From: Hemerocallis citrina
Taxonomy: Eukaryota > Streptophyta > Magnoliopsida > Asparagales > Asphodelaceae
DNA length: 64,000 nucleotides
Direction of reading: 5' to 3'
Assembly (NCBI GenBank): GCA_017893485.1
Contig: CM030359.1
Span: 34,393,994-34,457,993 of the forward strand
This document shows positions 1 through 64,000 of this stretch, one piece after another. How positions within the stretch are numbered: position 1 is the stretch's first letter; every line of letters starts with the position of its first letter. Below the pieces are notes generated by a model. It searched no databases. It worked only from the letters and a program-made list of their open reading frames with translations, and was not told where the DNA came from. The translations under genes and the position numbers were made by a program.

Positions 1-1925
1 GGGGTCTCCTTAACGGAGACCACATCTGATTTTGAATTTGTGACCTTCCGAACCGTTGATGAATAAAGAGGAAGTCCCAGAGAATAGGCTGGATTTAATC
101 CATGCTATCCATTTGGGACCGAAACCCCGAAAAATGAGAATGTCTAGAAGGAAATCCCAATTAACATTGTCGTAAGCTTTTTGAAAATCGAGCTTAAGAA
201 GAATGCCTTCCGATTGAGTTCTGTGACAGTGGGATATGATTTCTTAGGCAGAAGCCACACTGTCAAGAATGAATCGATCATTGATGAAGCCAGATTGAGC
301 TGAGTCAATTAGGGGAGAGATGACTGCCTCAATCTAGAAGAAAGAACTTTCATAATGATTTTGAAAGTAGTGTTGATGAGACTGATAGGTCTAAATTCAG
401 ACACAAGGTGAGCCCCTGCTAATTTGGGAATAAGGACAATGTGAGCGTAATTAATGCGGTCAAAAGAGAAGTTCCCTTGATGAAGGTCTTGAAACATTTT
501 GAGAAAATCTGCCTTAAGCAGATCCCAAAACTTTTGAAAAAAGAAAGCAGGAAAACCGTCGGGACCAGGCGCCGAGTCACTTTTTAATGCAAAAACCGCC
601 GATTTGATTTCATCCAAAGAGAAGGGAGCCTCGAGTGAGGAAAGATCGTGATCTTGGTTACCATAAAGATGAAGCCAATCGAGCTCTATCATGCGGTGTT
701 TTTTCGAACCGATGAGATTCTTATAGAAAGAAAGGAATTCCCGATGAATGGAATCATCGGTATACAACTCCACTCCCTGAGCCGAGATGCATGAAACGCG
801 ATTGCAACTCTATCTACGCGAAGCAAAATTATGGAAAAAAGCAGTGTTCGCGTCACCCTCCTTCATCCATTTGACCCGAGCTCTTTGAGCCCATTTAATG
901 TGGTCCTGGTGGAGGATGTCTGCGTACTCTTGCTTACAAGAACGACGTTCCGAACTATAAGAGTTAGAAACGGGACCTAACTCTTCCATCTTGTCGATGG
1001 CCTCAATGGTTTGCAAAAGGAAGTCCTTAAGGAAGTTGGTGTTACGTTGCCTCTCTTGTCGCCAGATTTTGCACCTATGCTTGATGGCGTGCATTTTCAG
1101 GAGAATGTTGCCCAACTTGGAAGAACCAGAGACGGATGCAAGGCATTCAGACACAAGGTTGACGAAGAGCTGATCTTGCAGCTAAAATTTTTCGAAACAA
1201 AATTTGTGCTGATAATTGAAACAGAAGTTGGAATGAAGCACAATCGGAACATGGTCAGATGAAGGGTTGGGAAGAGACTGGACGAAAGATTGGTGAAAAC
1301 GCGCCATCCAGTCTTGCGACACTAGAAAGCGATCAAGTTTAGCAAAAGAGGGGTGATCGCGTTGATTAGATCAGGTGAAAGATCTACCAGATATTGGTAG
1401 GTCCGATTACTGTAGGTCTCGGACGCAATCATTGAAAATGCAGGATTGGGAGAGGGAAGATACCGGGTTCGATCTTTCAGAGGAAAAACGAGTAACATTA
1501 AAGTCCCCGCAAAGAAAACAAAGATCAGAGGAGAATTGCTGTAAGGAAATGAATTCATTCCAAAATAAAGGGCGTCTTTGAGGGGTAGAAGGGCCGTACA
1601 CCGAAATGACGGTAAGCGGGCAATTGATAATAGCCCATTGGAGCTGGACAATAAGGAAAAAATTAAGGCGTTGAACAGATAACAAGGAGAACTGGGCCTC
1701 TTTGAAGCCAAAGAGGATCCCACCTCTGGATCCAATCGCGTCCAGAGATATCCATTTGGTTATAATGGAGCCGCCTAAGTTGCGAAAGATTGCTGGCGAA
1801 GGGGAATCCAGCTTGGACTCTTGGATGGAGATAAGATCGCAGCGAGAAGAAGAGATTAAATCAAAAATCGCCCTTTGCTTAGAAGGGCAGTGCAGACCAC
1901 GGATGTTCCAGGAAACACTAATCAT
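1..1925 (-). pseudogene. LINE ORF2 remnant: AP endonuclease plus N-terminal reverse transcriptase
   Basis: The endonuclease begins at 1925 and shows the APE-type signatures WNIRGL, QESKL, SRGGIL, VYGP and GDFNV, which nick the target DNA for target-primed reverse transcription. A frame change near 1400 moves its C-terminus, including the SDH catalytic triplet near 1260, into another frame. The EN-RT linker is at 1154-810 (KWMKEGDANTAFFH). RT starts in 773-309 with SAPGPDGFPAFFFQKFW and FRPISL. Between 308 and 1 it continues in pieces: FINDRFILDSV, a stop, then the motif A region KAYDNVNW, then GLR-stop-GDP, where the usual GLRQGDP has lost Gln to TAA. The several independent lesions show a dead gene. 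Confidence 0.87.
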
Positions 1926-2019
1926 TAAAAAGACGACGCTCCAAGACTCTAGAATATTCCTGCCTCCTCGGAGAAAGGATACGGGGAGAGTCTAATGGAT
2001 CGATCAAGAAACCCAGGTC

Positions 2020-4242
2020 TTAAGCAGAAGAGGCCAATTCAGAGTTAGAAAACGAATCGAAAATGGGAACATAAATTGAACCAAGTTGGTTAAAGGAAAT
2101 CATAGATGAATGATCAGGCGAAGACTGCTGATGGATAGGGGATGACTTGCTATACTGCATAGGGGAGTCAGAGGAAACTGATAGGTGGGATTTTTTAGCT
2201 CTAAGGCGCGCACTAGTCCTAATGAAACGTTGTTTTGAGCGAGAAGAAGTAAAATCCTCGATAGCAGAATCATCCATCTCCTTAAAATGGGAGGAATGAT
2301 CATTAGATGCTACCGAAGAGTTAGGTAATGAAGAGGGGAAATAAGCCTTAATCGACTCAAAAGAGAAATTGGAAGAGTGATTAATAGAGTTAAAGGGAAT
2401 GGGCGAACGGGATTCCATACAATCCCTAGCGTTCGCCGCGAGAGAAGTGGACACCCATCTAAGGTAAACAGGAGTGAAACCCTTGGTCCCAAAACAGGAC
2501 CGACCACGAGTCAATATAGAGAAAGCATTGAAAAAGAAACCCAAAAGTACTAGCTTAAAAAAACAGACCGCGATAATGTAACAATTCTCAGGAAAGTGCA
2601 TATAAAGAAAATAATTGAATACCTTCTTAGATAGAACTTTAGTCAGTTCCGCTTCCTCTTCCGACAAGAGGGAGTCCTGCTCAACCCAATCAGAGCCTTT
2701 GATGGGGGGTTTAGAGGAGATCTTAGAAGGAGAGAAAGCAGGATCCGACTTTTTCGGCGTAGGAAAGTGCGCTAGCTGTTGGAATTGTTCCCAATTTGAA
2801 GCAAAATTCGGGTTAACTTCCCAAGCAGGCCATTGAGAGGAAGGGGCCTTATCCTTAACAGAAGGAGGAGGCATGTCAACCATAGGAGCCGCTTTGGAGT
2901 AAATTGGCTGAGGATCTTTAGAAGGGGAAGAGGAGACTGGAACAGCCGCACTAGAGCTGCCTTTCGCAATCTGACGCTCTGGGTTAATCCAAACCAGGTT
3001 GGGGGATTTTGAAGGAGAGATTTTAGAGTTGGGGAGAATTGCCGGAGGCCTATAAGAGATGTGAGGTTTGCTGCGAGACACACCGGCAACACTCTCTTTC
3101 AGCTTGGCGGTTTTAGTCTTAGCAGAAGAAGTGGTTCCAGGATGAAAAGGAGATGAGAGATCAGAACAAAAAGACTTTGGCTTGGTACCTGGGCGAGGAC
3201 TAAGAGAGCGTTGAACAACAGGAGAAGAGTCATGGTAATGCACAGATACAACAAACGAGGAGAAACCATCAGTAAGATTAAAAGCTTCAATACGAGCCAG
3301 ATGAGTATAACATCGAAAAGTCGCCTCGATTTGCAGGCTACCAGAAGCCAATCTAGCCTTGGAAATAATGCTGACAATTTTCCCGATACACTTAGCCATC
3401 TCTCCTACAAGGCGAAGAGAATCACAAAACGGTGGAAGGCCAACAAGAGAAACCTTGGTATCAGAGGAAGCAAGAGCTGGACTAGAAGAAGGAGTCTTAA
3501 CCCACTGCCTGACTGCCAAAGAGATGTTACCAATGGTCAAAGAGGGAGCCGCAATAAGTTCTTCCAGAATCTTTGAGGAGGGGCAATGGATAACCAAATC
3601 ACCATTAGAACAATAGTAAAGGACCCATTCCCAATCAACGACATTGCAGTAGTTACTAAGAAAAGAGTTCAGCGTGTAGAAAGGAACCGCACCACCAGAG
3701 AAAGAAATGGCACCAAAGTTACCAAAATAACCCAATCGCAGATTTAGGAAAGAAAACCTGAGGAATTGGCTGCTTAACAGTGCGAGCAGGCAGAGCAGAG
3801 GAAACGGGAAGGGGGGAGCGAAATCGTGGTGCTGACGCTCCGGAGGGGGGGTGGGTAGCAGCGGGGCACTGGACGAGGCAGGCAGATTCTGGGATTTAGG
3901 GGGTTTAGAGGAGATCAGTTGACTGCGAAGAGATTTAAGATCCACAGCTTTCACTATCTGATCAGAGATGGGAACTCCTAAAGGTAGCCCAAGGATCTTT
4001 TGAAGCGCAAAGCATCGGTGTTTAGCATATCCCGATTTCTCGCTAAAGAGACACTTCATCTTGTAGGGGCAGTCTAATTTGAAATGGCCTTGCTGAAAGC
4101 AACGAAAACAGACCAACAAATATTTTCGATGAAGAGAGGGAGAATAGGGAGAAATGAATGGAGAGGACGGAGAAGAAGGGCGGGATTTAGAAGATAGGAA
4201 GGCGGAAGGAAGCTTCGCGCCTATGGGCTTAAATTGGGCCAT
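2020..4242 (-). CDS. LINE ORF1 protein (CCHC zinc knuckle, DUF4283-like)
   Basis: An open frame of 740 codons. In L1 elements ORF1 makes the RNA-binding chaperone that coats element RNA in the cytoplasm. Near residues 45-59 there is a zinc knuckle, CFRCFQQGHFKLDC (CX2CX4HX4C), followed by a decayed second Cys/His cluster (CLFSEKSGYAKHRC). Residues about 190-350 resemble the plant DUF4283 region of retroelement ORF1 proteins (VVDWEWVLYYC, LVIHCPSSKILEEL, VSLVGLPPFC). The rest is Ser/Pro-rich and of low complexity. In most plant L1 elements the knuckle follows DUF4283, whereas here it comes first, which may reflect rearrangement or frameshifts that stayed open. ORF2 follows about 95 bases downstream. 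Confidence 0.72.
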   Translation of the reverse strand: MAQFKPIGAKLPSAFLSSKSRPSSPSSPFISPYSPSLHRKYLLVCFRCFQQGHFKLDCPYKMKCLFSEKSGYAKHRCFALQKILGLPLGVPISDQIVKAVDLKSLRSQLISSKPPKSQNLPASSSAPLLPTPPPERQHHDFAPPFPFPLLCLLALLSSQFLRFSFLNLRLGYFGNFGAISFSGGAVPFYTLNSFLSNYCNVVDWEWVLYYCSNGDLVIHCPSSKILEELIAAPSLTIGNISLAVRQWVKTPSSSPALASSDTKVSLVGLPPFCDSLRLVGEMAKCIGKIVSIISKARLASGSLQIEATFRCYTHLARIEAFNLTDGFSSFVVSVHYHDSSPVVQRSLSPRPGTKPKSFCSDLSSPFHPGTTSSAKTKTAKLKESVAGVSRSKPHISYRPPAILPNSKISPSKSPNLVWINPERQIAKGSSSAAVPVSSSPSKDPQPIYSKAAPMVDMPPPSVKDKAPSSQWPAWEVNPNFASNWEQFQQLAHFPTPKKSDPAFSPSKISSKPPIKGSDWVEQDSLLSEEEAELTKVLSKKVFNYFLYMHFPENCYIIAVCFFKLVLLGFFFNAFSILTRGRSCFGTKGFTPVYLRWVSTSLAANARDCMESRSPIPFNSINHSSNFSFESIKAYFPSSLPNSSVASNDHSSHFKEMDDSAIEDFTSSRSKQRFIRTSARLRAKKSHLSVSSDSPMQYSKSSPIHQQSSPDHSSMISFNQLGSIYVPIFDSFSNSELASSA

Positions 4243-5038
4243 ATCCTGCTGCTCTAAACAGAGCAGCCTAGAAAGAGAATTTTTTTGGGTTTTTTATTAT
4301 TCTTTTTTTCTTCACTACTTCGACCCAGGAAGTATCCATGGGCCTTACAAGGTAGGCCCACAAACAACAAACACAGAGGGGAGGAAAGATTAAAGAAGAT
4401 AGCAGTAGGTGAAAAAAAATGAAGGTGGAAGAGCACCGAGAACCAGAACAAGCGACAGAGAAGAAAGAAGGAGAGGTAGAAAACTAAGTTCGAGAACAGC
4501 AATAATCAACACCCCGAGATGCTAGAACACCTCAAGGACAGTGGAGGTAGAGGATAGTGCACCAGCACCGGTAGAGTGATGCAAGCAAAGAGCCTGCACT
4601 AACACCACTCACGAACGAGAATAAGAAACGCCCAAAGCGAAGATAGAATCGCAGAAACTCAAATAGGTGCCGCAGAGGGTCTCACCCAAAGGTAAAATGG
4701 TCGCGCCAAAAGAAGGTGCACGACAATTAAACAAACTCACTCGAAAAAAACAATGGAGAAACGACCAGTACAGAAATTAAAGGGACTTACAGTGCTTTGT
4801 GAAGAAATACCTCGACAGCGCGCCACTGATGAGCTCCGTGTTGAAGAATCCAACCAAGGAAGGACGAGAAACAGAAGGAAACGAGGACGCACCAGGAAGG
4901 GAGCCTAAGAGAGGGGCGGGGAACGAGCTTGAAGCGAGCGCGGAGACAAAAGCCTAGAATGGCACTCGACCAATCGAAGGCAGCGGACACCCCCAGGCAA
5001 AAAGAGGAGGGAGGGAAGAGGTGAAAATTTCTGTACTT
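4243..5038 (-). other. LINE 5' leader, no gene
   Basis: GC-richer than the flanking DNA and without a convincing ORF. It lies directly upstream of ORF1 and probably holds the internal promoter and 5'UTR of the LINE. The first about 20 bases beside the MITE (5021-5038) resemble a MITE end (GTGAAAATTTCTGTACTTG), so the exact LINE boundary is unclear. Confidence 0.5.
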
Positions 5039-5047
5039 GAAGCTAGT

Positions 5048-5970
5048 GAAAATTTTACCGTACTGCCCCACTTTTTGAAAATATTTGGCGCTCTGTCTTA
5101 TTTCCGAAAACAATTAGCGATCTGCCATTGTTTAGCTCTGCCCTATTTCCGAAAACAATTAGCGATCTGCCCTTGTTTAGGACACGTCAGCATAAACCGT
5201 TATTAGAAATAACGGCATAGGTTATTTACATGCCGTTATTTTCAATAACGGCATCTATTTTACTTTTTTTTCCATGCCGTTATTTGGAATAACGGCATCA
5301 GTATATTTCTCTTACAAGTGTGAATCTTCTAACTTTAAAAAAATTCTAAGTGTGAAAAAAACTTATAAATAATGCCGTTATCCTGAATAACGGCATTCGA
5401 ATGACTGATACCGTTATTAGAGATAACGGCATCAGTTATATATAAATAAACTCTTGCCGTTGTTTGGAAACAGGGAGAATGAATAATAAGTTAATTTTTT
5501 TAAAAAAAATTATAACTGATGCCATTATTTGGAATAACGACATCAGTTATAATTTTTTTTTTATAACTTATTCGTCACAGAGGATGAATAATAAGTTATT
5601 TTTTTATAAAAAAAAAATTATAACTGATACCGTTATTCCAAATAACGGCATCAGTATTGAGAATGCCGTTATTTGAAATAACGGCATCTGTTATAAGGTT
5701 TTCACACTTGCAATTTTTTCTCTAAGTGGAGACTATAAGCTGTCGAAAAATAAAACAACCTATGCCGTTATTCCAAATAACGGCATGACACTTTTTTTTT
5801 CAAACAAATGCCGTTATTGGGAAGAATGGCATCGAAATAACCTATGTCGTTTTTTCCAATAACGTTTCTTGCTGATGTGTCCTAAACAAGGGTATATCGC
5901 TAATTATTTTCGGAAGTGGGGCAGAGCGTCAAATATTTTCAAAAAATGGGGTAGTACAGCAAAATTTTCC
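5048..5970. mobile_element. Non-autonomous Mutator-like (MULE) MITE, 923 bp
   Basis: The 9-bp direct repeat GAAGCTAGT flanks the element exactly (5039-5047 and 5971-5979). The ends are long inverted repeats of about 130 bp. The left reads GAAAATTTTACCGTACTGCC and the right, reversed, GGAAAATTTTGCTGTACTAC, and the similarity continues through AATATTTGGCGCTCTG and the AATTAGCGAT segment. A 9-bp duplication with long inverted repeats is the Mutator signature. No transposase frame is present, so it would depend on an enzyme supplied in trans. It landed at the 5' edge of the LINE. Its interior is an array of palindromes, listed separately. Confidence 0.87.
5194..5868. repeat. Array of twelve 25-bp palindromes in the MULE MITE
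   Basis: Units have arms ATGCCGTTAT and ATAACGGCAT around a 5-base loop. They start at 5194, 5230, 5274, 5372, 5408, 5454 (one arm decayed), 5519, 5627, 5663, 5762, 5808 and 5844, each 25 bp long. Spacers vary from about 11 to 85 bp. A larger segment around 5474-5545 is repeated near 5583-5653. Every unit can fold as a 10-bp stem, and several loops and arms carry independent changes. Confidence 0.88.
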
Positions 5971-5979
5971 GAAGCTAGT

Positions 5980-7149
5980 CCCCTTTCAAACTATTTGGGA
6001 AAAACCCTTCTGTTACACAAAGTATTTAAATTAGAGAAAGGTACATTTTAATAAAAGGTACTAATATTTAAACCAAAAGGATACACACGATAAAAGTATA
6101 TTTTAAGAAAAAAGTTGTGTAGTTACTTAAAAAATGTATATTATTCTCTATTTGAAATAGTATAAGTTTCATGGAGATAATGCTTGTCAATTAGGATACT
6201 TTGGCTCAGAAAAACTTTCTCTGCTTGTTACATTAGAGAATGTTCCCCTAAATAATTTGGGCACACATTAAGTAACTTTAATTGTACAAATCAAAGAAAG
6301 TAATTTAAACTAAGTAAAATTACAATCGGCGGGGGGTTTGGAATCAGTTCTATATAGTATCTAATGCTCAAGAGGGATGGACTATCCTCACTTCAAAACA
6401 AATTGATGCCAATTCTTTACATTTCTTTATATTGTTCAAAATGGATAAAAATAGCAGATAAGATATACAGTTTGTCTTACAAATAGCTAATGTTCAAGAT
6501 CATTCTTGGGTTTCGAATATTTAGTCTCATACGAAGCTTTAGGCAAGATTGTAATTAGAACCGAGTATTTTACATTTATATTCTAATGCGTATAAGTACA
6601 AGTATAAAATTGAGATCAAGCATATATATAAGAAAATGAGCATATATAGCATAAATATACAAACATATACTTTTTTGCGACCGTGGTCCTCTCTCTGAAT
6701 TATCTATTATAAGGCACATTCCTGAAGGTGATATTGATCAATAAAAGTTCTTTTACTGTTAAGAAAGAAAAAGACACACTATAGGCATTTATATAAGACT
6801 ATGATCAAGGAGAAAAAGAACCCACTCTCTTTACTTTGGGTCTTGCAGGAACGACCCTATCTTGTGCCATTAGACAAGTGTGTGTGGTCCTGGGGAGTAG
6901 GTAGTAAATTATTTTGTGTGCGTGCATTAGAAGAATTACATGTGTGCTTCTAACCAGTTCGATCTCCAACTAGCTAAGCATCCCAGACAAGAGAATACTG
7001 CAACTCTCAGGACATTGGATTCTTCTGGTCTTCCAACAATTATTTGGATCTCCCTACAAACCTAAAACTTCAATTCAAAAGGCTTTTTGTGAATGGATAT
7101 ATGCATGATGTTCCTTTAGATTTGAGATGATCCCATTCATCATGAAACC
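5980..7149. other. AT-rich intergenic DNA, no feature recognised
   Basis: No long ORF, repeat array or recognisable RNA gene was found. The first part (5980-6030) is the flank interrupted by the MULE MITE. It is probably old, degraded repeat or host spacer DNA. Confidence 0.5.
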
Positions 7150-7152
7150 TAA

Positions 7153-8054
7153 GGGCGCGTTTGGAAACCCAAAAAACTAGGAAAAGGAATGGAATACTGT
7201 GGATAGACCCATCTTATCCTATTCCACGGCCTGTTTGTTTTGAAAAAGAAAATAAAGGAAACAATTAAATATCATTCCCTAGGGAAAGATTTGAGCCGAA
7301 TTCTATTCCAGCTCCACCCCCTCGGAAAGCTGGGTAAAGGAATGGAAACAACTAATTTTTCTTCAACTTAAATAAATAAATAAATATAAGACCAACTATG
7401 TTAAAAGAACTTCACATAAAATAAACGTTAAATTTCAGAAACCACCGAACTTTTTAATCAGAGAATAGTTTTTTTTTTTTTTTTTTTGCTTTCAGTTTCG
7501 GCAAATCACCTCGCCAACTTTTAGTACCGAACTAAGATCCCTCTTTCGGTGTAAATTACCTAATGTTCTTGATCTCGTTGATAATATATTTTTTACCCAA
7601 TTCATTTTTTAATTCAAATATCAAAAGTGAAAAGAATTAAATTACAAAAAAATAAAAAAAAATAAAAAATAAGGTAAACTAATTAATTTTGGTTAGAGTG
7701 GGTGATTTTAGAATTAATAAATCTTCATTTTTTGGGAGTGTCAGAGGTATGTTTTTTTCTCTACAGGAAAACAATTTTATTCATTACTTAATCTAAAATG
7801 CAAAATGTCAGAAGTATGTCCATGTACAAATGTTATCAAAAGGTTTTTCAAAATGCCGTAATCCATAATATTCCATTGTTTGTCAAACAAGACTAGGGAA
7901 TGGAAACAAAAAAAAGTCAATTTCATTCCACCAGTTGCCAAACACACACAACTTATAAAGTTAATTCATCCCTTTCCCTTTCTTTCCATTCCTCTCTATT
8001 CATTTTCATTCCATTCCTTCCCATTCCCCAACTTAAATGTTTCCAAACAGACCC
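7153..8054. mobile_element. Tourist-like (PIF/Harbinger) MITE, 902 bp
   Basis: The ends are inverted: GGGCGCGTTTGGAAAC on the left and, reversed, GGGTCTGTTTGGAAAC on the right (14 of 16 match). The target duplication is TAA (7150-7152 and 8055-8057). Ends beginning GGG.CTGTTTGG with a 3-bp TAA or TTA duplication are typical of Tourist/PIF-Harbinger MITEs. Further inward, both sides hold GGAATGG/CCATTCC repeats, which extend the imperfect inversion. The interior is AT-rich and has no transposase frame. It is longer than most Tourist elements (usually under 500 bp), so an internal insertion is possible. Confidence 0.78.
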
Positions 8055-8057
8055 TAA

Positions 8058-8977
8058 AGAATACCCATATATACTTGGGGTTTTGCCACACTAGTCCCTA
8101 ACAAATATTAAAATTATATGCATGTCTTCTTTAAAACGGTTTTTCCATATTTATTATTCGTCCTTGGATGGTTGGATCAGTCTAAATCCAAGTAAAACAT
8201 CATGATAATTCTGATCCATTAAACTCAGACATGTAGCGAATAAGGTTCTGCAACTTTTAACGCACTTGCCCAACTAGTTATATTACTTACATATAACCTA
8301 AAAGGAGAAATCCATGTTGAAGTCTAGGATCTAAACTAATTTAACTATTTCTCTTTGGTTTTTTTTCTAAAGTGGGACTTTGTTCGTGCTACAATTAACC
8401 TCAACATGATGTTGGTCCAATGAATTAATGACCATAACACTTCACTTGGGTCTTAAACTGATCATGTTTCGAGTGAATACAGAAATGAACATATATGAAA
8501 ACAGAGATTTGCGATAGGGTTTATAGAGAATTTCAATGTCTTGGAAGACTTATGTGACAAAACCCTAATGTATACTTCTAGTAGCTAGTGTTGGTTCATC
8601 ATTTCACCAATGTTCCTTTTGATATCTTTATCACATTGGGCAGAGAGAGAGAGAGAGAGAGAGACAGACGAGAGAGTGGAGAAAATAAGTAGCCGTTAGA
8701 GTGGGAAGGAATTGAGAAAGGGCTGAGGGAAAGTAGTAAAGTAGTAAAGTTCTTCACTTTGATGGCTTGGGGATTGGGGACTGTGCACGGTGGGAGTCCA
8801 CTGCCATATTCTGGTTTTCTGTCCATCTTATACTGGATTTTCTTTTGCTCAGGGGTATCATGTTGGCAAAGATACTCAAATACGATGCTGAAAAGGATTG
8901 GTTGTGGTCAAGGAATTCACTGTAGTCCACGAGACTTTTCACTAAACAGGATATTCATATTCTGATTATGGCCCAAG
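8058..8977. other. Flanking DNA, no gene recognised; short GA microsatellite
   Basis: Left flank of the large element F. It contains a (GA)n run at 8642-8664. Short minus-strand frames near 8599-8942 show no family I know, and nothing supports transcription. The matching right flank resumes at 63485. Confidence 0.5.
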
Positions 8978-8982
8978 AAGGA

Positions 8983-9601
8983 TGTTGCTACTTATTTTGG
9001 TGGGAGCAAACAAAAGTTTATAATTTTGAAGGAAACTATCAAACCTTTGATCATCGCCATAAAAAATGGTTAGAGCTTATGAGATTGAATCTGGATCGTT
9101 GAGAGAGTATCTTGATCTGAATTTGACGATTGTTGAGGCGACCGACGGACGTGCAAAAAGCCTGAAACACCGGGGATGGCTCCAACGACAGACCCTCTGA
9201 CGCTCAAGTCAGAACTAGAGAGAGAAAGAGAGTTTGACAGAGGAATTCTTGATTACCTTCTGACTGAGGAGGCAGAAGGGTATTTATCGGCCTGAGAAAC
9301 AGTTAGGAGATTGATATGAATTTATTATCTCCTGTCTGATTCCTCCCCTTTCAAGAGATAGAATCGGTTAATCTCTTGTTGGGGATAAAAGATTAGACTT
9401 ACAGCCCTCATAGGCTGGATGTCTTTCCTATTGGGCCTGGCCGATTTTAATTGATTTGAAAGCGGTTCATGTCTTGTTAATGAGTCTGAAGAAGGCTCAG
9501 ACCTGTTAAAGAGCTCTGTTACTGTTAATTTGCATGTATAAGCTTTAAGATATGTGGTAGAATCGTACGGCCCTGATTTACTACGATTTTTACCATTATC
9601 A
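8983..9601 (-). repeat. Element F 3' LTR
   Basis: About 619 bp, matching 62851-63479 along its whole length. Shared blocks include TTAGAGCT near the left, the segment around GACAGACCCTC, and ACGATTTT(T)ACCATTATCA at the right edge. It is bounded by the AAGGA duplication on the left and by the PPT on the right. Confidence 0.88.
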
Positions 9602-9617
9602 TAAGCCCCCCACTCCC
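9602..9617 (-). other. Element F polypurine tract
   Basis: On the minus strand GGGAGTGGGGGGCTTA lies directly before the 3' LTR. This is the expected place for the plus-strand primer of reverse transcription. Confidence 0.7.
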
Positions 9618-11890
9618 GGAAGACAATTTTTCTTAGCTGTCGGAAAGTGGTTCAGCTTGTTTCAGAGTTCTGGGTACAATCTTAGCTTTCAGGAACGATT
9701 GGAGGTATCTGGAACTAATCAGAAGCTTCTGGAGGTGGTGAATATTTTTCTGGACTTTTCTGAATTTGTAAGGATTTTTTCATAATTTTTTCAGATTTGT
9801 AATAATTTTTCCCAATTAATAATTGCTTTTTCAATTTTTTTAATTAATTATTCCAATTTTTAATTATTTTCGAAAATTTTAATTAATTTTCAGAATTTAA
9901 TAATTAATTGTAAGTTTTTAAATTAAATTTTTGAATTTTAAATGATTTTTTGGGAACTTTTTATTATTTTATCTGACCCGGCACTAATTTTGGAGCGATC
10001 GTGCACATCGATCATGAATTGCTCGCCCGTTGATGAGATTCAGCTGTTGTGATGAGGAGGCTCTGATGATCGGGTGACGTGGCCTCATCTTAAGCGCTGA
10101 TCTCATGCTAGCGCGCATTTTTAGGTGATCGAGTGGATGAGAATGGAGCGGACAGTAGGGATGAACGGCGCAAACGGTGCAACGTGGCTCAATCTCATTC
10201 GTCCATCTCACGCCCGCCCGATCTTCTACGCGATCTGATGGCTAGCAATGGCAGCGAGAACCCCCTTTCTCGCCCAACTGTTTGGGCGAGCAACTACCTT
10301 TCTTCTCCGTTTTGAGCAACTATTTTTGGGCGAGCAAGCTTGTAGGTGACCAAGATCGGTGAGCATGCCTCTTGGTGACCAAGGTGTTAGGTGATCACAG
10401 CCTTCTTCGTCGATCTAGACTTCGGGCGAGCAGGATTGTGGGCGACCAAGGTGTTTGGGTGACCACCTTCTTCTTCGTCGAGCGAGGCTTCGGGTGAGCA
10501 AGTCTCCTTCCTCATCGAGCAAAGTTGCAGGCGACCAACTCAAGCCTCGACGGCCTCGGAGTTCTTCGTTGAGCTACTATTTTGGGTGAGCAAGGAGATT
10601 CGGCGACCAATCTTGACGAGCTGGTCTTGACAGCTACTAGTCTCGGCGACCACCTCCTTCTTCGTCGAGCAAGGCTTCGGGTGACCAAGGCAACTAGGGC
10701 TTCATTGACCTCAGAGTTTGGGTTGCTGTCGAGTTGGGTTCTTGTGAAAGCTAGAAAGCTTTGAAGTGTAGAACTAATTGGCTTGAAGTGTTTTTGAAGA
10801 GTTGGTCGACTTTGGAGCTCGAATGTTGGATTCGTTTGCTTCGTAGTTGAAGTTTTAGGTTTGCTATCGAGCCTTGGAGTTGGCATTTTTTGCTCAAGTG
10901 TCGTAGCTTAGGAGTATTGGAGCTTCATTTCATGCAGCTTGCGGCCAATGAGAAGATTATTGATTCTCATGATCTGGCTGAGTTTGGCAGGGAGCTTTTG
11001 AGTGGGAGTCTGGTTGCTTTGAAGTTGAAGTTCGGAAGCTGTCTTCAAAGTGGACGGTGCTCGATGTTGGGTTTGATCAATTCCGAGGTTGGTGCTCGAC
11101 ATCGGGTTAGAATTAGAGTTTGGAGGTAGGCCAAGGGGTGCCCGAAGTTAGGTTGATGTCTTTGTAGCTTGGAGTAGGTTGATGTCTTTGTAGCTTGGAG
11201 TATGATCAAGTTGTGCTCGGGTTGGAGTTATGGTTTGATTATCTCCGAGTTCAAAGTTCAGTTTGAGCTAATATTTGAAGCTTTAAGATTGAATTTGGTC
11301 AGCCTTAAAGTTGGGTTTTAGCTTGGATCATTGGATCTAATCATGTAGCTGAGATTTTGAGAAGAGCTATGCATGAAGCTTGCTGAATGTTGAGGGTGAG
11401 AAAAAGAAGTAGGCTAGCATGGAAGTTTTGGGTTTGATCAACTCCGAATCCCTTTGTAGCTTTGGTTCTTGATTCTACAATTCCCAAAAATTGATCGTTG
11501 GGAATTGATATCATGACCTTTATTCCGGTGTTGGCGAGGGATTTTTTGAGTTCTTGTGGATCTCGGGTTGGAATTTGGCCAAATCTTGAAACTTTTGTGG
11601 AGTTTAGAGTTTGGCCAAGTGTTGAGTTTGAGATTTTGCTTGCCAAATGTTTGTTTCATGCTCTGTCTTATCGAATCGCTCTTTTGTCGACCAAACATTG
11701 TGTCGTCCGCTTGTTTTGTCGATAAAAAACATCCCATCGTTCCTTTCGCTGAATCACTCTTTTGCCGACCTATTCGCTGGTTTTGTTGATCGAGCATTTT
11801 GTTGTTGGAAGAGTGTTCCGTTGATCTGGGAGGTGAGTGCTTTGACCATTGGATCTTGTGTATGTGGCTAACCTAAAAGAGTGGTTGTAG
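9618..11890 (-). other. Element F 3' region, part 1: degenerate short repeats
   Basis: Non-coding. From about 10250 to 10700 phrases such as GGGCGAGCAAG, GGTGACCAAGG and TTCTTCGTCGAGCAAGG recur at irregular spacing, which suggests an old tandem array. From 11100 to 11890 the sequence is a weaker patchwork of GAGTTTGG/AAGTTTGG phrases. The frames present are broken and resemble nothing I know. Confidence 0.5.
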
Positions 11891-11899
11891 GAGCTAACT

Positions 11900-13085
11900 T
11901 TGGAAGGCAGTCGGGCTCCGAACTTGCTATTTGATCCCAACAAGTTTGTTGAGGAAACTCTGAGAAGGAGTTGAACATAGAACTTGTTGTTTAATTCCAG
12001 CTAGTTTATGAAGGCAACTCTAAGACGGAGTAGAAAGTAGAATTTGTTGTTTGATCCTAGCAAGTTTATAGAGAGAACTCTGAAATGGAGTTGGACGTTT
12101 GAACTTGATGTTTACACTCAGAAAGTTTGGAGAAACAACTCTAAAATGGAGTTGGATGTTTGAACTTGCTGTTTGTGCCCAGCATATTTGGAGAGGCAAC
12201 TTTGAGACAAAGTTGAACATTTGAACTTACCATTTGCGCCCATCAAGTTTGGAAAGAAAACTCTAGGACGGAGTTGAACGTAGAGCTTACTATTTGTGCC
12301 CAAAAAGTTTGGAGAGACAACTCTGAAACGGAGTTGAACGTTTGAAGTTGTTATTTGTGCCCATCAAGTTTGAAGAGAAAACTCTGAGACGGAGTTGAAC
12401 GTTTGAACTTTTCGTTTGTGCCCAGCAAATTTGGAGAGACAACTCAAGGACAGACTTGAACATAGAGCTTTCCGTTTGCACCTAGCAAGTTTTTACATAC
12501 AACTCTAAGACAGAGTTGGAACATTGAACTTGCTATTTGCTCTCAGCAAGTTTTGTAGATACAACTCTGAGACGGAGTTGGACATATAAACTTACCGTTT
12601 GCACCCAGCAATTTTGTAGAGACAACTCTGGAGTGGAGCTGACGTTTGAACTTGTTGTTTGTTCCCAACAAGTTTGGAGATGCAACTCTAGGACGGAGTA
12701 GAATGAAGAGCTTGTTGTTTGATCCCAACAAGTTTGTGGAGACAGCTCTAAAATAGAATTGGACGTTGAACTTATTATTTGTGCCCAAAAGGTTCTGTAG
12801 AGGCAACTCTGAGGCAGAGTTGGTCATTCGATCTTGCTGTTTGCCCCTGGCAAGTGAGTAGAGGAAACTCTGAGGACAAAGTTGATGAAGAGCTTGTTGT
12901 TTATTCCGAGCAAGTTTATATAGACAATTCTTAGACATAGTTAAATGTAAAGCTTGTTGTTTGCGCCCAATAAGTTTGAAAAGGCAACTCTGAGACAAAG
13001 TTGAACGTTTGAACTTGTTATTTGTGACCAACAAGTTTGGAGAGGCAACTCTAGGCTGACGTTGGATGAGGCAACTCTTGTATTT
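11900..13085 (-). repeat. Tandem array R1 (unit about 60 bp, about 19 copies) in element F
   Basis: Each unit contains CAACTCTGAGACGGAGTTG and then GAACTTGCTGTTTGTGCCC followed by AGCAAGTTTGGAGAG. Both halves are inverted repeats: CAACTC with GAGTTG, and AACTTGCTG with CAGCAAGTT. Copies are diverged, so the array is not recently amplified. Long 3' tandem repeats are known in Tat-lineage elements and can seed satellites. Confidence 0.85.
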
Positions 13086-16000
13086 AAAAAATTTCCATAT
13101 AAATTTTTCTACTCTTTTGAACCCAAATTTTTGTATTCATTTAAATACCCGACTAATTTGTTTGAACCCAGAATTTCAACCTACACTGTTTATCACTATT
13201 TGATTATTTAACTTCTGATTATTATTTTACTACTATTATTAGTATTGTTATTATTATTACTATTATTTTGAAGATAAAAAAAACCCAAAGATCCTAATTC
13301 ATTATAAAATATCTAGTTGATTATTTGATTTATGCTAAAGCCCACCCTGTGATTTAATTATCGGATTCCTTGTCATGAAGCCCAATTCTATATTCATTAT
13401 AATTACATTTTTATTAACATACTAGGTTTGCCCGTTGACACATGCCTACGGCACGTCTTCGAAACGGTACACCTTGTTTGATCATATAAAATAGTTTTGG
13501 AGGTCCAGCAAATTAATTGAAGTAGCAAACATAAAGCAAAAAACATATTATATGATTTTTTTTTTGATTTTTTTAAAATTATTTTAAAAGTTTTTAAAAT
13601 TTCAAATTTTTTAGTTTCTAAATTTTTTATTTTCATAATTTTTTGAATAGAAGAGGGAGGGAGAGAGAGAAAAAAAATATAATTAAATAAATATAGGAGT
13701 TGTTTTGAGTGGGGGATTTGAATTTGAGTTTTGCGGGGAATCTTTTGGAGGGAAAATATGTTTTGTGAGGTTAGATCTGGGCCTTTGATTTTTGGGGGGA
13801 TTGAAGGAGAGCCACTTGATAGCTTTCTTTGTGTTTTATTATATAGATAGTTTTAGAGCCCAATCTCATATTCTTTTATTCATATTTATTCTAATCTGTG
13901 AAGCCCAAATATAAAGCCCAAGTCTAAAACCCAAACCCAGATTTATATACCCAACCCGTTAACCCATTATCCTACCCTACCCAAATTCAACTATCCGTAT
14001 ACAAAACCCCTTACATTCCCCCACTCTTCACATCCCGTAACCCCATAACCCCCTACTCTCTCATAACTACCTATTATTATATTATATTTATTGTTTTATA
14101 TTATTATCTATTTATAAACCCCCCTCCCGTTCTCTCTTTCCCACTGTCTCTCCACGCCTCCCTCTCTCTCCTCCATCTCCCTCTTTCTCTGTTTCGAAAC
14201 GAAACGGAGAAGCTCCCCCCTCCTTCGTCTCCCTCCTCCGCTGAGCCCCGTCCTCCTCCGTCGACTGAAACCTCGACGCTTTGCCTTATAGCCATCCTTC
14301 GCCATTGCCGAGATCCGCCATCCCATGATTCCGTCGACTGCAATCATCGGAGCTCTCCCTCGTCGATGCCCTGCTCCCGATCGCCTCACCCCAGTCATTG
14401 TTGCTTCCATCCGAACCCGTCGCCATCTTCATCCCCATCGCAGCGCCTTCCTCCAGTCGAAGCTCCTCCGTCTCTGCTACTCCTCCTCGTCAATCGCCAT
14501 TGCCATCACCTCGAGCGCCTACTCATCTTTCCCCGCTTCTCGTCTCCTACCTCCTGTCTAACCCACCGTCTCCTTCGAGCCACTGACGCTGCACCTCGTT
14601 GCTCCTCGGCCTCCTTCTTCTTCCTCCGCTTAACCTCCTCGTCGCATCGATTGTGGCCTAGTCGACCGCGACCCTCATTGCGTCCCCGTCGAAGCCCCCA
14701 GTCACCATCGTCAACCTCCTGGTCAACCTCCCTCGCCGTCGCTACCACAGCATCATCACCAGTGCCCTGCCTCCTCCACCGAACCCCTGCCGTTTCCATC
14801 ACCTCTGTTTTGGTGCGAAATAGAGATTCACTCGAGCTCGCCGTCCGTCATCGCTGCGTCGCTTCCTGACCACCAGTGCCTTGCCATTAGCCGCCCTCGC
14901 CCTCATCATTGTTGTCACTCCTTGCCGCATTTTGCCATCGAGCCACTCTCCCTCTCCATCGACTGGTCTGAGAAGAGAAGAGTTGGGTTTGTGGTGTTTG
15001 CTGTTCGTGAAGGAGGATCCCGATCCGGTGTTTGGTGTTTGGTTGGATACGCTACTTTGCTGTGTTGCTGTGTGTGTGGGTTGCACGAGCTTGCACGTGT
15101 TTTTGTGTTCCATGTTCGTGGATTCGTCGTCAGGGATTCTCATCCTGTTATTCTTTATATTCGAGTTTCTCGTCTAACAGGCAAGTCATTTCCCCTCGAA
15201 TATTTATTGTATCGTATTCGAGATTGTTTATTGAATTCCGCAAGTAGATCTATATTGATTATCGTATATCTGCTATTGTTATCTATCGTTGGGATACTAC
15301 GGATTTACACGAGCGAATCCAAGTAGTAGTCTTGACTTCCTGCCGTCTTTTGCCTCCAATTTATAGAGATCTTGCATGCATTCATGTAGTTAATTATTAA
15401 ATATATGAATAGGAATTGTTATTGTAATTTATGTCATAACATTACACAACTATTGTAGATTGTATCTAGTACTGATTGTTCACATGATTGATGTTAGGGT
15501 ATTAGTTGACTGTGATTAGTAAGAGTATGGACATCATACATCTTAATACCAAGTTCACATAGAAGTATTTGTTGTGATTAATGTTGTCAACAATCATTGC
15601 ATATTGATTGAATAAAGAATTGTTAACAAGCCGGGGTTTATGGGTGACTTAAGTAGTGGACATTGTAGGAACTGTACTCGGAGGAGGGGCCTGTGTTTCC
15701 CTAAATATTGTTAACGGCTATTGTTTTATCGATGGATTGTGTCTTACAACAGTAACCCAATATATCGTGTACTGTATCGGGGCCAATTATCTTATCGTGC
15801 AGTAATTATTGAATTGCAACTATTGAATATTGATTATCGTTGCCGAGTACATGAACTATAAAATCCACCACTAAGTCTAAACGTAACTTGTTTGCATGTA
15901 GCAACCATGTGGTAAATACATGGGACGCATGAAGTGCTATATTAGTTAGGATTAAAATGAATAATAGACTTAAGATTGTCATTGCATCATTATTGCATAT

Positions 16001-16530
16001 TGTCATCATTATTGAACAGTGTTATTAATTATTGATATCATTTATTGTTATTGTTATTAATCATTATAATTGCACATTGCATCGTTATCATTTTTCCATT
16101 GTTCATTGCCATCTAATCTATTGTTTATTGAATTTATTGTTATACTGTAAATGTCATTGTTTCATTGCTTTCTCTACTTACTATCCACGACTTACTCTAA
16201 GGACATATTATTCTCTCTTTTTAGATGAACAGCTTACAGGTAATCAAGGAGAATTGCCTGATGGATTAGAAGAACTACAATGGTGAAGAATGGATTGCAT
16301 CACCGCTTAACTGATTATTGTTTTGTTATGAAGACTTTAATAATTGAACTCTATTATTTCTTTGTATTGTGGGTTTTGACCCAAATATTGTTATTGTTGT
16401 TTTCATTGTTGGATTATTATTATATTTTGTTATTTCATGCTCAAATTCCAAGTATTGTTATTCATGTGATTATCCTTTCATTGCATGTGTGGTTGTATTG
16501 CTCCTCGTTATATTGTTGAGTTGAATCGAT
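13086..16530 (+). other. LTR-like insert of unresolved ends (promoter, C/T-rich leader)
   Basis: This 3.4-kb block separates tandem arrays R1 and R2 and differs from both in base composition. It has a TATA box (TATAAA, 14113-14118) followed by a CT-rich leader and a GC-rich stretch (14130-14900). An AT-rich tail follows, with an acceptor-like TTTTTAG and a short open stretch near 16222-16285. The size and promoter position resemble the 3.2-3.4-kb LTRs A and C nearby. I found no clear TG...CA ends or target duplication. A 13425-13850 sub-block (starting near ACTAGGTTTGCCCG, ending near TTATATAGATAG) looks like a separate small insertion. The GC-rich frames look compositional and are not called as genes. 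Confidence 0.4.
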
Positions 16531-16589
16531 AACAGCTTATGAATGACGCAAGTCATTCGCTGGGCCAACCTCACGTGCATGCATTCCGT

Positions 16590-17465
16590 ATTCTCGAGCG
16601 AAGAGCAAGGCATTGAACTCATTATATGGAGTTAATAAGTTATTGATGGAGCTCGAGCGGAAAGCAAGGCGTTGAACTCGTTGTATGGAGTTAAGAGTTA
16701 TTGATGGAGCTCGAGCGAAGAACAAGTTATTGAATTCGTTGTACAGAGTTAACGAGTTTTTGATGGAGCTCGAGCGGAGAGCGAGGCGTTGAAATCGTTT
16801 TTTGGAGTTAACAAGCTATTGACGGAGCTCATGCGTATAGCAAGGTGTTGAACTCGTTGTATGGAGTAAACGAGCTGTTGATGGAGTTCGAGCGATGAGC
16901 AAGGTGTTGAACTCATTCTACGGAGTTAATGAGTTGTTGACGGAGCTCGAGCAGAGAGCATGACATTAAACTCGTTGTATTGAGTCAACGAGTTGCTGAT
17001 GGAGCTTGTGCAAAGAGCAAGTCATTGAACTCATTGTATAGAGTTAACGAGCTATTGATGGAGCTCGAGTAGAGAGCAAGGCATTGAATTGTAGACAGAG
17101 GTCGAGCGAAGAGCATGACATTGAACTTGTTGTTTGGAGTTAACGAGTCGTTGGCGGAGCTCGAGCGAAGAGCGAGATACTGAACTCATTGTATGGAGTT
17201 AGCGAGCTATTGACGGAGCTCTAGAGAAGAGCAAAAGCGTTGACCTCGTTGTTTGGAGTTAAAGAGCTATTGACGGAGCTTGAGCGGATAGTAAGGCATT
17301 GAACTCGTTGTTTGGAGATAACGAGTTGTTGACGGAGTTTGAGCGAATAGTAAGGCATTGAACTCGTTTTTTTGGAGTTAACGAGTTGTTGACGGAATTC
17401 GAGCAGAGAGCAAGACATTGAACTTGTTGTATCAAGTTAACGAGTCGTTGATGGAGCTTTAGCCA
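16590..17465 (-). repeat. Tandem array R2, left part (60-bp unit, about 15 copies)
   Basis: The unit is almost exactly 60 bp and runs GGAGCTCGAGCGAAGAGCAA, then GGCATTGAACTCGTTGTATG, then GAGTTAACGAGTTATTGACG. Most units hold the inverted pair AACTCGTT and AACGAGTT about 10 bases apart. The array is cut by solo LTR A and continues at 20889. Confidence 0.87.
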
Positions 17466-19145
17466 TGTAACATCCTGGAAATTTTAAACATGTTTTTGGA
17501 ATTAATAAATGATTTGTGATAAATTTTTGTGATTTATTAAGCATTTATTTTCTTGGAAAATAAAAAGTCAGAAAATTCATTTGAAAAATTTAATATTTAT
17601 TAGTAGTTAATAATTCTAAATTTTCTGAATTTTTATGAACAATTTATGTCATATTTGTAAATATTTCAAAGTGAAGGACTATGTGTAAAATTACCACTTG
17701 GAGGCAAAATTGAAAATTTGAAACCCCTTGGCTGCATGAGGGCCGACCAAATCAGGGAGATTACTGGGGATAAAATCCTAACTTAATTGATTTGATTAAC
17801 TACTTAAATTTGATGGATCTACATATTTGTAAAAAAAAAAAATTGATTTTTTGGGGTTTTTTTTTTGTAAAATCTTTGTAAAACCCTAGATATTGCAGTC
17901 CCGGCCTATAATAGACAGAAGCAGCCGTTTCCCCTATTTTGGAACAAAAATATCATCTTCTTTAATATTATCTTGGAGTTTTGGAGGCTTGGATCTTTGG
18001 ATTTTTGCAAGGAGGAGGAGGAGCTTTTTCTTTCTTGTTATTATTGTTCCTCATTTGATCTTCTTTGAGGTGGGTGATACTATCTTGTCTCTTGTATTGT
18101 TATCTGTTTGTAGAATATGATGATTGAGCAAGTAAGATGCATGCTAGAAGTTGTATGTTTATATATAACTAATAAAAACCCTAATTGGTGGGTGTTCTTT
18201 CATATCTCTTGATGTGTTTAAAATATACTGTTATGATGAATTTATTAGAGAGCATGCTAGGGCTTGTTGTGGATTTTGTAGATTTGTATATCTATATTTT
18301 GATAGTTTGATCATGGTTAAAATGTTAGATGATAATGTTAGGCATGATAAATGAACTTTTAGATGTCTATATGAAATAAATGTGCATTTTTAAGAGTGAT
18401 GATCATGTTTGTGTTAATCTTTAATGTTAAATATTGATGATGCATGAAAGATCTAATTTGGAATTTATAAAATTGATTGGATGACCATATATTTAATTGT
18501 AGATGATGGAGATTTGTAGACATAATTAGAACTTGTTATATGCTATTAAATTCATGCTTGATTGATTTTAAAGTTACGATTTTTCCATGTTTATTTGTTG
18601 TTTTTAATTATTAAAAATCCAAGCTTAATATTAGGGTTTGAATAATTGTTGTATGGATCGAAATTAATTTGTCTTGAGCAAAGAAGTTGTTTATGCATGA
18701 AAGATTAATATTTGTTTACAGAAATAAATTTAATGAGAACATATGTGATTGTAGATGTTGGATCATGGTGTTTAATGCGAGAACTATGTTTTAAAGGATT
18801 AAAAGATGGAATTTTCAATGTTTATTTTGTTGTTTTAATGCAAATAAAATTCTTGATGATAAACCCAAATTGTTCATGCATGCAATGTGTATATGGAAAG
18901 AAATATATATGGAAAATGAATCAAATATATGGGGGCTAAGGTTTGGCGGTCAAAATCCTAGGTTTTGAGGGGTTGGGGTTTGGGTGAGCAGTAACCCGAA
19001 GGTTAATGTTCAAAACCGAACAGTAGCACAGCAGCAGGCTGCTACTATTTCGGTTGTTTGATTCGTTTTGGGTTGTTTTCGAGGAGTTTTTGTGTGTGGC
19101 CTTGTGTGCTATGGTGGGAGAACCCTAGTACATATATAGATATGC

Positions 19146-19227
<82 letters not shown>

Positions 19228-20883
19228 TTAATCTAATATTTGTGTGAAATTTGATTGAGTTTTGATGGAGTTTAGAAGTTATTGAATATCAGGTTTTGTC
19301 GAAATCTAGTTGCAAGTTTATAATATATTCAAGTAACGTTTTAGAGAAGTAAATCTATGTTTTTAGATATTAAATTCTCAGTTTGAGGGATTATATATTT
19401 TAGTTTTTAAAGATGAAAACTTTGAGTTCTTAAGGGGGTATTTTCAGTTTCTAAAAGAGGTAAATTTCAAATTTTTGGAATAAAAGAATTTTAGATTTTT
19501 AGGGACGAGATCCCATATAATTAAGAGGCTTGTTTCAGTTTGAATTGATTGAATCCCTAGTTGAATATATTGAACTTATGGATGATTAGGAAGTGAGATT
19601 TCGTAAAATGATTATGTTTCCATATTTGAACGAGTCTTTTATGGTACTATGAGTTGATTAAAAGAAATGTGATTAATAAAGAGTTTTGTATATTAAACTA
19701 AGTTGCGTTTTGATTTGGGAGTTAGGGTTGTGATGAGAACCCTAGAAATATTGTTGGGGATTTCGAGTTGTGAGACTCTAGAGGTTGAGTGGGACCCTAG
19801 TATGCCGACAAAGGAGATTTTGTGGAAATTGGCCAGTGGGGCTTTGGTTCTTGATTCAGTAGAGTTAAGTCCGGTAGGGTACACCAACTCTAGGAAGACT
19901 GTGATTTTAATTAATTGAACATAATAAACATAAGGACAGACACTAGTTGGATCTGTGATGAAATAAGAGCAAACATGGGTAGGGGGGCTCATATGATTCG
20001 CGATGAGAGATAATCTCAAGAATTATCAGGGTGCAATCACTTGCGGTGTGGAATGTATCTTAAGAATTATCCGGATCGAGGCGATGCTCATGGTATATTC
20101 ATGTGATGAGGTACCATTTAGCTTGCGGTGTGGGTTTCAATTTCCATAATTATCGGGGTGTGAGGGAGTGTACCCAAAAATCACTTGCGGTAGGAAGTTG
20201 ATTCCCAAGAATTATCGGGGCATGACACTAGATACTCAGAGAATAATCTAAATTTTAAAGTAATTACCATAGTAGGTGTGGATAATGAGGGATTGAACCC
20301 TATAAAGTGGAGAATGATAAGGACTTGCACCGGACCTATGTAGTATGAGATGCATAGAATCCGACAAGTATGCATTAGAAATCATCATATGCATTTGCGT
20401 TTCTTGACTTGTTTTATGCATGCTTGCTTTATGTTTTCATCTCATACACTTGACACTTAGCCTAGCTTCACTTGTTGTTATATATTCTATTTATTAATGT
20501 TTATGCATCATTTATTATTGTTTTATTAATATGCATCAAGTTTGTGATTGTGAGATTTAGAAGTATCACTATTACTATAGTTGACGTCAGTTACATTTAG
20601 CCGACGTACCCACTTTTCAATAGACTTTTGCACGTTTTCAGTTATGGATAGCATCGATGCAAATAAAATCTTGGATTATAAATACAAACTGAAGATTCTA
20701 TGTATTGTAAAGATTTGTAAATAATGTATTAAATTCTGCTGTGTTTTGTAAGAAGAGAAGATGTAATAAAAAGTTTTAATTTTTCCTGTATTTGATACCG
20801 TGTTTATGATTGCAATTGAAGCTGATTTGGGAAACTGTGCCACTTATTTCTAATTTTATCTATTGGAAATTCGGGGCGCTACA
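17466..20883 (+). mobile_element. Element A: solo LTR, 3418 bp
   Basis: It starts TGTAACATCC, ends GGGGCGCTACA, and is flanked by the perfect 5-bp duplication AGCCA (17461-17465 and 20884-20888). It holds no coding domain, primer site or second LTR, so it is best read as the product of LTR-LTR recombination. Between about 20000 and 20220 a unit with CACTTGCGGTGTGG and AAGAATTATCGGGG repeats three to four times. A block at about 20287-20385 (GGATTGAACCCTATAA, GGACCTATGTAGTATG, GCATAGAATCCG) is shared with B and C. A (TA)n(TG)n microsatellite lies at 19145-19226. LTRs above 3 kb with such ends fit large Ty3 families such as Tekay/Del, but the class is inferred. Confidence 0.86.
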
Positions 20884-20888
20884 AGCCA

Positions 20889-21560
20889 AGAGCAAGCAAT
20901 TGAACTCGTTGTATGGAGTTAATTAACTGTTGATGGAGCTTATGCGAAGAGCAAGACACTGAAGCCGTTGTATGGATTGAACAAGTTGTTGGCGGAGTGC
21001 AGGCAAAGAACAAGACATTGAACTCATTGTTTGGAGTTAATAAGTCATTGATGGAGCTTCAGCCGAGAGCGGGGCATTGAACTCGTTGCATGATGTTAAT
21101 AAGTTGTTGACGAGGCTCGAGAGGAATACAAGTTGTTGAACTCGTTGTTTGGAGTGAACGAGTTGTTGGCGAAGTGTAGACGAAGAGAAAGATATTGAAC
21201 TCGCCGTTTGGAGTTAATGAGTCGTTGATGGAGCTTCATTCGAGAGCATGACATTGAACTTGTTGCATGATGTTAACGAGTTGTTGATGGGGATCGATCG
21301 GAGAGCAAGTTGTTGAACTTTGTATTGAGTGAACGAGCTGTTGGCAGTGTGCAGGCAAAGAGTAAGACATTGAACTCGTCGTTTGGAGATAACGAGTCAT
21401 TGATGGAGTTTCAGCCAAGAGCAGTGCATTGAACTCGTTGCATGATGTTAACGAGTTGTTGACAGGACTCGAGTAGATATCAAGAGAGTGAACTTGTTGT
21501 TTGGAGTTAACAAATTGTTCGACTGAGGAACTCAAGTGCACATGAAGCGCTGAACTCATT
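20889..21560 (-). repeat. Tandem array R2, right part
   Basis: Continuation of the 60-bp array beyond solo LTR A, with about 11 more diverged copies (GAACTCGTTGCATGATGTTA, ACGAGTTGTTGAC). Its continuity with 16590-17465 shows that A inserted into an existing array. Confidence 0.85.
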
Positions 21561-22095
21561 TTGAGGATCGAATGAGTTATGGGTTATCTGAATCTTCTCA
21601 ATAATGAAGTGAAGTCCTTTGCATTTTATTCAGTGTTGAAGTAATTTTGTTCTTCTTTTTGCTGAAAAGTAGTCACGTACATCAAATAAGGTCCTCAGAA
21701 CGTTGAGCTTTCTCTCTGTGTTGCACTTGACAAAGTTGGAACTTGTCCATTTGCGCAGTGCGTTATGCGAGACGGAGTTGGAACTTGCATAGGTGAAAGT
21801 GATAGGAAAGACTTGGACCTTACCCACCTAAGGAATGCATGTCTTGAATTTTATCGGCAAGAGTTTAGGCGGCCCTAGGGAGCTGTCAAATGGCAGGAGG
21901 CTGATGAAGGATTTGTGTCTCTTAGGCAGAAAATCTCTTTATCATGTAACCGAAAGGACGACTTATAGGACAACTTGTTGTATATTGTTCACAAGACTTT
22001 TGTAGCGATGTTTAGAATGAGACATAGACTCCTTGTAATTCTGCAGTTGTAACGAGAATTGTTGTTTGTGAAATAAGAAATATTTTACTTGCTTG
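21561..22095 (-). other. Element F 3' region between arrays, no gene
   Basis: Non-coding stretch between R2 and R3. No ORF or recognisable motif. Confidence 0.5.
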
Positions 22096-22099
22096 TGCC

Positions 22100-22830
22100 T
22101 TGTCCTATGATTTTTCATCTTGGAGGTTGGCTAGTCGTAGGAGATACTTCTTGGGGAGAGTTGGACTCCAGATTTTCTGTTTTGTACATAAGAAGCAACT
22201 CTAGGAGAGAGTTCTACTCCGAACTTATTGTATGGGTCCTCCAACGAATTATGAGAGTCGGATCGAGTGGCAAGTTGAGCTCCAAACATGCTTGTTTGCA
22301 GTTTGCTAGAGCAACTGCAATCCACGTTTTGGACCTCTAATTCGTCTTAAATTGTTTTAAACAAGTTTTAGGAATAGATCGAATGGCAAGTTAAGCTGTG
22401 AACTTTCTTGTTTGCAGGTTGCTAAAGCACATCCGAGCCATGGGTATGGATTCCAAACTTGTTATTTAGGAGTTTAATAGGTTGCAGGAGCAGATCGAAT
22501 GACGAGTTGAGCTCTGAACGTTCTTCATTGCAGGTTGCTAGAGCAACTCCGAGCCGTGGGTATGGACTCGAAACTTATCGTTGAGGAGTTTAACAGGTTG
22601 CCGGAGCATATCTAATGACGAGTTGAGCTCTGAACGTACTTCATTGTAGGTTGCTAGAGCAACTCCGAGCTATGGGTAGGGACTCCAAACTTGTCATTGA
22701 GGTGTTTAACGAGTTGCAGGAGCAGATCGAATGGCAAGTTGAGCTTTGAACTTGCTTCGTTGCAAATTGATAGAGCAACTCCGAGCCACAGGTATGGACT
22801 TCAAACTCGTCCTATAAGGATCTTCTAATG
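22100..22830 (-). repeat. Tandem array R3 (unit about 120 bp, about 5-6 copies)
   Basis: Repeated phrases include GGAGCAGATCGAATGGCAAG, TTGAGCTCTGAACGTTCTTC, GCAGGTTGCTAGAGCAACTC and CGAGCCGTGGGTATGGACTC. GGTTGCTAGAGCAACT contains a short inverted repeat. It lies just 3' of the F coding remnants on the minus strand. Confidence 0.8.
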
Positions 22831-23039
22831 AGTTTTTGGTGTCATTTTTAGGTCTACTTTTGGCATTTAACTCATTGTTTGTATCCATAGAGTTATACAA
22901 TAATTCTGTAAAACTTAATACTAAATTTTATTGAAAAATAAAACTAAGCGACTGCTCTAGTGGTTGGCCTTTATTGTATGCGGTGACCGGTAGGAAAAAT
23001 GGTCTTTATTTATAAAATATTGAAAATACGTAGAATAGG

Positions 23040-23890
23040 GGGGCGTTAAATGCCCTTATTGGATTTCATGGAGCGTTCCACATTCCAGGTCTCTGTTGAT
23101 ATCTCCTTGCCCCTTGGGTCTTCAAGTTGATGAGTTGTAAGGCGAACTACTTGGTAGACCTTGTCTGGACTTGCCTGTTTTGGAGTGAGCCTCCCCTTGT
23201 TTAGCAGAGAGAATGAGAGATCTCTAACTTTGCCAATGTGTTTAGGCAGGACTGTTTCTTTCTGTTGAATGAGCGGAATGTCTTACGGCAGGGGATTCAA
23301 GTCTATTATTGTATTCTGATGATGAAAAATTTAGATCTGGTGGAAGATGACTTGGCAGGATTGTCTAAGACAGTAGCTTCAAACTTGTTTTACGGACTTG
23401 GTGTTACTGTGATTGCTTTCTGGCAGTAGTTCTATGACATTAAGGGGGAGCACTGAGCCCTCATTATGGTGGTGTAGCATGCTTGTGCTGCCTGTTGGTT
23501 TCCTACAACTTGGCCTACTTTTGTTGTTGTTAGAAACTTCAATTTTATGTGGAAGTTGGAGACAACTGCATGAAAGGCTGTCAGGCCCGAACGGCCAAAT
23601 ATTGTGTTGCATGCGGCTTTGACGTCAACTACCATAAATTCGAATGCTTCTGTTCAACTAGCAGGGGCTTTTTCCTGCTATCACATCGAGTGTGATGATT
23701 CCTTCAACTTGAACTGGTGCACCTGAGAAGCCATGGAGTGTATAGCCACCTGGCTTGAGCTGGTCCCGGGAGAAGTTGAGGCCGTTGAAAGTGTTCATGA
23801 AAAAGATGTTTGCTGAGTTGTCATTGTTTACAAGGATGTGTCGTACCTCATGATTTGTCATACAAAGATTTATGACCATTGTGTTGCAAT
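23040..23890 (-). pseudogene. Element F protease remnant joined to integrase tail
   Basis: Minus frame 23879-23658 resembles the aspartic protease of Tat-lineage Ty3 elements: NHEVRHILVNN at the active-site strand, then LHGFSGAPVQVEGIITL. The catalytic motif, normally D-N/S/T-G, reads NNDNS, so it is inactive. After a frame change, 23635-23432 continues with the region that follows protease in this lineage (ACNTIFGRSGL, LKFLTTTKVGQ). The next recognisable coding piece, about 23200-23050, is the integrase C-terminus (HQLEDPRGKEI, TWNVERS), followed by the 3' non-coding region. RT, RNase H and the integrase core are therefore deleted between about 23430 and 23240. Confidence 0.78.
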
Positions 23891-23958
23891 GAGGTGTCAG
23901 ACACCTTCTAAGTTATTGTCAAAGAAAGGTATCAGAACCTGGTGCTCTTAGTAGGCGG

Positions 23959-26900
23959 TGTAACACCCCGCAAAATTGAGTTTTGAAAATTTTGCTCCAC
24001 GTGTGTTACGCACATGTATTTTGTACCGTTACGTGTAATATACGTAACATTATTAATATAAACATTTTTACGTATTCTGTATTTCAATTGCTATGGACAT
24101 TTTTTGTTCTCTTGAATTCAATTATGTATTTGAATTTATTTTTTTAATCTTCTATTTAAATTTCAACTCGAATATTTTAATTTTTTTACGTTCGTTGCAC
24201 GTGTTGACAACATATTTTTAATATATAAAATTAACGAAGTAAGTATGTTAAATTTTATTATTGCTTAATTTAAAAATATGGGAGGTTGGATTTTAATAAT
24301 CCATAATATGGTTAATTTAACCCATTTTTTTACTAATGAATGAAGTTACTTTGTAATAATTTAAACATATGCTTAATTAAACACATTATATATTGTATGC
24401 AATTCTAACCACATTGAAACCCATCTATAACACGAGCTTCTTCCCTATACTATTTGGCCGGCCATATTTGAATTTGAGTGGGAAATTTAATTAAGTTAAG
24501 ATAGTGGATTAGTGGAGAGTTTAATTAGGAGTTATGGGTAGTTAGGATTAAGATGATGCTCCACTCTCTTTCCCCCATTGTATACATGGCGACCATTTTT
24601 AGGAGGAGAGGGAGATTTCATTTGTTGCATTTTTTCACATTTTGGAGTTCTAGTCTCAGAGGGAAGGAAAGTTGGAGATTTTTCTAGGAGTTTCATTTGC
24701 AAGGATTTTCAATCAAATAGGTGGGTGTTTCCACTATTTTCTAATATTGTAGATTATGCATGCTTAGATGTAAATATATTTAGATGATGATTAAATTCTT
24801 ATGTGAAATATATATGCATAGGGATATTCTTAAGATTGTGTCTAAATTAATATAGGGGAAATTTCATTTTTAGTAACATGTACCAGGGTAATTAGATTAC
24901 ATGCATGTGAAATGTTATAGATGGTTGTTTCTCTAATTTTATTGTAAATATGAATCATGTGGTTGCATTTGTTTCTATGAATTTAACCCTTGAATATGAA
25001 AAAATTATAAATGCAAATTGTGTGTTAAACTTTCATCTAAGTAGAATTTGACAAACCCAAATACATGTCAAAATGTGCTAGATTAAATAAGTTCCCTCGT
25101 AGAAATTTATTTGAATTCGTAATATAATGTGTAGTAATCATGAGAATGATTGTGGAATTGAATTATGACTAAATTATTATCTTAGATGTGAAGCAGAGAG
25201 TTTCATATTCAAAAATAAATGTTGTACAATTGTAGACAGCAAGTCCACTTGGATTTCCTGGTTGTTGGCTGCGCTTTAGTGTGCTGCGCGTGTGCGAGTG
25301 GGGTCTGGTTGGTTGTGGGTTGGAGTCCCTGGGGGGCTCGTTTCCTTTAAAAACTTTATTTTTCACCGTACAGTAAACATATATTCATATAGGATTTTCT
25401 TGAGTCACTTCTACACTAACCGAGAATTTGACTTGTGGTTGTTGGGTGCGGATTTGGGTGCTCTGGCGCGCTCTGGTTCGATCCTGATGGGGGTCGGTTT
25501 GTTTCTTTTTTTGGTGTTTTTATTTTATAAATCCTATATTTCTTTGAGGAAAAATTTAAAATTAATATGGGATATTAATAGAATATTTTGACAAAATTAT
25601 ATATATTAATTCAAGGGTTATTTTGTGGACAAATTACATTGTAAATTAAATTACTCTAAAAACTAAATTTTGGAACTATTTTGTTTTAAATTAAATGTGA
25701 TTAAAAGATTGAAAATGATAATTTTAATCTAGTTTTATTCTAGAAATTTTATATTGTATGAAAACGAGTTTGAATTTGGAATTTATGTAAATTGTGCTAA
25801 ATGACAAAGTAAGAGATGATTAAAAGATGAATTTAGAAAATTAGACGTAAGATATTTTTTGCAATGGGTTTTATCAAGTTGCAATGCTATTGTTGTTATA
25901 AAGGGATAAGGAGTTATTTATTTTACTTTGAGGTTGATAATTTAACGAGAACGAATGAAAGAATCAAATGAAATTGTAATGAATGAGAGATTTTATAAAG
26001 GGGTTTAAGATTAACCTAGAAGATCTTTGTTTTGAGATGAATGGATTCTAGAGGCTGAGCTAGACCCGTAGTGACCGGAAGTTTATGATAAATGAAATTT
26101 TGAGAAATTGCCAGTTTGAGCCTGAGTTCTTGGTTGGTTAATTTAAGTCTGGCATGGTAAGCTAGCTCTAGGCCATGAAAACTATAATTGAATTAAGGAT
26201 AGACACTTGAAGAAGATATGATAGAAACAATGACATACATGTCCGGTAAAGAATTGCAGCTCTTTGAGGTTCGAGATCGAGGAATACGCCCAATAAGTCC
26301 ATGTATATGGGCTAGGGGCTATTTGTCTGTCTACGAAAAGGTTGGTAAAGAGCTTGCAGTTCCTGGGATTGGTCGGGACTGAGGATATGCCCGGTAAATC
26401 TATGATGTGTGGGCTAGGGGTATGCCGGTAAGGTCCATAGTTACCAGAGATCGACATGCTGGGGTTCGTGGCTGAGGATACGCTCGGTAAATCTACGATG
26501 TGTGGTTTAGGAGTAGGCCGGTAAGGTCCAATATCCTCGGGGTGAGACTCACACATGATTACGCATTGGAGGACATTCATTTAGGTATTGCATAGCGAGG
26601 GATTGAACCCTATAATGAGGAGTACGTTAAGGGCTTACCCTCGGACCTATGTAGTATGGGATGCATAGAATTCGAACAAGTGCGCATTATAGTTGCATTG
26701 TAAATATAAATGTCTGCATTAATCATTAGGTTCATATCATACATTGACATGTTTAGGATAGCCACATTTTCTGTTTCTGCATTCAAGTTTGTGATTGTTA
26801 AAATAGAGGAATCGCTGTATTATAGTATTGCGTCCCGCAGTTTTCAAGTTGCAGGACTCGGACTAGCGAGCGACGTGGACAAGAGTTTGACGTCAATGGG

Positions 26901-27048
26901 TGTTGCAAGATTGAAGATATTTGATGTTATACATTGTATCTCTTTTATGAAATTTTCCGCTGCGTATTGTAAATAATAATATTGTAATGAAAAAGTTTTC
27001 AATTCCTTATATTTTTTGTATGAAATTGAAGTAAAGATCTTGGTTGTG
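23959..27048 (+). repeat. Element B, 5' LTR lacking its last bases
   Basis: It matches the B 3' fragment from 26548 (CTCACACATGATTAC against CTCACACGTGATTAC at 60761) to TTGTGCTA at about 27048. The closing bases, CGAATT...GGGGCGTTACA, are missing. Two tRNA-like modules lie at 25225-25500, and the 26590-26700 block is shared with A and C. Confidence 0.78.
25225..25500 (+). repeat. Two tRNA/SINE-like modules inside the B LTR
   Basis: Two related modules of about 90 bp follow each other. Each starts near GTCCACTTGGATTTCCTGGT or GACTTGTGGTTGTTGGGTG and ends in a B-box-like motif: GGTTGGAGTCC (first, degenerate) and GGTTCGATCC at 25475-25484 (second, a perfect RNA polymerase III B-box). Related modules occur inverted in C at 28600-28855. 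There is no poly-A tail or own target duplication, so they travel with the LTR. They may be tRNA-derived fragments captured by the LTR family. Confidence 0.5.
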
Positions 27049-28599
27049 CTAGGGATAGGCCGGTAAGGTCTAATATCCTGGGGGTGGTGTAACACCCCGA
27101 GTGCCAAATAAGACCGAATTCGAGATTTCACCGATCGTTATACTTCACTTCGTACAATTTTATAAGAAAATTAAAACTTTTCAACAACATCAGAGTTCTT
27201 TACACTTTGTTTACACAACGGAAGAATAAAAGAAATACAACAATGAAATAAAATACAACTTATACAACTTCATCAATGTAAAGCATCATAACATCTTTAC
27301 TTCTTCATGGAAAAGTCCATTACCTGCATGTTAAGCTGTGGGCACGTCAGTCACTTACAACTGACGAAAATGTTATACTCGGCCATCCTCTCTATGCCGT
27401 ACATATAACGATCTCAATACTTTAACAAGCCACAAAATTTGAATGAACAATAAAGTGTCAAAAGTGATTATTCTAAACATGTAAGTGTATGCGATGCCTT
27501 AATGCCTAATGCACACATTTTATACTAGGATGACACTAATGCATACTTGTTCGGATTCTATGCATCCTATACTACATAGGTCCGAGGGCAAGTACCTACG
27601 TACTCCACATTTTAGGATTTGATCCCCGTCTTAAAAACCATCCAGTAATAAGATAAGGTTTAGATCATTCTACGAATATGGATCCCAGTCCCGGAATCCT
27701 CCATCCGACTGTTATAACATATCCCTCATCGTGCGAATCATCCCACAAATGCCCCTCTAGCTTCGGTATATGTATATACATTGGAGAACGGTAAACTATC
27801 CGTCCGACTGCGCATAGTCCCGGATTTAAAATAAATGGCCGTCTCCCACGAAGCAACCACAATCCCGGAATCCTCCGCCCGACTATATAGAGAGCCCCAT
27901 TTACGTTTGCCCAGGTTTACTACATCTTCACTTATGTGCCTAATTCTTTAGTTCAAGACATGAATAAATTTTCATACCTAGAATTAGTTTTACCTCCTAC
28001 CGGACTTAATCATCAAAATACAAGATAGCTCCATGGTCATATCTCAAAATATATCTCAACTCTTTCCAATTCAATAGTGCCGGTACCCGAGGTCTCACTA
28101 ACTCTAAATCACAACTTTTCTATATACAAGAATCCATGGGTACACATACCCTTCAATAAACACGTCTTAAACTTAGATATTTTCATCTTCAACTTATTCA
28201 CAAAGTACTCATTTTCATAGTCTTGACACTATTCATGATCTATTTATCCATTCATAATCTTTATAAGCAAAAACATAACTTCCTCACATGAAAACTTTAT
28301 TAACAAATTCAAGCTCTTATAATATCTTAATTCACTTCAAAGTATTTCTTAAACAAAATAAAAGTGTAATCTCTTTAAGGAAAATCACTTCACAAAAATT
28401 TATACTTTGCTTTTCCTCACTACGAAGTTCTATTCTCAAAATTTCATTTCTTTTTATACTTCGAAATATACAAGAAAACTTTATACTATCTCTTACTATT
28501 TTCCATTTCATTTTATATTAATATTAAAGTTTATTTCCCAGTCCTTCTCATTTCAAAAACTCAATTGTATATAAAAAAAACACAAAGAATCAAAAAGGT

Positions 28600-28855
28600 G
28601 GCTATGGGGTTTTGAACCCGTGACCTGCAAAACCACACAGCCAACGCCCAAACCCAAACACACTAGCCAATAAGTCCAATGGACTCTGGCGTCAAAGTCT
28701 TATGTCGAATTGTTCATATATCGACTCTCAGTTTCGGGAATTGATTTAAAAGAATTAAAATAAATGTGACTATCAAGTTTCGAACCCAAGATCTCTTACA
28801 AAGAGTGCTCTGTGGTGCACTGGCTAACCAGTAAGTCCAAGTGTAATTTCTGTTT
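28600..28855 (-). repeat. Two tRNA-like modules inside the C LTR
   Basis: On the minus strand there is a module with TGGTTAGCCAGTGCACCA (A-box-like) and GGGTTCGAAAC (B-box, 28777-28787), followed by a second with GGACTTATTGGCTAGTGTG and GGGTTCAAAACC (28609-28619). The order and spacing match the pair in B at 25225-25500. Confidence 0.5.
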
Positions 28856-29419
28856 AGGATTTGTATTAATATACTTGATGAACCCAATAATATTCACATT
28901 TAGGAGCAATAATCTTACTGCAATTGGACATTTAAATGCTCTATATGTGGTATTTTACTCTTATTTTCTCTTTTCCATAGGAAACAGCCTAAAAACAGCA
29001 AAACGAAGCAGATTCAGGATTTTGAGGATGATACACAGACACTGCAGAGCATAAGTCGACTGGTTCTTCCAACAGGCGACTGGACAGAGAGGTTGAAGCT
29101 GCTCAGAACAGTCGACTTACTACAAAGACAGTCGACTTGACTGATTAATTATGAATCTACAGATGTCTCGGCACAGTCGACTTACTCCAAAACCAGTCGA
29201 CTGGCATTCAGCAGAGTTAGAAGATAAGAACAGTTGAAGATTCATCCTCATCCAAATCCGAAGCAAGATTAAGTTATCCAAACCCGGGTCGTCTGCGAAT
29301 AACAACTCTTCATTAATCAAGTTAGAGAACCAGGATTGGCAAGTGAGAAGATCGACTCAGATCTATATTCGATGTGTAAAGAGATAGAATTGAAATCTGC
29401 AGATGTGGGCAAAAGAAGT

Positions 29420-29429
29420 TATAAAAAGG
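29420..29429 (+). promoter_or_regulatory. D1 LTR TATA box
   Basis: TATAAAAAGG in the middle of the LTR, repeated at 48131-48140 in the 3' LTR. Transcription would start about 30 bases downstream. Confidence 0.65.
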
Positions 29430-30060
29430 CTGGAATAAGGAGTTGAGAGGAAGAACTTAATCTCTGAATCATCAATCGTCAACCAACAGGCATTATTCTA
29501 TCAGCATAGAAGAAACAAGGAGATCAAGTACACTGAAAGGAGCGATCCAGTCGACTGAGTGACAGCAAGTCGACTTCTCGGGCCGAACATCATCAGTTTA
29601 TTTCTTCTCTTTCTAGTTTTTATCATGTATTCGACACTGTTAGTCAATAAAAGTCTTATTATGTGGAACTAATTTCATAGTTGGGTAGATTGAAACCGTA
29701 GTCATATAATGCTTATATTCTTCTCAATGCTACTCTATTACTTATTGATTAAACCTGATTGTATTGGTATAGAATTATAATATCAATCAAACTTGTTCAG
29801 AAGTTCTAAGTGCAGTCGACTGAGAGTGACAGCAAGTCGACTGCCATGCAGAACCTGAGATTATCAAGTTTGCGTATTATAAATCTGAATCTGTTATATG
29901 AGCATAGAGACGACCCGTATCTCGTGCTCATAGCTTGTAACACAGGAATCTTTAGGGGTTCTTGGTTTAATCAACTTGAAGGATCTAGATCTGATACCAA
30001 TTTCTAGAACTTCGAGTGTTTGTTCGTTTTCATTGTTCCTATGCTTTCTTTGAGTGCAAC

Positions 30061-30175
30061 TTAGTAGATACCATGCTAAATACTTAAGGAAAGAAACGAA
30101 TTAGAGTAGATACCATGCCTAATTCTTGGCCTAGGGAAACATTAACTTTAAGGAGTAGATACCATGCCCTTAAAG
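30061..30175 (+). promoter_or_regulatory. Three tandem hairpins with the same loop in D1 5' LTR
   Basis: Loop AGTAGATACCATGC (14 nt) is shown by three stems: TTAG/CTAA (30061-30079, closing inside the loop motif), GAATTAG/CTAATTC (30098-30125) and CTTTAAGG/CCTTAAAG (30146-30175). The stems differ completely but each pairs perfectly. The D1 3' LTR copy is at 58853-58967. It lies downstream of the TATA box, so it should be in the RNA leader. Confidence 0.8.
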
Positions 30176-30495
30176 GAACAAACATGAGTGATTAGAGTAG
30201 TGTAGAAGGTGACTTAGCATTCTTGACTATAGGTGGAAATCAAAGCCCAACTACTTAATAGATATTTGTGATTCAGAACCACTTGATCTAGTTTTTAATC
30301 TTTTCATTTCTTTTAGAACAACACTTTATGATCTTTATTTTTTTTTTATTGATTAGTAAGTTAAGTACTACATTCTCTGTGGAATCGACCCTTTCTTTTC
30401 ACTACGCTTCTATAAACGATTCGTACACTTGCGAGGTTTTAATTTGTGTCTAGTTTATCTATTTATTTAGATAGCTGGATTTCACAACAAGTTTT

Positions 30496-30513
30496 TAGCG
30501 CCGCTGCCGGGGA
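30496..30513 (+). other. D1 primer binding site (tRNA-Asp type)
   Basis: TAGCGCCGCTGCCGGGGA, two changes from TGGCGCCGTTGCCGGGGA, the complement of the plant tRNA-Asp 3' end. Seven bases after the LTR. Confidence 0.8.
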
Positions 30514-30610
30514 TTGTTTAGTATTTTAACTTACACATCAGTAAAATCTTTTTCATTTCCATTTCTTTTATTAATAAATATTTTTCTTTTAGGTTACAGA
30601 ACTTTGGTGA

Positions 30611-32516
30611 ATGCACGGGAGACGATCACTTCATCCCGAGCTACTACCTATTGACGAAGAAACAGAGCGCACTCTGCACAGACTAGGTCGGCTGTCTGCA
30701 ACAAACCAGTCGACTATTGCAAGGAACAAGTTGACTGCACAGAGACCCAATTCACAAGCAACAATGGGTGAGGAAGTACCAAATCGAGTACCAATGCAGG
30801 ACAAATTCACACCTAAGAATATTGAGCAACCTTCCTGCATTGCTTATCAACCTAATGTCACAAGGAATATGCATCTATCTCCTCAATTACGTAGCATGGT
30901 TCCCCACTTTAGTGGCAAACCAGACGAAGATCCTCACCTCCATCTGCAAGATTTCTTTGATCTTTGCAGAACACAAAGCGTCCAAGGGCTTACCCCTGAA
31001 CAAATCAGGTTAATCTTGTTTCCATTCTCTTTAAAACTTAATGCTAAATTGTGGTATAATTCTTTGGAACCAGGATCAATTCAATCATGGGAGCAATTGG
31101 TAACAAAGTTCTTGAAAGAATTCTTTCCAGCCCAGAAAACCAAACAACTAAAAAGGGAGATTCAACTCTTCCAACAAAAAGATGGAGATTTATTCTTCGA
31201 AGCATGGAAGGATTTCAAGAACAAGCTTCTCAAGTGTCCTACGCACAATATGCCTAAAGATGATCAGGTACAAGCATTTTATGAGGGTTTAAATGATACT
31301 AATAAGGCAATTGTGGATTCAGCTTGCAACGGAATCTTGATGAGGAAAAGTGGTGAGGAGGCCATCGAACTATTTGAAGAACTCAGCGAGAACTCACAGC
31401 AATTCTCAACAAGGGGAAGAGGCATTTCGAAAAAACAGGGAGTTTACGAAATTTCTAGTAGTAATAACATACAATTAGAAATGGTAAACATGAACAAAAA
31501 AATTAATATGCTTGTTAATGCAATGACGACGATGGGCGGTGTAAAAAACCAAACAAAAGAAATTTGTGCAATTTGTTCTCATTTTGATCAAACGACTGAT
31601 ACGTGTCCCATGTCTTCTTTCACAGATCAGGAGCATGCAAACTATGTAGGACAAGGAGTGTTTCCACCAAAGAACAACCCCTTCTCGAATACGTACAATC
31701 CAAGGTGGAGGAACCATCCAAATTTTTCATGGAGCAACAATCAAAACAATCAAGGCACTCAATCTTCGCAAGGACATGCACGGAACTTCCAGATGGGAAG
31801 TGGGTTTGATCGGCCAATTCAAGAACAGAAGAAGTTGGATTTTGAATCTACCGTTCTTCAATTGCTCCAACAGCAACATCAAACAAGCAACCAACAAGGG
31901 CAGGCAATTCAGAAATTAGAAACCCAAATCGGTCAAATCGCGAAGGAGTTGAGTGAAAGAAAGGCAGGAGAACTCCCATCACAAACTATACCAAACCCTA
32001 GAGGCCAAGAACAGCTCAAATCAGTGACAACTCTAAGAAGTGGTAAGATAATTGACAGCAAGGTTGGAACACATGCAGACGAATTAGATACACAACCATC
32101 AAAAGCCTGGGGTTCCAACAAGGTAAGTAAAAAAGAAGGGGCAGTATTGCCACCTTTCCCTCAAAGGTTAGTCAAGCAAAAGAAAGAACAATATTTATTT
32201 GATATCTTTGAAACTCTCAGAAAGGTAGAAATTAATATTCCCCTACTTGATGCTATTAAACAAATTTCTTCTTATGCCAAATTTTTGAAAGAATGCTGTA
32301 CTCACAAGAGAACATTTCAGGTTAGGGAGGATGTGGCTTTGATAGAGGAAGTGAGCGCCGTATTGTTAAGGAAATTACCTCCTAAATTGAAGGACCCAGG
32401 TAGTTTTACCATTCCTTGCAGGGTTGGTGAGCACTTCTTTGAAAAGGCACTGCTAGACTTGGGGGCAAGCATAAATCTTCTTCCATACTCTGTTTACGAA
32501 AAGCTAGGATTGGGGA
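30611..32516 (+). pseudogene. D1 gag-protease remnant
   Basis: Gag and protease part of an Athila polyprotein, closely similar to the intact copy in D2. The capsid-type retrotransposon gag region is at residues about 95-225 ([31 protein letters not shown]). The zinc knuckle is CAICSHFDQTTDTC. The pattern CX2CX4HX4C needs His where Gln stands, whereas D2 keeps His. The protease motif [16 protein letters not shown] is present. The frame breaks at a G run at 32512-32515: D1 has four G where D2 has five, so everything downstream shifts. A paired GTCGAC motif sits near the gag start (30709 and 30730, second copy decayed to GTTGAC). Confidence 0.88.
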
Positions 32517-34577
32517 ACTCAAACCAACATCCATCACTTTGCAGTTGCCTGATCGCAGCATCAGGAGACCTAGAGGTATTTTGGAAGATGTCCTAGTTCA
32601 GGTAAACGACTTCATTTTGCCTGCAGATTTTGTTGTGTTGGATATGGAGGACTCTTCAATGCCATCTTCTTTACCGATCATTCTAGGTAGGCCCTTTATG
32701 AGTACGGCTGATATAAAAATTTGTGTTAAAAAGGGTACTATAAGTATGAAAATAAATGGAGAAAAGGTTGAATTTAAAATGTTTGATGCACTAAAATTAC
32801 CACATGATGATCATGAATGTTATAATATTGATGTGGTACAGGAGATTGTCAATCAAACATTTCAGGTACATAGCATTGAACCACTACAAGCCGTAATTAC
32901 ACAATCTCTAACATTGTCTCATGTTGAACAGGAATACGATGAATGGAGGATTGCAGAGACAGTACATTACCTCGAAACTCCAAAATCATATTCAGGTAAG
33001 CTTGCACCTGCATTTGAAAATCTTATGTCTGATAACACTTTTGTTTCTTCTGTTACCAGGACACCAGACGTGGAGCTTAAGCCGCTGCCTGAACACTTGA
33101 AGTATGCACATTTGGGTGAAAACCAGACGCTACCTGTGATAGTTGCTGCAAACTTGAGTGCGCAAGAAGAAGATAAGCTGCTGAGGGTACTGCGAGAACA
33201 CAAGGGTGCAATAGGAAGGACCATTGCAGACATCAAGGGAATAAGTCCATCCAAATGCATGCATAAAATACTTCTTGAAGATAATGCAAAAGCTAGCAGG
33301 GAAGCACAGAGAAGGCTTAATCCACACATGAAGGAAGTGGTAAGAACAGAGGTCCTGAAGATGCTAGATGTTGGCATCATCTACCCTATCTCGGATAGCA
33401 AATGGGTGAGTCCTATACATGTAGTGCCTAAGAAAAGTGGAGTCACAGTGGTGAAGAATGAAGAGAATGAACTTATCCCTACAAGAATGACCACAGGATG
33501 GAGGTTATGCATTGACTACAGAAAACTGAATAATGAAACCAGGAAAGATCACTTCCCTCTTCCTTTTATTGATCAAATGTTAGAAAGATTAGCAGGATAT
33601 AGTCACTATTGTTTTTTAGATGGTTATAGTGGCTATAATCAAATTGCTATTGCTCCAGAAGATCAAGAAAAAACCACTTTTACATGTCCTTTTGGTACTT
33701 TTTCATACAGGAGGATGCCTTTTGGATTGTGCAACGCACCAGCTACATTTCAGAGATGCATGATGAGTATATTTTCAGACATGGTGGAAAGGTTCATCAA
33801 GGTATTTATGGATGATTTCAGTGTTTTTGGATCTTGTTTTGATGAATGCCTTAATCATTTGCAGCTTGTACTTAAGAGATGTGAAGAATGCAATTTAGTG
33901 CTGAATTGGGAAAAGTGCCATTTTATGGTACAACAAGGTATTGTCTTGGGACATGTGGTGTCAAAAAGGGGCATAGAGGTGGACAAGGCAAAATTTGACA
34001 TCATATCAAAGCTACCCCCTCCTACTACAATCAAGGGTGTAAGGAGTTTTCTTGGACATGCAGGGTTCTATAGAAGATTTATAAAAGATTTTTCCAAAAG
34101 CTCCAGACCCCTTTGTGGATTGTTAGCTAAGGATGTTGAGTTTGCATGGACAGAAGAGTGCACAAATGCTTTCATTACATTGAAAAATCTTCTCATTTCG
34201 GCACCTATCATCATGGCACCAGATTGGAACCATCCTTTTGAGCTTATGTGTGATGCAAGTGATTATGCTTTAGGAGCTGTTTTAGGTTAGAGAATAAATA
34301 AGGTACCCCATGCTATTTACTATGCTTCTCGAACTTTAAATGACGCACAGCTTAATTATTCTACTACTGAAAAAGAAATGTTAGCTGTCATTTTTGCTGT
34401 AGAGAAGTTTAGATCATATTTGATTGGATCTAAAGTCATTGTTTTCACTGACCATGCTGCTTTGAGATATTTGTTTGCTAAAAAGGATGCTAAGCCTAGG
34501 TTGATCAGATGGGTGCTGTTGCTTCAGGAATTCGATCTTGAGATTAGAGACAAGAAAGGAAGTGACAATGTTGTGGC
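32517..34577 (+). pseudogene. D1 protease end, RT and partial RNase H (before D2 insertion)
   Basis: Reading in the shifted frame, it runs through the protease C-terminus ([16 protein letters not shown]), RT ([39 protein letters not shown], catalytic VFMDDFSVF) and into RNase H ([17 protein letters not shown]). A TAG at about 34288 replaces the Gln codon of D2, and RNase H continues in frame to 34577, where D2 is inserted (TSD GTGGC, 34573-34577). Relative to D2, the stretch between protease and RT lacks two paired GTCGAC cassettes. The gene resumes at 44663. Confidence 0.9.
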
Positions 34578-35146
34578 TGATGAACACATTATTATTCACT
34601 TTTTAGAGCAATAATCTTAATATAATTAGACATTTAAAAGCTCTCTATATGGTATTTAACTCCTATTTTCTCTTTTCCATAGGAAACAGCTTATAACAGC
34701 AAAACGAAGCAGATTTAGGACTTCAAGGACAATACACAGAGAACTGCAGAGGATAAGTCGACTGGTTCCTCAACCAGGCGACTGGACAGGAGAAGCTGAT
34801 TTTCCACAACTATCGTCACAGTCGACTTATTCCCAAAGACAGTCGACTGGTATGACCAAAGATGAAATCTTTAGAAGTCTCGACTCAGTCGACTGGTTCG
34901 AAGACAAGTCGACTGGTCTGCGGCGGAGTAAACAGATAAGATCTTCAAAGATACACCTGCATCTAAATTCAAATCTACTTGGATCAAGATTTTATACAGC
35001 GAATCAAATCTAAAGAAGGGGTATTTTCCAAGTGGACGTGGTGAACAGATAAGGAAAGAAAGGAGAAAAGAGAAAGATATTAATCATCAAATCAAATAAA
35101 GAAGAATCTTCCTGAAAAAGTGGAAACCCTAATTCTCAGCCGTGTT

Positions 35147-35155
35147 CTATAAATA
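35147..35155 (+). promoter_or_regulatory. D2 LTR TATA box
   Basis: CTATAAATA after a CCGTGTT context, also at 43533-43541 in the 3' LTR. Downstream is a CT-rich stretch typical of a start region. Confidence 0.65.
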
Positions 35156-35844
35156 TCAGAATACCATCTCTTGAACGGGCTCTCTCTCCACTCCACGACT
35201 CCATCCAAGGACGATCAGATATATCTCTGGAAAGCAACTCAATCACCAAGTTCCTGAACAAGCATCGAGAACATCACTCCATCAACATCGAAGAAGGAAA
35301 GAGAAGATCCAGCAACCAGAAGGCAGTCGACTGTGTGACAGCCAGTCGACCATATTGCCGGAATCCATTAGTTTATTTCTTCTTCTCTCTTTATTCTTTT
35401 TATGTTGATCATGTATTCAAACTTGTTAAGCAATAAAGTTATTATTATGTGGAACTAATTTCATAGTTGGGTAGATCGAAACCGTAGTTATGTAGTGCTA
35501 TATTCTTCTGAGATCTTCTAATTACTTATTGATTGAATCTGGTTGAATTGACATAGATTAATGATCATCAAACTTGGATCTTGAAGTCTGAGAGCAGTCG
35601 ACTGAGGTGAGAGCCAGTCGACTGACATACAGCACGTGAGAATATCAAGTTTATGTTATCATTTATCTAAATCTGTTATATGAAGCATATTGAGACGACC
35701 GAATCTCGTGCTCATAATTTGTAACAAAAGAATCTTTAGGGGTTCTTGGTTCAATCAACTTAGAGGATCTAGATCTGATACCAATTTCTAGAACTTTAAG
35801 TGTTTGTTCGTTTCCACTGTTCTTATGTTTTCTCTAAGTATAAC

Positions 35845-35959
35845 TTAGTAGATACCATGCTAAAATACTTAGGGGAAGAAACGAATTAGAGTAGATACCA
35901 TGCCTAATTCTTGGCTGAGGGAAACAATACTTTAAGGAGTAGATACCATGCCCTTGAAG
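35845..35959 (+). promoter_or_regulatory. Three tandem hairpins with the same loop in D2 5' LTR
   Basis: Same array as in D1: stems at 35845-35863, 35883-35910 and 35930-35959 around AGTAGATACCATGC. The 3' LTR copy is at 44231-44345, where the third loop has one change (ATCATGC). Confidence 0.8.
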
Positions 35960-36285
35960 TGAACAACATGAGTAATTAGAAGCAAATTTAGAAGGCAAAT
36001 TAGCATTACTAACTATTGGTGGAGATCAACAACCCAACTATTCAAGAGATATTTGTGATTCAACACCTCTCATCTTAGTTTTAATCTTTTAGTTCTTTAG
36101 AATAGTACAACAACTCTTATTCATTTTTATTAGTAGTTTTATTGATTAGTAAGTTGAAGTCTACAATCTCTGTGGGATCGACCCTTGCTATTACTACGAT
36201 TCGATTCGTGCACTTGCGAGGTTTTATAATTTGTGTCTAGGTTTATCTATTTATTTAGGTAGCTAGATTTCCAACAACAAGTTTT

Positions 36286-36303
36286 TGGCGCCGTTGCCGG
36301 GGA
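36286..36303 (+). other. D2 primer binding site (tRNA-Asp)
   Basis: TGGCGCCGTTGCCGGGGA matches the complement of the plant tRNA-Asp 3' end over 18 bases. Nine bases after the 5' LTR. Confidence 0.9.
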
Positions 36304-36401
36304 TTGTTTAGTATTTTAACTTACAAGTCAGTAGAATTTTTTTATTAGTTTTTCTTTTCTTTTATTAATAATTTTTCTTTTAGGTTACAGGACTTCGGTG
36401 A

Positions 36402-39400
36402 ATGCACGGTAGACGATCACTTCGTCCAGAGCTACTACCTATTGACGCAGAAACAGAACGAACTTTGCACAAACTAGGTAAACTTTTTGCAGCCAACCAG
36501 TCGACTGATACCAGGAGACAGTCGACTGCACAGAGACTAATCTCACAGACAACAATGGCTGAAGAAATACACAATCGAGTACCAATGCAGGACAAATTTA
36601 CTCCTAAGAATATTGAGCAACCTTCCTGCATTGCTTTTCAACCTAATGCCACAGGGAACATGCACCTATCTCCTCATTTACTTAGTATGGTTCCCCACTT
36701 TAGTGGCAAACCAGATGAAGAGCCTCATCTTCACTTGCAAGACTTTTTCGATCTTTGCAGGACACAAAGCGTCCAAGGGCTTACCGCTGAACAAATCAGG
36801 TTAATCTTGTTTCCTTTTTCTTTAAAACTTAATGCTAAGTTGTGGTATAATTCTTTGGAACCAGGATCAATTAATTCATGGGAGCAATTGGCAACGAAAT
36901 TTTTGAAAGAGTTCTTTCCAGCACAGAAAACCAAACAGCTGAAAAGGGAGATTCAACTCTTCCAACAAAAAGATGGAGATCTATTCTTCGAAGCATGGAA
37001 GGATTTCAAGAGCAAGCTTCTCAAGTGTCCTACTCACAATCTGCCTAAGGATGATCAGGTACAAGCTTTTTATGAAGGTTTAAATGACACTAACAAGGCA
37101 ATTGTTAATGCAGCTTGCAATGGAATTTTGATGAGGAAAAGTGGAGAAGAAGCCATTGAACTTTTTGAAGAACTCAGCGAGAACTCCCAACAATTCTCAA
37201 CAAGAAGGGGACCTACGAAAAAACAGGGAGTTTATGAGATCTCTAATAATAATAACATTCAATTAGAAATGGCAAACATGAATAAGAAAATTGATATGCT
37301 TGTTAATGCAATGTCGACAATGGGTGGAGTTAAAAATCAAACAAACGAAATGTGTGCAATTTGTTCTCATTTAGATCACACAACTGATACATGTCCCATG
37401 TCTACTTTTACAGATCAGGAGCATGCAAACTATGTGGGTCGAGGAGTATTTCCACCAAAGAACAATCCATACTCGAACACATATAACCCAGGATGGAGAA
37501 ATCATCCAAACTTCTCATGGAGCAATAATCAAAATAATCAAGGGAATCAATTCACACAAGGACATACAAGGAACCCTCAGATGGGAAGTGGGTTTGAAAG
37601 ACCAGCTCCAGAACAGAAGAAGTTGGATTTTGAAACCACTGTTCTTCAATTGCTCCAACAACAACATCAAACAAGCAACCAACAAGGACAAGCAATTCAG
37701 AAGTTGGAAACCCAAATTGGTCAGATTGCAAAAGAGCTAAGCGAAAGAAAGGCAGGTGAACTCCCTTCACAAACCATACCAAATCCGGGAGGTCAAGAAC
37801 AACTCCAAGCAGTCACAACCCTAAGAAATGGTAAGATAATTGACAACAAGGTTGGAACACAAACAGACAAACCAGTCGACTGTTTTTACAAACCAGTCGA
37901 CTGCACAGACAAATCAAAAACACAACCATCAAAAGCTTTGGGTTCAAATAAGGTAAGTGAAAAAGTAGGGACAGTTCCACCACCATTCCCTCAAAGGTTA
38001 GTCAATAAAAAGAAAGAACAACATTTATATGACATCTTTGAAACTCTTAAAAAGGTAGAAATTAATATTCCCCTACTTGATGCGATTAAACAAATTCCTT
38101 CTTATGCCAAATTTTTGAAAGACTGTTGTACTCACAAAAGAACATTTCAGGTTAAGGAGGATGTGGCCTTGACAGAAGAAGTGAGTGCTGTTTTATTAAG
38201 AAAATTACCACCTAAACTGAAGGATCCAGGTAGTTTCACCATTCCTTGCAAGGTTGGTGAGCACTTCTTTGAAAAAGCACTGTTAGACTTGGGGGCAAGC
38301 ATCAACCTTCTTCCTTACTCGGTTTACGAAAAGCTTGGATTGGGGGAACTCAAGCCAACATCCATCACTTTGCAATTGGCTGATCGCAGCATAAAAAGAC
38401 CTAGAGGAATTTTAGAAGATGTCCTAGTTCAGGTGAATGATTTTATTTTGCCTGCTGATTTTGTTGTGTTAGATATGGAGGAATCTTCAATGTCATCATC
38501 TCTACCGATCATATTAGGTAGGCCCTTTATGAGCACAGCTGATATAAAAATTTGTGTTAAAAAGGGTATTATAAGTATGAAGATAAACGGAGAAAAAGTG
38601 GAATTTAAAATGTTTGATACACTGAAATTACCACAAGATGATCATGAATGCTATAATATTGATGTGGTGCAGGAGATTGTGGATCAAACATTTCAGGTAC
38701 ATAGCGTTGAACCACTTCAAGCCACAATCACTCAATCTCTAACTTTATCTCATGTTGAACAGGAATACGATGACTGGGAGATTGCAGAGACAGTACATCA
38801 CCTTGAAACTCCACAGTCATATTCAGGTAAGCCTGCACCTTTATTTGAAAAATTGGTGTCTGATAATCTTTGTTTTTCTACAGATCAGGCGCCTGGTGCA
38901 CAGATAAAGTCGACTGGTCTTCTAACCAGTCGACTGAACCAAGAAACACAGGACAAGTCGACTGCTGACATGAACCAGTCGACTGTACAGAAGCATCCAG
39001 ACATAGAACTCAAGCAGCTGCCCGATCATTTGAAACATGCCTTTTTAGGTGAGAACCAGACGCTACCAGTAATAATTGCTGCCAACTTAACTGCACAGGA
39101 AGAAGAAAAGCTGCTGAAGGTATTGCGAGAACACAAAAATGCAATAGGATGGACCATTGCAGACATCAAGGAAATAAGTCCATCCAAATGCATGCATAGG
39201 ATATTGCTTGAGAACGATGCAAAACCTAGCAGAGAGGCACAGAGAAGGCTCAACCCCAACATGAAGGAAGTGGTAAGAGCAGAAATCTTGAAGCTACTAG
39301 ATGTTGGCATCATCTATCCTATCTCAGATAGCAAATGGGTAAGTCCTATACATGTAGTTCCTAAGAAAAGTGGAGTTACAGTGGTAACAAATGAAGAGAA

Positions 39401-41963
39401 TGAACTTATCCCAACAAGAGTAACCACAGGTTGGAGGGTATGCATTGATTATAGGAAACTGAACAATGAAACCAGGAAAGATCACTTCCCTCTTCCTTTT
39501 ATTGATCAAATGTTAGAAAGATTAGCAGGATATAGTCATTATTATTTTCTAGATGGTTATAGTGGCTATAATCAAATTGCTATTGCTCCAGAAGATCAAG
39601 AAAAGACCACTTTTACATGCCCTTTTGGTACTTTTGCTTACAGGAGGATGCCCTTTGGATTGTGCAATGCTCCAGCCACATTTCAGAGATGCATGATGAG
39701 CATATTTTCAGATATGGTGGAAAGGTTTATTGAGGTATTTATGGATGACTTTAGTATTTTTGGATCTTGTTTTGATGATTGCCTTAACCATTTGCAGCTT
39801 GTGCTTAAAAGATGTGAAGAATACAATTTAGTGCTGAATTGGGAAAAGTGCCATTTCATGGTACAACAAGGTATTGTTTTGGGGCATGTTGTTTCAAAAA
39901 GAGGAATAGAGGTAGACAAGGCAAAAATTGACATCATATCAAAACTACCCCCTCCCACTACAGTTAAGGGTGTTAGGAGTTTTCTAGGACATGCAGGGTT
40001 CTATAGAAGATTCATAAAAGATTTCTCAAAAATCTCCAAACCCCTTTGTGACTTGTTGGCTAAAGATGTTGAGTTTGTATGGACAGAAGAATGTACAAAT
40101 GCTTTTAATACATTAAAAACTCTTCTCATTTCTGCACCTATTGTCATGGCACCAGATTGGAGCCATCCTTTTGAGCTCATGTGTGATGCAAGTGATTATG
40201 CCTTAGGGGCTGTTTTAGGCCAAAGAATCAATAAGAAACCCCATGTTATTTACTATGCTTCTCGAACTCTAAACGATGCACAGCTAAATTATTCTACCAC
40301 TGAAAAAGAAATGTTAGCTGTTATTTTTGCTGTAGAGAAGTTTAGATCATATTTAATTGGTTCTAAAGTTATTGTTTTCACTGACCATGCTGCTTTGAGA
40401 TATTTGTTGGCTAAAAAGGAAGCTAAGCCTAGGTTGATCAGATGGGTACTGATGCTTCAAGAATTTGATCTTGAGATTAGAGACAAGAAAGGATGCGACA
40501 ATGTTGTGGCAGATCACATGTCCAGATTACTACACGAGGACGAGAGAAATGTGCCCCTGCTGAATGAAAATTTCCCAGATGAACACCTATTTGAAATAAA
40601 TGCTCAAACTCTCGGGGCAGTCGACTGGTCCTTCCACCAGTCGACTGGACTTTCTGAACAGTCCCCCTGGTTTGCTGATATTGTCAATTTTCTAACTGCT
40701 CATGTTTTTCCTCCAGGTATGACACATCAGGAAAGGAAAAGATTGGTGGATCTGAGCAAACACTATTATTGGGATGATCCTTATTTATTCAAATTTTGCT
40801 CTGATCAAATTATAAGAAGATGTGTGGCAGACGAGGAACAAAGGAGTATTCTACAACATTGCCACCAATATGCATGTGGAGGACATTTCGGGCCAAAGAG
40901 AACAGCACTTAAGGTATTGCAATCTGGTTTTTATTGGCCTAAAGTATTCAAAGATGCTTTTTCTTTTTGCAGGACTTGCGACAAATGCCAAAGGACAGGC
41001 AACATCTCTTCTAGAAACCAAATGCCACTACACAACATACAAGTAATCGAGCTTTTCGATGTTTGGGGAATCGACTTCATGGGTCCATTTCCTAACTCAT
41101 TTGGTTATTTATATATACTTGTTGGTGTGGATTATGTGTCTAAATGGGTCGAGGCTGTCCCCTCACGAACTAATGATCACAAAGTTGTTGTCAAGTTTTT
41201 GCAGGAGAACATTTTCACTAGGTTTGGTACACCACGAGCAATAATAAGTGATGGAGGGAGCCACTTTAATAACCATCCATTTGCTTCTTTGATGAAGAAA
41301 TATGGGATTACACATAGAGTGGGTACTCCATATCATCCTCAAACCAGTGGGCAGGTGGAGCTTAGCAATAGAGAGATAAAGAGCATCTTGGAAAAAACAG
41401 TCAACCCAAGCAGAAGGGATTGGTCACTACGCTTGAACGATGCATTATGGGCCTATAGAACCGCTTTCAAGACACCTATTGGCATGTCACCATACCGTTT
41501 GGTCTTTGGAAAAGCATGTCATCTGCCGGTGGAGTTGGAACACAGAGCTTATTGGGCTATCAAAAAGTTCAATTTTGATATGAAACAGGCAGGTGACAAA
41601 AGGAGATTGCAACTAAATGAGCTTGAAGAATTGAGGCACGATGCATATGAAAATGCCAAGCTATACAAGGAAAGGACCAAGTTGTACCATGATAAGCAGC
41701 TAGCACGGAAGGAGTTTTATGAAGGACAAAAGGTATTGATCTACAACTCAAGATTAAGACTCTTTCCAGGCAAGCTCAAGTCAAGATGGTATGGACCATA
41801 TATCGTCACAAAAGTCTTTCCACATGGTGCATTGGAAGTTCACAGCGAAGAACGAAATCAAACATTCAAGGTGAACGGACACAGGGCGAAGCCATACATA
41901 GAGATGAGTCTAGAACCGCAAGAAGAAGATGTGAATCTTCAAACCATTCAATACATTGCATGA
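36402..41963 (+). CDS. D2 Gag-Pol polyprotein (Athila type), 1853 aa, intact
   Basis: A single open frame encodes all products of the element. Gag capsid region about residues 95-225, zinc knuckle [14 protein letters not shown] (CX2CX4HX4C) at about 317-330. Protease with [14 protein letters not shown] near 628, DLGAS being usual for Athila. RT about 915-1150 with [13 protein letters not shown] and catalytic VFMDDFSIF near 1112. RNase H from about 1256 ([17 protein letters not shown]) past [14 protein letters not shown] and [13 protein letters not shown]. Integrase: zinc HHCC region about 1485-1530 ending CRTCDKCQ, core Asp residues in [12 protein letters not shown] and IISDGGSHF, and Glu in [14 protein letters not shown]. 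The C-terminal module is [20 protein letters not shown]. The start ATG lies 98 bases after the PBS. Five paired GTCGAC cassettes are read through in different frames, giving QST, PVDC, KSTG and SRL peptides. Confidence 0.96.
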
Positions 41964-42609
41964 ACTCATCATGTCTAGCTGAAGACATGAAACACAGTGC
42001 TTATTGGGAGGCAACCCAACTTTCAGGGGAGTATTTACACTTTCCCTTTATTATTATTCATTTTTATTTTTATTTTTCAGTCTCTCCTTACTAGATGGTA
42101 ACACATGCCTATGTCTTATGTTTTGTGCGAACATTGAGGACAATGTTCCATCTAAGTGTGGGGGTATTAGTTAGTTATATTTGGAATCTTTTGAATTTTT
42201 TTTAGGATAAACAATTTCTTATAAAATAAGAGTAAGGATACTTATTTACTTTAGGATTGTTGAGTTTCATAATTCCCTACAAAATTGTGCGAGTCATGCG
42301 ATTATACAAACAAATGTGATGCTTTTTCTGATAATTATTCCCTTTAGATCTAGTCCTAAATCGAGTTTAAGTAAATAGAGTGATACAATATATGTATATA
42401 TATTTGAATAAAGTCAGTCTACTCCAATGTTTTGAGGGCTTAGTTACTAGGGGTATTCATCACCAATGTTTACCTTTACGTCAAACGGCAACTTGAAATA
42501 TGAGTATGCAAAGCACTTTAATGTTTGTGACTTGTTGAGTAACCGGGTGGATACATCACAAATGTTTCGCATTCGCGTCAAAAGACAAGTGACAACTTTA
42601 AAGAAGAGA

Positions 42610-42661
<52 letters not shown>

Positions 42662-42963
42662 AGTTTGCTACTGGATTTGTAGTAGAGAAAAGGGATAATC
42701 ACAGACTGAGTAGATGCATACTATAACTACATTAATCGCATGACAAGTATGACTAAGATTGGGATTTATGAATAGACAATTGCACTGAAGAAAATGGGTA
42801 TGGTTAATTTTACTTTAGCTGAAATTGTTTGTAGTTTTATATTTTTCATTTTGATGTCCACATAATAAGAAATCTTGGTGGTTGAATCTATTGTTATTAT
42901 TATTCTCCCTATTCATAATTCTAGTTTGCTTGAGGACAAGCAAAAGCTAAGTGTGGGGGTATT
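41964..42963 (+). other. D2 3' region with duplicated PPT and a 46-base A run
   Basis: Non-coding. Just after the stop is TATTGGGAGGCAACCCAACT, a conserved Athila feature. A PPT-like tract CTAAGTGTGGGGGTATTAG occurs at about 42150-42168, and the true PPT, CTAAGTGTGGGGGTATTT, at 42946-42963 abuts the LTR. Both are preceded by TTGAGGACAA. A run of 46 A lies at 42612-42657. I see no extra (env-like) ORF. Confidence 0.75.
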
Positions 42964-44662
42964 TGATGAACACATTATTATTCACTTTTTAGAGCAATAA
43001 TCTTAATATAATTAGACATATAAAAGCTCTCTATATGGTATTTAACTCCTATTTTCTCTTTTCCATAGGAAACAGCTTATAACAGCAAAACGAAGCAGAT
43101 TCAGGACTTCAAGGACAATACACAGAGAACTGTAGAGGATAAGTCGACTGGTTCCTCAACCAGGCGACTGGACAGGAGAAGCTGATTTTCCACAACTATC
43201 GTCACAGTCGACTTATTCCCAAAGACAGTCGACTGGTATGACCAAAGATGAAATCTTTAGAAGTCTCGACTCAGTCGACTGGTTCGAAGACAAGTCGACT
43301 GGTCTGCGGCGGAGTAAACAGATAAGATCTTCAAAGATACACCTGCATCTAAATTCAAATCTACTTGGATCAAGATTTTATACAGCGAATCAAATCTAAA
43401 GAAGGGGTATTTTCCAAGTGGACGTGGTGAACAGATAAGGAAAGAAAGGAGAAAAGAGAAAGATATTAATCATCAAATCAAATAAAGAAGAATCTTCCTG
43501 AAAAAGTGGAAACCCTAATTCTCAGCCGTGTTCTATAAATATCAGAATACCATCTCTTGAACGGGCTCTCTCTCCACTCCACGACTCCATCCAAGGACGA
43601 TCAGATATATCTCTGGAAAGCAACTCAATCACCAAGTTCCTGAACAAGCATCGAGAACATCACTCCATCAACATCGAAGAAGGAAAGAGAAGATCCAGCA
43701 ACCAGAAGGCAGCCGACTGTGTGACAGCCAGTCGACCATATTGCCGGAATCCATTAGTTTATTTCTTCTTCTCTCTTTATTCTTTTTATGTTGATCATGT
43801 ATTCAAACTTGTTAAGCAATAAAGTTATTATTATGTGGAACTAATTTCATAGTTGGGTAGATCGAAACCGTAGTTATGTAGTGCTATATTCTTCTGAGAT
43901 CTTCTAATTACTTATTGATTGAATCTGGTTGAATTGACATAGATTAATGATCATCAAACTTGGATCTTGAAGTCTGAGAGCAGTCGACTGAGGTGAGAGC
44001 CAGTCGACTGACATACAGCACGTGAGAATATCAAGTTTATGTTATCATTTATCTAAATCTGTTATATGAAGCATATTGAGACGACCGAATCTCGTGCTCA
44101 TAATTTGTAACAAAAGAATCTTTAGGGGTTCTTGGTTCAATCAACTTAGAGGATCTAGATCTGATACCAATTTCTAGAACTTTAAGTGTTTGTTCGTTTC
44201 CACTGTTCTTATGTTTTCTCTAAGTATAACTTAGTAGATACCATGCTAAAATACTTAGGGGAAGAAACGAATTAGAGTAGATACCATGCCTAATTCTTGG
44301 CTTAGGGAAACAATACTTTAAGGAGTAGATATCATGCCCTTGAAGTGAACAACATGAGTAATTAGAAGCAAATTTAGAAGGCAAATTAGCATTACTAACT
44401 ATTGGTGGAGATCAACAACCCAACTATTCAAGAGATATTTGTGATTCAACACCTCTCATCTTAGTTTTAATCTTTTAGTTCTTTAGAATAGTACAACAAC
44501 TCTTATTCATTTTTATTAGTAGTTTTATTGATTAGTAAGTTGAAGTCTACAATCTCTGTGGGATCGACCCTTGCTATTACTACGATTCGATTCGTGCACT
44601 TGCGAGGTTTTATAATTTGTGTCTAGGTTTATCTATTTATTTAGGTAGCTAGATGTCCAACA
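42964..44662 (+). repeat. Element D2 3' LTR
   Basis: 1699 bp, seven substitutions from the 5' LTR, carrying the same GTCGAC pairs (one site changed to GCCGAC near 43714) and hairpin array. Confidence 0.96.
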
Positions 44663-44667
44663 GTGGC

Positions 44668-46052
44668 AGATCACTTGTCCAGATTACTGCATGATGAAGA
44701 AAGAATTGTGCCCCCACTGAATGAAAACTTCCCAGATGAGCATTTATTTGAAATAAATATACAACTTCCATGGTTTGCAGATATTGTAAATTATCTCACT
44801 GCTCATGTTTTCCCTCCAGGTATGACAAGTCAAGAAAGAAAGAGATTGGTGGCCATGTGCAAGCACTATTATTGGGATGATCCTTATTTGTTCAAATTCT
44901 GCCCTGATCAAATTATAAGAAGATGTGTGGCGGAAGAAGAGCAAATGTGTATTCTACAACATTGCCACCAATATGCATGTGGAGGACACTTTGGACCAAA
45001 AAGAACAGCACTTAAGGTATTACAATCTGGTTTTTTTTGGCCTAATGTATTCAAAGATGCTTTTTTTTTGCAGGACATTTGATAAATGTCAAAGGACAGG
45101 CAACTTCTCTTCTAGAAATCAAATGCCACTGCAAAACATCCAAGTAATCGAGCGTTTTGATGTTTGGGGAATCGACTTCAGGGGTCCCTTTCCTAACTCA
45201 TTTGGTTATTTATATATTCTTGTGGGTGTGGATTACGTGTCTAAATGGGTCGAGGCTGTCCCCTGAAAAACTAATGATCGCAAAGTTGTTGTCAAGTTTT
45301 TATAGGAAAACATCTTCACCAGGTTCGGTACACCACGAGCAATAATTAGTGATGGAGGTAGCCACTTCAATAATTTTCCATTTGCTTCTTTGATGAAGAA
45401 ATATGGGATTACACATAGAGTGGGTACTCCATATCATCCTCAAACCAGTGGGCAAGTGGAGATTAACAACAGAGAGATCAAGAGCATTCTGGAAAAGACA
45501 GTAAATACAAGTAGAAGGGATTGGTCGCTACGCTTGAATGATGCATTATGGGCCTACAGAACCGCATACAAGACACACATTTGCATGTCACCATACCGTC
45601 TGGTTTTTGGAAAAGCATGTCATCTTCCAGTGGAGTTGGAACACAAAGCTTATTGGGCCATTAAAAAATTCAATTTTGATATGAAACAAGCAGGTGACAA
45701 AAGAAGATTGCAACTGAATAAGCTTGAAGAATTGAGGCACGATGCATATGAAAATGCAAAGTTGTACAAAGAAAGGACCAAGATATACCATGATAAACAA
45801 CTAGCAAGGAAGGAGTTTTATGAAGGATAGATGGTATTGATATACAACTCAAGATTAAGACTCTTTCCAGGCAAGCTTATGTCACGATGGTATGGCCCGT
45901 ACATTGTTACAAAAGTCTTTCCACATGGAGCATTGGAGGTTCATAGCAAAGAGAAAAATCAAACATTCAGGGTGAACGGGCATAGGGCGAAACCTTATAT
46001 TGAGATGAGTTCTGAGCCGCAAGAGGAAGATGTGAATCTTCAAACCATCTAA
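44668..46052 (+). pseudogene. D1 RNase H end and integrase remnant (after D2 insertion)
   Basis: Continuation of D1 pol beyond the GTGGC duplication. It starts ADHLSRLLHDEE and reaches the integrase zinc region ([19 protein letters not shown]). A frameshift at the T run near 45060-45070 disrupts CRTCDKCQ. The integrase core continues in pieces ([33 protein letters not shown]). In-frame stops stand at about 45264 (TGA), 45302 (TAG) and 45828 (TAG) where D2 has sense codons, and the last codons are cut by TAA near 46050. It lacks the GTCGAC cassette that D2 carries at 40620-40640. Confidence 0.9.
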
Positions 46053-47586
46053 TACATTGCATGAACTCATCAAGTCTAGCTGAAGACAAGAAACACATCG
46101 CTTATTGGGAGGCAACCCAATTTTCAGGGGAGTACTTACACTTTCTCTTTATTTCTTTTTATTTCTTTATTCATCTTTTATTTTCAGTTTCTTTCCTTCA
46201 AATTAGATGGTAACATATGCCTATTTTAAATTTTTATTTCAAACATTGAGGACAATGTTCCATCTAAGTTTGGGGGTAGTTATTCACATTTGGAGTCTCT
46301 TGATGTTGAGTCTTTTCTAACAACAATGATGAGAAATGAGCTCAGTTACTATAGGTAGAGAGTGGAGAATAAGTATTATGTGTGGTCTTTATCTTTAAAA
46401 ATGTTAATAACTTATCATATGGATCATACTTGAAACTTTCATTCATTTGGCTATGTCAATTTAACGAATTGTGAAAGAGAGTAGCAAGTTCAACTGTGAG
46501 TAAACTTAACTACACAAATTGTGAGTTTTTGAGCCTTATTTATTTTTTTGAGAGAGTCATACACTTGAAGATCTCAGTTGACTACATTCTTGAGATGATC
46601 TAGAACTTGTTTTTGCTACTTTTCGAAACTTATTTTTGGTTTTTGCATAAAACTTGGAAATGATTAAGGCACCTACGATTCTATCACCAGAGACAAATAG
46701 CCTACCCAACATCAATTATTCACTAGTTACCCCTTTGAAGCCTATAAAAGCTTTCTTTTTGTAAGACACATCATCCTTAACCAAGCCTAGATGAATAGGT
46801 TACCTTACCTATATCTATTGAGTTAGTACAGCAAGAACTGAAAAAGAGATGTGGTATGTCAAGATGAAGGGGATGAAAATATAAAGTTGGAGGATTTGTC
46901 ATAAGAAAAAAAAAATGAAAAGTTGTAAATTGCTGAGTTATGGATGGGGGAAAGGTGTTGGTAGAAATAAAGTATAGGTCTATTACATATGGCCTTAAAA
47001 ATTTGGAGGATTAAAAAAAAATAATAATAATAATAATAATTCTCTTAGAACAATGCAAGTTGCTCTACTAATCCTTTAGAATTTTGTATTCCTTTTCTCT
47101 TCAATTGTTTAAACCCTCACGCATGGCCCCATTACAACCTATAAAAGACCTTTTGATCCAAGTAACATGCAAATCAATGGTGTGAAGATGTAGTAGCAAG
47201 ATCAAGCATATGGTTTCATCCAAGTAATGATAAATTGTCATGAGATCTAACTTGAATGTCCCAGGTCAATGAGAGCTATATTTTTGTGAGTGTATGCCAT
47301 GGTGAGAATTTGGAGTTGAAATATAGTTGAGCTTGCTAATCTTAATCATGAGTATGTTGCTTAGACACTGGCCACACTACTATTTGATATTCAAGTTGAG
47401 TATTCGTGTGAATAAGTGATTGACATTTGAATTACAACTTTTTAGACCTATCTTAATGCTTGTTCTAACCTTGACACTAACAGTAGCAAGTTCTCTGAGG
47501 TAAATGTTGGAAGGGTCAAGATGTTCAAGAGATGCTTGTAGTTTAATTTTGCTTGAGGACAAGCAAAAGCTAAGTTTGGGCGTATT
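46053..47586 (+). other. D1 3' region, no gene
   Basis: Non-coding, about 500 bp longer than in D2. It holds GGGAGGCAACCCAA, a PPT-like CTAAGTTTGGGGGTAG near 46264-46279, an (ATA)n run at 47021-47040 and the decayed PPT CTAAGTTTGGGCGTATTT before the LTR. Confidence 0.7.
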
Positions 47587-48391
47587 TGATGAACCCAATA
47601 ATATTCACATTTAGGAGCAATAATCTTACTGCAATTGGACATTTATATGCTCTGTATGTGGTATTTTACTCTTATTTTCTCTTTTCCATAGGAAACAACC
47701 TAAAAACAGCAAAACGAAGCAGATTCAGGATTTTGAGGATGATACACAGACACTGCAGAGCATAAGTCGACTGGTTCTTCCAACAGGCGACTGGACAGAG
47801 AGGTTGAAGCTGCTCAGAACAGTCGACTTACTACAAAGACAGTCGACTTGACTGATTAATTATGAATCTACAGATGTCTCGGCATAGTCGACTTACTCCA
47901 AAACCAGTCGACTGGCATTCAGCAGAGTTAGAAGATAAGAACAGTTGAAGATTCATCCTCATCCAAATCCGAAGCAAGATTAAGTTATCCAAACCCGGGT
48001 CGTCTGCGAATAACAACTCTTCATTAATCAAGTTAGAGAACCAGGATTGGCAAGTGAGAAGATCGACTCAGATCTATATTCGATGTGTAAAGAGATAGAA
48101 TTGAAATCTGCAGATGTGGGCAAAAGAAGTTATAAAAAGGCTGGAATAAGGAGTTGAGAGGAAGAACTTAATCTCTGAATCATCAATCGTCAACCAACAG
48201 GCACTATTCTATCAGCATAGAAGAAACAAGGAGATCAAGTACACTGAAAGGAGCGATCCAGTCGACTGAGTGACAGCAAGTCGACTTCTCGGGCCGAACA
48301 TCATCAGTTTATTTCTTCTCTTTCTAGTTTTTATCATGTATTCGACACTGTTAGTCAATAAAAGTCTTATTATGTGGAACTAATTTCATAG
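47587..48391 (+). repeat. D1 3' LTR, left part (cut by E)
   Basis: 805 bp matching 28876-29680, ending at the CATAG target duplication of E (48387-48391). Confidence 0.95.
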
Positions 48392-48987
48392 TGTTGATTC
48401 TTGATTTTGATGATCACAACACAGTGCAACATGTGTTTATATTATACAGCTAACAATGCAGTGTTCATATCAAAAGACAATTCTAGCTGAACAAATGCAC
48501 AAGCTTTCAAGGATACAGCTCAAGACAAGGATCAAGACTTTACTCAAAACAAGGATCAAAGATTCAACTCAAGACCCAAAGCTCAAATGTGTTATATTGT
48601 TGTGTCTTGTAAACATTGTAATGTACTTCCCTGTTGAGTCTTTAGTCTGATGTAAAGCCTTGTCAACACACACACACACACTTAACAATTTCATATTGTG
48701 TGTCTCTAAAAAAAAAAAAACCCCTCAAAATAAGTCAAAACAGTTTGAAGAATTTTAGCTTTTAAGTACCAGTCGACTTAAGCCTATGCCAGTCGACTGA
48801 TAAGTACGAAACTGTTTAAAATTATTCAAACTCTGATCAGTCGACTCATATGGCAACCCAGTCGACTGATCGAGAGCTTTTTGACCGTTTTCTGATTTTC
48901 AAAAACGAACTTTTTCAAATTCAAACGGTTTGATCCGTTGGTTGACAGTTATGTAACTGCTTTCCAACGTTCAGAAGTACAAAACTC

Positions 48988-48996
48988 TTTATATAG
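48988..48996 (+). promoter_or_regulatory. E LTR TATA box
   Basis: TTTATATAG between two upstream GTCGAC pairs (48772-48866) and the downstream leader. Repeated near 57575 in the 3' LTR. Confidence 0.6.
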
Positions 48997-49258
48997 AGTT
49001 TCTTCTCAAACAGAAACACTTACTTGACTTACTTGATTTTCTGACATAAACACCCGAGTACTCTTGAGAAAAATTTAAGTGATTTTCTGTGAAGAACAAA
49101 GCCTTCAAGTTCACATACTTTGGTTCTCTACACTCAGTCCAGTATAGCATTGAATTCGCTTTGGACTGAGTATAGAAGTCAACCTAATTCTTTAGCCACG
49201 TGCATCAACACATACAACAAGGCTATAGGTTGATTGTAAAATTCCTCTTGTACTCTTG

Positions 49259-49355
49259 CTCTCGGTTGGAGAGTGTTTTTGACTCTTGGTTGTAGAGTCG
49301 GTGTCTTTTCACTCTTGGTTGAAGAGTGGGTCTGCTTTCTCTGGTTGAGAGAAAG
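49259..49355 (+). promoter_or_regulatory. Four tandem hairpins with loop GGTTG in E 5' LTR
   Basis: Stems around a constant GGTTG: CTCTC/GAGAG (49259-49273), GACTCT/AGAGTC (49281-49299, with T either side of the loop), CACTCTT/AAGAGTG (49310-49328) and CTTTCTCT/AGAGAAAG (49335-49355). The outer pair G-C of the second stem is C-G in the third, a compensatory change. The 3' LTR copy is at 57844-57940. Confidence 0.82.
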
Positions 49356-49883
49356 GACTACGGGTTAGACAAGGTTGTTGTCTTGAACGCCGTAGGGTAT
49401 TCTTGTATTTATTTTTCAAGAATAGTGGAAATCTCAAGTGGGTTGCTTGGGGACTGGATGTAGGTCGGGAGGACCGAACCAGGATATATCTTGTGTACTC
49501 TGTGATTGGTTGTCTTGTTTTTGCACTTACTTTTATTTATTGAAGTTCTGCAAATCTAGTCTGTACAGTCGACTCAGCTTCGTATTAGTCGACTGATCAG
49601 TCTTGTATCTGTTACTCTTTGTTTCTTCAGTCGCCTGGCTTATCTATTAGTCGACTGAACCGAGTTATTATATTTTCTTTGTTTGATATTATCAGTCGAC
49701 TGTCTCTCAGATAAGTCGACTGCATCGAGAGATTAAGTTTCTTTTAATTTGGCTATATCTGTCGACTGGTTCCCAACTAGGTCGACTGTGCCGAGAAAAA
49801 TAATTTTATTCCGCAATTTATTTTCATTAACACTATTCACCCCCCCTCTAGTGTTTGTTGCTTAGCCTACAGGATCCAACACT

Positions 49884-49895
49884 TGGTATCAGAGC
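49884..49895 (+). other. E primer binding site (initiator tRNA-Met)
   Basis: TGGTATCAGAGC, the standard Ty1 PBS complementary to initiator tRNA-Met, two bases after the LTR. Confidence 0.93.
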
Positions 49896-49908
49896 AAGGT
49901 TACAGGCA

Positions 49909-51726
49909 ATGGCAACTACATCAAATACTAATCAGTACCATGAAGGACAATCTACACAACGACCACCACTATTTGATGGAACAAACTATAACTATTGGAA
50001 GTGCCGAATGCGAATCTATCTCCAATCAATCAACTACGAGATATGGCAAATGACAGAGACGGAACATACTGCTCCTACCATTCCATATGCACAATGGAAT
50101 GATGATCAAAAGAGTCAGACTATGAACAATGCCAAAGCAATGAATGCTTTATTCTGTGCACTGACGAAGGAAGAATTCAACCGTGTATCCAATGCTACAA
50201 CCGCATATCAAATTTGGCATACACTCGAGGTAACACATGAAGGAACGAATAAAGTAAAAGAATCTAAAATTTCTGTTCTTGTCCACAGGTTTGAAATGTT
50301 CAGAATGAAGGACAATGAGACTGTGTCTGAGATGATTACAAGATTCACAGACATTACCAACTCTCTTGTGGCGCTTGGAAAGACTTATACTCAAGCAGAG
50401 ATGGTCAGAAAAGTTCTACGAGCACTCACTCCAGAGTGGGAAAAGAAAACCACAGCAATAGAAGAGGCAAATGACTTGTCAACACTTACTCTCGAGAATC
50501 TTGTTGGTAATCTCATGGCATATGAGGTTCAACTTGAAGATCGAAAGAAAGATACTGAATCACACCAAGCAAAGAAGAAATCATTGGCTTTTAAAGCCAT
50601 GACTGACTCAGAAGATGAGGAAGAAGATGAAGAAGAAATAGCAATGTTCACTCGGAGATTCAAGAAGTTCTTAAAGAAGGGTAAGTTTCATTCTAAGAGT
50701 AAAGATTCTAATGACCCTCCTACATGTTTCAGGTGCAATAAAATAGGTCACATGAAGAAGGACTGTCCCTTAGAAAATACAAAGAACAAGGGAAAAACAT
50801 CCAACTTCAAAAAAGACAAATATTCAAAGAATAAATTTGCTAAGAACAAAAAGGCGTATCAAGCCACATGGGATGATAGCGATTCATCTTCCGAAGAAGA
50901 AACGGATGAAAATAACGAAGTGGCAAATATATGCTTTATGGCTGCACAAGAACATGTAAGTAATGATTATGATTCTGAAGATCTTCTTGATGCATTTAAT
51001 GAAATATTCCAAGAATTAAAGAAAGAAAAGATTAGAGTTAAGAATCTTGAGAAAGTGAATCAAACACTTAATCAAGAAAATCTTAACCTTGATAAGGAAG
51101 TAAAATCCTTAAATTCTCGTCTTGCAAGTCTAGATACTGATCTTGAAACTCTCAAAAAGAATTATGAAGAGATTTCAAAGAATGTATCTAAGTTTAACAA
51201 AGGCAAAGAGAATTTAAATGATATGCTTCATCATCAAGTTGCATCTAGTCATAAATTTGGACTTGGTTTCAAGAAATCTTCTATAAAAGAATCTCCTGTT
51301 TTAAACACTAGTAAGACTAAGTCAGCATCTATTTCTAGTGTTACACACAAGTTATATGATTTCTTTGCAAAACCACAGGTTGTTAAATTCAGTGATAAAA
51401 GTGATACTAACGTTCGGTTAAGTCGACTGAACCATAGCACCAGTCGTCTGTCCAGAGAAAGTGGATCTCATTCCACGGGATCAAAACCTCTTATAAGTCG
51501 ACCTAGTGCATCTACCAGTCGACTGATACATACCAACAGTCGACTGATAAACACTGGTAAGTCGACTGGACAGAACAAACTAGTATGGGTTCCAGTCAAT
51601 ATTAATCAGAATGATAGAATTGCTTATATCAATTCTTATATGCTGAATGTATGTACTTCTACCAATTATATTCCTGCTTATGGAGGAAGATCAAACTCTT
51701 CATGGGTTTGGTTTCCCCCAAACTAA
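49909..51726 (+). CDS. E Gag protein
   Basis: 605 codons from the ATG just after the PBS. The frame is open from 49855, but that earlier ATG lies in the LTR. The Gag forms the cytoplasmic particle. The N-terminal region FDGTNYNYWKCRMRIYLQS and the later GTNKVKESKISVLVHRFEMF are the Ty1 gag (UBN2-type) fold. Zinc knuckle CFRCNKIGHMKKDC (CX2CX4HX4C) is at about residues 273-286. An acidic stretch (DEEEDEEE) precedes it and a Lys-rich stretch follows. Residues about 365-440 look like a coiled coil (VKSLNSRLASLDTDLETLKK). Near residues 505-560 the protein reads Ser/Arg/Leu/Thr-rich because several GTCGAC motifs are translated there. It ends TAA without reaching protease. Confidence 0.9.
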   Translation: MATTSNTNQYHEGQSTQRPPLFDGTNYNYWKCRMRIYLQSINYEIWQMTETEHTAPTIPYAQWNDDQKSQTMNNAKAMNALFCALTKEEFNRVSNATTAYQIWHTLEVTHEGTNKVKESKISVLVHRFEMFRMKDNETVSEMITRFTDITNSLVALGKTYTQAEMVRKVLRALTPEWEKKTTAIEEANDLSTLTLENLVGNLMAYEVQLEDRKKDTESHQAKKKSLAFKAMTDSEDEEEDEEEIAMFTRRFKKFLKKGKFHSKSKDSNDPPTCFRCNKIGHMKKDCPLENTKNKGKTSNFKKDKYSKNKFAKNKKAYQATWDDSDSSSEEETDENNEVANICFMAAQEHVSNDYDSEDLLDAFNEIFQELKKEKIRVKNLEKVNQTLNQENLNLDKEVKSLNSRLASLDTDLETLKKNYEEISKNVSKFNKGKENLNDMLHHQVASSHKFGLGFKKSSIKESPVLNTSKTKSASISSVTHKLYDFFAKPQVVKFSDKSDTNVRLSRLNHSTSRLSRESGSHSTGSKPLISRPSASTSRLIHTNSRLINTGKSTGQNKLVWVPVNINQNDRIAYINSYMLNVCTSTNYIPAYGGRSNSSWVWFPPN

Positions 51727-51779
51727 TATGTTTTGGACCCAATAAAAAGGGTACCATATTTACCTCAAATGTTTTATAG

Positions 51780-54700
51780 GTACCCAAGAAAGAACGCTGG
51801 ATATTAGACAGCGGATGTTCAAAACACATGACAGGGCATGCCAACTTACTATCCACCATTCAGAATATAGATGGAGGAACCGTCACCTTTGGAGATAACA
51901 ACAAAGGCAAAGTCATCGGTATTGGCATGGTCGGTAAAATATCTAACCCTATTATAGAAAATGTACTTTTAGTTAATGGTTTAAAGCATAATCTCTTAAG
52001 TATTAGTCAATTGTGTGATAAAGGTTATAAAATAGTTTTTGAAAAAGATGCATGCTTAATTTATGATTCTACTATGGAAAAAGTTATTTTTCAAGGTTGT
52101 CGCAAAAACAATATTTATGAATTATGTTTGAATGCAATTGATTTTTCAAATGATTTTTGTTTGATAGCCTCTAACAATGAATCTTGGTTATGGCATAGAA
52201 AATTTGGACATGTGAACATGAAAAATCTCTCAAAATTATCTAAATATAACCTAGTTAAAGGACTGCCAAAATTATCCTTTAAAAAGGATAAGTTATGTGA
52301 TGCATGTCAACTAGGAAAACAAATCAAATCCACTTTTAAAACAAAAGATGTAATCTCTACAAGTAGGCCACTTGAATTAATTCATATGGATTTATTTGGT
52401 CCTACTAGAGTTGCTTCTTTAAATAAAAGTAGATATGTGTTTGTTTTAGTAGATGATTTTTCAAGATTTACTTGGACATTCTTTTTAAAACATAAAAATG
52501 ATGCTTTTGAAGAATTTGCACATTTTTGTAAACGTGTTCAAAATCAAAGATCTCTAACCATAGTCACTATTAGAAGTGATCATGGTGGAGAATTTGAAAA
52601 TGAAACATTTACAGAATATTGCAACAAGAATGGTATAACACATTCATTTGCATTTCCTAGAGCTTCACCACAAAATGGTGTGGTTGAAAGAAAGAATAGG
52701 ACTTTGCAAGAATGCGCACGTACTATGCTTGTTGAAAGCAATCTACCAAAGCATTTTTGGGCTGAAGCTGTTGCTACAGCTTGTTATGTTTTGAATAGAA
52801 TTCTTCTAAGACCTAAACTAAAGAAGACTTGTTACGAGTTATTTTTTAATAAAATTCCTAAAGTCTCTTACTTTAAAACATTTGGTTGTAAGTGTTTTAT
52901 TCTAAACACAAAAGATAATCTAGACAAATTTGATCCTAGATCTAATGAGGGTATCTTTTTAGGATACTCAAATAGGAGTAAAGCATATAGAATTTTCAAT
53001 AAGTCTACTATGACCATTGAAGAATCAATGCATGTTACATTCGATGAATCCTTACCTTCATCAACATTAAATAAGGATGATGAAACTGATTTATCACCTT
53101 TAGATAATGTGATTACATCCTTAGAGCAAACTAATCTATCTGATAAGTCGACTGATAAAGTCTCCAAGTCGACTGACTTAAACCAGTCGACTGAAGAACA
53201 AGTCAAGTCGACTGATCCGATTGTGATATCTTCAACTTTACCAAAGTCATTCGTTGAAGTTAAAGATCATCCTCATGACTTAATAATTGGTGACATCTCC
53301 CATGGTATTCAGACACGCTCGCATATTAATATGATCTCTCATACAGCATTCTTGTCAGATTTTGAACCAAAGAATATACAAGAAGCTTGTGAGAATGAAT
53401 ATTGGGTGAATGCCATGCAAGATGAACTAAACCAATTTGTAAGAAATGATGTATGGGATTTAGTTCCTAGACCTCCTGATCAGACTATCATTGGTACCAA
53501 ATGGGTATTCAAGAATAAGTTAGATGAATCAGGACAAGTTGTAAGGAACAAGGCTAGATTAGTTGCCCAAGGATATAATCAAGAAGAAGGTATAGATTTT
53601 GATGAAACATATGCTCCTGTTGCTAGACTAGAATCTATTCGTATTTTATTATCTTTTGCTTGTTTTATGAATTTTATACTTTATCAAATGGATGTGAAAA
53701 GTGCCTTTCTTAATGGGTTCATTAAGGAAAATGTTTATGTTAAACAACCACCAGGTTTTGAACATGAACAATTTCCAGATCATGTTTATAAATTGAAAAA
53801 GGCTTTATACGGTCTTAAACAAGCACCTCGTGCTTGGTATGATCGTCTGAAAACTTTTCTTTTAGAAACAGGATTTGAAATAGGTAAAGTAGACACTACT
53901 TTGTTTATCAAAAGAGTTAAGAATGATATCTTAATCATACAAATATATGTTGATGATATAATTTTTGGTTCTACTAATAATAATCTATGTCAAGAATTTG
54001 CTAATACCATGAAAAATGAATTTGAGATGAGTCACATGGGTGAACTCAATTATTTCCTTGGATTGCAAATTAAACAATCTTCAAATGGCATATTTATCAA
54101 TCAAGGCAAATATGCAAAGGAATTACTCAAACGTTTTCACATGGATAGTACTAGTAGTAAATCCACACCTATGGCTACTACTACTACTCTTGACAAAGAT
54201 TTATTAGGTAAGAGTGTTGATCAAAAACTCTATCGAGGTATGATTGGTTCACTCTTATATATTACTGCAAGTAGACCAGATATTATGTTCAGCGTATGTT
54301 TATGTGCTAGATATCAATCTAGTCCTAAAGAATCTCATTTAAAAGCAGTGAAACGAATTTTAAGATATATTAAAGGCACATCTGAATATGGTTTATTTTA
54401 TCCACGCACCGATATTTTTCAACTTTTGTCTTATAGCGATGCCGATTTTGCTGGAAGCAAAACTGATCGCAAGAGTACTAGTGGTACATGTCACTTTTTG
54501 GGACATTCCCTAGTATCTTGGTGCAGTAAAAAGCAAAATTCTGTATCCCTATCAACCACAGAAGCTGAATATATTGCTGCAAGTTTAGCATGCGCTCAAA
54601 TTTTATGGATGAAACAAACTTTGTTAGATTATGGTATTTCATTTGAGAAACCCTCAATTATGTGTGATAATACCAGTGCAATTAATCTATCTAAAAATCC

Positions 54701-54899
54701 GATTCAACATTCACGTACAAAACATATTGATATTCGACATCATTTTCTACGTGATCATGTTTTAAAAGGAGATATATCTTTAGACTTTATCTCTACTGAT
54801 CAACAAGTAGCAGATATATTTACCAAGCCCCTTAAAGAAGAAACTTTTATCAAGTTAAGAAGAGAACTTGGAATTTGTGATTTTATTGATATTTGTTGA
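51780..54899 (+). CDS. E Pol polyprotein: protease, integrase, RT, RNase H
   Basis: Open from codon 51780 for about 1040 residues. The first ATG is 51828, after the protease active site, so translation must come from gag by frame change and read-through of the TAG at 51777-51779, or this copy is defective. Protease [13 protein letters not shown] near residue 8. Integrase zinc region [10 protein letters not shown]...CDACQLGKQ about 137-180. Core Asp in HMDLFGP (about 201) and SDHGGEF (about 266), and Glu in [11 protein letters not shown] (about 302). RT from [13 protein letters not shown] (about 573) through the catalytic YVDDIIFGS (about 723). RNase [19 protein letters not shown] (about 885) and [11 protein letters not shown]. 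It ends FIDIC. Two pairs of GTCGAC motifs lie in the integrase-RT linker (53147-53212), giving KSTD repeats. Confidence 0.92.
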
Positions 54900-55381
54900 A
54901 AATCACTCTGTTAAGTCGACTGTGTTTTGAATCAGTCGACTGCACTGAATTGTTATATATACGTATTTTGTTCTCGACTAAGTCGACTGATTATCAATCC
55001 AGTCGACTGGTCAGCAGATATAAGATGTTATTTTCTTCTCGACTCAGTCGACTGATATATCATACCAGTCGACTATCGCAAGATCAATCTGTCTTCAGCG
55101 ACTATTCATCACAAATTTTGAGATAAAAACTTTTCACTATCTCACCCGTGACAACCCTATCTGACCGTTGATTTCCATTTCCTTTAATCTGAGCCGTCTA
55201 TTCACTGTTAAAAACCCCTTTTCCTGCCCCTCTTTCTTACCGATCTCCTATTTTGCCCCAATTTCAAAACCCTAGTTTTTTGAAGAAGGAGCAAGTCGAC
55301 TCAAATTTGCTGCTGGTGCTCGCCTCTGTTCTGATCTTTTGTTTTTCTTTGGTATAATCTCTATCCCTGTCTCTCTCTCTA
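54900..55381 (+). other. E spacer between pol and the extra ORF, with three motif pairs
   Basis: Non-coding. GTCGAC pairs at 54915/54935, 54982/55002 and 55047/55068, and a lone AAGTCGACTC near 55293. CT-rich before the next ATG (CTCTCTCTCTAATGG), as in a leader or promoter region. Confidence 0.7.
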
Positions 55382-56470
55382 ATGGCACCCAAAAGATCTA
55401 AGCGGACTCATGAGGGTAGCTCTTCTTCTCAAGACTACACTCAATATTTATTGAGTCCAGATCTTATTGACCAATGGTACCTCATTTGTACCATTTCCAT
55501 CTTCCCTGGAAGATTTGTCAACTTTAATAATCTTGCCCCTTTCAATCTCATTCCTTTATTTCAAAATAGCAGTCTTTATGATTTTCTCTCTTTAGAAAAC
55601 CAACCCAACTATTATCCTCAACTAATCTATTTGTTTTACACAAATATGATAGTTGTACAAAAACCCAATGGGAATGTTCTTATCCGTTCGTCTGTGAAGA
55701 ATGTCAAAATGACACTCACACCGTCTAGGATAAATGAAATTTTAGGAATTGATGATGGAGGTATATTTCTTGATGACATTGTTTTAGATAATGCCTCAAT
55801 TTTGTCTAAAATCTTTTTACCTCATCATGGTCCTCCAATGACAAGTAAAAATATTCAACCAATTGCAAAGCTTGTAGCTAGAATATTAACGTATAACATC
55901 CTTCCCAAAAAGGGTAGTTATGACCACTATTCTCTAGAACTACAAAAAGCTGTGTATGCAATTTTTGGTAAAATTGATATCAATTGGGGTCATGTCATTT
56001 TTTCTCAACTTCAGCATCACACTCACTTTCTACCTTTTGGTGGCTTTCTCACTAGAGTCTTTCTTGCTTTTAGCGTTGATCTCGATTCCGAGACCAATGT
56101 TGTTTCTCATTATGATTTCTTCGATCGTGCTAGCCTCGCACGTATGAAGCTTGTTGATAACCCTCCTAGCTCTCCACCTCCTTCTCAAGCACCTTTAGGT
56201 TCGTCTGCTAGACCTTCTGCCTCGTCTAGTTCATCTCTTCCCAACGCCAACTATGATGATCCACGTACCATGTATGAATGTGTCAACTACCTTATGAAAC
56301 ATTCACAGACTGTGGATACACATCTTCACACCCTTGATTCCAGACTTGATTCTTTTGATTCCCAACTCCACCACATTGATACCAAGATTGACAACCTCAC
56401 CAATCTCTTCACCTCTCAATTTCATCCTTCTTCTCATGGTGATGATGAAGACTCGGATGAAGACGATTGA
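55382..56470 (+). CDS. E extra ORF downstream of pol (putative plant transposon-protein domain)
   Basis: 362 codons in the place where SIRE-type elements may carry an env-like gene. The body (YLLSPDLIDQWYLICTISIF, VKMTLTPSRINEILGIDDGG, QLQHHTHFLPFGGFLTRVF) resembles the globular domain found in many plant retroelement ORFs, annotated as a putative plant transposon protein. I recognise it only by general similarity. I see no signal peptide or clear membrane span, so an envelope role is not supported. Residues about 265-290 are Ser/Pro-rich. About 305-345 is a heptad-like region (LHTLDSRLDSFDSQLHHIDTK), probably a coiled coil for oligomerisation. The C-terminus is acidic (DDEDSDEDD), and the N-terminus starts MAPKRSKRTHEG, possibly a nuclear signal. 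The frame is undamaged, which suggests recent use. Confidence 0.72.
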   Translation: MAPKRSKRTHEGSSSSQDYTQYLLSPDLIDQWYLICTISIFPGRFVNFNNLAPFNLIPLFQNSSLYDFLSLENQPNYYPQLIYLFYTNMIVVQKPNGNVLIRSSVKNVKMTLTPSRINEILGIDDGGIFLDDIVLDNASILSKIFLPHHGPPMTSKNIQPIAKLVARILTYNILPKKGSYDHYSLELQKAVYAIFGKIDINWGHVIFSQLQHHTHFLPFGGFLTRVFLAFSVDLDSETNVVSHYDFFDRASLARMKLVDNPPSSPPPSQAPLGSSARPSASSSSSLPNANYDDPRTMYECVNYLMKHSQTVDTHLHTLDSRLDSFDSQLHHIDTKIDNLTNLFTSQFHPSSHGDDEDSDEDD

Positions 56471-56978
56471 AGATTTTATTTTTTTTTCTCTTATGTACTT
56501 TTTAATGGACTTATTTCTGTATGCAACTTTCTATTAGTCTCCTTTCTATGAAAAAGATGGTTATTTTGTGTTTTTTGATGATTACAAAGGGGGAGAGATA
56601 TCTGAGTTATATCTGAGTTATATTTATGCTTGCTTATAACTGCTTGCTTATATTATCTGTGTTTTTATCATTATTTGTGTTATTTTTGGCTGTTGATGTG
56701 TTTTTATCATTATTATCTGTGTTATTTTTGGCTGTTGAAAATCTCTGGTCAGTCGACTGCTACTAATACTCAGTACTAATGCTACTAATGCTACTATATA
56801 TGTACTTACCATTTTTTTTACTGATCAGTCGCCTGCCAGTTGACACAGTCGCCTGATATGTGTTTTAAAGAAAATGCATTCTGTGTTTTTAATAGGGGGA
56901 GCATATCCTTACTGTGCCTATATACATATTATCTGTTATTATCAGCTATTGTGTTGTCATCATCAAAAAGGGGGAGAA
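56471..56978 (+). other. E 3' region with several PPT-like tracts
   Basis: Non-coding. Purine tracts ACAAAGGGGGAGAG (about 56583-56596), ATAGGGGGAGCA (about 56891-56902) and the PPT AAAAAGGGGGAGAA adjoining the 3' LTR. One motif pair of the GTCGCC variant is at 56828/56848 and a single GTCGACTGC near 56752. Confidence 0.75.
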
Positions 56979-58467
56979 TGTTGATTCTTGATTTTGATGA
57001 TCACAACACAGTGCAACATGTGTTTATATTATACAGCTAACAATGCAGTGTTCATATCAAAAGACAATTCTAGCTGAACAAATGCACAAGCTTTCAAGGA
57101 TACAGCTCAAGACAAGGATCAAGACTTTACTCAAAACAAGGATCAAAGATTCAACTCAAGACCCAAAGCTCAAATGTGTTATATTGTTGTGTCTTGTAAA
57201 CATTGTAATGTACTTCCCTGTTGAGTCTTTAGTCTGATGTAAAGCCTTGTCAACACACACACACACACTTAACAATTTCATATTGTGTGTCTCTAAAAAA
57301 AAAAACCCCTCAAAATAAGTCAAAACAGTTTGAAGAATTTTAGCTTTTAAGTACCAGTCGACTTAAGCCTATGCCAGTCGACTGATAAGTACGAAACTGT
57401 TTAAAATTATTCAAACTCTGATCAGTCGACTCATATGGCAACCCAGTCGACTGATCGAGAGCTTTTTGACCGTTTTCTGATTTTCAAAAACGAACTTTTT
57501 CAAATTCAAACGGTTTGATCCGTTGGTTGACAGTTATGTAACTGCTTTCCAACGTTCAGAAGTACAAAACTCTTTATATAGAGTTTCTTCTCAAACAGAA
57601 ACACTTACTTGACTTACTTGATTTTCTGACATAAACACCCGAGTACTCTTGAGAAAAATTTAAGTGATTTTCTGTGAAGAACAAAGCCTTCAAGTTCACA
57701 TACTTTGGTTCTCTACACTCAGTCCAGTATAGCATTGAATTCGCTTTGGACTGAGTATAGAAGTCAACCTAATTCTTTAGCCACGTGCATCAACACATAC
57801 AACAAGGCTATAGGTTGATTGTAAAATTCCTCTTGTACTCTTGCTCTCGGTTGGAGAGTGTTTTTGACTCTTGGTTGTAGAGTCGGTGTCTTTTCACTCT
57901 TGGTTGAAGAGTGGGTCTGCTTTCTCTGGTTGAGAGAAAGGACTACGGGTTAGACAAGGTTGTTGTCTTGAACGCCGTAGGGTATTCTTGTATTTATTTT
58001 TCAAGAATAGTGGAAATCTCAAGTGGGTTGCTTGGGGACTGGATGTAGGTCGGGAGGACCGAACCAGGATATATCTTGTGTACTCTGTGATTGGTTGTCT
58101 TGTTTTTGCACTTACTTTTATTTATTGAAGTTCTGCAAATCTAGTCTGTACAGTCGACTCAGCTTCGTATTAGTCGACTGATCAGTCTTGTATCTGTTAC
58201 TCTTTGTTTCTTCAGTCGCCTGGCTTATCTATTAGTCGACTGAACCGAGTTATTATATTTTCTTTGTTTGATATTATCAGTCAACTGTCTCTCAGATAAG
58301 TCGACTGCATCGAGAGATTAAGTTTCTTTTAATTTGGCTATATCAGTCGACTGGTTCCCAACTAGGTCGACTGTGCCGAGAAAAATAATTTTATTCCGCA
58401 ATTTATTTTCATTAATACTATTCACCCCCCCCTCTAGTGTTTGTTGCTTAGCCAACAGGATCCAACA
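56979..58467 (+). repeat. Element E 3' LTR
   Basis: 1489 bp, nearly identical to 48392-49881. One GTCGAC became GTCAAC near 58282, and another site is GTCGAC with CAG before it, where the 5' LTR has CTG. Confidence 0.95.
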
Positions 58468-58472
58468 CATAG

Positions 58473-59281
58473 TTGGGTAGATTGAAACCGTAGTCATGTA
58501 ATGCTTATATTCTTCTCAATGCTACTCTATTACTTATTGATTAAACCTGATTGTATTGGTATAGAATTATAATATCAATCAAACTTGTTCAGAAGTTCTA
58601 AGAGCAGTCGACTGAGAGTGACAGCAAGTCGACTGCCATGCAGAACCTGAGATTATCAAGTTTGCGTATTATAAATCTGAATCTGTTATATGAGCATAGA
58701 GACGACCCGTTTCTCGTGCTCATAGCTTGTAACACAGGAATCTTTAGGGGTTCTTGGTTTAATCAACTTGAAGGATCTAGATCTGATACCAATTTCTAGA
58801 ACTTCGAGTGTTTGTTCGTTTCCATTGTTCCTATGCTTTCTTTGAGTGCAACTTAGTAGATACCATGCTAAATACTTAAGGAAAAAAACGAATTAGAGTA
58901 GATACCATACCTAATTCTTGGCCTAGGGAAATATTAACTTTAAGGAGTAGATACCATGCCCTTAAAGGAACAAACATGAGTGATTAGAGTAGTGTAGAAG
59001 GTGACTTAGCATTCTTGACTATAGGTAGAAATTAAAGCCCAACTACTTCATAGATATTTGTGATTCAGAACCACTTGATCTAGTTTTTAATCTTTTCATT
59101 TCTTTTAGAACAACACTTTATGATCTTTATTTTTGTTTTATTGATTAGTAAGTTAAGTACTACAATCTCTGTGGAATCAACCCTTACTTTTCACTACGCT
59201 TCTATAAACGATTCGTACACTTGCGAGGTTTTAATTTGTGTCTAGTTTATCTATTTATTTAGATAGCTGGATTTCACAACA
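58473..59281 (+). repeat. D1 3' LTR, right part
   Basis: 809 bp completing the 1614-bp LTR after E. It holds the GTCGAC pair near 58606/58627 and the hairpin array 58853-58967, and ends CACAACA before ATACT. Confidence 0.95.
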
Positions 59282-59286
59282 ATACT

Positions 59287-60752
59287 TTTGTTTAAATTGT
59301 TCAGAAATTGGTTTTTTTTCATAAAAAGTCGTTTATCCAAAGATCCAATATTTTTAGGATTTTGAAATAAACTTTCTCTTGACTGAGAATGAATTTTAAA
59401 AACAGTAAACAACAAATTTTAAAATCATTAAAACCCTATTTCCATTTCTTTAAACAATTCCTCTTCTCATTTTACACATAGGCTCGTATTTTTCTTAAAA
59501 CTTGAATTTACAAAATAGTGTTCATGAAAACTAGTTTATGTTCCTACTTGTACAAATTAAAATACCAACATGTCTCTCAATCATGAGAATTTTACAAAAA
59601 ACCTCTTTCATGCAATAGTTTATATTTTCAATTATAACATGGCAAATATACATATGTCAACACATTTCATGGCACTAACTAAATTTATTTTGTTTTCTTT
59701 CTTCTTTCTTAGTCATCAAAGGCATGATTTGAATATGACATTCTTCAACAAATTTCCATATACTCAATATGTACAAAAATTGCAAGCATACTACCATGAT
59801 TCATAGTATAAAAGAATTCTTCTTTTTAATTATCATGGTATCTATTTTTTTTTACTTAATCACAACAAGGCTATTCTCATTCATAGCATATTACACTAGC
59901 ATGAATTTTATCTACATATTTCACATCAACATTAATTTATACTACTCAATTATAGTTTTTCGCATGCATATTTTACAACTAGAGAGTAATGAAATCACCC
60001 ACCTCTAAGAAGAATGGAAATATCACAATGAAGAGACCTCTCCTAGCTCCTAGCTCCACTAGCACCTCCTTGTCCTTCTCCTCCTAGCAAGCCTCCAAGC
60101 ACAAGGTACTCTCTTTCAATCTTTCTTTTTCTTTCTTTTATTTGCTTTGTCTTTGGAGTGTGAAATGAGAAGAGAAGAGGAGTATTTATAGGACAATGTT
60201 AGGGTCTAAAATGCAAACTTCTCCACCTAATAACTCCTCATTTAAATCGTCCATCCCTTCACTTTCCTAACTCCTCCCTCAAACTCTCCAAATACCCAAA
60301 CTCCCAAACTCCAAACCTTTCTCCTCCCCACTATGCTACAACCCGGCCTCCCCCTAGGTCAAAACCGGCCAAAACTCATGTGTGCAAATGCACACATACA
60401 CATTCAAAATAAGTACAATTTTTGTAGTTCTAAATGTGTACTAAAAGTTGTAACTTGTCATGTATTAATCCAAGCTCAACTTAAATTAGGATTTAATTAA
60501 TGGGCTTTGATTCATGGGCTTTCATTTTAATTAACTAAATTAATTATTCTAGTGGGCTCTCCTTTTAATTAATCTAATGGGCTAGGATTTCACTTTAGGT
60601 CCATGGGTTAAATAAAAAGGCTAAATAAGATTATGCATGCTAAAATTAGTAAATGAGAGTAAGAATTAGAGATGGAAAAATTAACACGGGCATCATACGT
60701 GCAAAAATTAAAAAATGTATTTTTAATTAAACTAAAAATGTGGGGTGTTACA
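59287..60752 (-). other. Second part of solo LTR C, no gene
   Basis: AT-rich, non-coding continuation of C after D1. Short frames at 59570-60008 are low-complexity. A CT-rich segment near 60040-60150 with a nearby TATTTATAGG on the plus strand could be chance. Confidence 0.6.
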
Positions 60753-61324
60753 TGTGCGACTCACACGTGATTACACATTGGAGTACATTAATTGGATTTA
60801 GGTATTGCATAGCGAGAGATTGAACCCTATAATGAGGAGTACGTTAAGGGCTCGCCCTCGGACCTACGTAATATGTGATGCATAGAATCCGAATAAGTGC
60901 GCATTAGAGTTGCATTGTAAATATAAATGGCTGCATTAGTCATTAGGTTTATATCATACACTGACATGTTTAGGATAGCCACATTTTCTGTTTCTGCATT
61001 CAAGTTTGTGATTGTTAAGATAGAGGAATCGCTGTATTATAGCATTGCGTCAGTTGTATACAACTGACGTGCCCGCAGTTACAAGTTGCAGAACACAGAC
61101 TAGCGAGCAACATGGACATGAGTTTGATGTCAATGGGTGTTGCAAGATTGAAGATATTTGATGTCATAAATTGTATCACTTTTATGAAATTTTTCGTTGC
61201 GTGTTGTAAATAATAACATTGTAATGAATTTTTTTTTAAAATTCCTTGTATTTTTTGTACGAAATTGAAGTAAAGAACCTAGTTGTGCTACGAATTACCT
61301 GTGTTTGGAATTCGGGGCGTTACA
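60753..61324 (+). repeat. Element B, 3' LTR fragment
   Basis: Matches 26548-27048 and continues to the true LTR end GGGGCGTTACA. It contains a 22-bp perfect palindrome at 61048-61069 (arms CGTCAGTTGTA and TACAACTGACG) that the left B LTR lacks. Confidence 0.8.
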
Positions 61325-61630
61325 GGCGGGATGTGATGCACTAAGTTTAAATATGTTAAACAAAACATTCCATTACCTTAGAAGAATAACTTCCATTTTT
61401 TTTTTAGTTTTTTTTTTCCAGTTCTATATGAAGTAGTAAGGAGTATTCAGACAAAGGCTTTACGGGAGGAGTTGGATCTCCCCCATTGGGCCTCCTTGGA
61501 TGGAGTGGAGAATGGCTATGTGTTCAGAGTCTTGTGATTCTGATGGCCTCTCTTGACTTTTATCAGCCTCCGGTGTAGGAGGGGTTTCAACATTGTTGTT
61601 TTGTTGGACAAATTAAGAGAGATATCCCCC

Positions 61631-62848
61631 TCAAATCAGACCTTCAAGTTCTTCTTTGAGAGCTCGACAGTTTTCAATTGTGTGTCCATGATCTCTATGA
61701 AATGTGCACCACCTGTTCCTGTCTATTCTTTTGCTAGCTGTGGACAACTTGGAGGGAGGGCAGATTATTCCGTCATTCTCAACTTTCATGAGGATGGCTG
61801 ATTCACTTGCATTAAGAGGAGAGAACTTGTTGAAGCGTGGTGCTGGAGGGGGGACGACGTTGAGCTGCATCGTTTTTCTGGGTCCTTCCTCACTTGCATT
61901 CTTCCGTTGTTCTCCCTCTTAGTCCTGGTCAGGTTCACCATCGTAAGATTCAAACTAAGGAGCTTTAAAGTTCTTTGGAATGAGAGCATCGAGGATGGAT
62001 TTGCTGAAAGGAGATCGATTGGAGCGGTAAGCCTTGCTGGAGCGGTTCCCTTCATTCTTTATCGATAACAGGCAATCTTCTACTTCTCGGATGCTGCGAA
62101 GGACTTGGTCATCCTTTCCGCTGTATCTAGTTGAGTCACTGAATTCTTGTTCTCTTAGAGGAGTAGAGTGGTGGCTTCATGAGCATAAACCCTTATCACG
62201 AGTACCTTGGATGGCTTTGAGGATGTCATGCTTGAAGTTTTCCAGTTCGACCCTAGTGATTGAGGCATCTTTTTCTTTGTTCCTCTCGAGATGCTTTCGA
62301 CTCTCATGAGCCGGGATTTTTTCTACAATTCACCCCTATAAAAGGGGAGTGTCTTGACCTCTACCTTCGGGAAGAGTTGCTTCTTCGGTTCACTTGACAT
62401 TCTGAGCGGAAGGCATCAGTCCGAGTACGCCTCTTATCCAAACAGATCTGCAGATCGGTCCCTTTTTGTCTAGTATTGATGTTTTGACAGAGATCTCTTG
62501 ACCCCCAGGGACCTTGCAAGGCCATCGAGTCATTGGCATCATTATGGACTGAGACGTGGTAGTGTAGAAGGTGATGTTCACGACGCGGTTCATGATGGCT
62601 TTTAAGGGAGCCACCGGTGCCTCTCCGTTGATAGGAGCTTGATTAGGCTGTTGAGGCGGATCTGGCTTATGAGAAGGAATTGGGTCCTCCACAGGAGGAG
62701 CTTTTGCTGACAAAGAGAGTTGGCTAGACGGCTTGAGGTCGCTGCTCTCCCTCTTAGTCTTGGTAGCATGGCGGGAGAATTCAATATTTCTCACGGAAAG
62801 TTTTGATCTATGAAGTAGATCTGTGTAGTTTCCTACATACGGCGCCAA
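61631..62848 (-). pseudogene. Element F gag remnant (Tat type), core deleted
   Basis: On the minus strand after the PBS a frame (62848-62390) gives an unrecognised Pro/Ser-rich N-terminal part. There is then a stretch in pieces to the phrase SPFSKSILDALIPKNFKAP near 62020, which opens the Tat gag core. After FESYDGEPDQD the sequence jumps to EGPRKTMQLNVVPPPAP (61870 onward), which belongs after the capsid domain, so about 200 residues of gag core are gone. The nucleocapsid motif CTFHRDHGHTIENC (CX2HX4HX4C) is kept, followed by ALKEELEGLI and a stop. B then separates gag from protease. The track-like start at 62848 is TTG and not credible as a real start. Confidence 0.78.
62830..62847 (-). other. 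Element F primer binding site
   Basis: Minus strand TGGCGCCGTATGTAGGAA, three bases after the 5' LTR. TGGCGCC openings are typical of Ty3 PBS in the Tat/Athila group. The exact tRNA is not certain. Confidence 0.65.
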
Positions 62849-62850
62849 TT

Positions 62851-63479
62851 TGTTGCTGCTTATTTTGGTGTGGGAGGAAACAGATAGTGAGTTTACATTT
62901 TGAAGAAAACTACTAAAGATCTAATATTTGATCGTCGCCGTAAAAAGTGGTTAGAGCTCCTGAGATTGTATCTGGATCGTTGAGAAAGTACCTTGACTTG
63001 AATTTGACGGTTTCTGACATGGCCGACGGACCTGCAAAAAACCTGAAACACCATAGATGACCCTGGTGACAGACCCTCCGACGCTCAAGTCAGAACTAGA
63101 GAGGAAAAGAGAGATTGAGAGAGGAATTCTTGATTACCTTTTGACTAAGAAAGGGGGAGGGTTTTCATAGGCTTGAGAAACAGTTAGGAGATTAATATGA
63201 ATTTGTTATCTCTGTTTGGTTTCCCCCTTTAAAAACATAGAATCAGTTACTCTCTTATTTGGGATAAGAGATTTGACTTACATTTCTTATGCGCTGAGTG
63301 TCTCTTCTAGTGGGCCTAGTCACTTTTAAGGGGCTTAAAAGTGGCCAATGCCTTGTTAATGAGCCTAGAGAAGACCCCGACCTATAAAAGTGGTCCGTTA
63401 CTGTTATTCTGACTATAGAAACTTTAAGATCTGTGCTGAAATTATACAGTCCTGATTTGCTGCGATTTTACCATTATCA
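62851..63479 (-). repeat. Element F 5' LTR
   Basis: 629 bp, partner of 8983-9601, with many substitutions and small indels between them. Followed by AAGGA (63480-63484). Confidence 0.88.
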
Positions 63480-63484
63480 AAGGA

Positions 63485-64000
63485 GATTTTGGGTCAAGAC
63501 TAGTACCGTTATCTTTCAATACTGAAATATCAAACTACTGGAGAAATCGAGTGATTGGTTTAAAGTCAATAGCATGTTGTTGTTGTTCCTTGGAAGGAGT
63601 AGGCATGTTTTGCTCCTTGGTAACTCCGTACAACTTATCGGTTATCCAACAGAAGTATATATCATCCTCTTTTCCAATTCGTAAATGACTTCAAAGTGGG
63701 TGGTTGACTTCTTCTAGCTAGTTTGAGATGGCTCGAAAAAATGGTACACGACCCTTAATTGATTCTTCGTGTAATTGCCTTTTAAATTTTACTTCAAATT
63801 ATGCTCCTAAAGTTCTATTTTTAGATGGAGTCTGAGATGCCTTTTACCATATGCCCGTAAAATATGATTCAGTTAACTTCTATAAACTAGACTCTGACCC
63901 ATTTATTTATCGGGTTTGAATTTATAGGCATTAAATCTTACCGTAAAACTTGTAACAAGTCGATTTCGAAAACCATGAGTTGTAGCTTAGAGGTAAAGAG
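63485..64000. other. Right flank of element F, no gene; possible tRNA-like start at the edge
   Basis: Continues the DNA that ends at 8977 on the left. No ORF of note. The last bases, GTTGTAGCTTAGAGGTAAAG, resemble an A-box of a tRNA-derived SINE, but the window ends before a B-box could be seen. Confidence 0.35.

Follow-up and report, generated by a model that had tools for sequence, protein, structure and literature searches.

The analysed window is a 64,000-nt stretch of the Hemerocallis citrina genome (contig CM030359.1, positions 34,393,994 to 34,457,993), in which three nested retrotransposons were annotated on the + strand. The outermost, D1 (28876–59281), is an Athila-like Ty3 element recognised by self-comparison, reading of its ends and a gag Pfam match. 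One LTR of D1 lies at 28876–30490, and the 3′ LTR is divided into two parts (47587–48391 and 58468–59281). D1 is interrupted by the elements D2 and E and flanked by the 5-bp repeat ATACT. D2 (34578–44662) is an Athila-like Ty3 element inside D1, defined by self-comparison, Pfam matches and its ends. Its LTRs (34578–36276 and 42964–44662) are 99.6% identical, and its target-site repeat is GTGGC. The D2 domains stand in the Ty3 order of Retrotrans_gag, protease (PR), reverse transcriptase (RT), RNaseH and integrase, the PR match being slightly below the Pfam cut-off. We take the clade of D1 and D2 to be Athila-like from the style of gag and the primer-binding site (PBS) TGGCGCCGTTGCCGGGGA.

E (48392–58467), located in the 3′ LTR of D1, was annotated by self-comparison, Pfam and its ends as a Sirevirus-type Ty1/copia element, with LTRs of about 1490 bp (99.5% identical) and the target-site repeat CATAG. 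Its third ORF (55358–56470, + strand) encodes 370 aa with a Pfam PF20167 match and occupies an env-like position; the AlphaFold2 model of the product, built from four sequences, had a mean pLDDT of 37 and was too poor for use. The accessible text on Sireviruses describes a CA/ATTGG junction followed by the 9-bp PBS TATCAGAGC, several polypurine tracts near the 3′ LTR, and AT/TG after the terminal tract. The 5′ LTR/PBS junction of E (49876–49895) reads CCAACA CTTGG TATCAGAGC, one base off the Sirevirus ATTGG. GGGGGAG occurs three times at 56501–57000, which fits the trait of several polypurine tracts. After the terminal tract E has GGGGGAGAATGTTGAT, parsed as A-A before TG, whereas the Sirevirus attachment site is AT/TG. 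An earlier reading of the locus missed these Sirevirus features.

The whole window contains 90 copies of GTCGAC and 78 copies of AGTCGACT. The span 28876–59281 holds 85 of the former and all of the latter, in agreement with the preliminary description, which had seen the pairs only in D1, D2 and E; the remaining 33,594 bases contain five GTCGAC and no AGTCGACT. In 200 runs of an order-1 Markov null for this span, GTCGAC reached a mean of 1.9 (maximum 6) and AGTCGACT a mean of 0.28 (maximum 3), giving an approximately 280-fold enrichment of AGTCGACT. Fewer than 78 of these sites are independent, given the duplication of the LTRs and the kinship of D1 with D2.

The sites are paired. With LTR copies counted, 38 exact GTCGAC pairs were found, at first-base distances of 20 bp (19 pairs), 21 bp (14), 19 bp (3), 18 bp (1) and 22 bp (1), and the 200 null runs produced no pair at 18–23 bp. 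A hand count that included one-mismatch partners and LTR duplicates gave 49 pairs (33 non-redundant and 16 in 3′ LTR copies). The preliminary description had reported about 47 pairs, mostly 20 or 21 bp apart; the number is close, the spacing was reproduced in 33 of the 38 exact and 29 of the 33 non-redundant pairs, and all nine pairs given as examples were correctly placed. When 3′ LTR copies were left out, 51 of 53 exact sites had a partner with at most one mismatch 18–22 bp away, and one-mismatch partners are expected by chance at about 0.008 per site. Nearly all apparently single sites have a degenerate partner. As a control, the 64 palindromic 6-mers were compared in the region: GTCGAC had a same-word partner at 18–22 bp in 72 of 85 copies and the runner-up TCTAGA in 8 of 16, and the count was zero from the third-ranked 6-mer down. 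The gaps from pair to pair were also regular (8 of 12 within 44–48 bp). After D1 duplicates were dropped, 7 of 10 gaps fell in one 5-bp window, which none of 20,000 uniform draws over 20–100 bp matched. As gaps of 45 and 65 bp do not correspond to an integral number of helical turns, phasing is limited to the pair itself. A weak outer half-site was visible as CTC at −9 to −7, mirrored by GAG/GAA past the right site.

The D1 LTR carries a cluster at 29054–29202 (pairs 29055/29075, second site degenerate, 29111/29131 and 29176/29196) and two pairs at 29549–29842 (29550/29569 and 29815/29836). The D1 gag pair 30709/30730 (30708–30736) has AGTTGACT as its second site. The D2 LTR has a cluster at 34756–34914 (34757/34777, second degenerate, 34821/34842 and 34888/34908) and pairs 35326/35345 (second degenerate) and 35597/35617 at 35325–35623; the D2 gag pair 36500/36521 (36499–36527) encodes the peptide QST...QST. 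The LTR clusters of E are located at 48771–48867 (48772/48792 and 48840/48861) and 49567–49787 (49568/49588; 49630/49650, first degenerate; 49695/49715; 49761/49781, both degenerate by one flanking base). The internal sites of E comprise a cluster at the C-terminus of gag (51421–51567; 51422/51443, second degenerate, and 51497/51518/51539/51561, the first of these degenerate; peptides SRL and KST), one in the pol linker between the SH3 and RT domains (53146–53213; 53147/53168/53186/53207; KST and QST), one upstream of the env-position ORF (54914–55074; 54915/54935, 54982/55002 and 55047/55068), and a degenerate pair upstream of the 3′ LTR (56827–56854; 56828/56848, each AGTCGCCT).

Comparison of D1 and D2 showed that the motif is conserved beyond its surroundings. 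Across twelve aligned sites, the motif columns had 94 identical positions, 2 different and 0 gaps (94/96), and the flanks had 123 identical, 60 different and 10 gaps (123/193; Fisher 1.6e-12). All D2 gag-pol pairs past the start of gag lie in in-frame insertions missing from D1. The first insertion (42 bp, 37862–37903, gag-PR linker) carries the pair 37875/37896 (VDC...VDC); the second (about 102 bp, 38886–38990, PR-RT linker, gap placement approximate) carries 38909/38929 and 38957/38978; the third (54 bp, 40604–40657, RNaseH-integrase linker) carries 40620/40640 (VDW...QST). The second insertion is missing from all six aligned relatives, and the third from all four that extend that far. At the point of the first, four of six relatives (P0129, P0138, P0143 and P0144) have other sequence of 17–50 residues, so the direction of change is unsure there.

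Pairs of the peptides QST, KST, SRL, VDW or VDC at 18–23 bp were found in none of 242 proteins, many of them partial, other than P0001–P0003; the set comprised 240 homologues (the best 120 of 267 and the best 120 of 704) and two window ORFs. A more permissive scan, which accepted any peptide that GTCGAC can encode and was devised once the letters of P0138 were known, gave P0138 as the sole outlier (5 pairs against 0.07 expected). Over all homologues it returned 78 pairs where 30 were expected, and the counts peaked at spacings of 19 and 21; both features are probably due to conserved positions common to related proteins. The motif is unlikely to be an ancient trait of all Athila-like elements, as L021, L022 and the partial L023 (3.3 kb) contain no GTCGAC. 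L021 and L022 represent a relative whose best segment is 59% identical and which turned up as plant-like contaminant sequence in two assemblies of bacteria; they are about 9 kb each and mutually 99.6% identical, neither has two LTRs, and no palindromic 8-mer containing G or C reaches at least three copies in them. A search of viral contigs with D and E alignments found no relative, and tblastn of the E gag against plasmids gave no match. The pair pattern itself was found in 20 stretches of viral contigs, assessed by their site counts, and part of L004 was dense in TAGTCGACTA repeats.

The pairs could act as DNA, as RNA or as peptide, or they could have no function. The sites within D2 alone use all three reading frames, and a peptide-level motif was rejected on this ground. 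The spacing differs between compartments: 14 of 20 non-coding pairs are spaced at 20 bp, and 9 of 13 coding pairs at 21 bp (20-bp spacing, Fisher p = 0.004; 0.006 without D1, overlapping pairs being counted separately). An RNA stem with a loop of about 10–12 nt, serving packaging, dimerisation, translation or small-RNA production, an idea raised for maize Sirevirus palindromes, is suggested by the fact that copies of one palindrome can always base-pair with each other, and palindrome-rich Sirevirus LTR regions are described as small-RNA hotspots in the accessible text of two studies (PMC10760457, PMC5311732). However, stem complementarity at 12 positions over 27 exact pairs was not above permutation (lowest p = 0.106), and most one-mismatch partners, as read from the letters, break the stem. 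The pair 56828/56848 has the identical change in both copies, as expected of DNA sites, and a loop needs neither tight spacing nor a spacing shift in coding DNA. We consider an RNA role quite unlikely. The evidence favours a DNA site over an RNA hairpin or a peptide because of the three frames, the shift in spacing between coding and non-coding pairs, the lack of stem covariation and the in-frame insertions of D2. It is less probable still that the pairs are a functionless by-product of slippage, minisatellite growth or insertion target preference. The pair 37875/37896 is indeed a plain 21-bp tandem repeat, and Tandem Repeats Finder also reported 30697–30736; against this, left contexts are no more alike within than between pairs (p = 0.69), right contexts are slightly so (p = 0.038), and the motif is under strong constraint between D1 and D2. 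Tandem duplication is not supported as the general origin of the pairs.

The presence of the sites in D1, D2 and E, as far as their sequences tell, suggests that two unrelated families adapted to one DNA-binding protein. The preliminary description had held that common descent is not a simple explanation, D1 and D2 being Ty3 and E being Ty1, and the motif contexts indeed lack clear common ancestry. Blastn of D against E gave no match of at least 100 bp at E ≤ 1e-10, and the contexts are only weakly alike (mean 16.3 of 52 bases against 13.1 when shuffled; best pair 26 of 52, reached in 4% of shuffles). Common descent of the D and E sites was rejected on these grounds. The residual likeness plausibly reflects a shared flank consensus, an extension of the core, and exchange is also possible. 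Such exchange, by template switching or gene conversion with later divergence of the flanks and selection on the sites, would concern the origin of the motif rather than its function. It would draw on that residual likeness, on the nesting and recent insertion of D and E (LTR identities 98–99.6%) and on similar spacers such as GGTTC at 34757 (D2) and 49761 (E). The site positions differ between the D and E genomes, however, and together with the missing blastn match this makes transfer improbable in our view. We regard as similarly improbable that an element-encoded anti-silencing or activator protein with VANC-like action, such as the PF20167 product of E, reads the E sites while D is a freeloader. 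E has the third ORF, and sites cluster right upstream of it (54915–55068). In the accessible text of PMC5735166, clustered short motifs are the targets of VANC proteins, and VANC6 also acts on AT9TSD1, a non-VANDAL element. On the other hand, the roughly 1 kb that separates pol from the 3′ LTR in D2 has no frame of at least 150 aa, and the PF20167 protein (P0005) had no DUF1985 match at E ≤ 10, most matches above about 0.1 being filtered. No match to a VANC-type protein (DUF1985/DUF287) was found in seven ORFs at E ≤ 0.001.

Part of this arrangement resembles known systems. Sirevirus RM boxes are high-copy palindromes in the LTRs and upstream of the env-like gene (Bousios et al. 2010, PMC2829016). 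The accessible text of that paper describes RM as a Sirevirus-specific feature missing from the classic Ty1/copia elements studied; unable to identify a shared site at which one DNA-binding factor would act, it leaves the role open. The Vitis box CGGTCGACCG has the same GTCGAC core. RM boxes comprise at least eight palindrome copies in the LTRs and upstream of ENV, and E has six LTR pairs and three pairs upstream of ORF3. The CGG-CCG core of RM boxes is missing here, where the core is AGTCGACT, as it is from the published Tnd-1 box. Clusters of RM boxes are described as CpG-rich islands. In E, the LTR and pre-ORF3 clusters have a CpG o/e of 1.22–1.45 at a G+C of only 0.38–0.39; the gag, pol and D2 LTR clusters have 0.97–1.10 and E pol 0.35, all in windows centred on the CpG-bearing motif. 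Since E is Sirevirus-like and Sireviruses carry RM boxes, half of the observation already has a precedent in print (PMC2829016). The same text describes no fixed pair spacing for RM boxes, whereas the spacing here is fixed at 20–21 bp. That text places RM boxes in Sireviruses alone, within LTR/linker DNA and at the start of env; the sites described here extend to the Ty3 elements D1 and D2 and to the gag and pol regions of D2 and E. What appears to be new is that the box comes in fixed pairs, that it reaches into gag and pol, and that a Ty3 family carries it as well: pairing, coding sites and sharing across superfamilies were not found in openly licensed papers. Searches for the AGTCGACT string gave nothing on transposons among the titles listed, and those for GTCGAC with retrotransposon and palindrome gave nothing relevant.

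Maize Sireviruses likewise have clustered LTR palindromes (PMC10760457, PMC5311732), which the accessible text treats as secondary structure, whereas here stem covariation is absent and the spacing fixed. One palindrome is the top motif in Copia and Helitron structured regions alike (PMC10760457), so that motif sharing across TE classes has a precedent. The preliminary description had compared the motif with VANC targets of VANDAL elements. That analogy stands for the dense short motifs within a TE, with a sequence-specific reader there and a putative one here; it fails for their form, as the VANC21 motifs (YAGTATTAY) in the available text of PMC5735166 are non-palindromic, in one orientation, mainly non-coding and often tandem repeats, and the present motifs are palindromic pairs that also occur in coding DNA. 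The sites of EPF-type two-finger zinc-finger proteins (PMC3268024) offer a lead only. They combine two AGT/ACT cores a defined distance apart, and CAGTCGACTG has one AGT and one ACT; the optimum given there is AGT-N10-AGT, whereas here the cores read AGT-N2-ACT inside one site, and ACT-N12-AGT from one site to the next when these are 20 bp apart.

We lean slightly towards reading the palindromes as putative cis-regulatory binding sites of one factor, probably host-encoded, that would bind as cooperative pairs of dimers; the evidence comes from three elements of two families. The preliminary description had inferred a protein that reads both half-sites on one helix face; of this, three points hold: the motif is constrained at the DNA level, its paired copies stand about two turns of the helix apart, and its carriers are unrelated. 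The protein stays putative. The factor would bind (C/A)AGTCGACT(G/T) as a dimer, and two dimers would bind cooperatively about 20 bp apart, or two helical turns, such pairs often being grouped at gaps of about 45 bp. The array of E may be its version of the Sirevirus RM boxes, and the Athila-like D family would rely on this site too, placed in the LTRs and, for D2, also in the in-frame insertions of the variable gag-pol linkers. Because the sites lie in the LTRs and throughout the element body, the likeliest consequence would be activation, or chromatin of the element being kept open. More tentatively, and with some doubt, we speculate that two retrotransposon superfamilies converged on the "address code" of one factor. 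This code would be a palindrome in helically phased pairs, distributed along the entire element, including coding regions, through in-frame micro-insertions. Versions would be lineage-specific (AGTCGACT in this plant, and perhaps GGTCGACC in the one encoding P0138), and unrelated TEs of one genome would share regulation or anti-silencing.

A box common to Ty1 and Ty3 families gives a defined probe of two 10-bp palindromes 20 bp apart, and the prediction is one factor, bound as two dimers in a spacing-sensitive way. The D2 insertions suggest that regulatory sites can arise within gag-pol by in-frame insertion, and that selection on DNA spacing competes with the codon grid. Should the factor be encoded by the host, one switch may control several TE families.

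The nest at 28876–59281 consists of three levels, as determined by sequence reading and self-comparison. The Ty3 element D1 (28876–59281) carries the 5-bp repeat ATACT at each side. Its relative D2 (34578–44662, repeat GTGGC) sits in the pol of D1, and the Ty1/copia element E (48392–58467, repeat CATAG) sits in the 3′ LTR of D1. We take D1 and D2 to belong to the Athila-like clade, and their LTR stretches were approximately 78–82% identical in the self-comparison. Pfam matches in D2 were gag, protease (slightly below the cut-off), RT, RNaseH, and integrase; those in E were gag, gag-pre-integrase, integrase, SH3, and RVT_2, together with PF20167 in the third ORF. The LTR–LTR identity was 99.6% for D2, 99.5% for E, and 98.3–99.3% for D1, indicating that all three are recent insertions.

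The palindromic 8-mer AGTCGACT occurred 78 times in the nest (0.28 expected) and was absent from the window outside it, and its core GTCGAC occurred 85 times (1.9 expected). CpG appeared high around the motif clusters of E, in part since the motif itself contains CpG. All further site and pair counts leave out the 3′ LTR copies, giving 53 exact and 16 one-mismatch sites. All exact sites but two (55295 and 56752), or 51 of 53, had a partner with 0/1 mismatch at a distance of 18–22 bp, where the one-mismatch site density predicts 0.008 partners. In degenerate partners (e.g., AGGCGACT, AGTCGCCT, and AGTCGTCT), one half, AGTCG or CGACT, remained intact. The first-base spacing of the 33 pairs, with overlapping pairs of the two E coding arrays entered separately, was 20 bp in 16, 21 bp in 13, 19 bp in two, and 18 and 22 bp in one each. 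Twelve inter-pair gaps were below 150 bp (28–54 bp), eight of them at 44–48 bp. After removal of D1 duplicates, one 5-bp window held 7/10 gaps, which 0 of 20,000 draws reached under a simple null, uniform over 20–100 bp with every gap in this range taken as open. These counts come from a single window, in which two independent families are represented.

Other repeats were also observed. Minisatellite arrays of 59–60 bp units (11920–13052, 16593–17458, and 20888–21519) hold imperfect inverted repeats, e.g., AACTTGCTG...CAGCAAGTT, and are possibly regulatory arrays of other elements. A tandem array of 116-bp units (3.8 copies) lies at 22376–22811. Long minus-strand frames at 309–4293 encode peptides resembling, by eye, LINE endonuclease and reverse transcriptase, and this stretch contained no AGTCGACT. 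The viral contig L004 (450–900) has dense TAGTCGACTA / TAGTCGAGTAGTCGACTA repeats that have their core in common with the plant motif; nothing linked them to the plant elements.

Coding sites, including degenerate ones, were assigned to frames by the first G of GTCGAC. The counts in frames 0/1/2 were 3/1/6 in D2, 0/5/1 in E gag, 0/0/4 in E pol, and 0/0/2 in D1, and the corresponding peptides are VDW/VDC, SRL, and QST/KST. The spacing was 20 bp in 14/20 non-coding pairs and 21 bp in 9/13 coding pairs (Fisher p = 0.004; p = 0.006 with D1 left out); a DNA optimum near 20 bp combined with the codon grid would give such a shift. Because a palindrome can always pair with a second copy of itself, the presence of a stem is in itself no evidence for an RNA structure. 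Stem complementarity past the fixed core was not above permutation at 12 positions. The frames, spacing, and stem results point to a DNA-level motif rather than a peptide or RNA one. Twelve sites could be aligned between D1 and D2, including two that are degenerate in at least one element. Of the 96 motif columns, 94 were identical, 2 differed, and none was gapped, compared with 123/60/10 in flanks up to 11 bp from the sites and 1370/428/160 in all remaining columns, which indicates constraint on the motif.

Relative to D1, D2 has three insertions, with lengths (42, about 102, and 54 bp) divisible by three; each contains one or two pairs. Six homologous proteins (P0126, P0127, P0129, P0138, P0143, and P0144) were aligned at these places. 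The second insertion was missing from all six and the third from all four that extend that far, so that gain in D2 is the simple reading for both. At the first insertion, P0126 and P0127 match the shortness of D1, and the direction of change is unsure because P0129, P0138, P0143, and P0144 carry other sequence of 17–50 residues there. In P0138, labelled Athila-like, this place in the gag–PR linker holds CRPVDEETERGSTGRRIPVDRSTG, and RPVD recurs in the PR–RT linker. PVDRSTG can be encoded as CCGGTCGACCGGTCGACCGG, which equals the Vitis Sirevirus box CGGTCGACCG listed in Table 3 of PMC2829016. P0138 is thus a possible parallel with a Vitis-type box, read from the peptide alone, for which alternative codons are possible. 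The coding sites of E fall within two segments that vary across aligned relatives, the C-terminal gag tail and the SH3–RT linker.

L021 and L022, a related element from another plant, lacked the motif. L021, L022, and L023 are bacterial records (Geminicoccus, Solirubrobacter, and a Nomurabacteria MAG) encoding plant-type Ty3 polyproteins; L021 and L022 are 99.6% identical despite two genera, and all three are probably plant contamination. P0016, named as a Klebsiella pneumoniae protein, is a plant copia gag relative and probably also a contaminated record.

The arrangement of sites is compatible with putative binding of two adjacent dimers to the same face of the helix at each pair, and a weak half-site, CTC/GAG, lies outside the pair at a distance of one further turn. 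We favour a host-encoded binding factor, because D2 shares the code yet has no additional ORF of at least 150 aa.

E has a PBS junction of the Sirevirus type, one base off, repeated polypurine tracts, and an ORF at the env position. Like Sireviruses, it carries palindromes resembling their RM boxes in the LTRs and upstream of this ORF. Because of these features, the array of E fits a known kind, the Sirevirus RM boxes, with a variant core. The consulted passages of the RM box account (PMC2829016) describe no fixed pairing, no gag/pol-internal sites, and no occurrence of the same box in Ty3 elements. PMC10760457 reports one maize palindrome common to Copia and Helitron structured regions, which is a precedent for motif sharing between TE classes.
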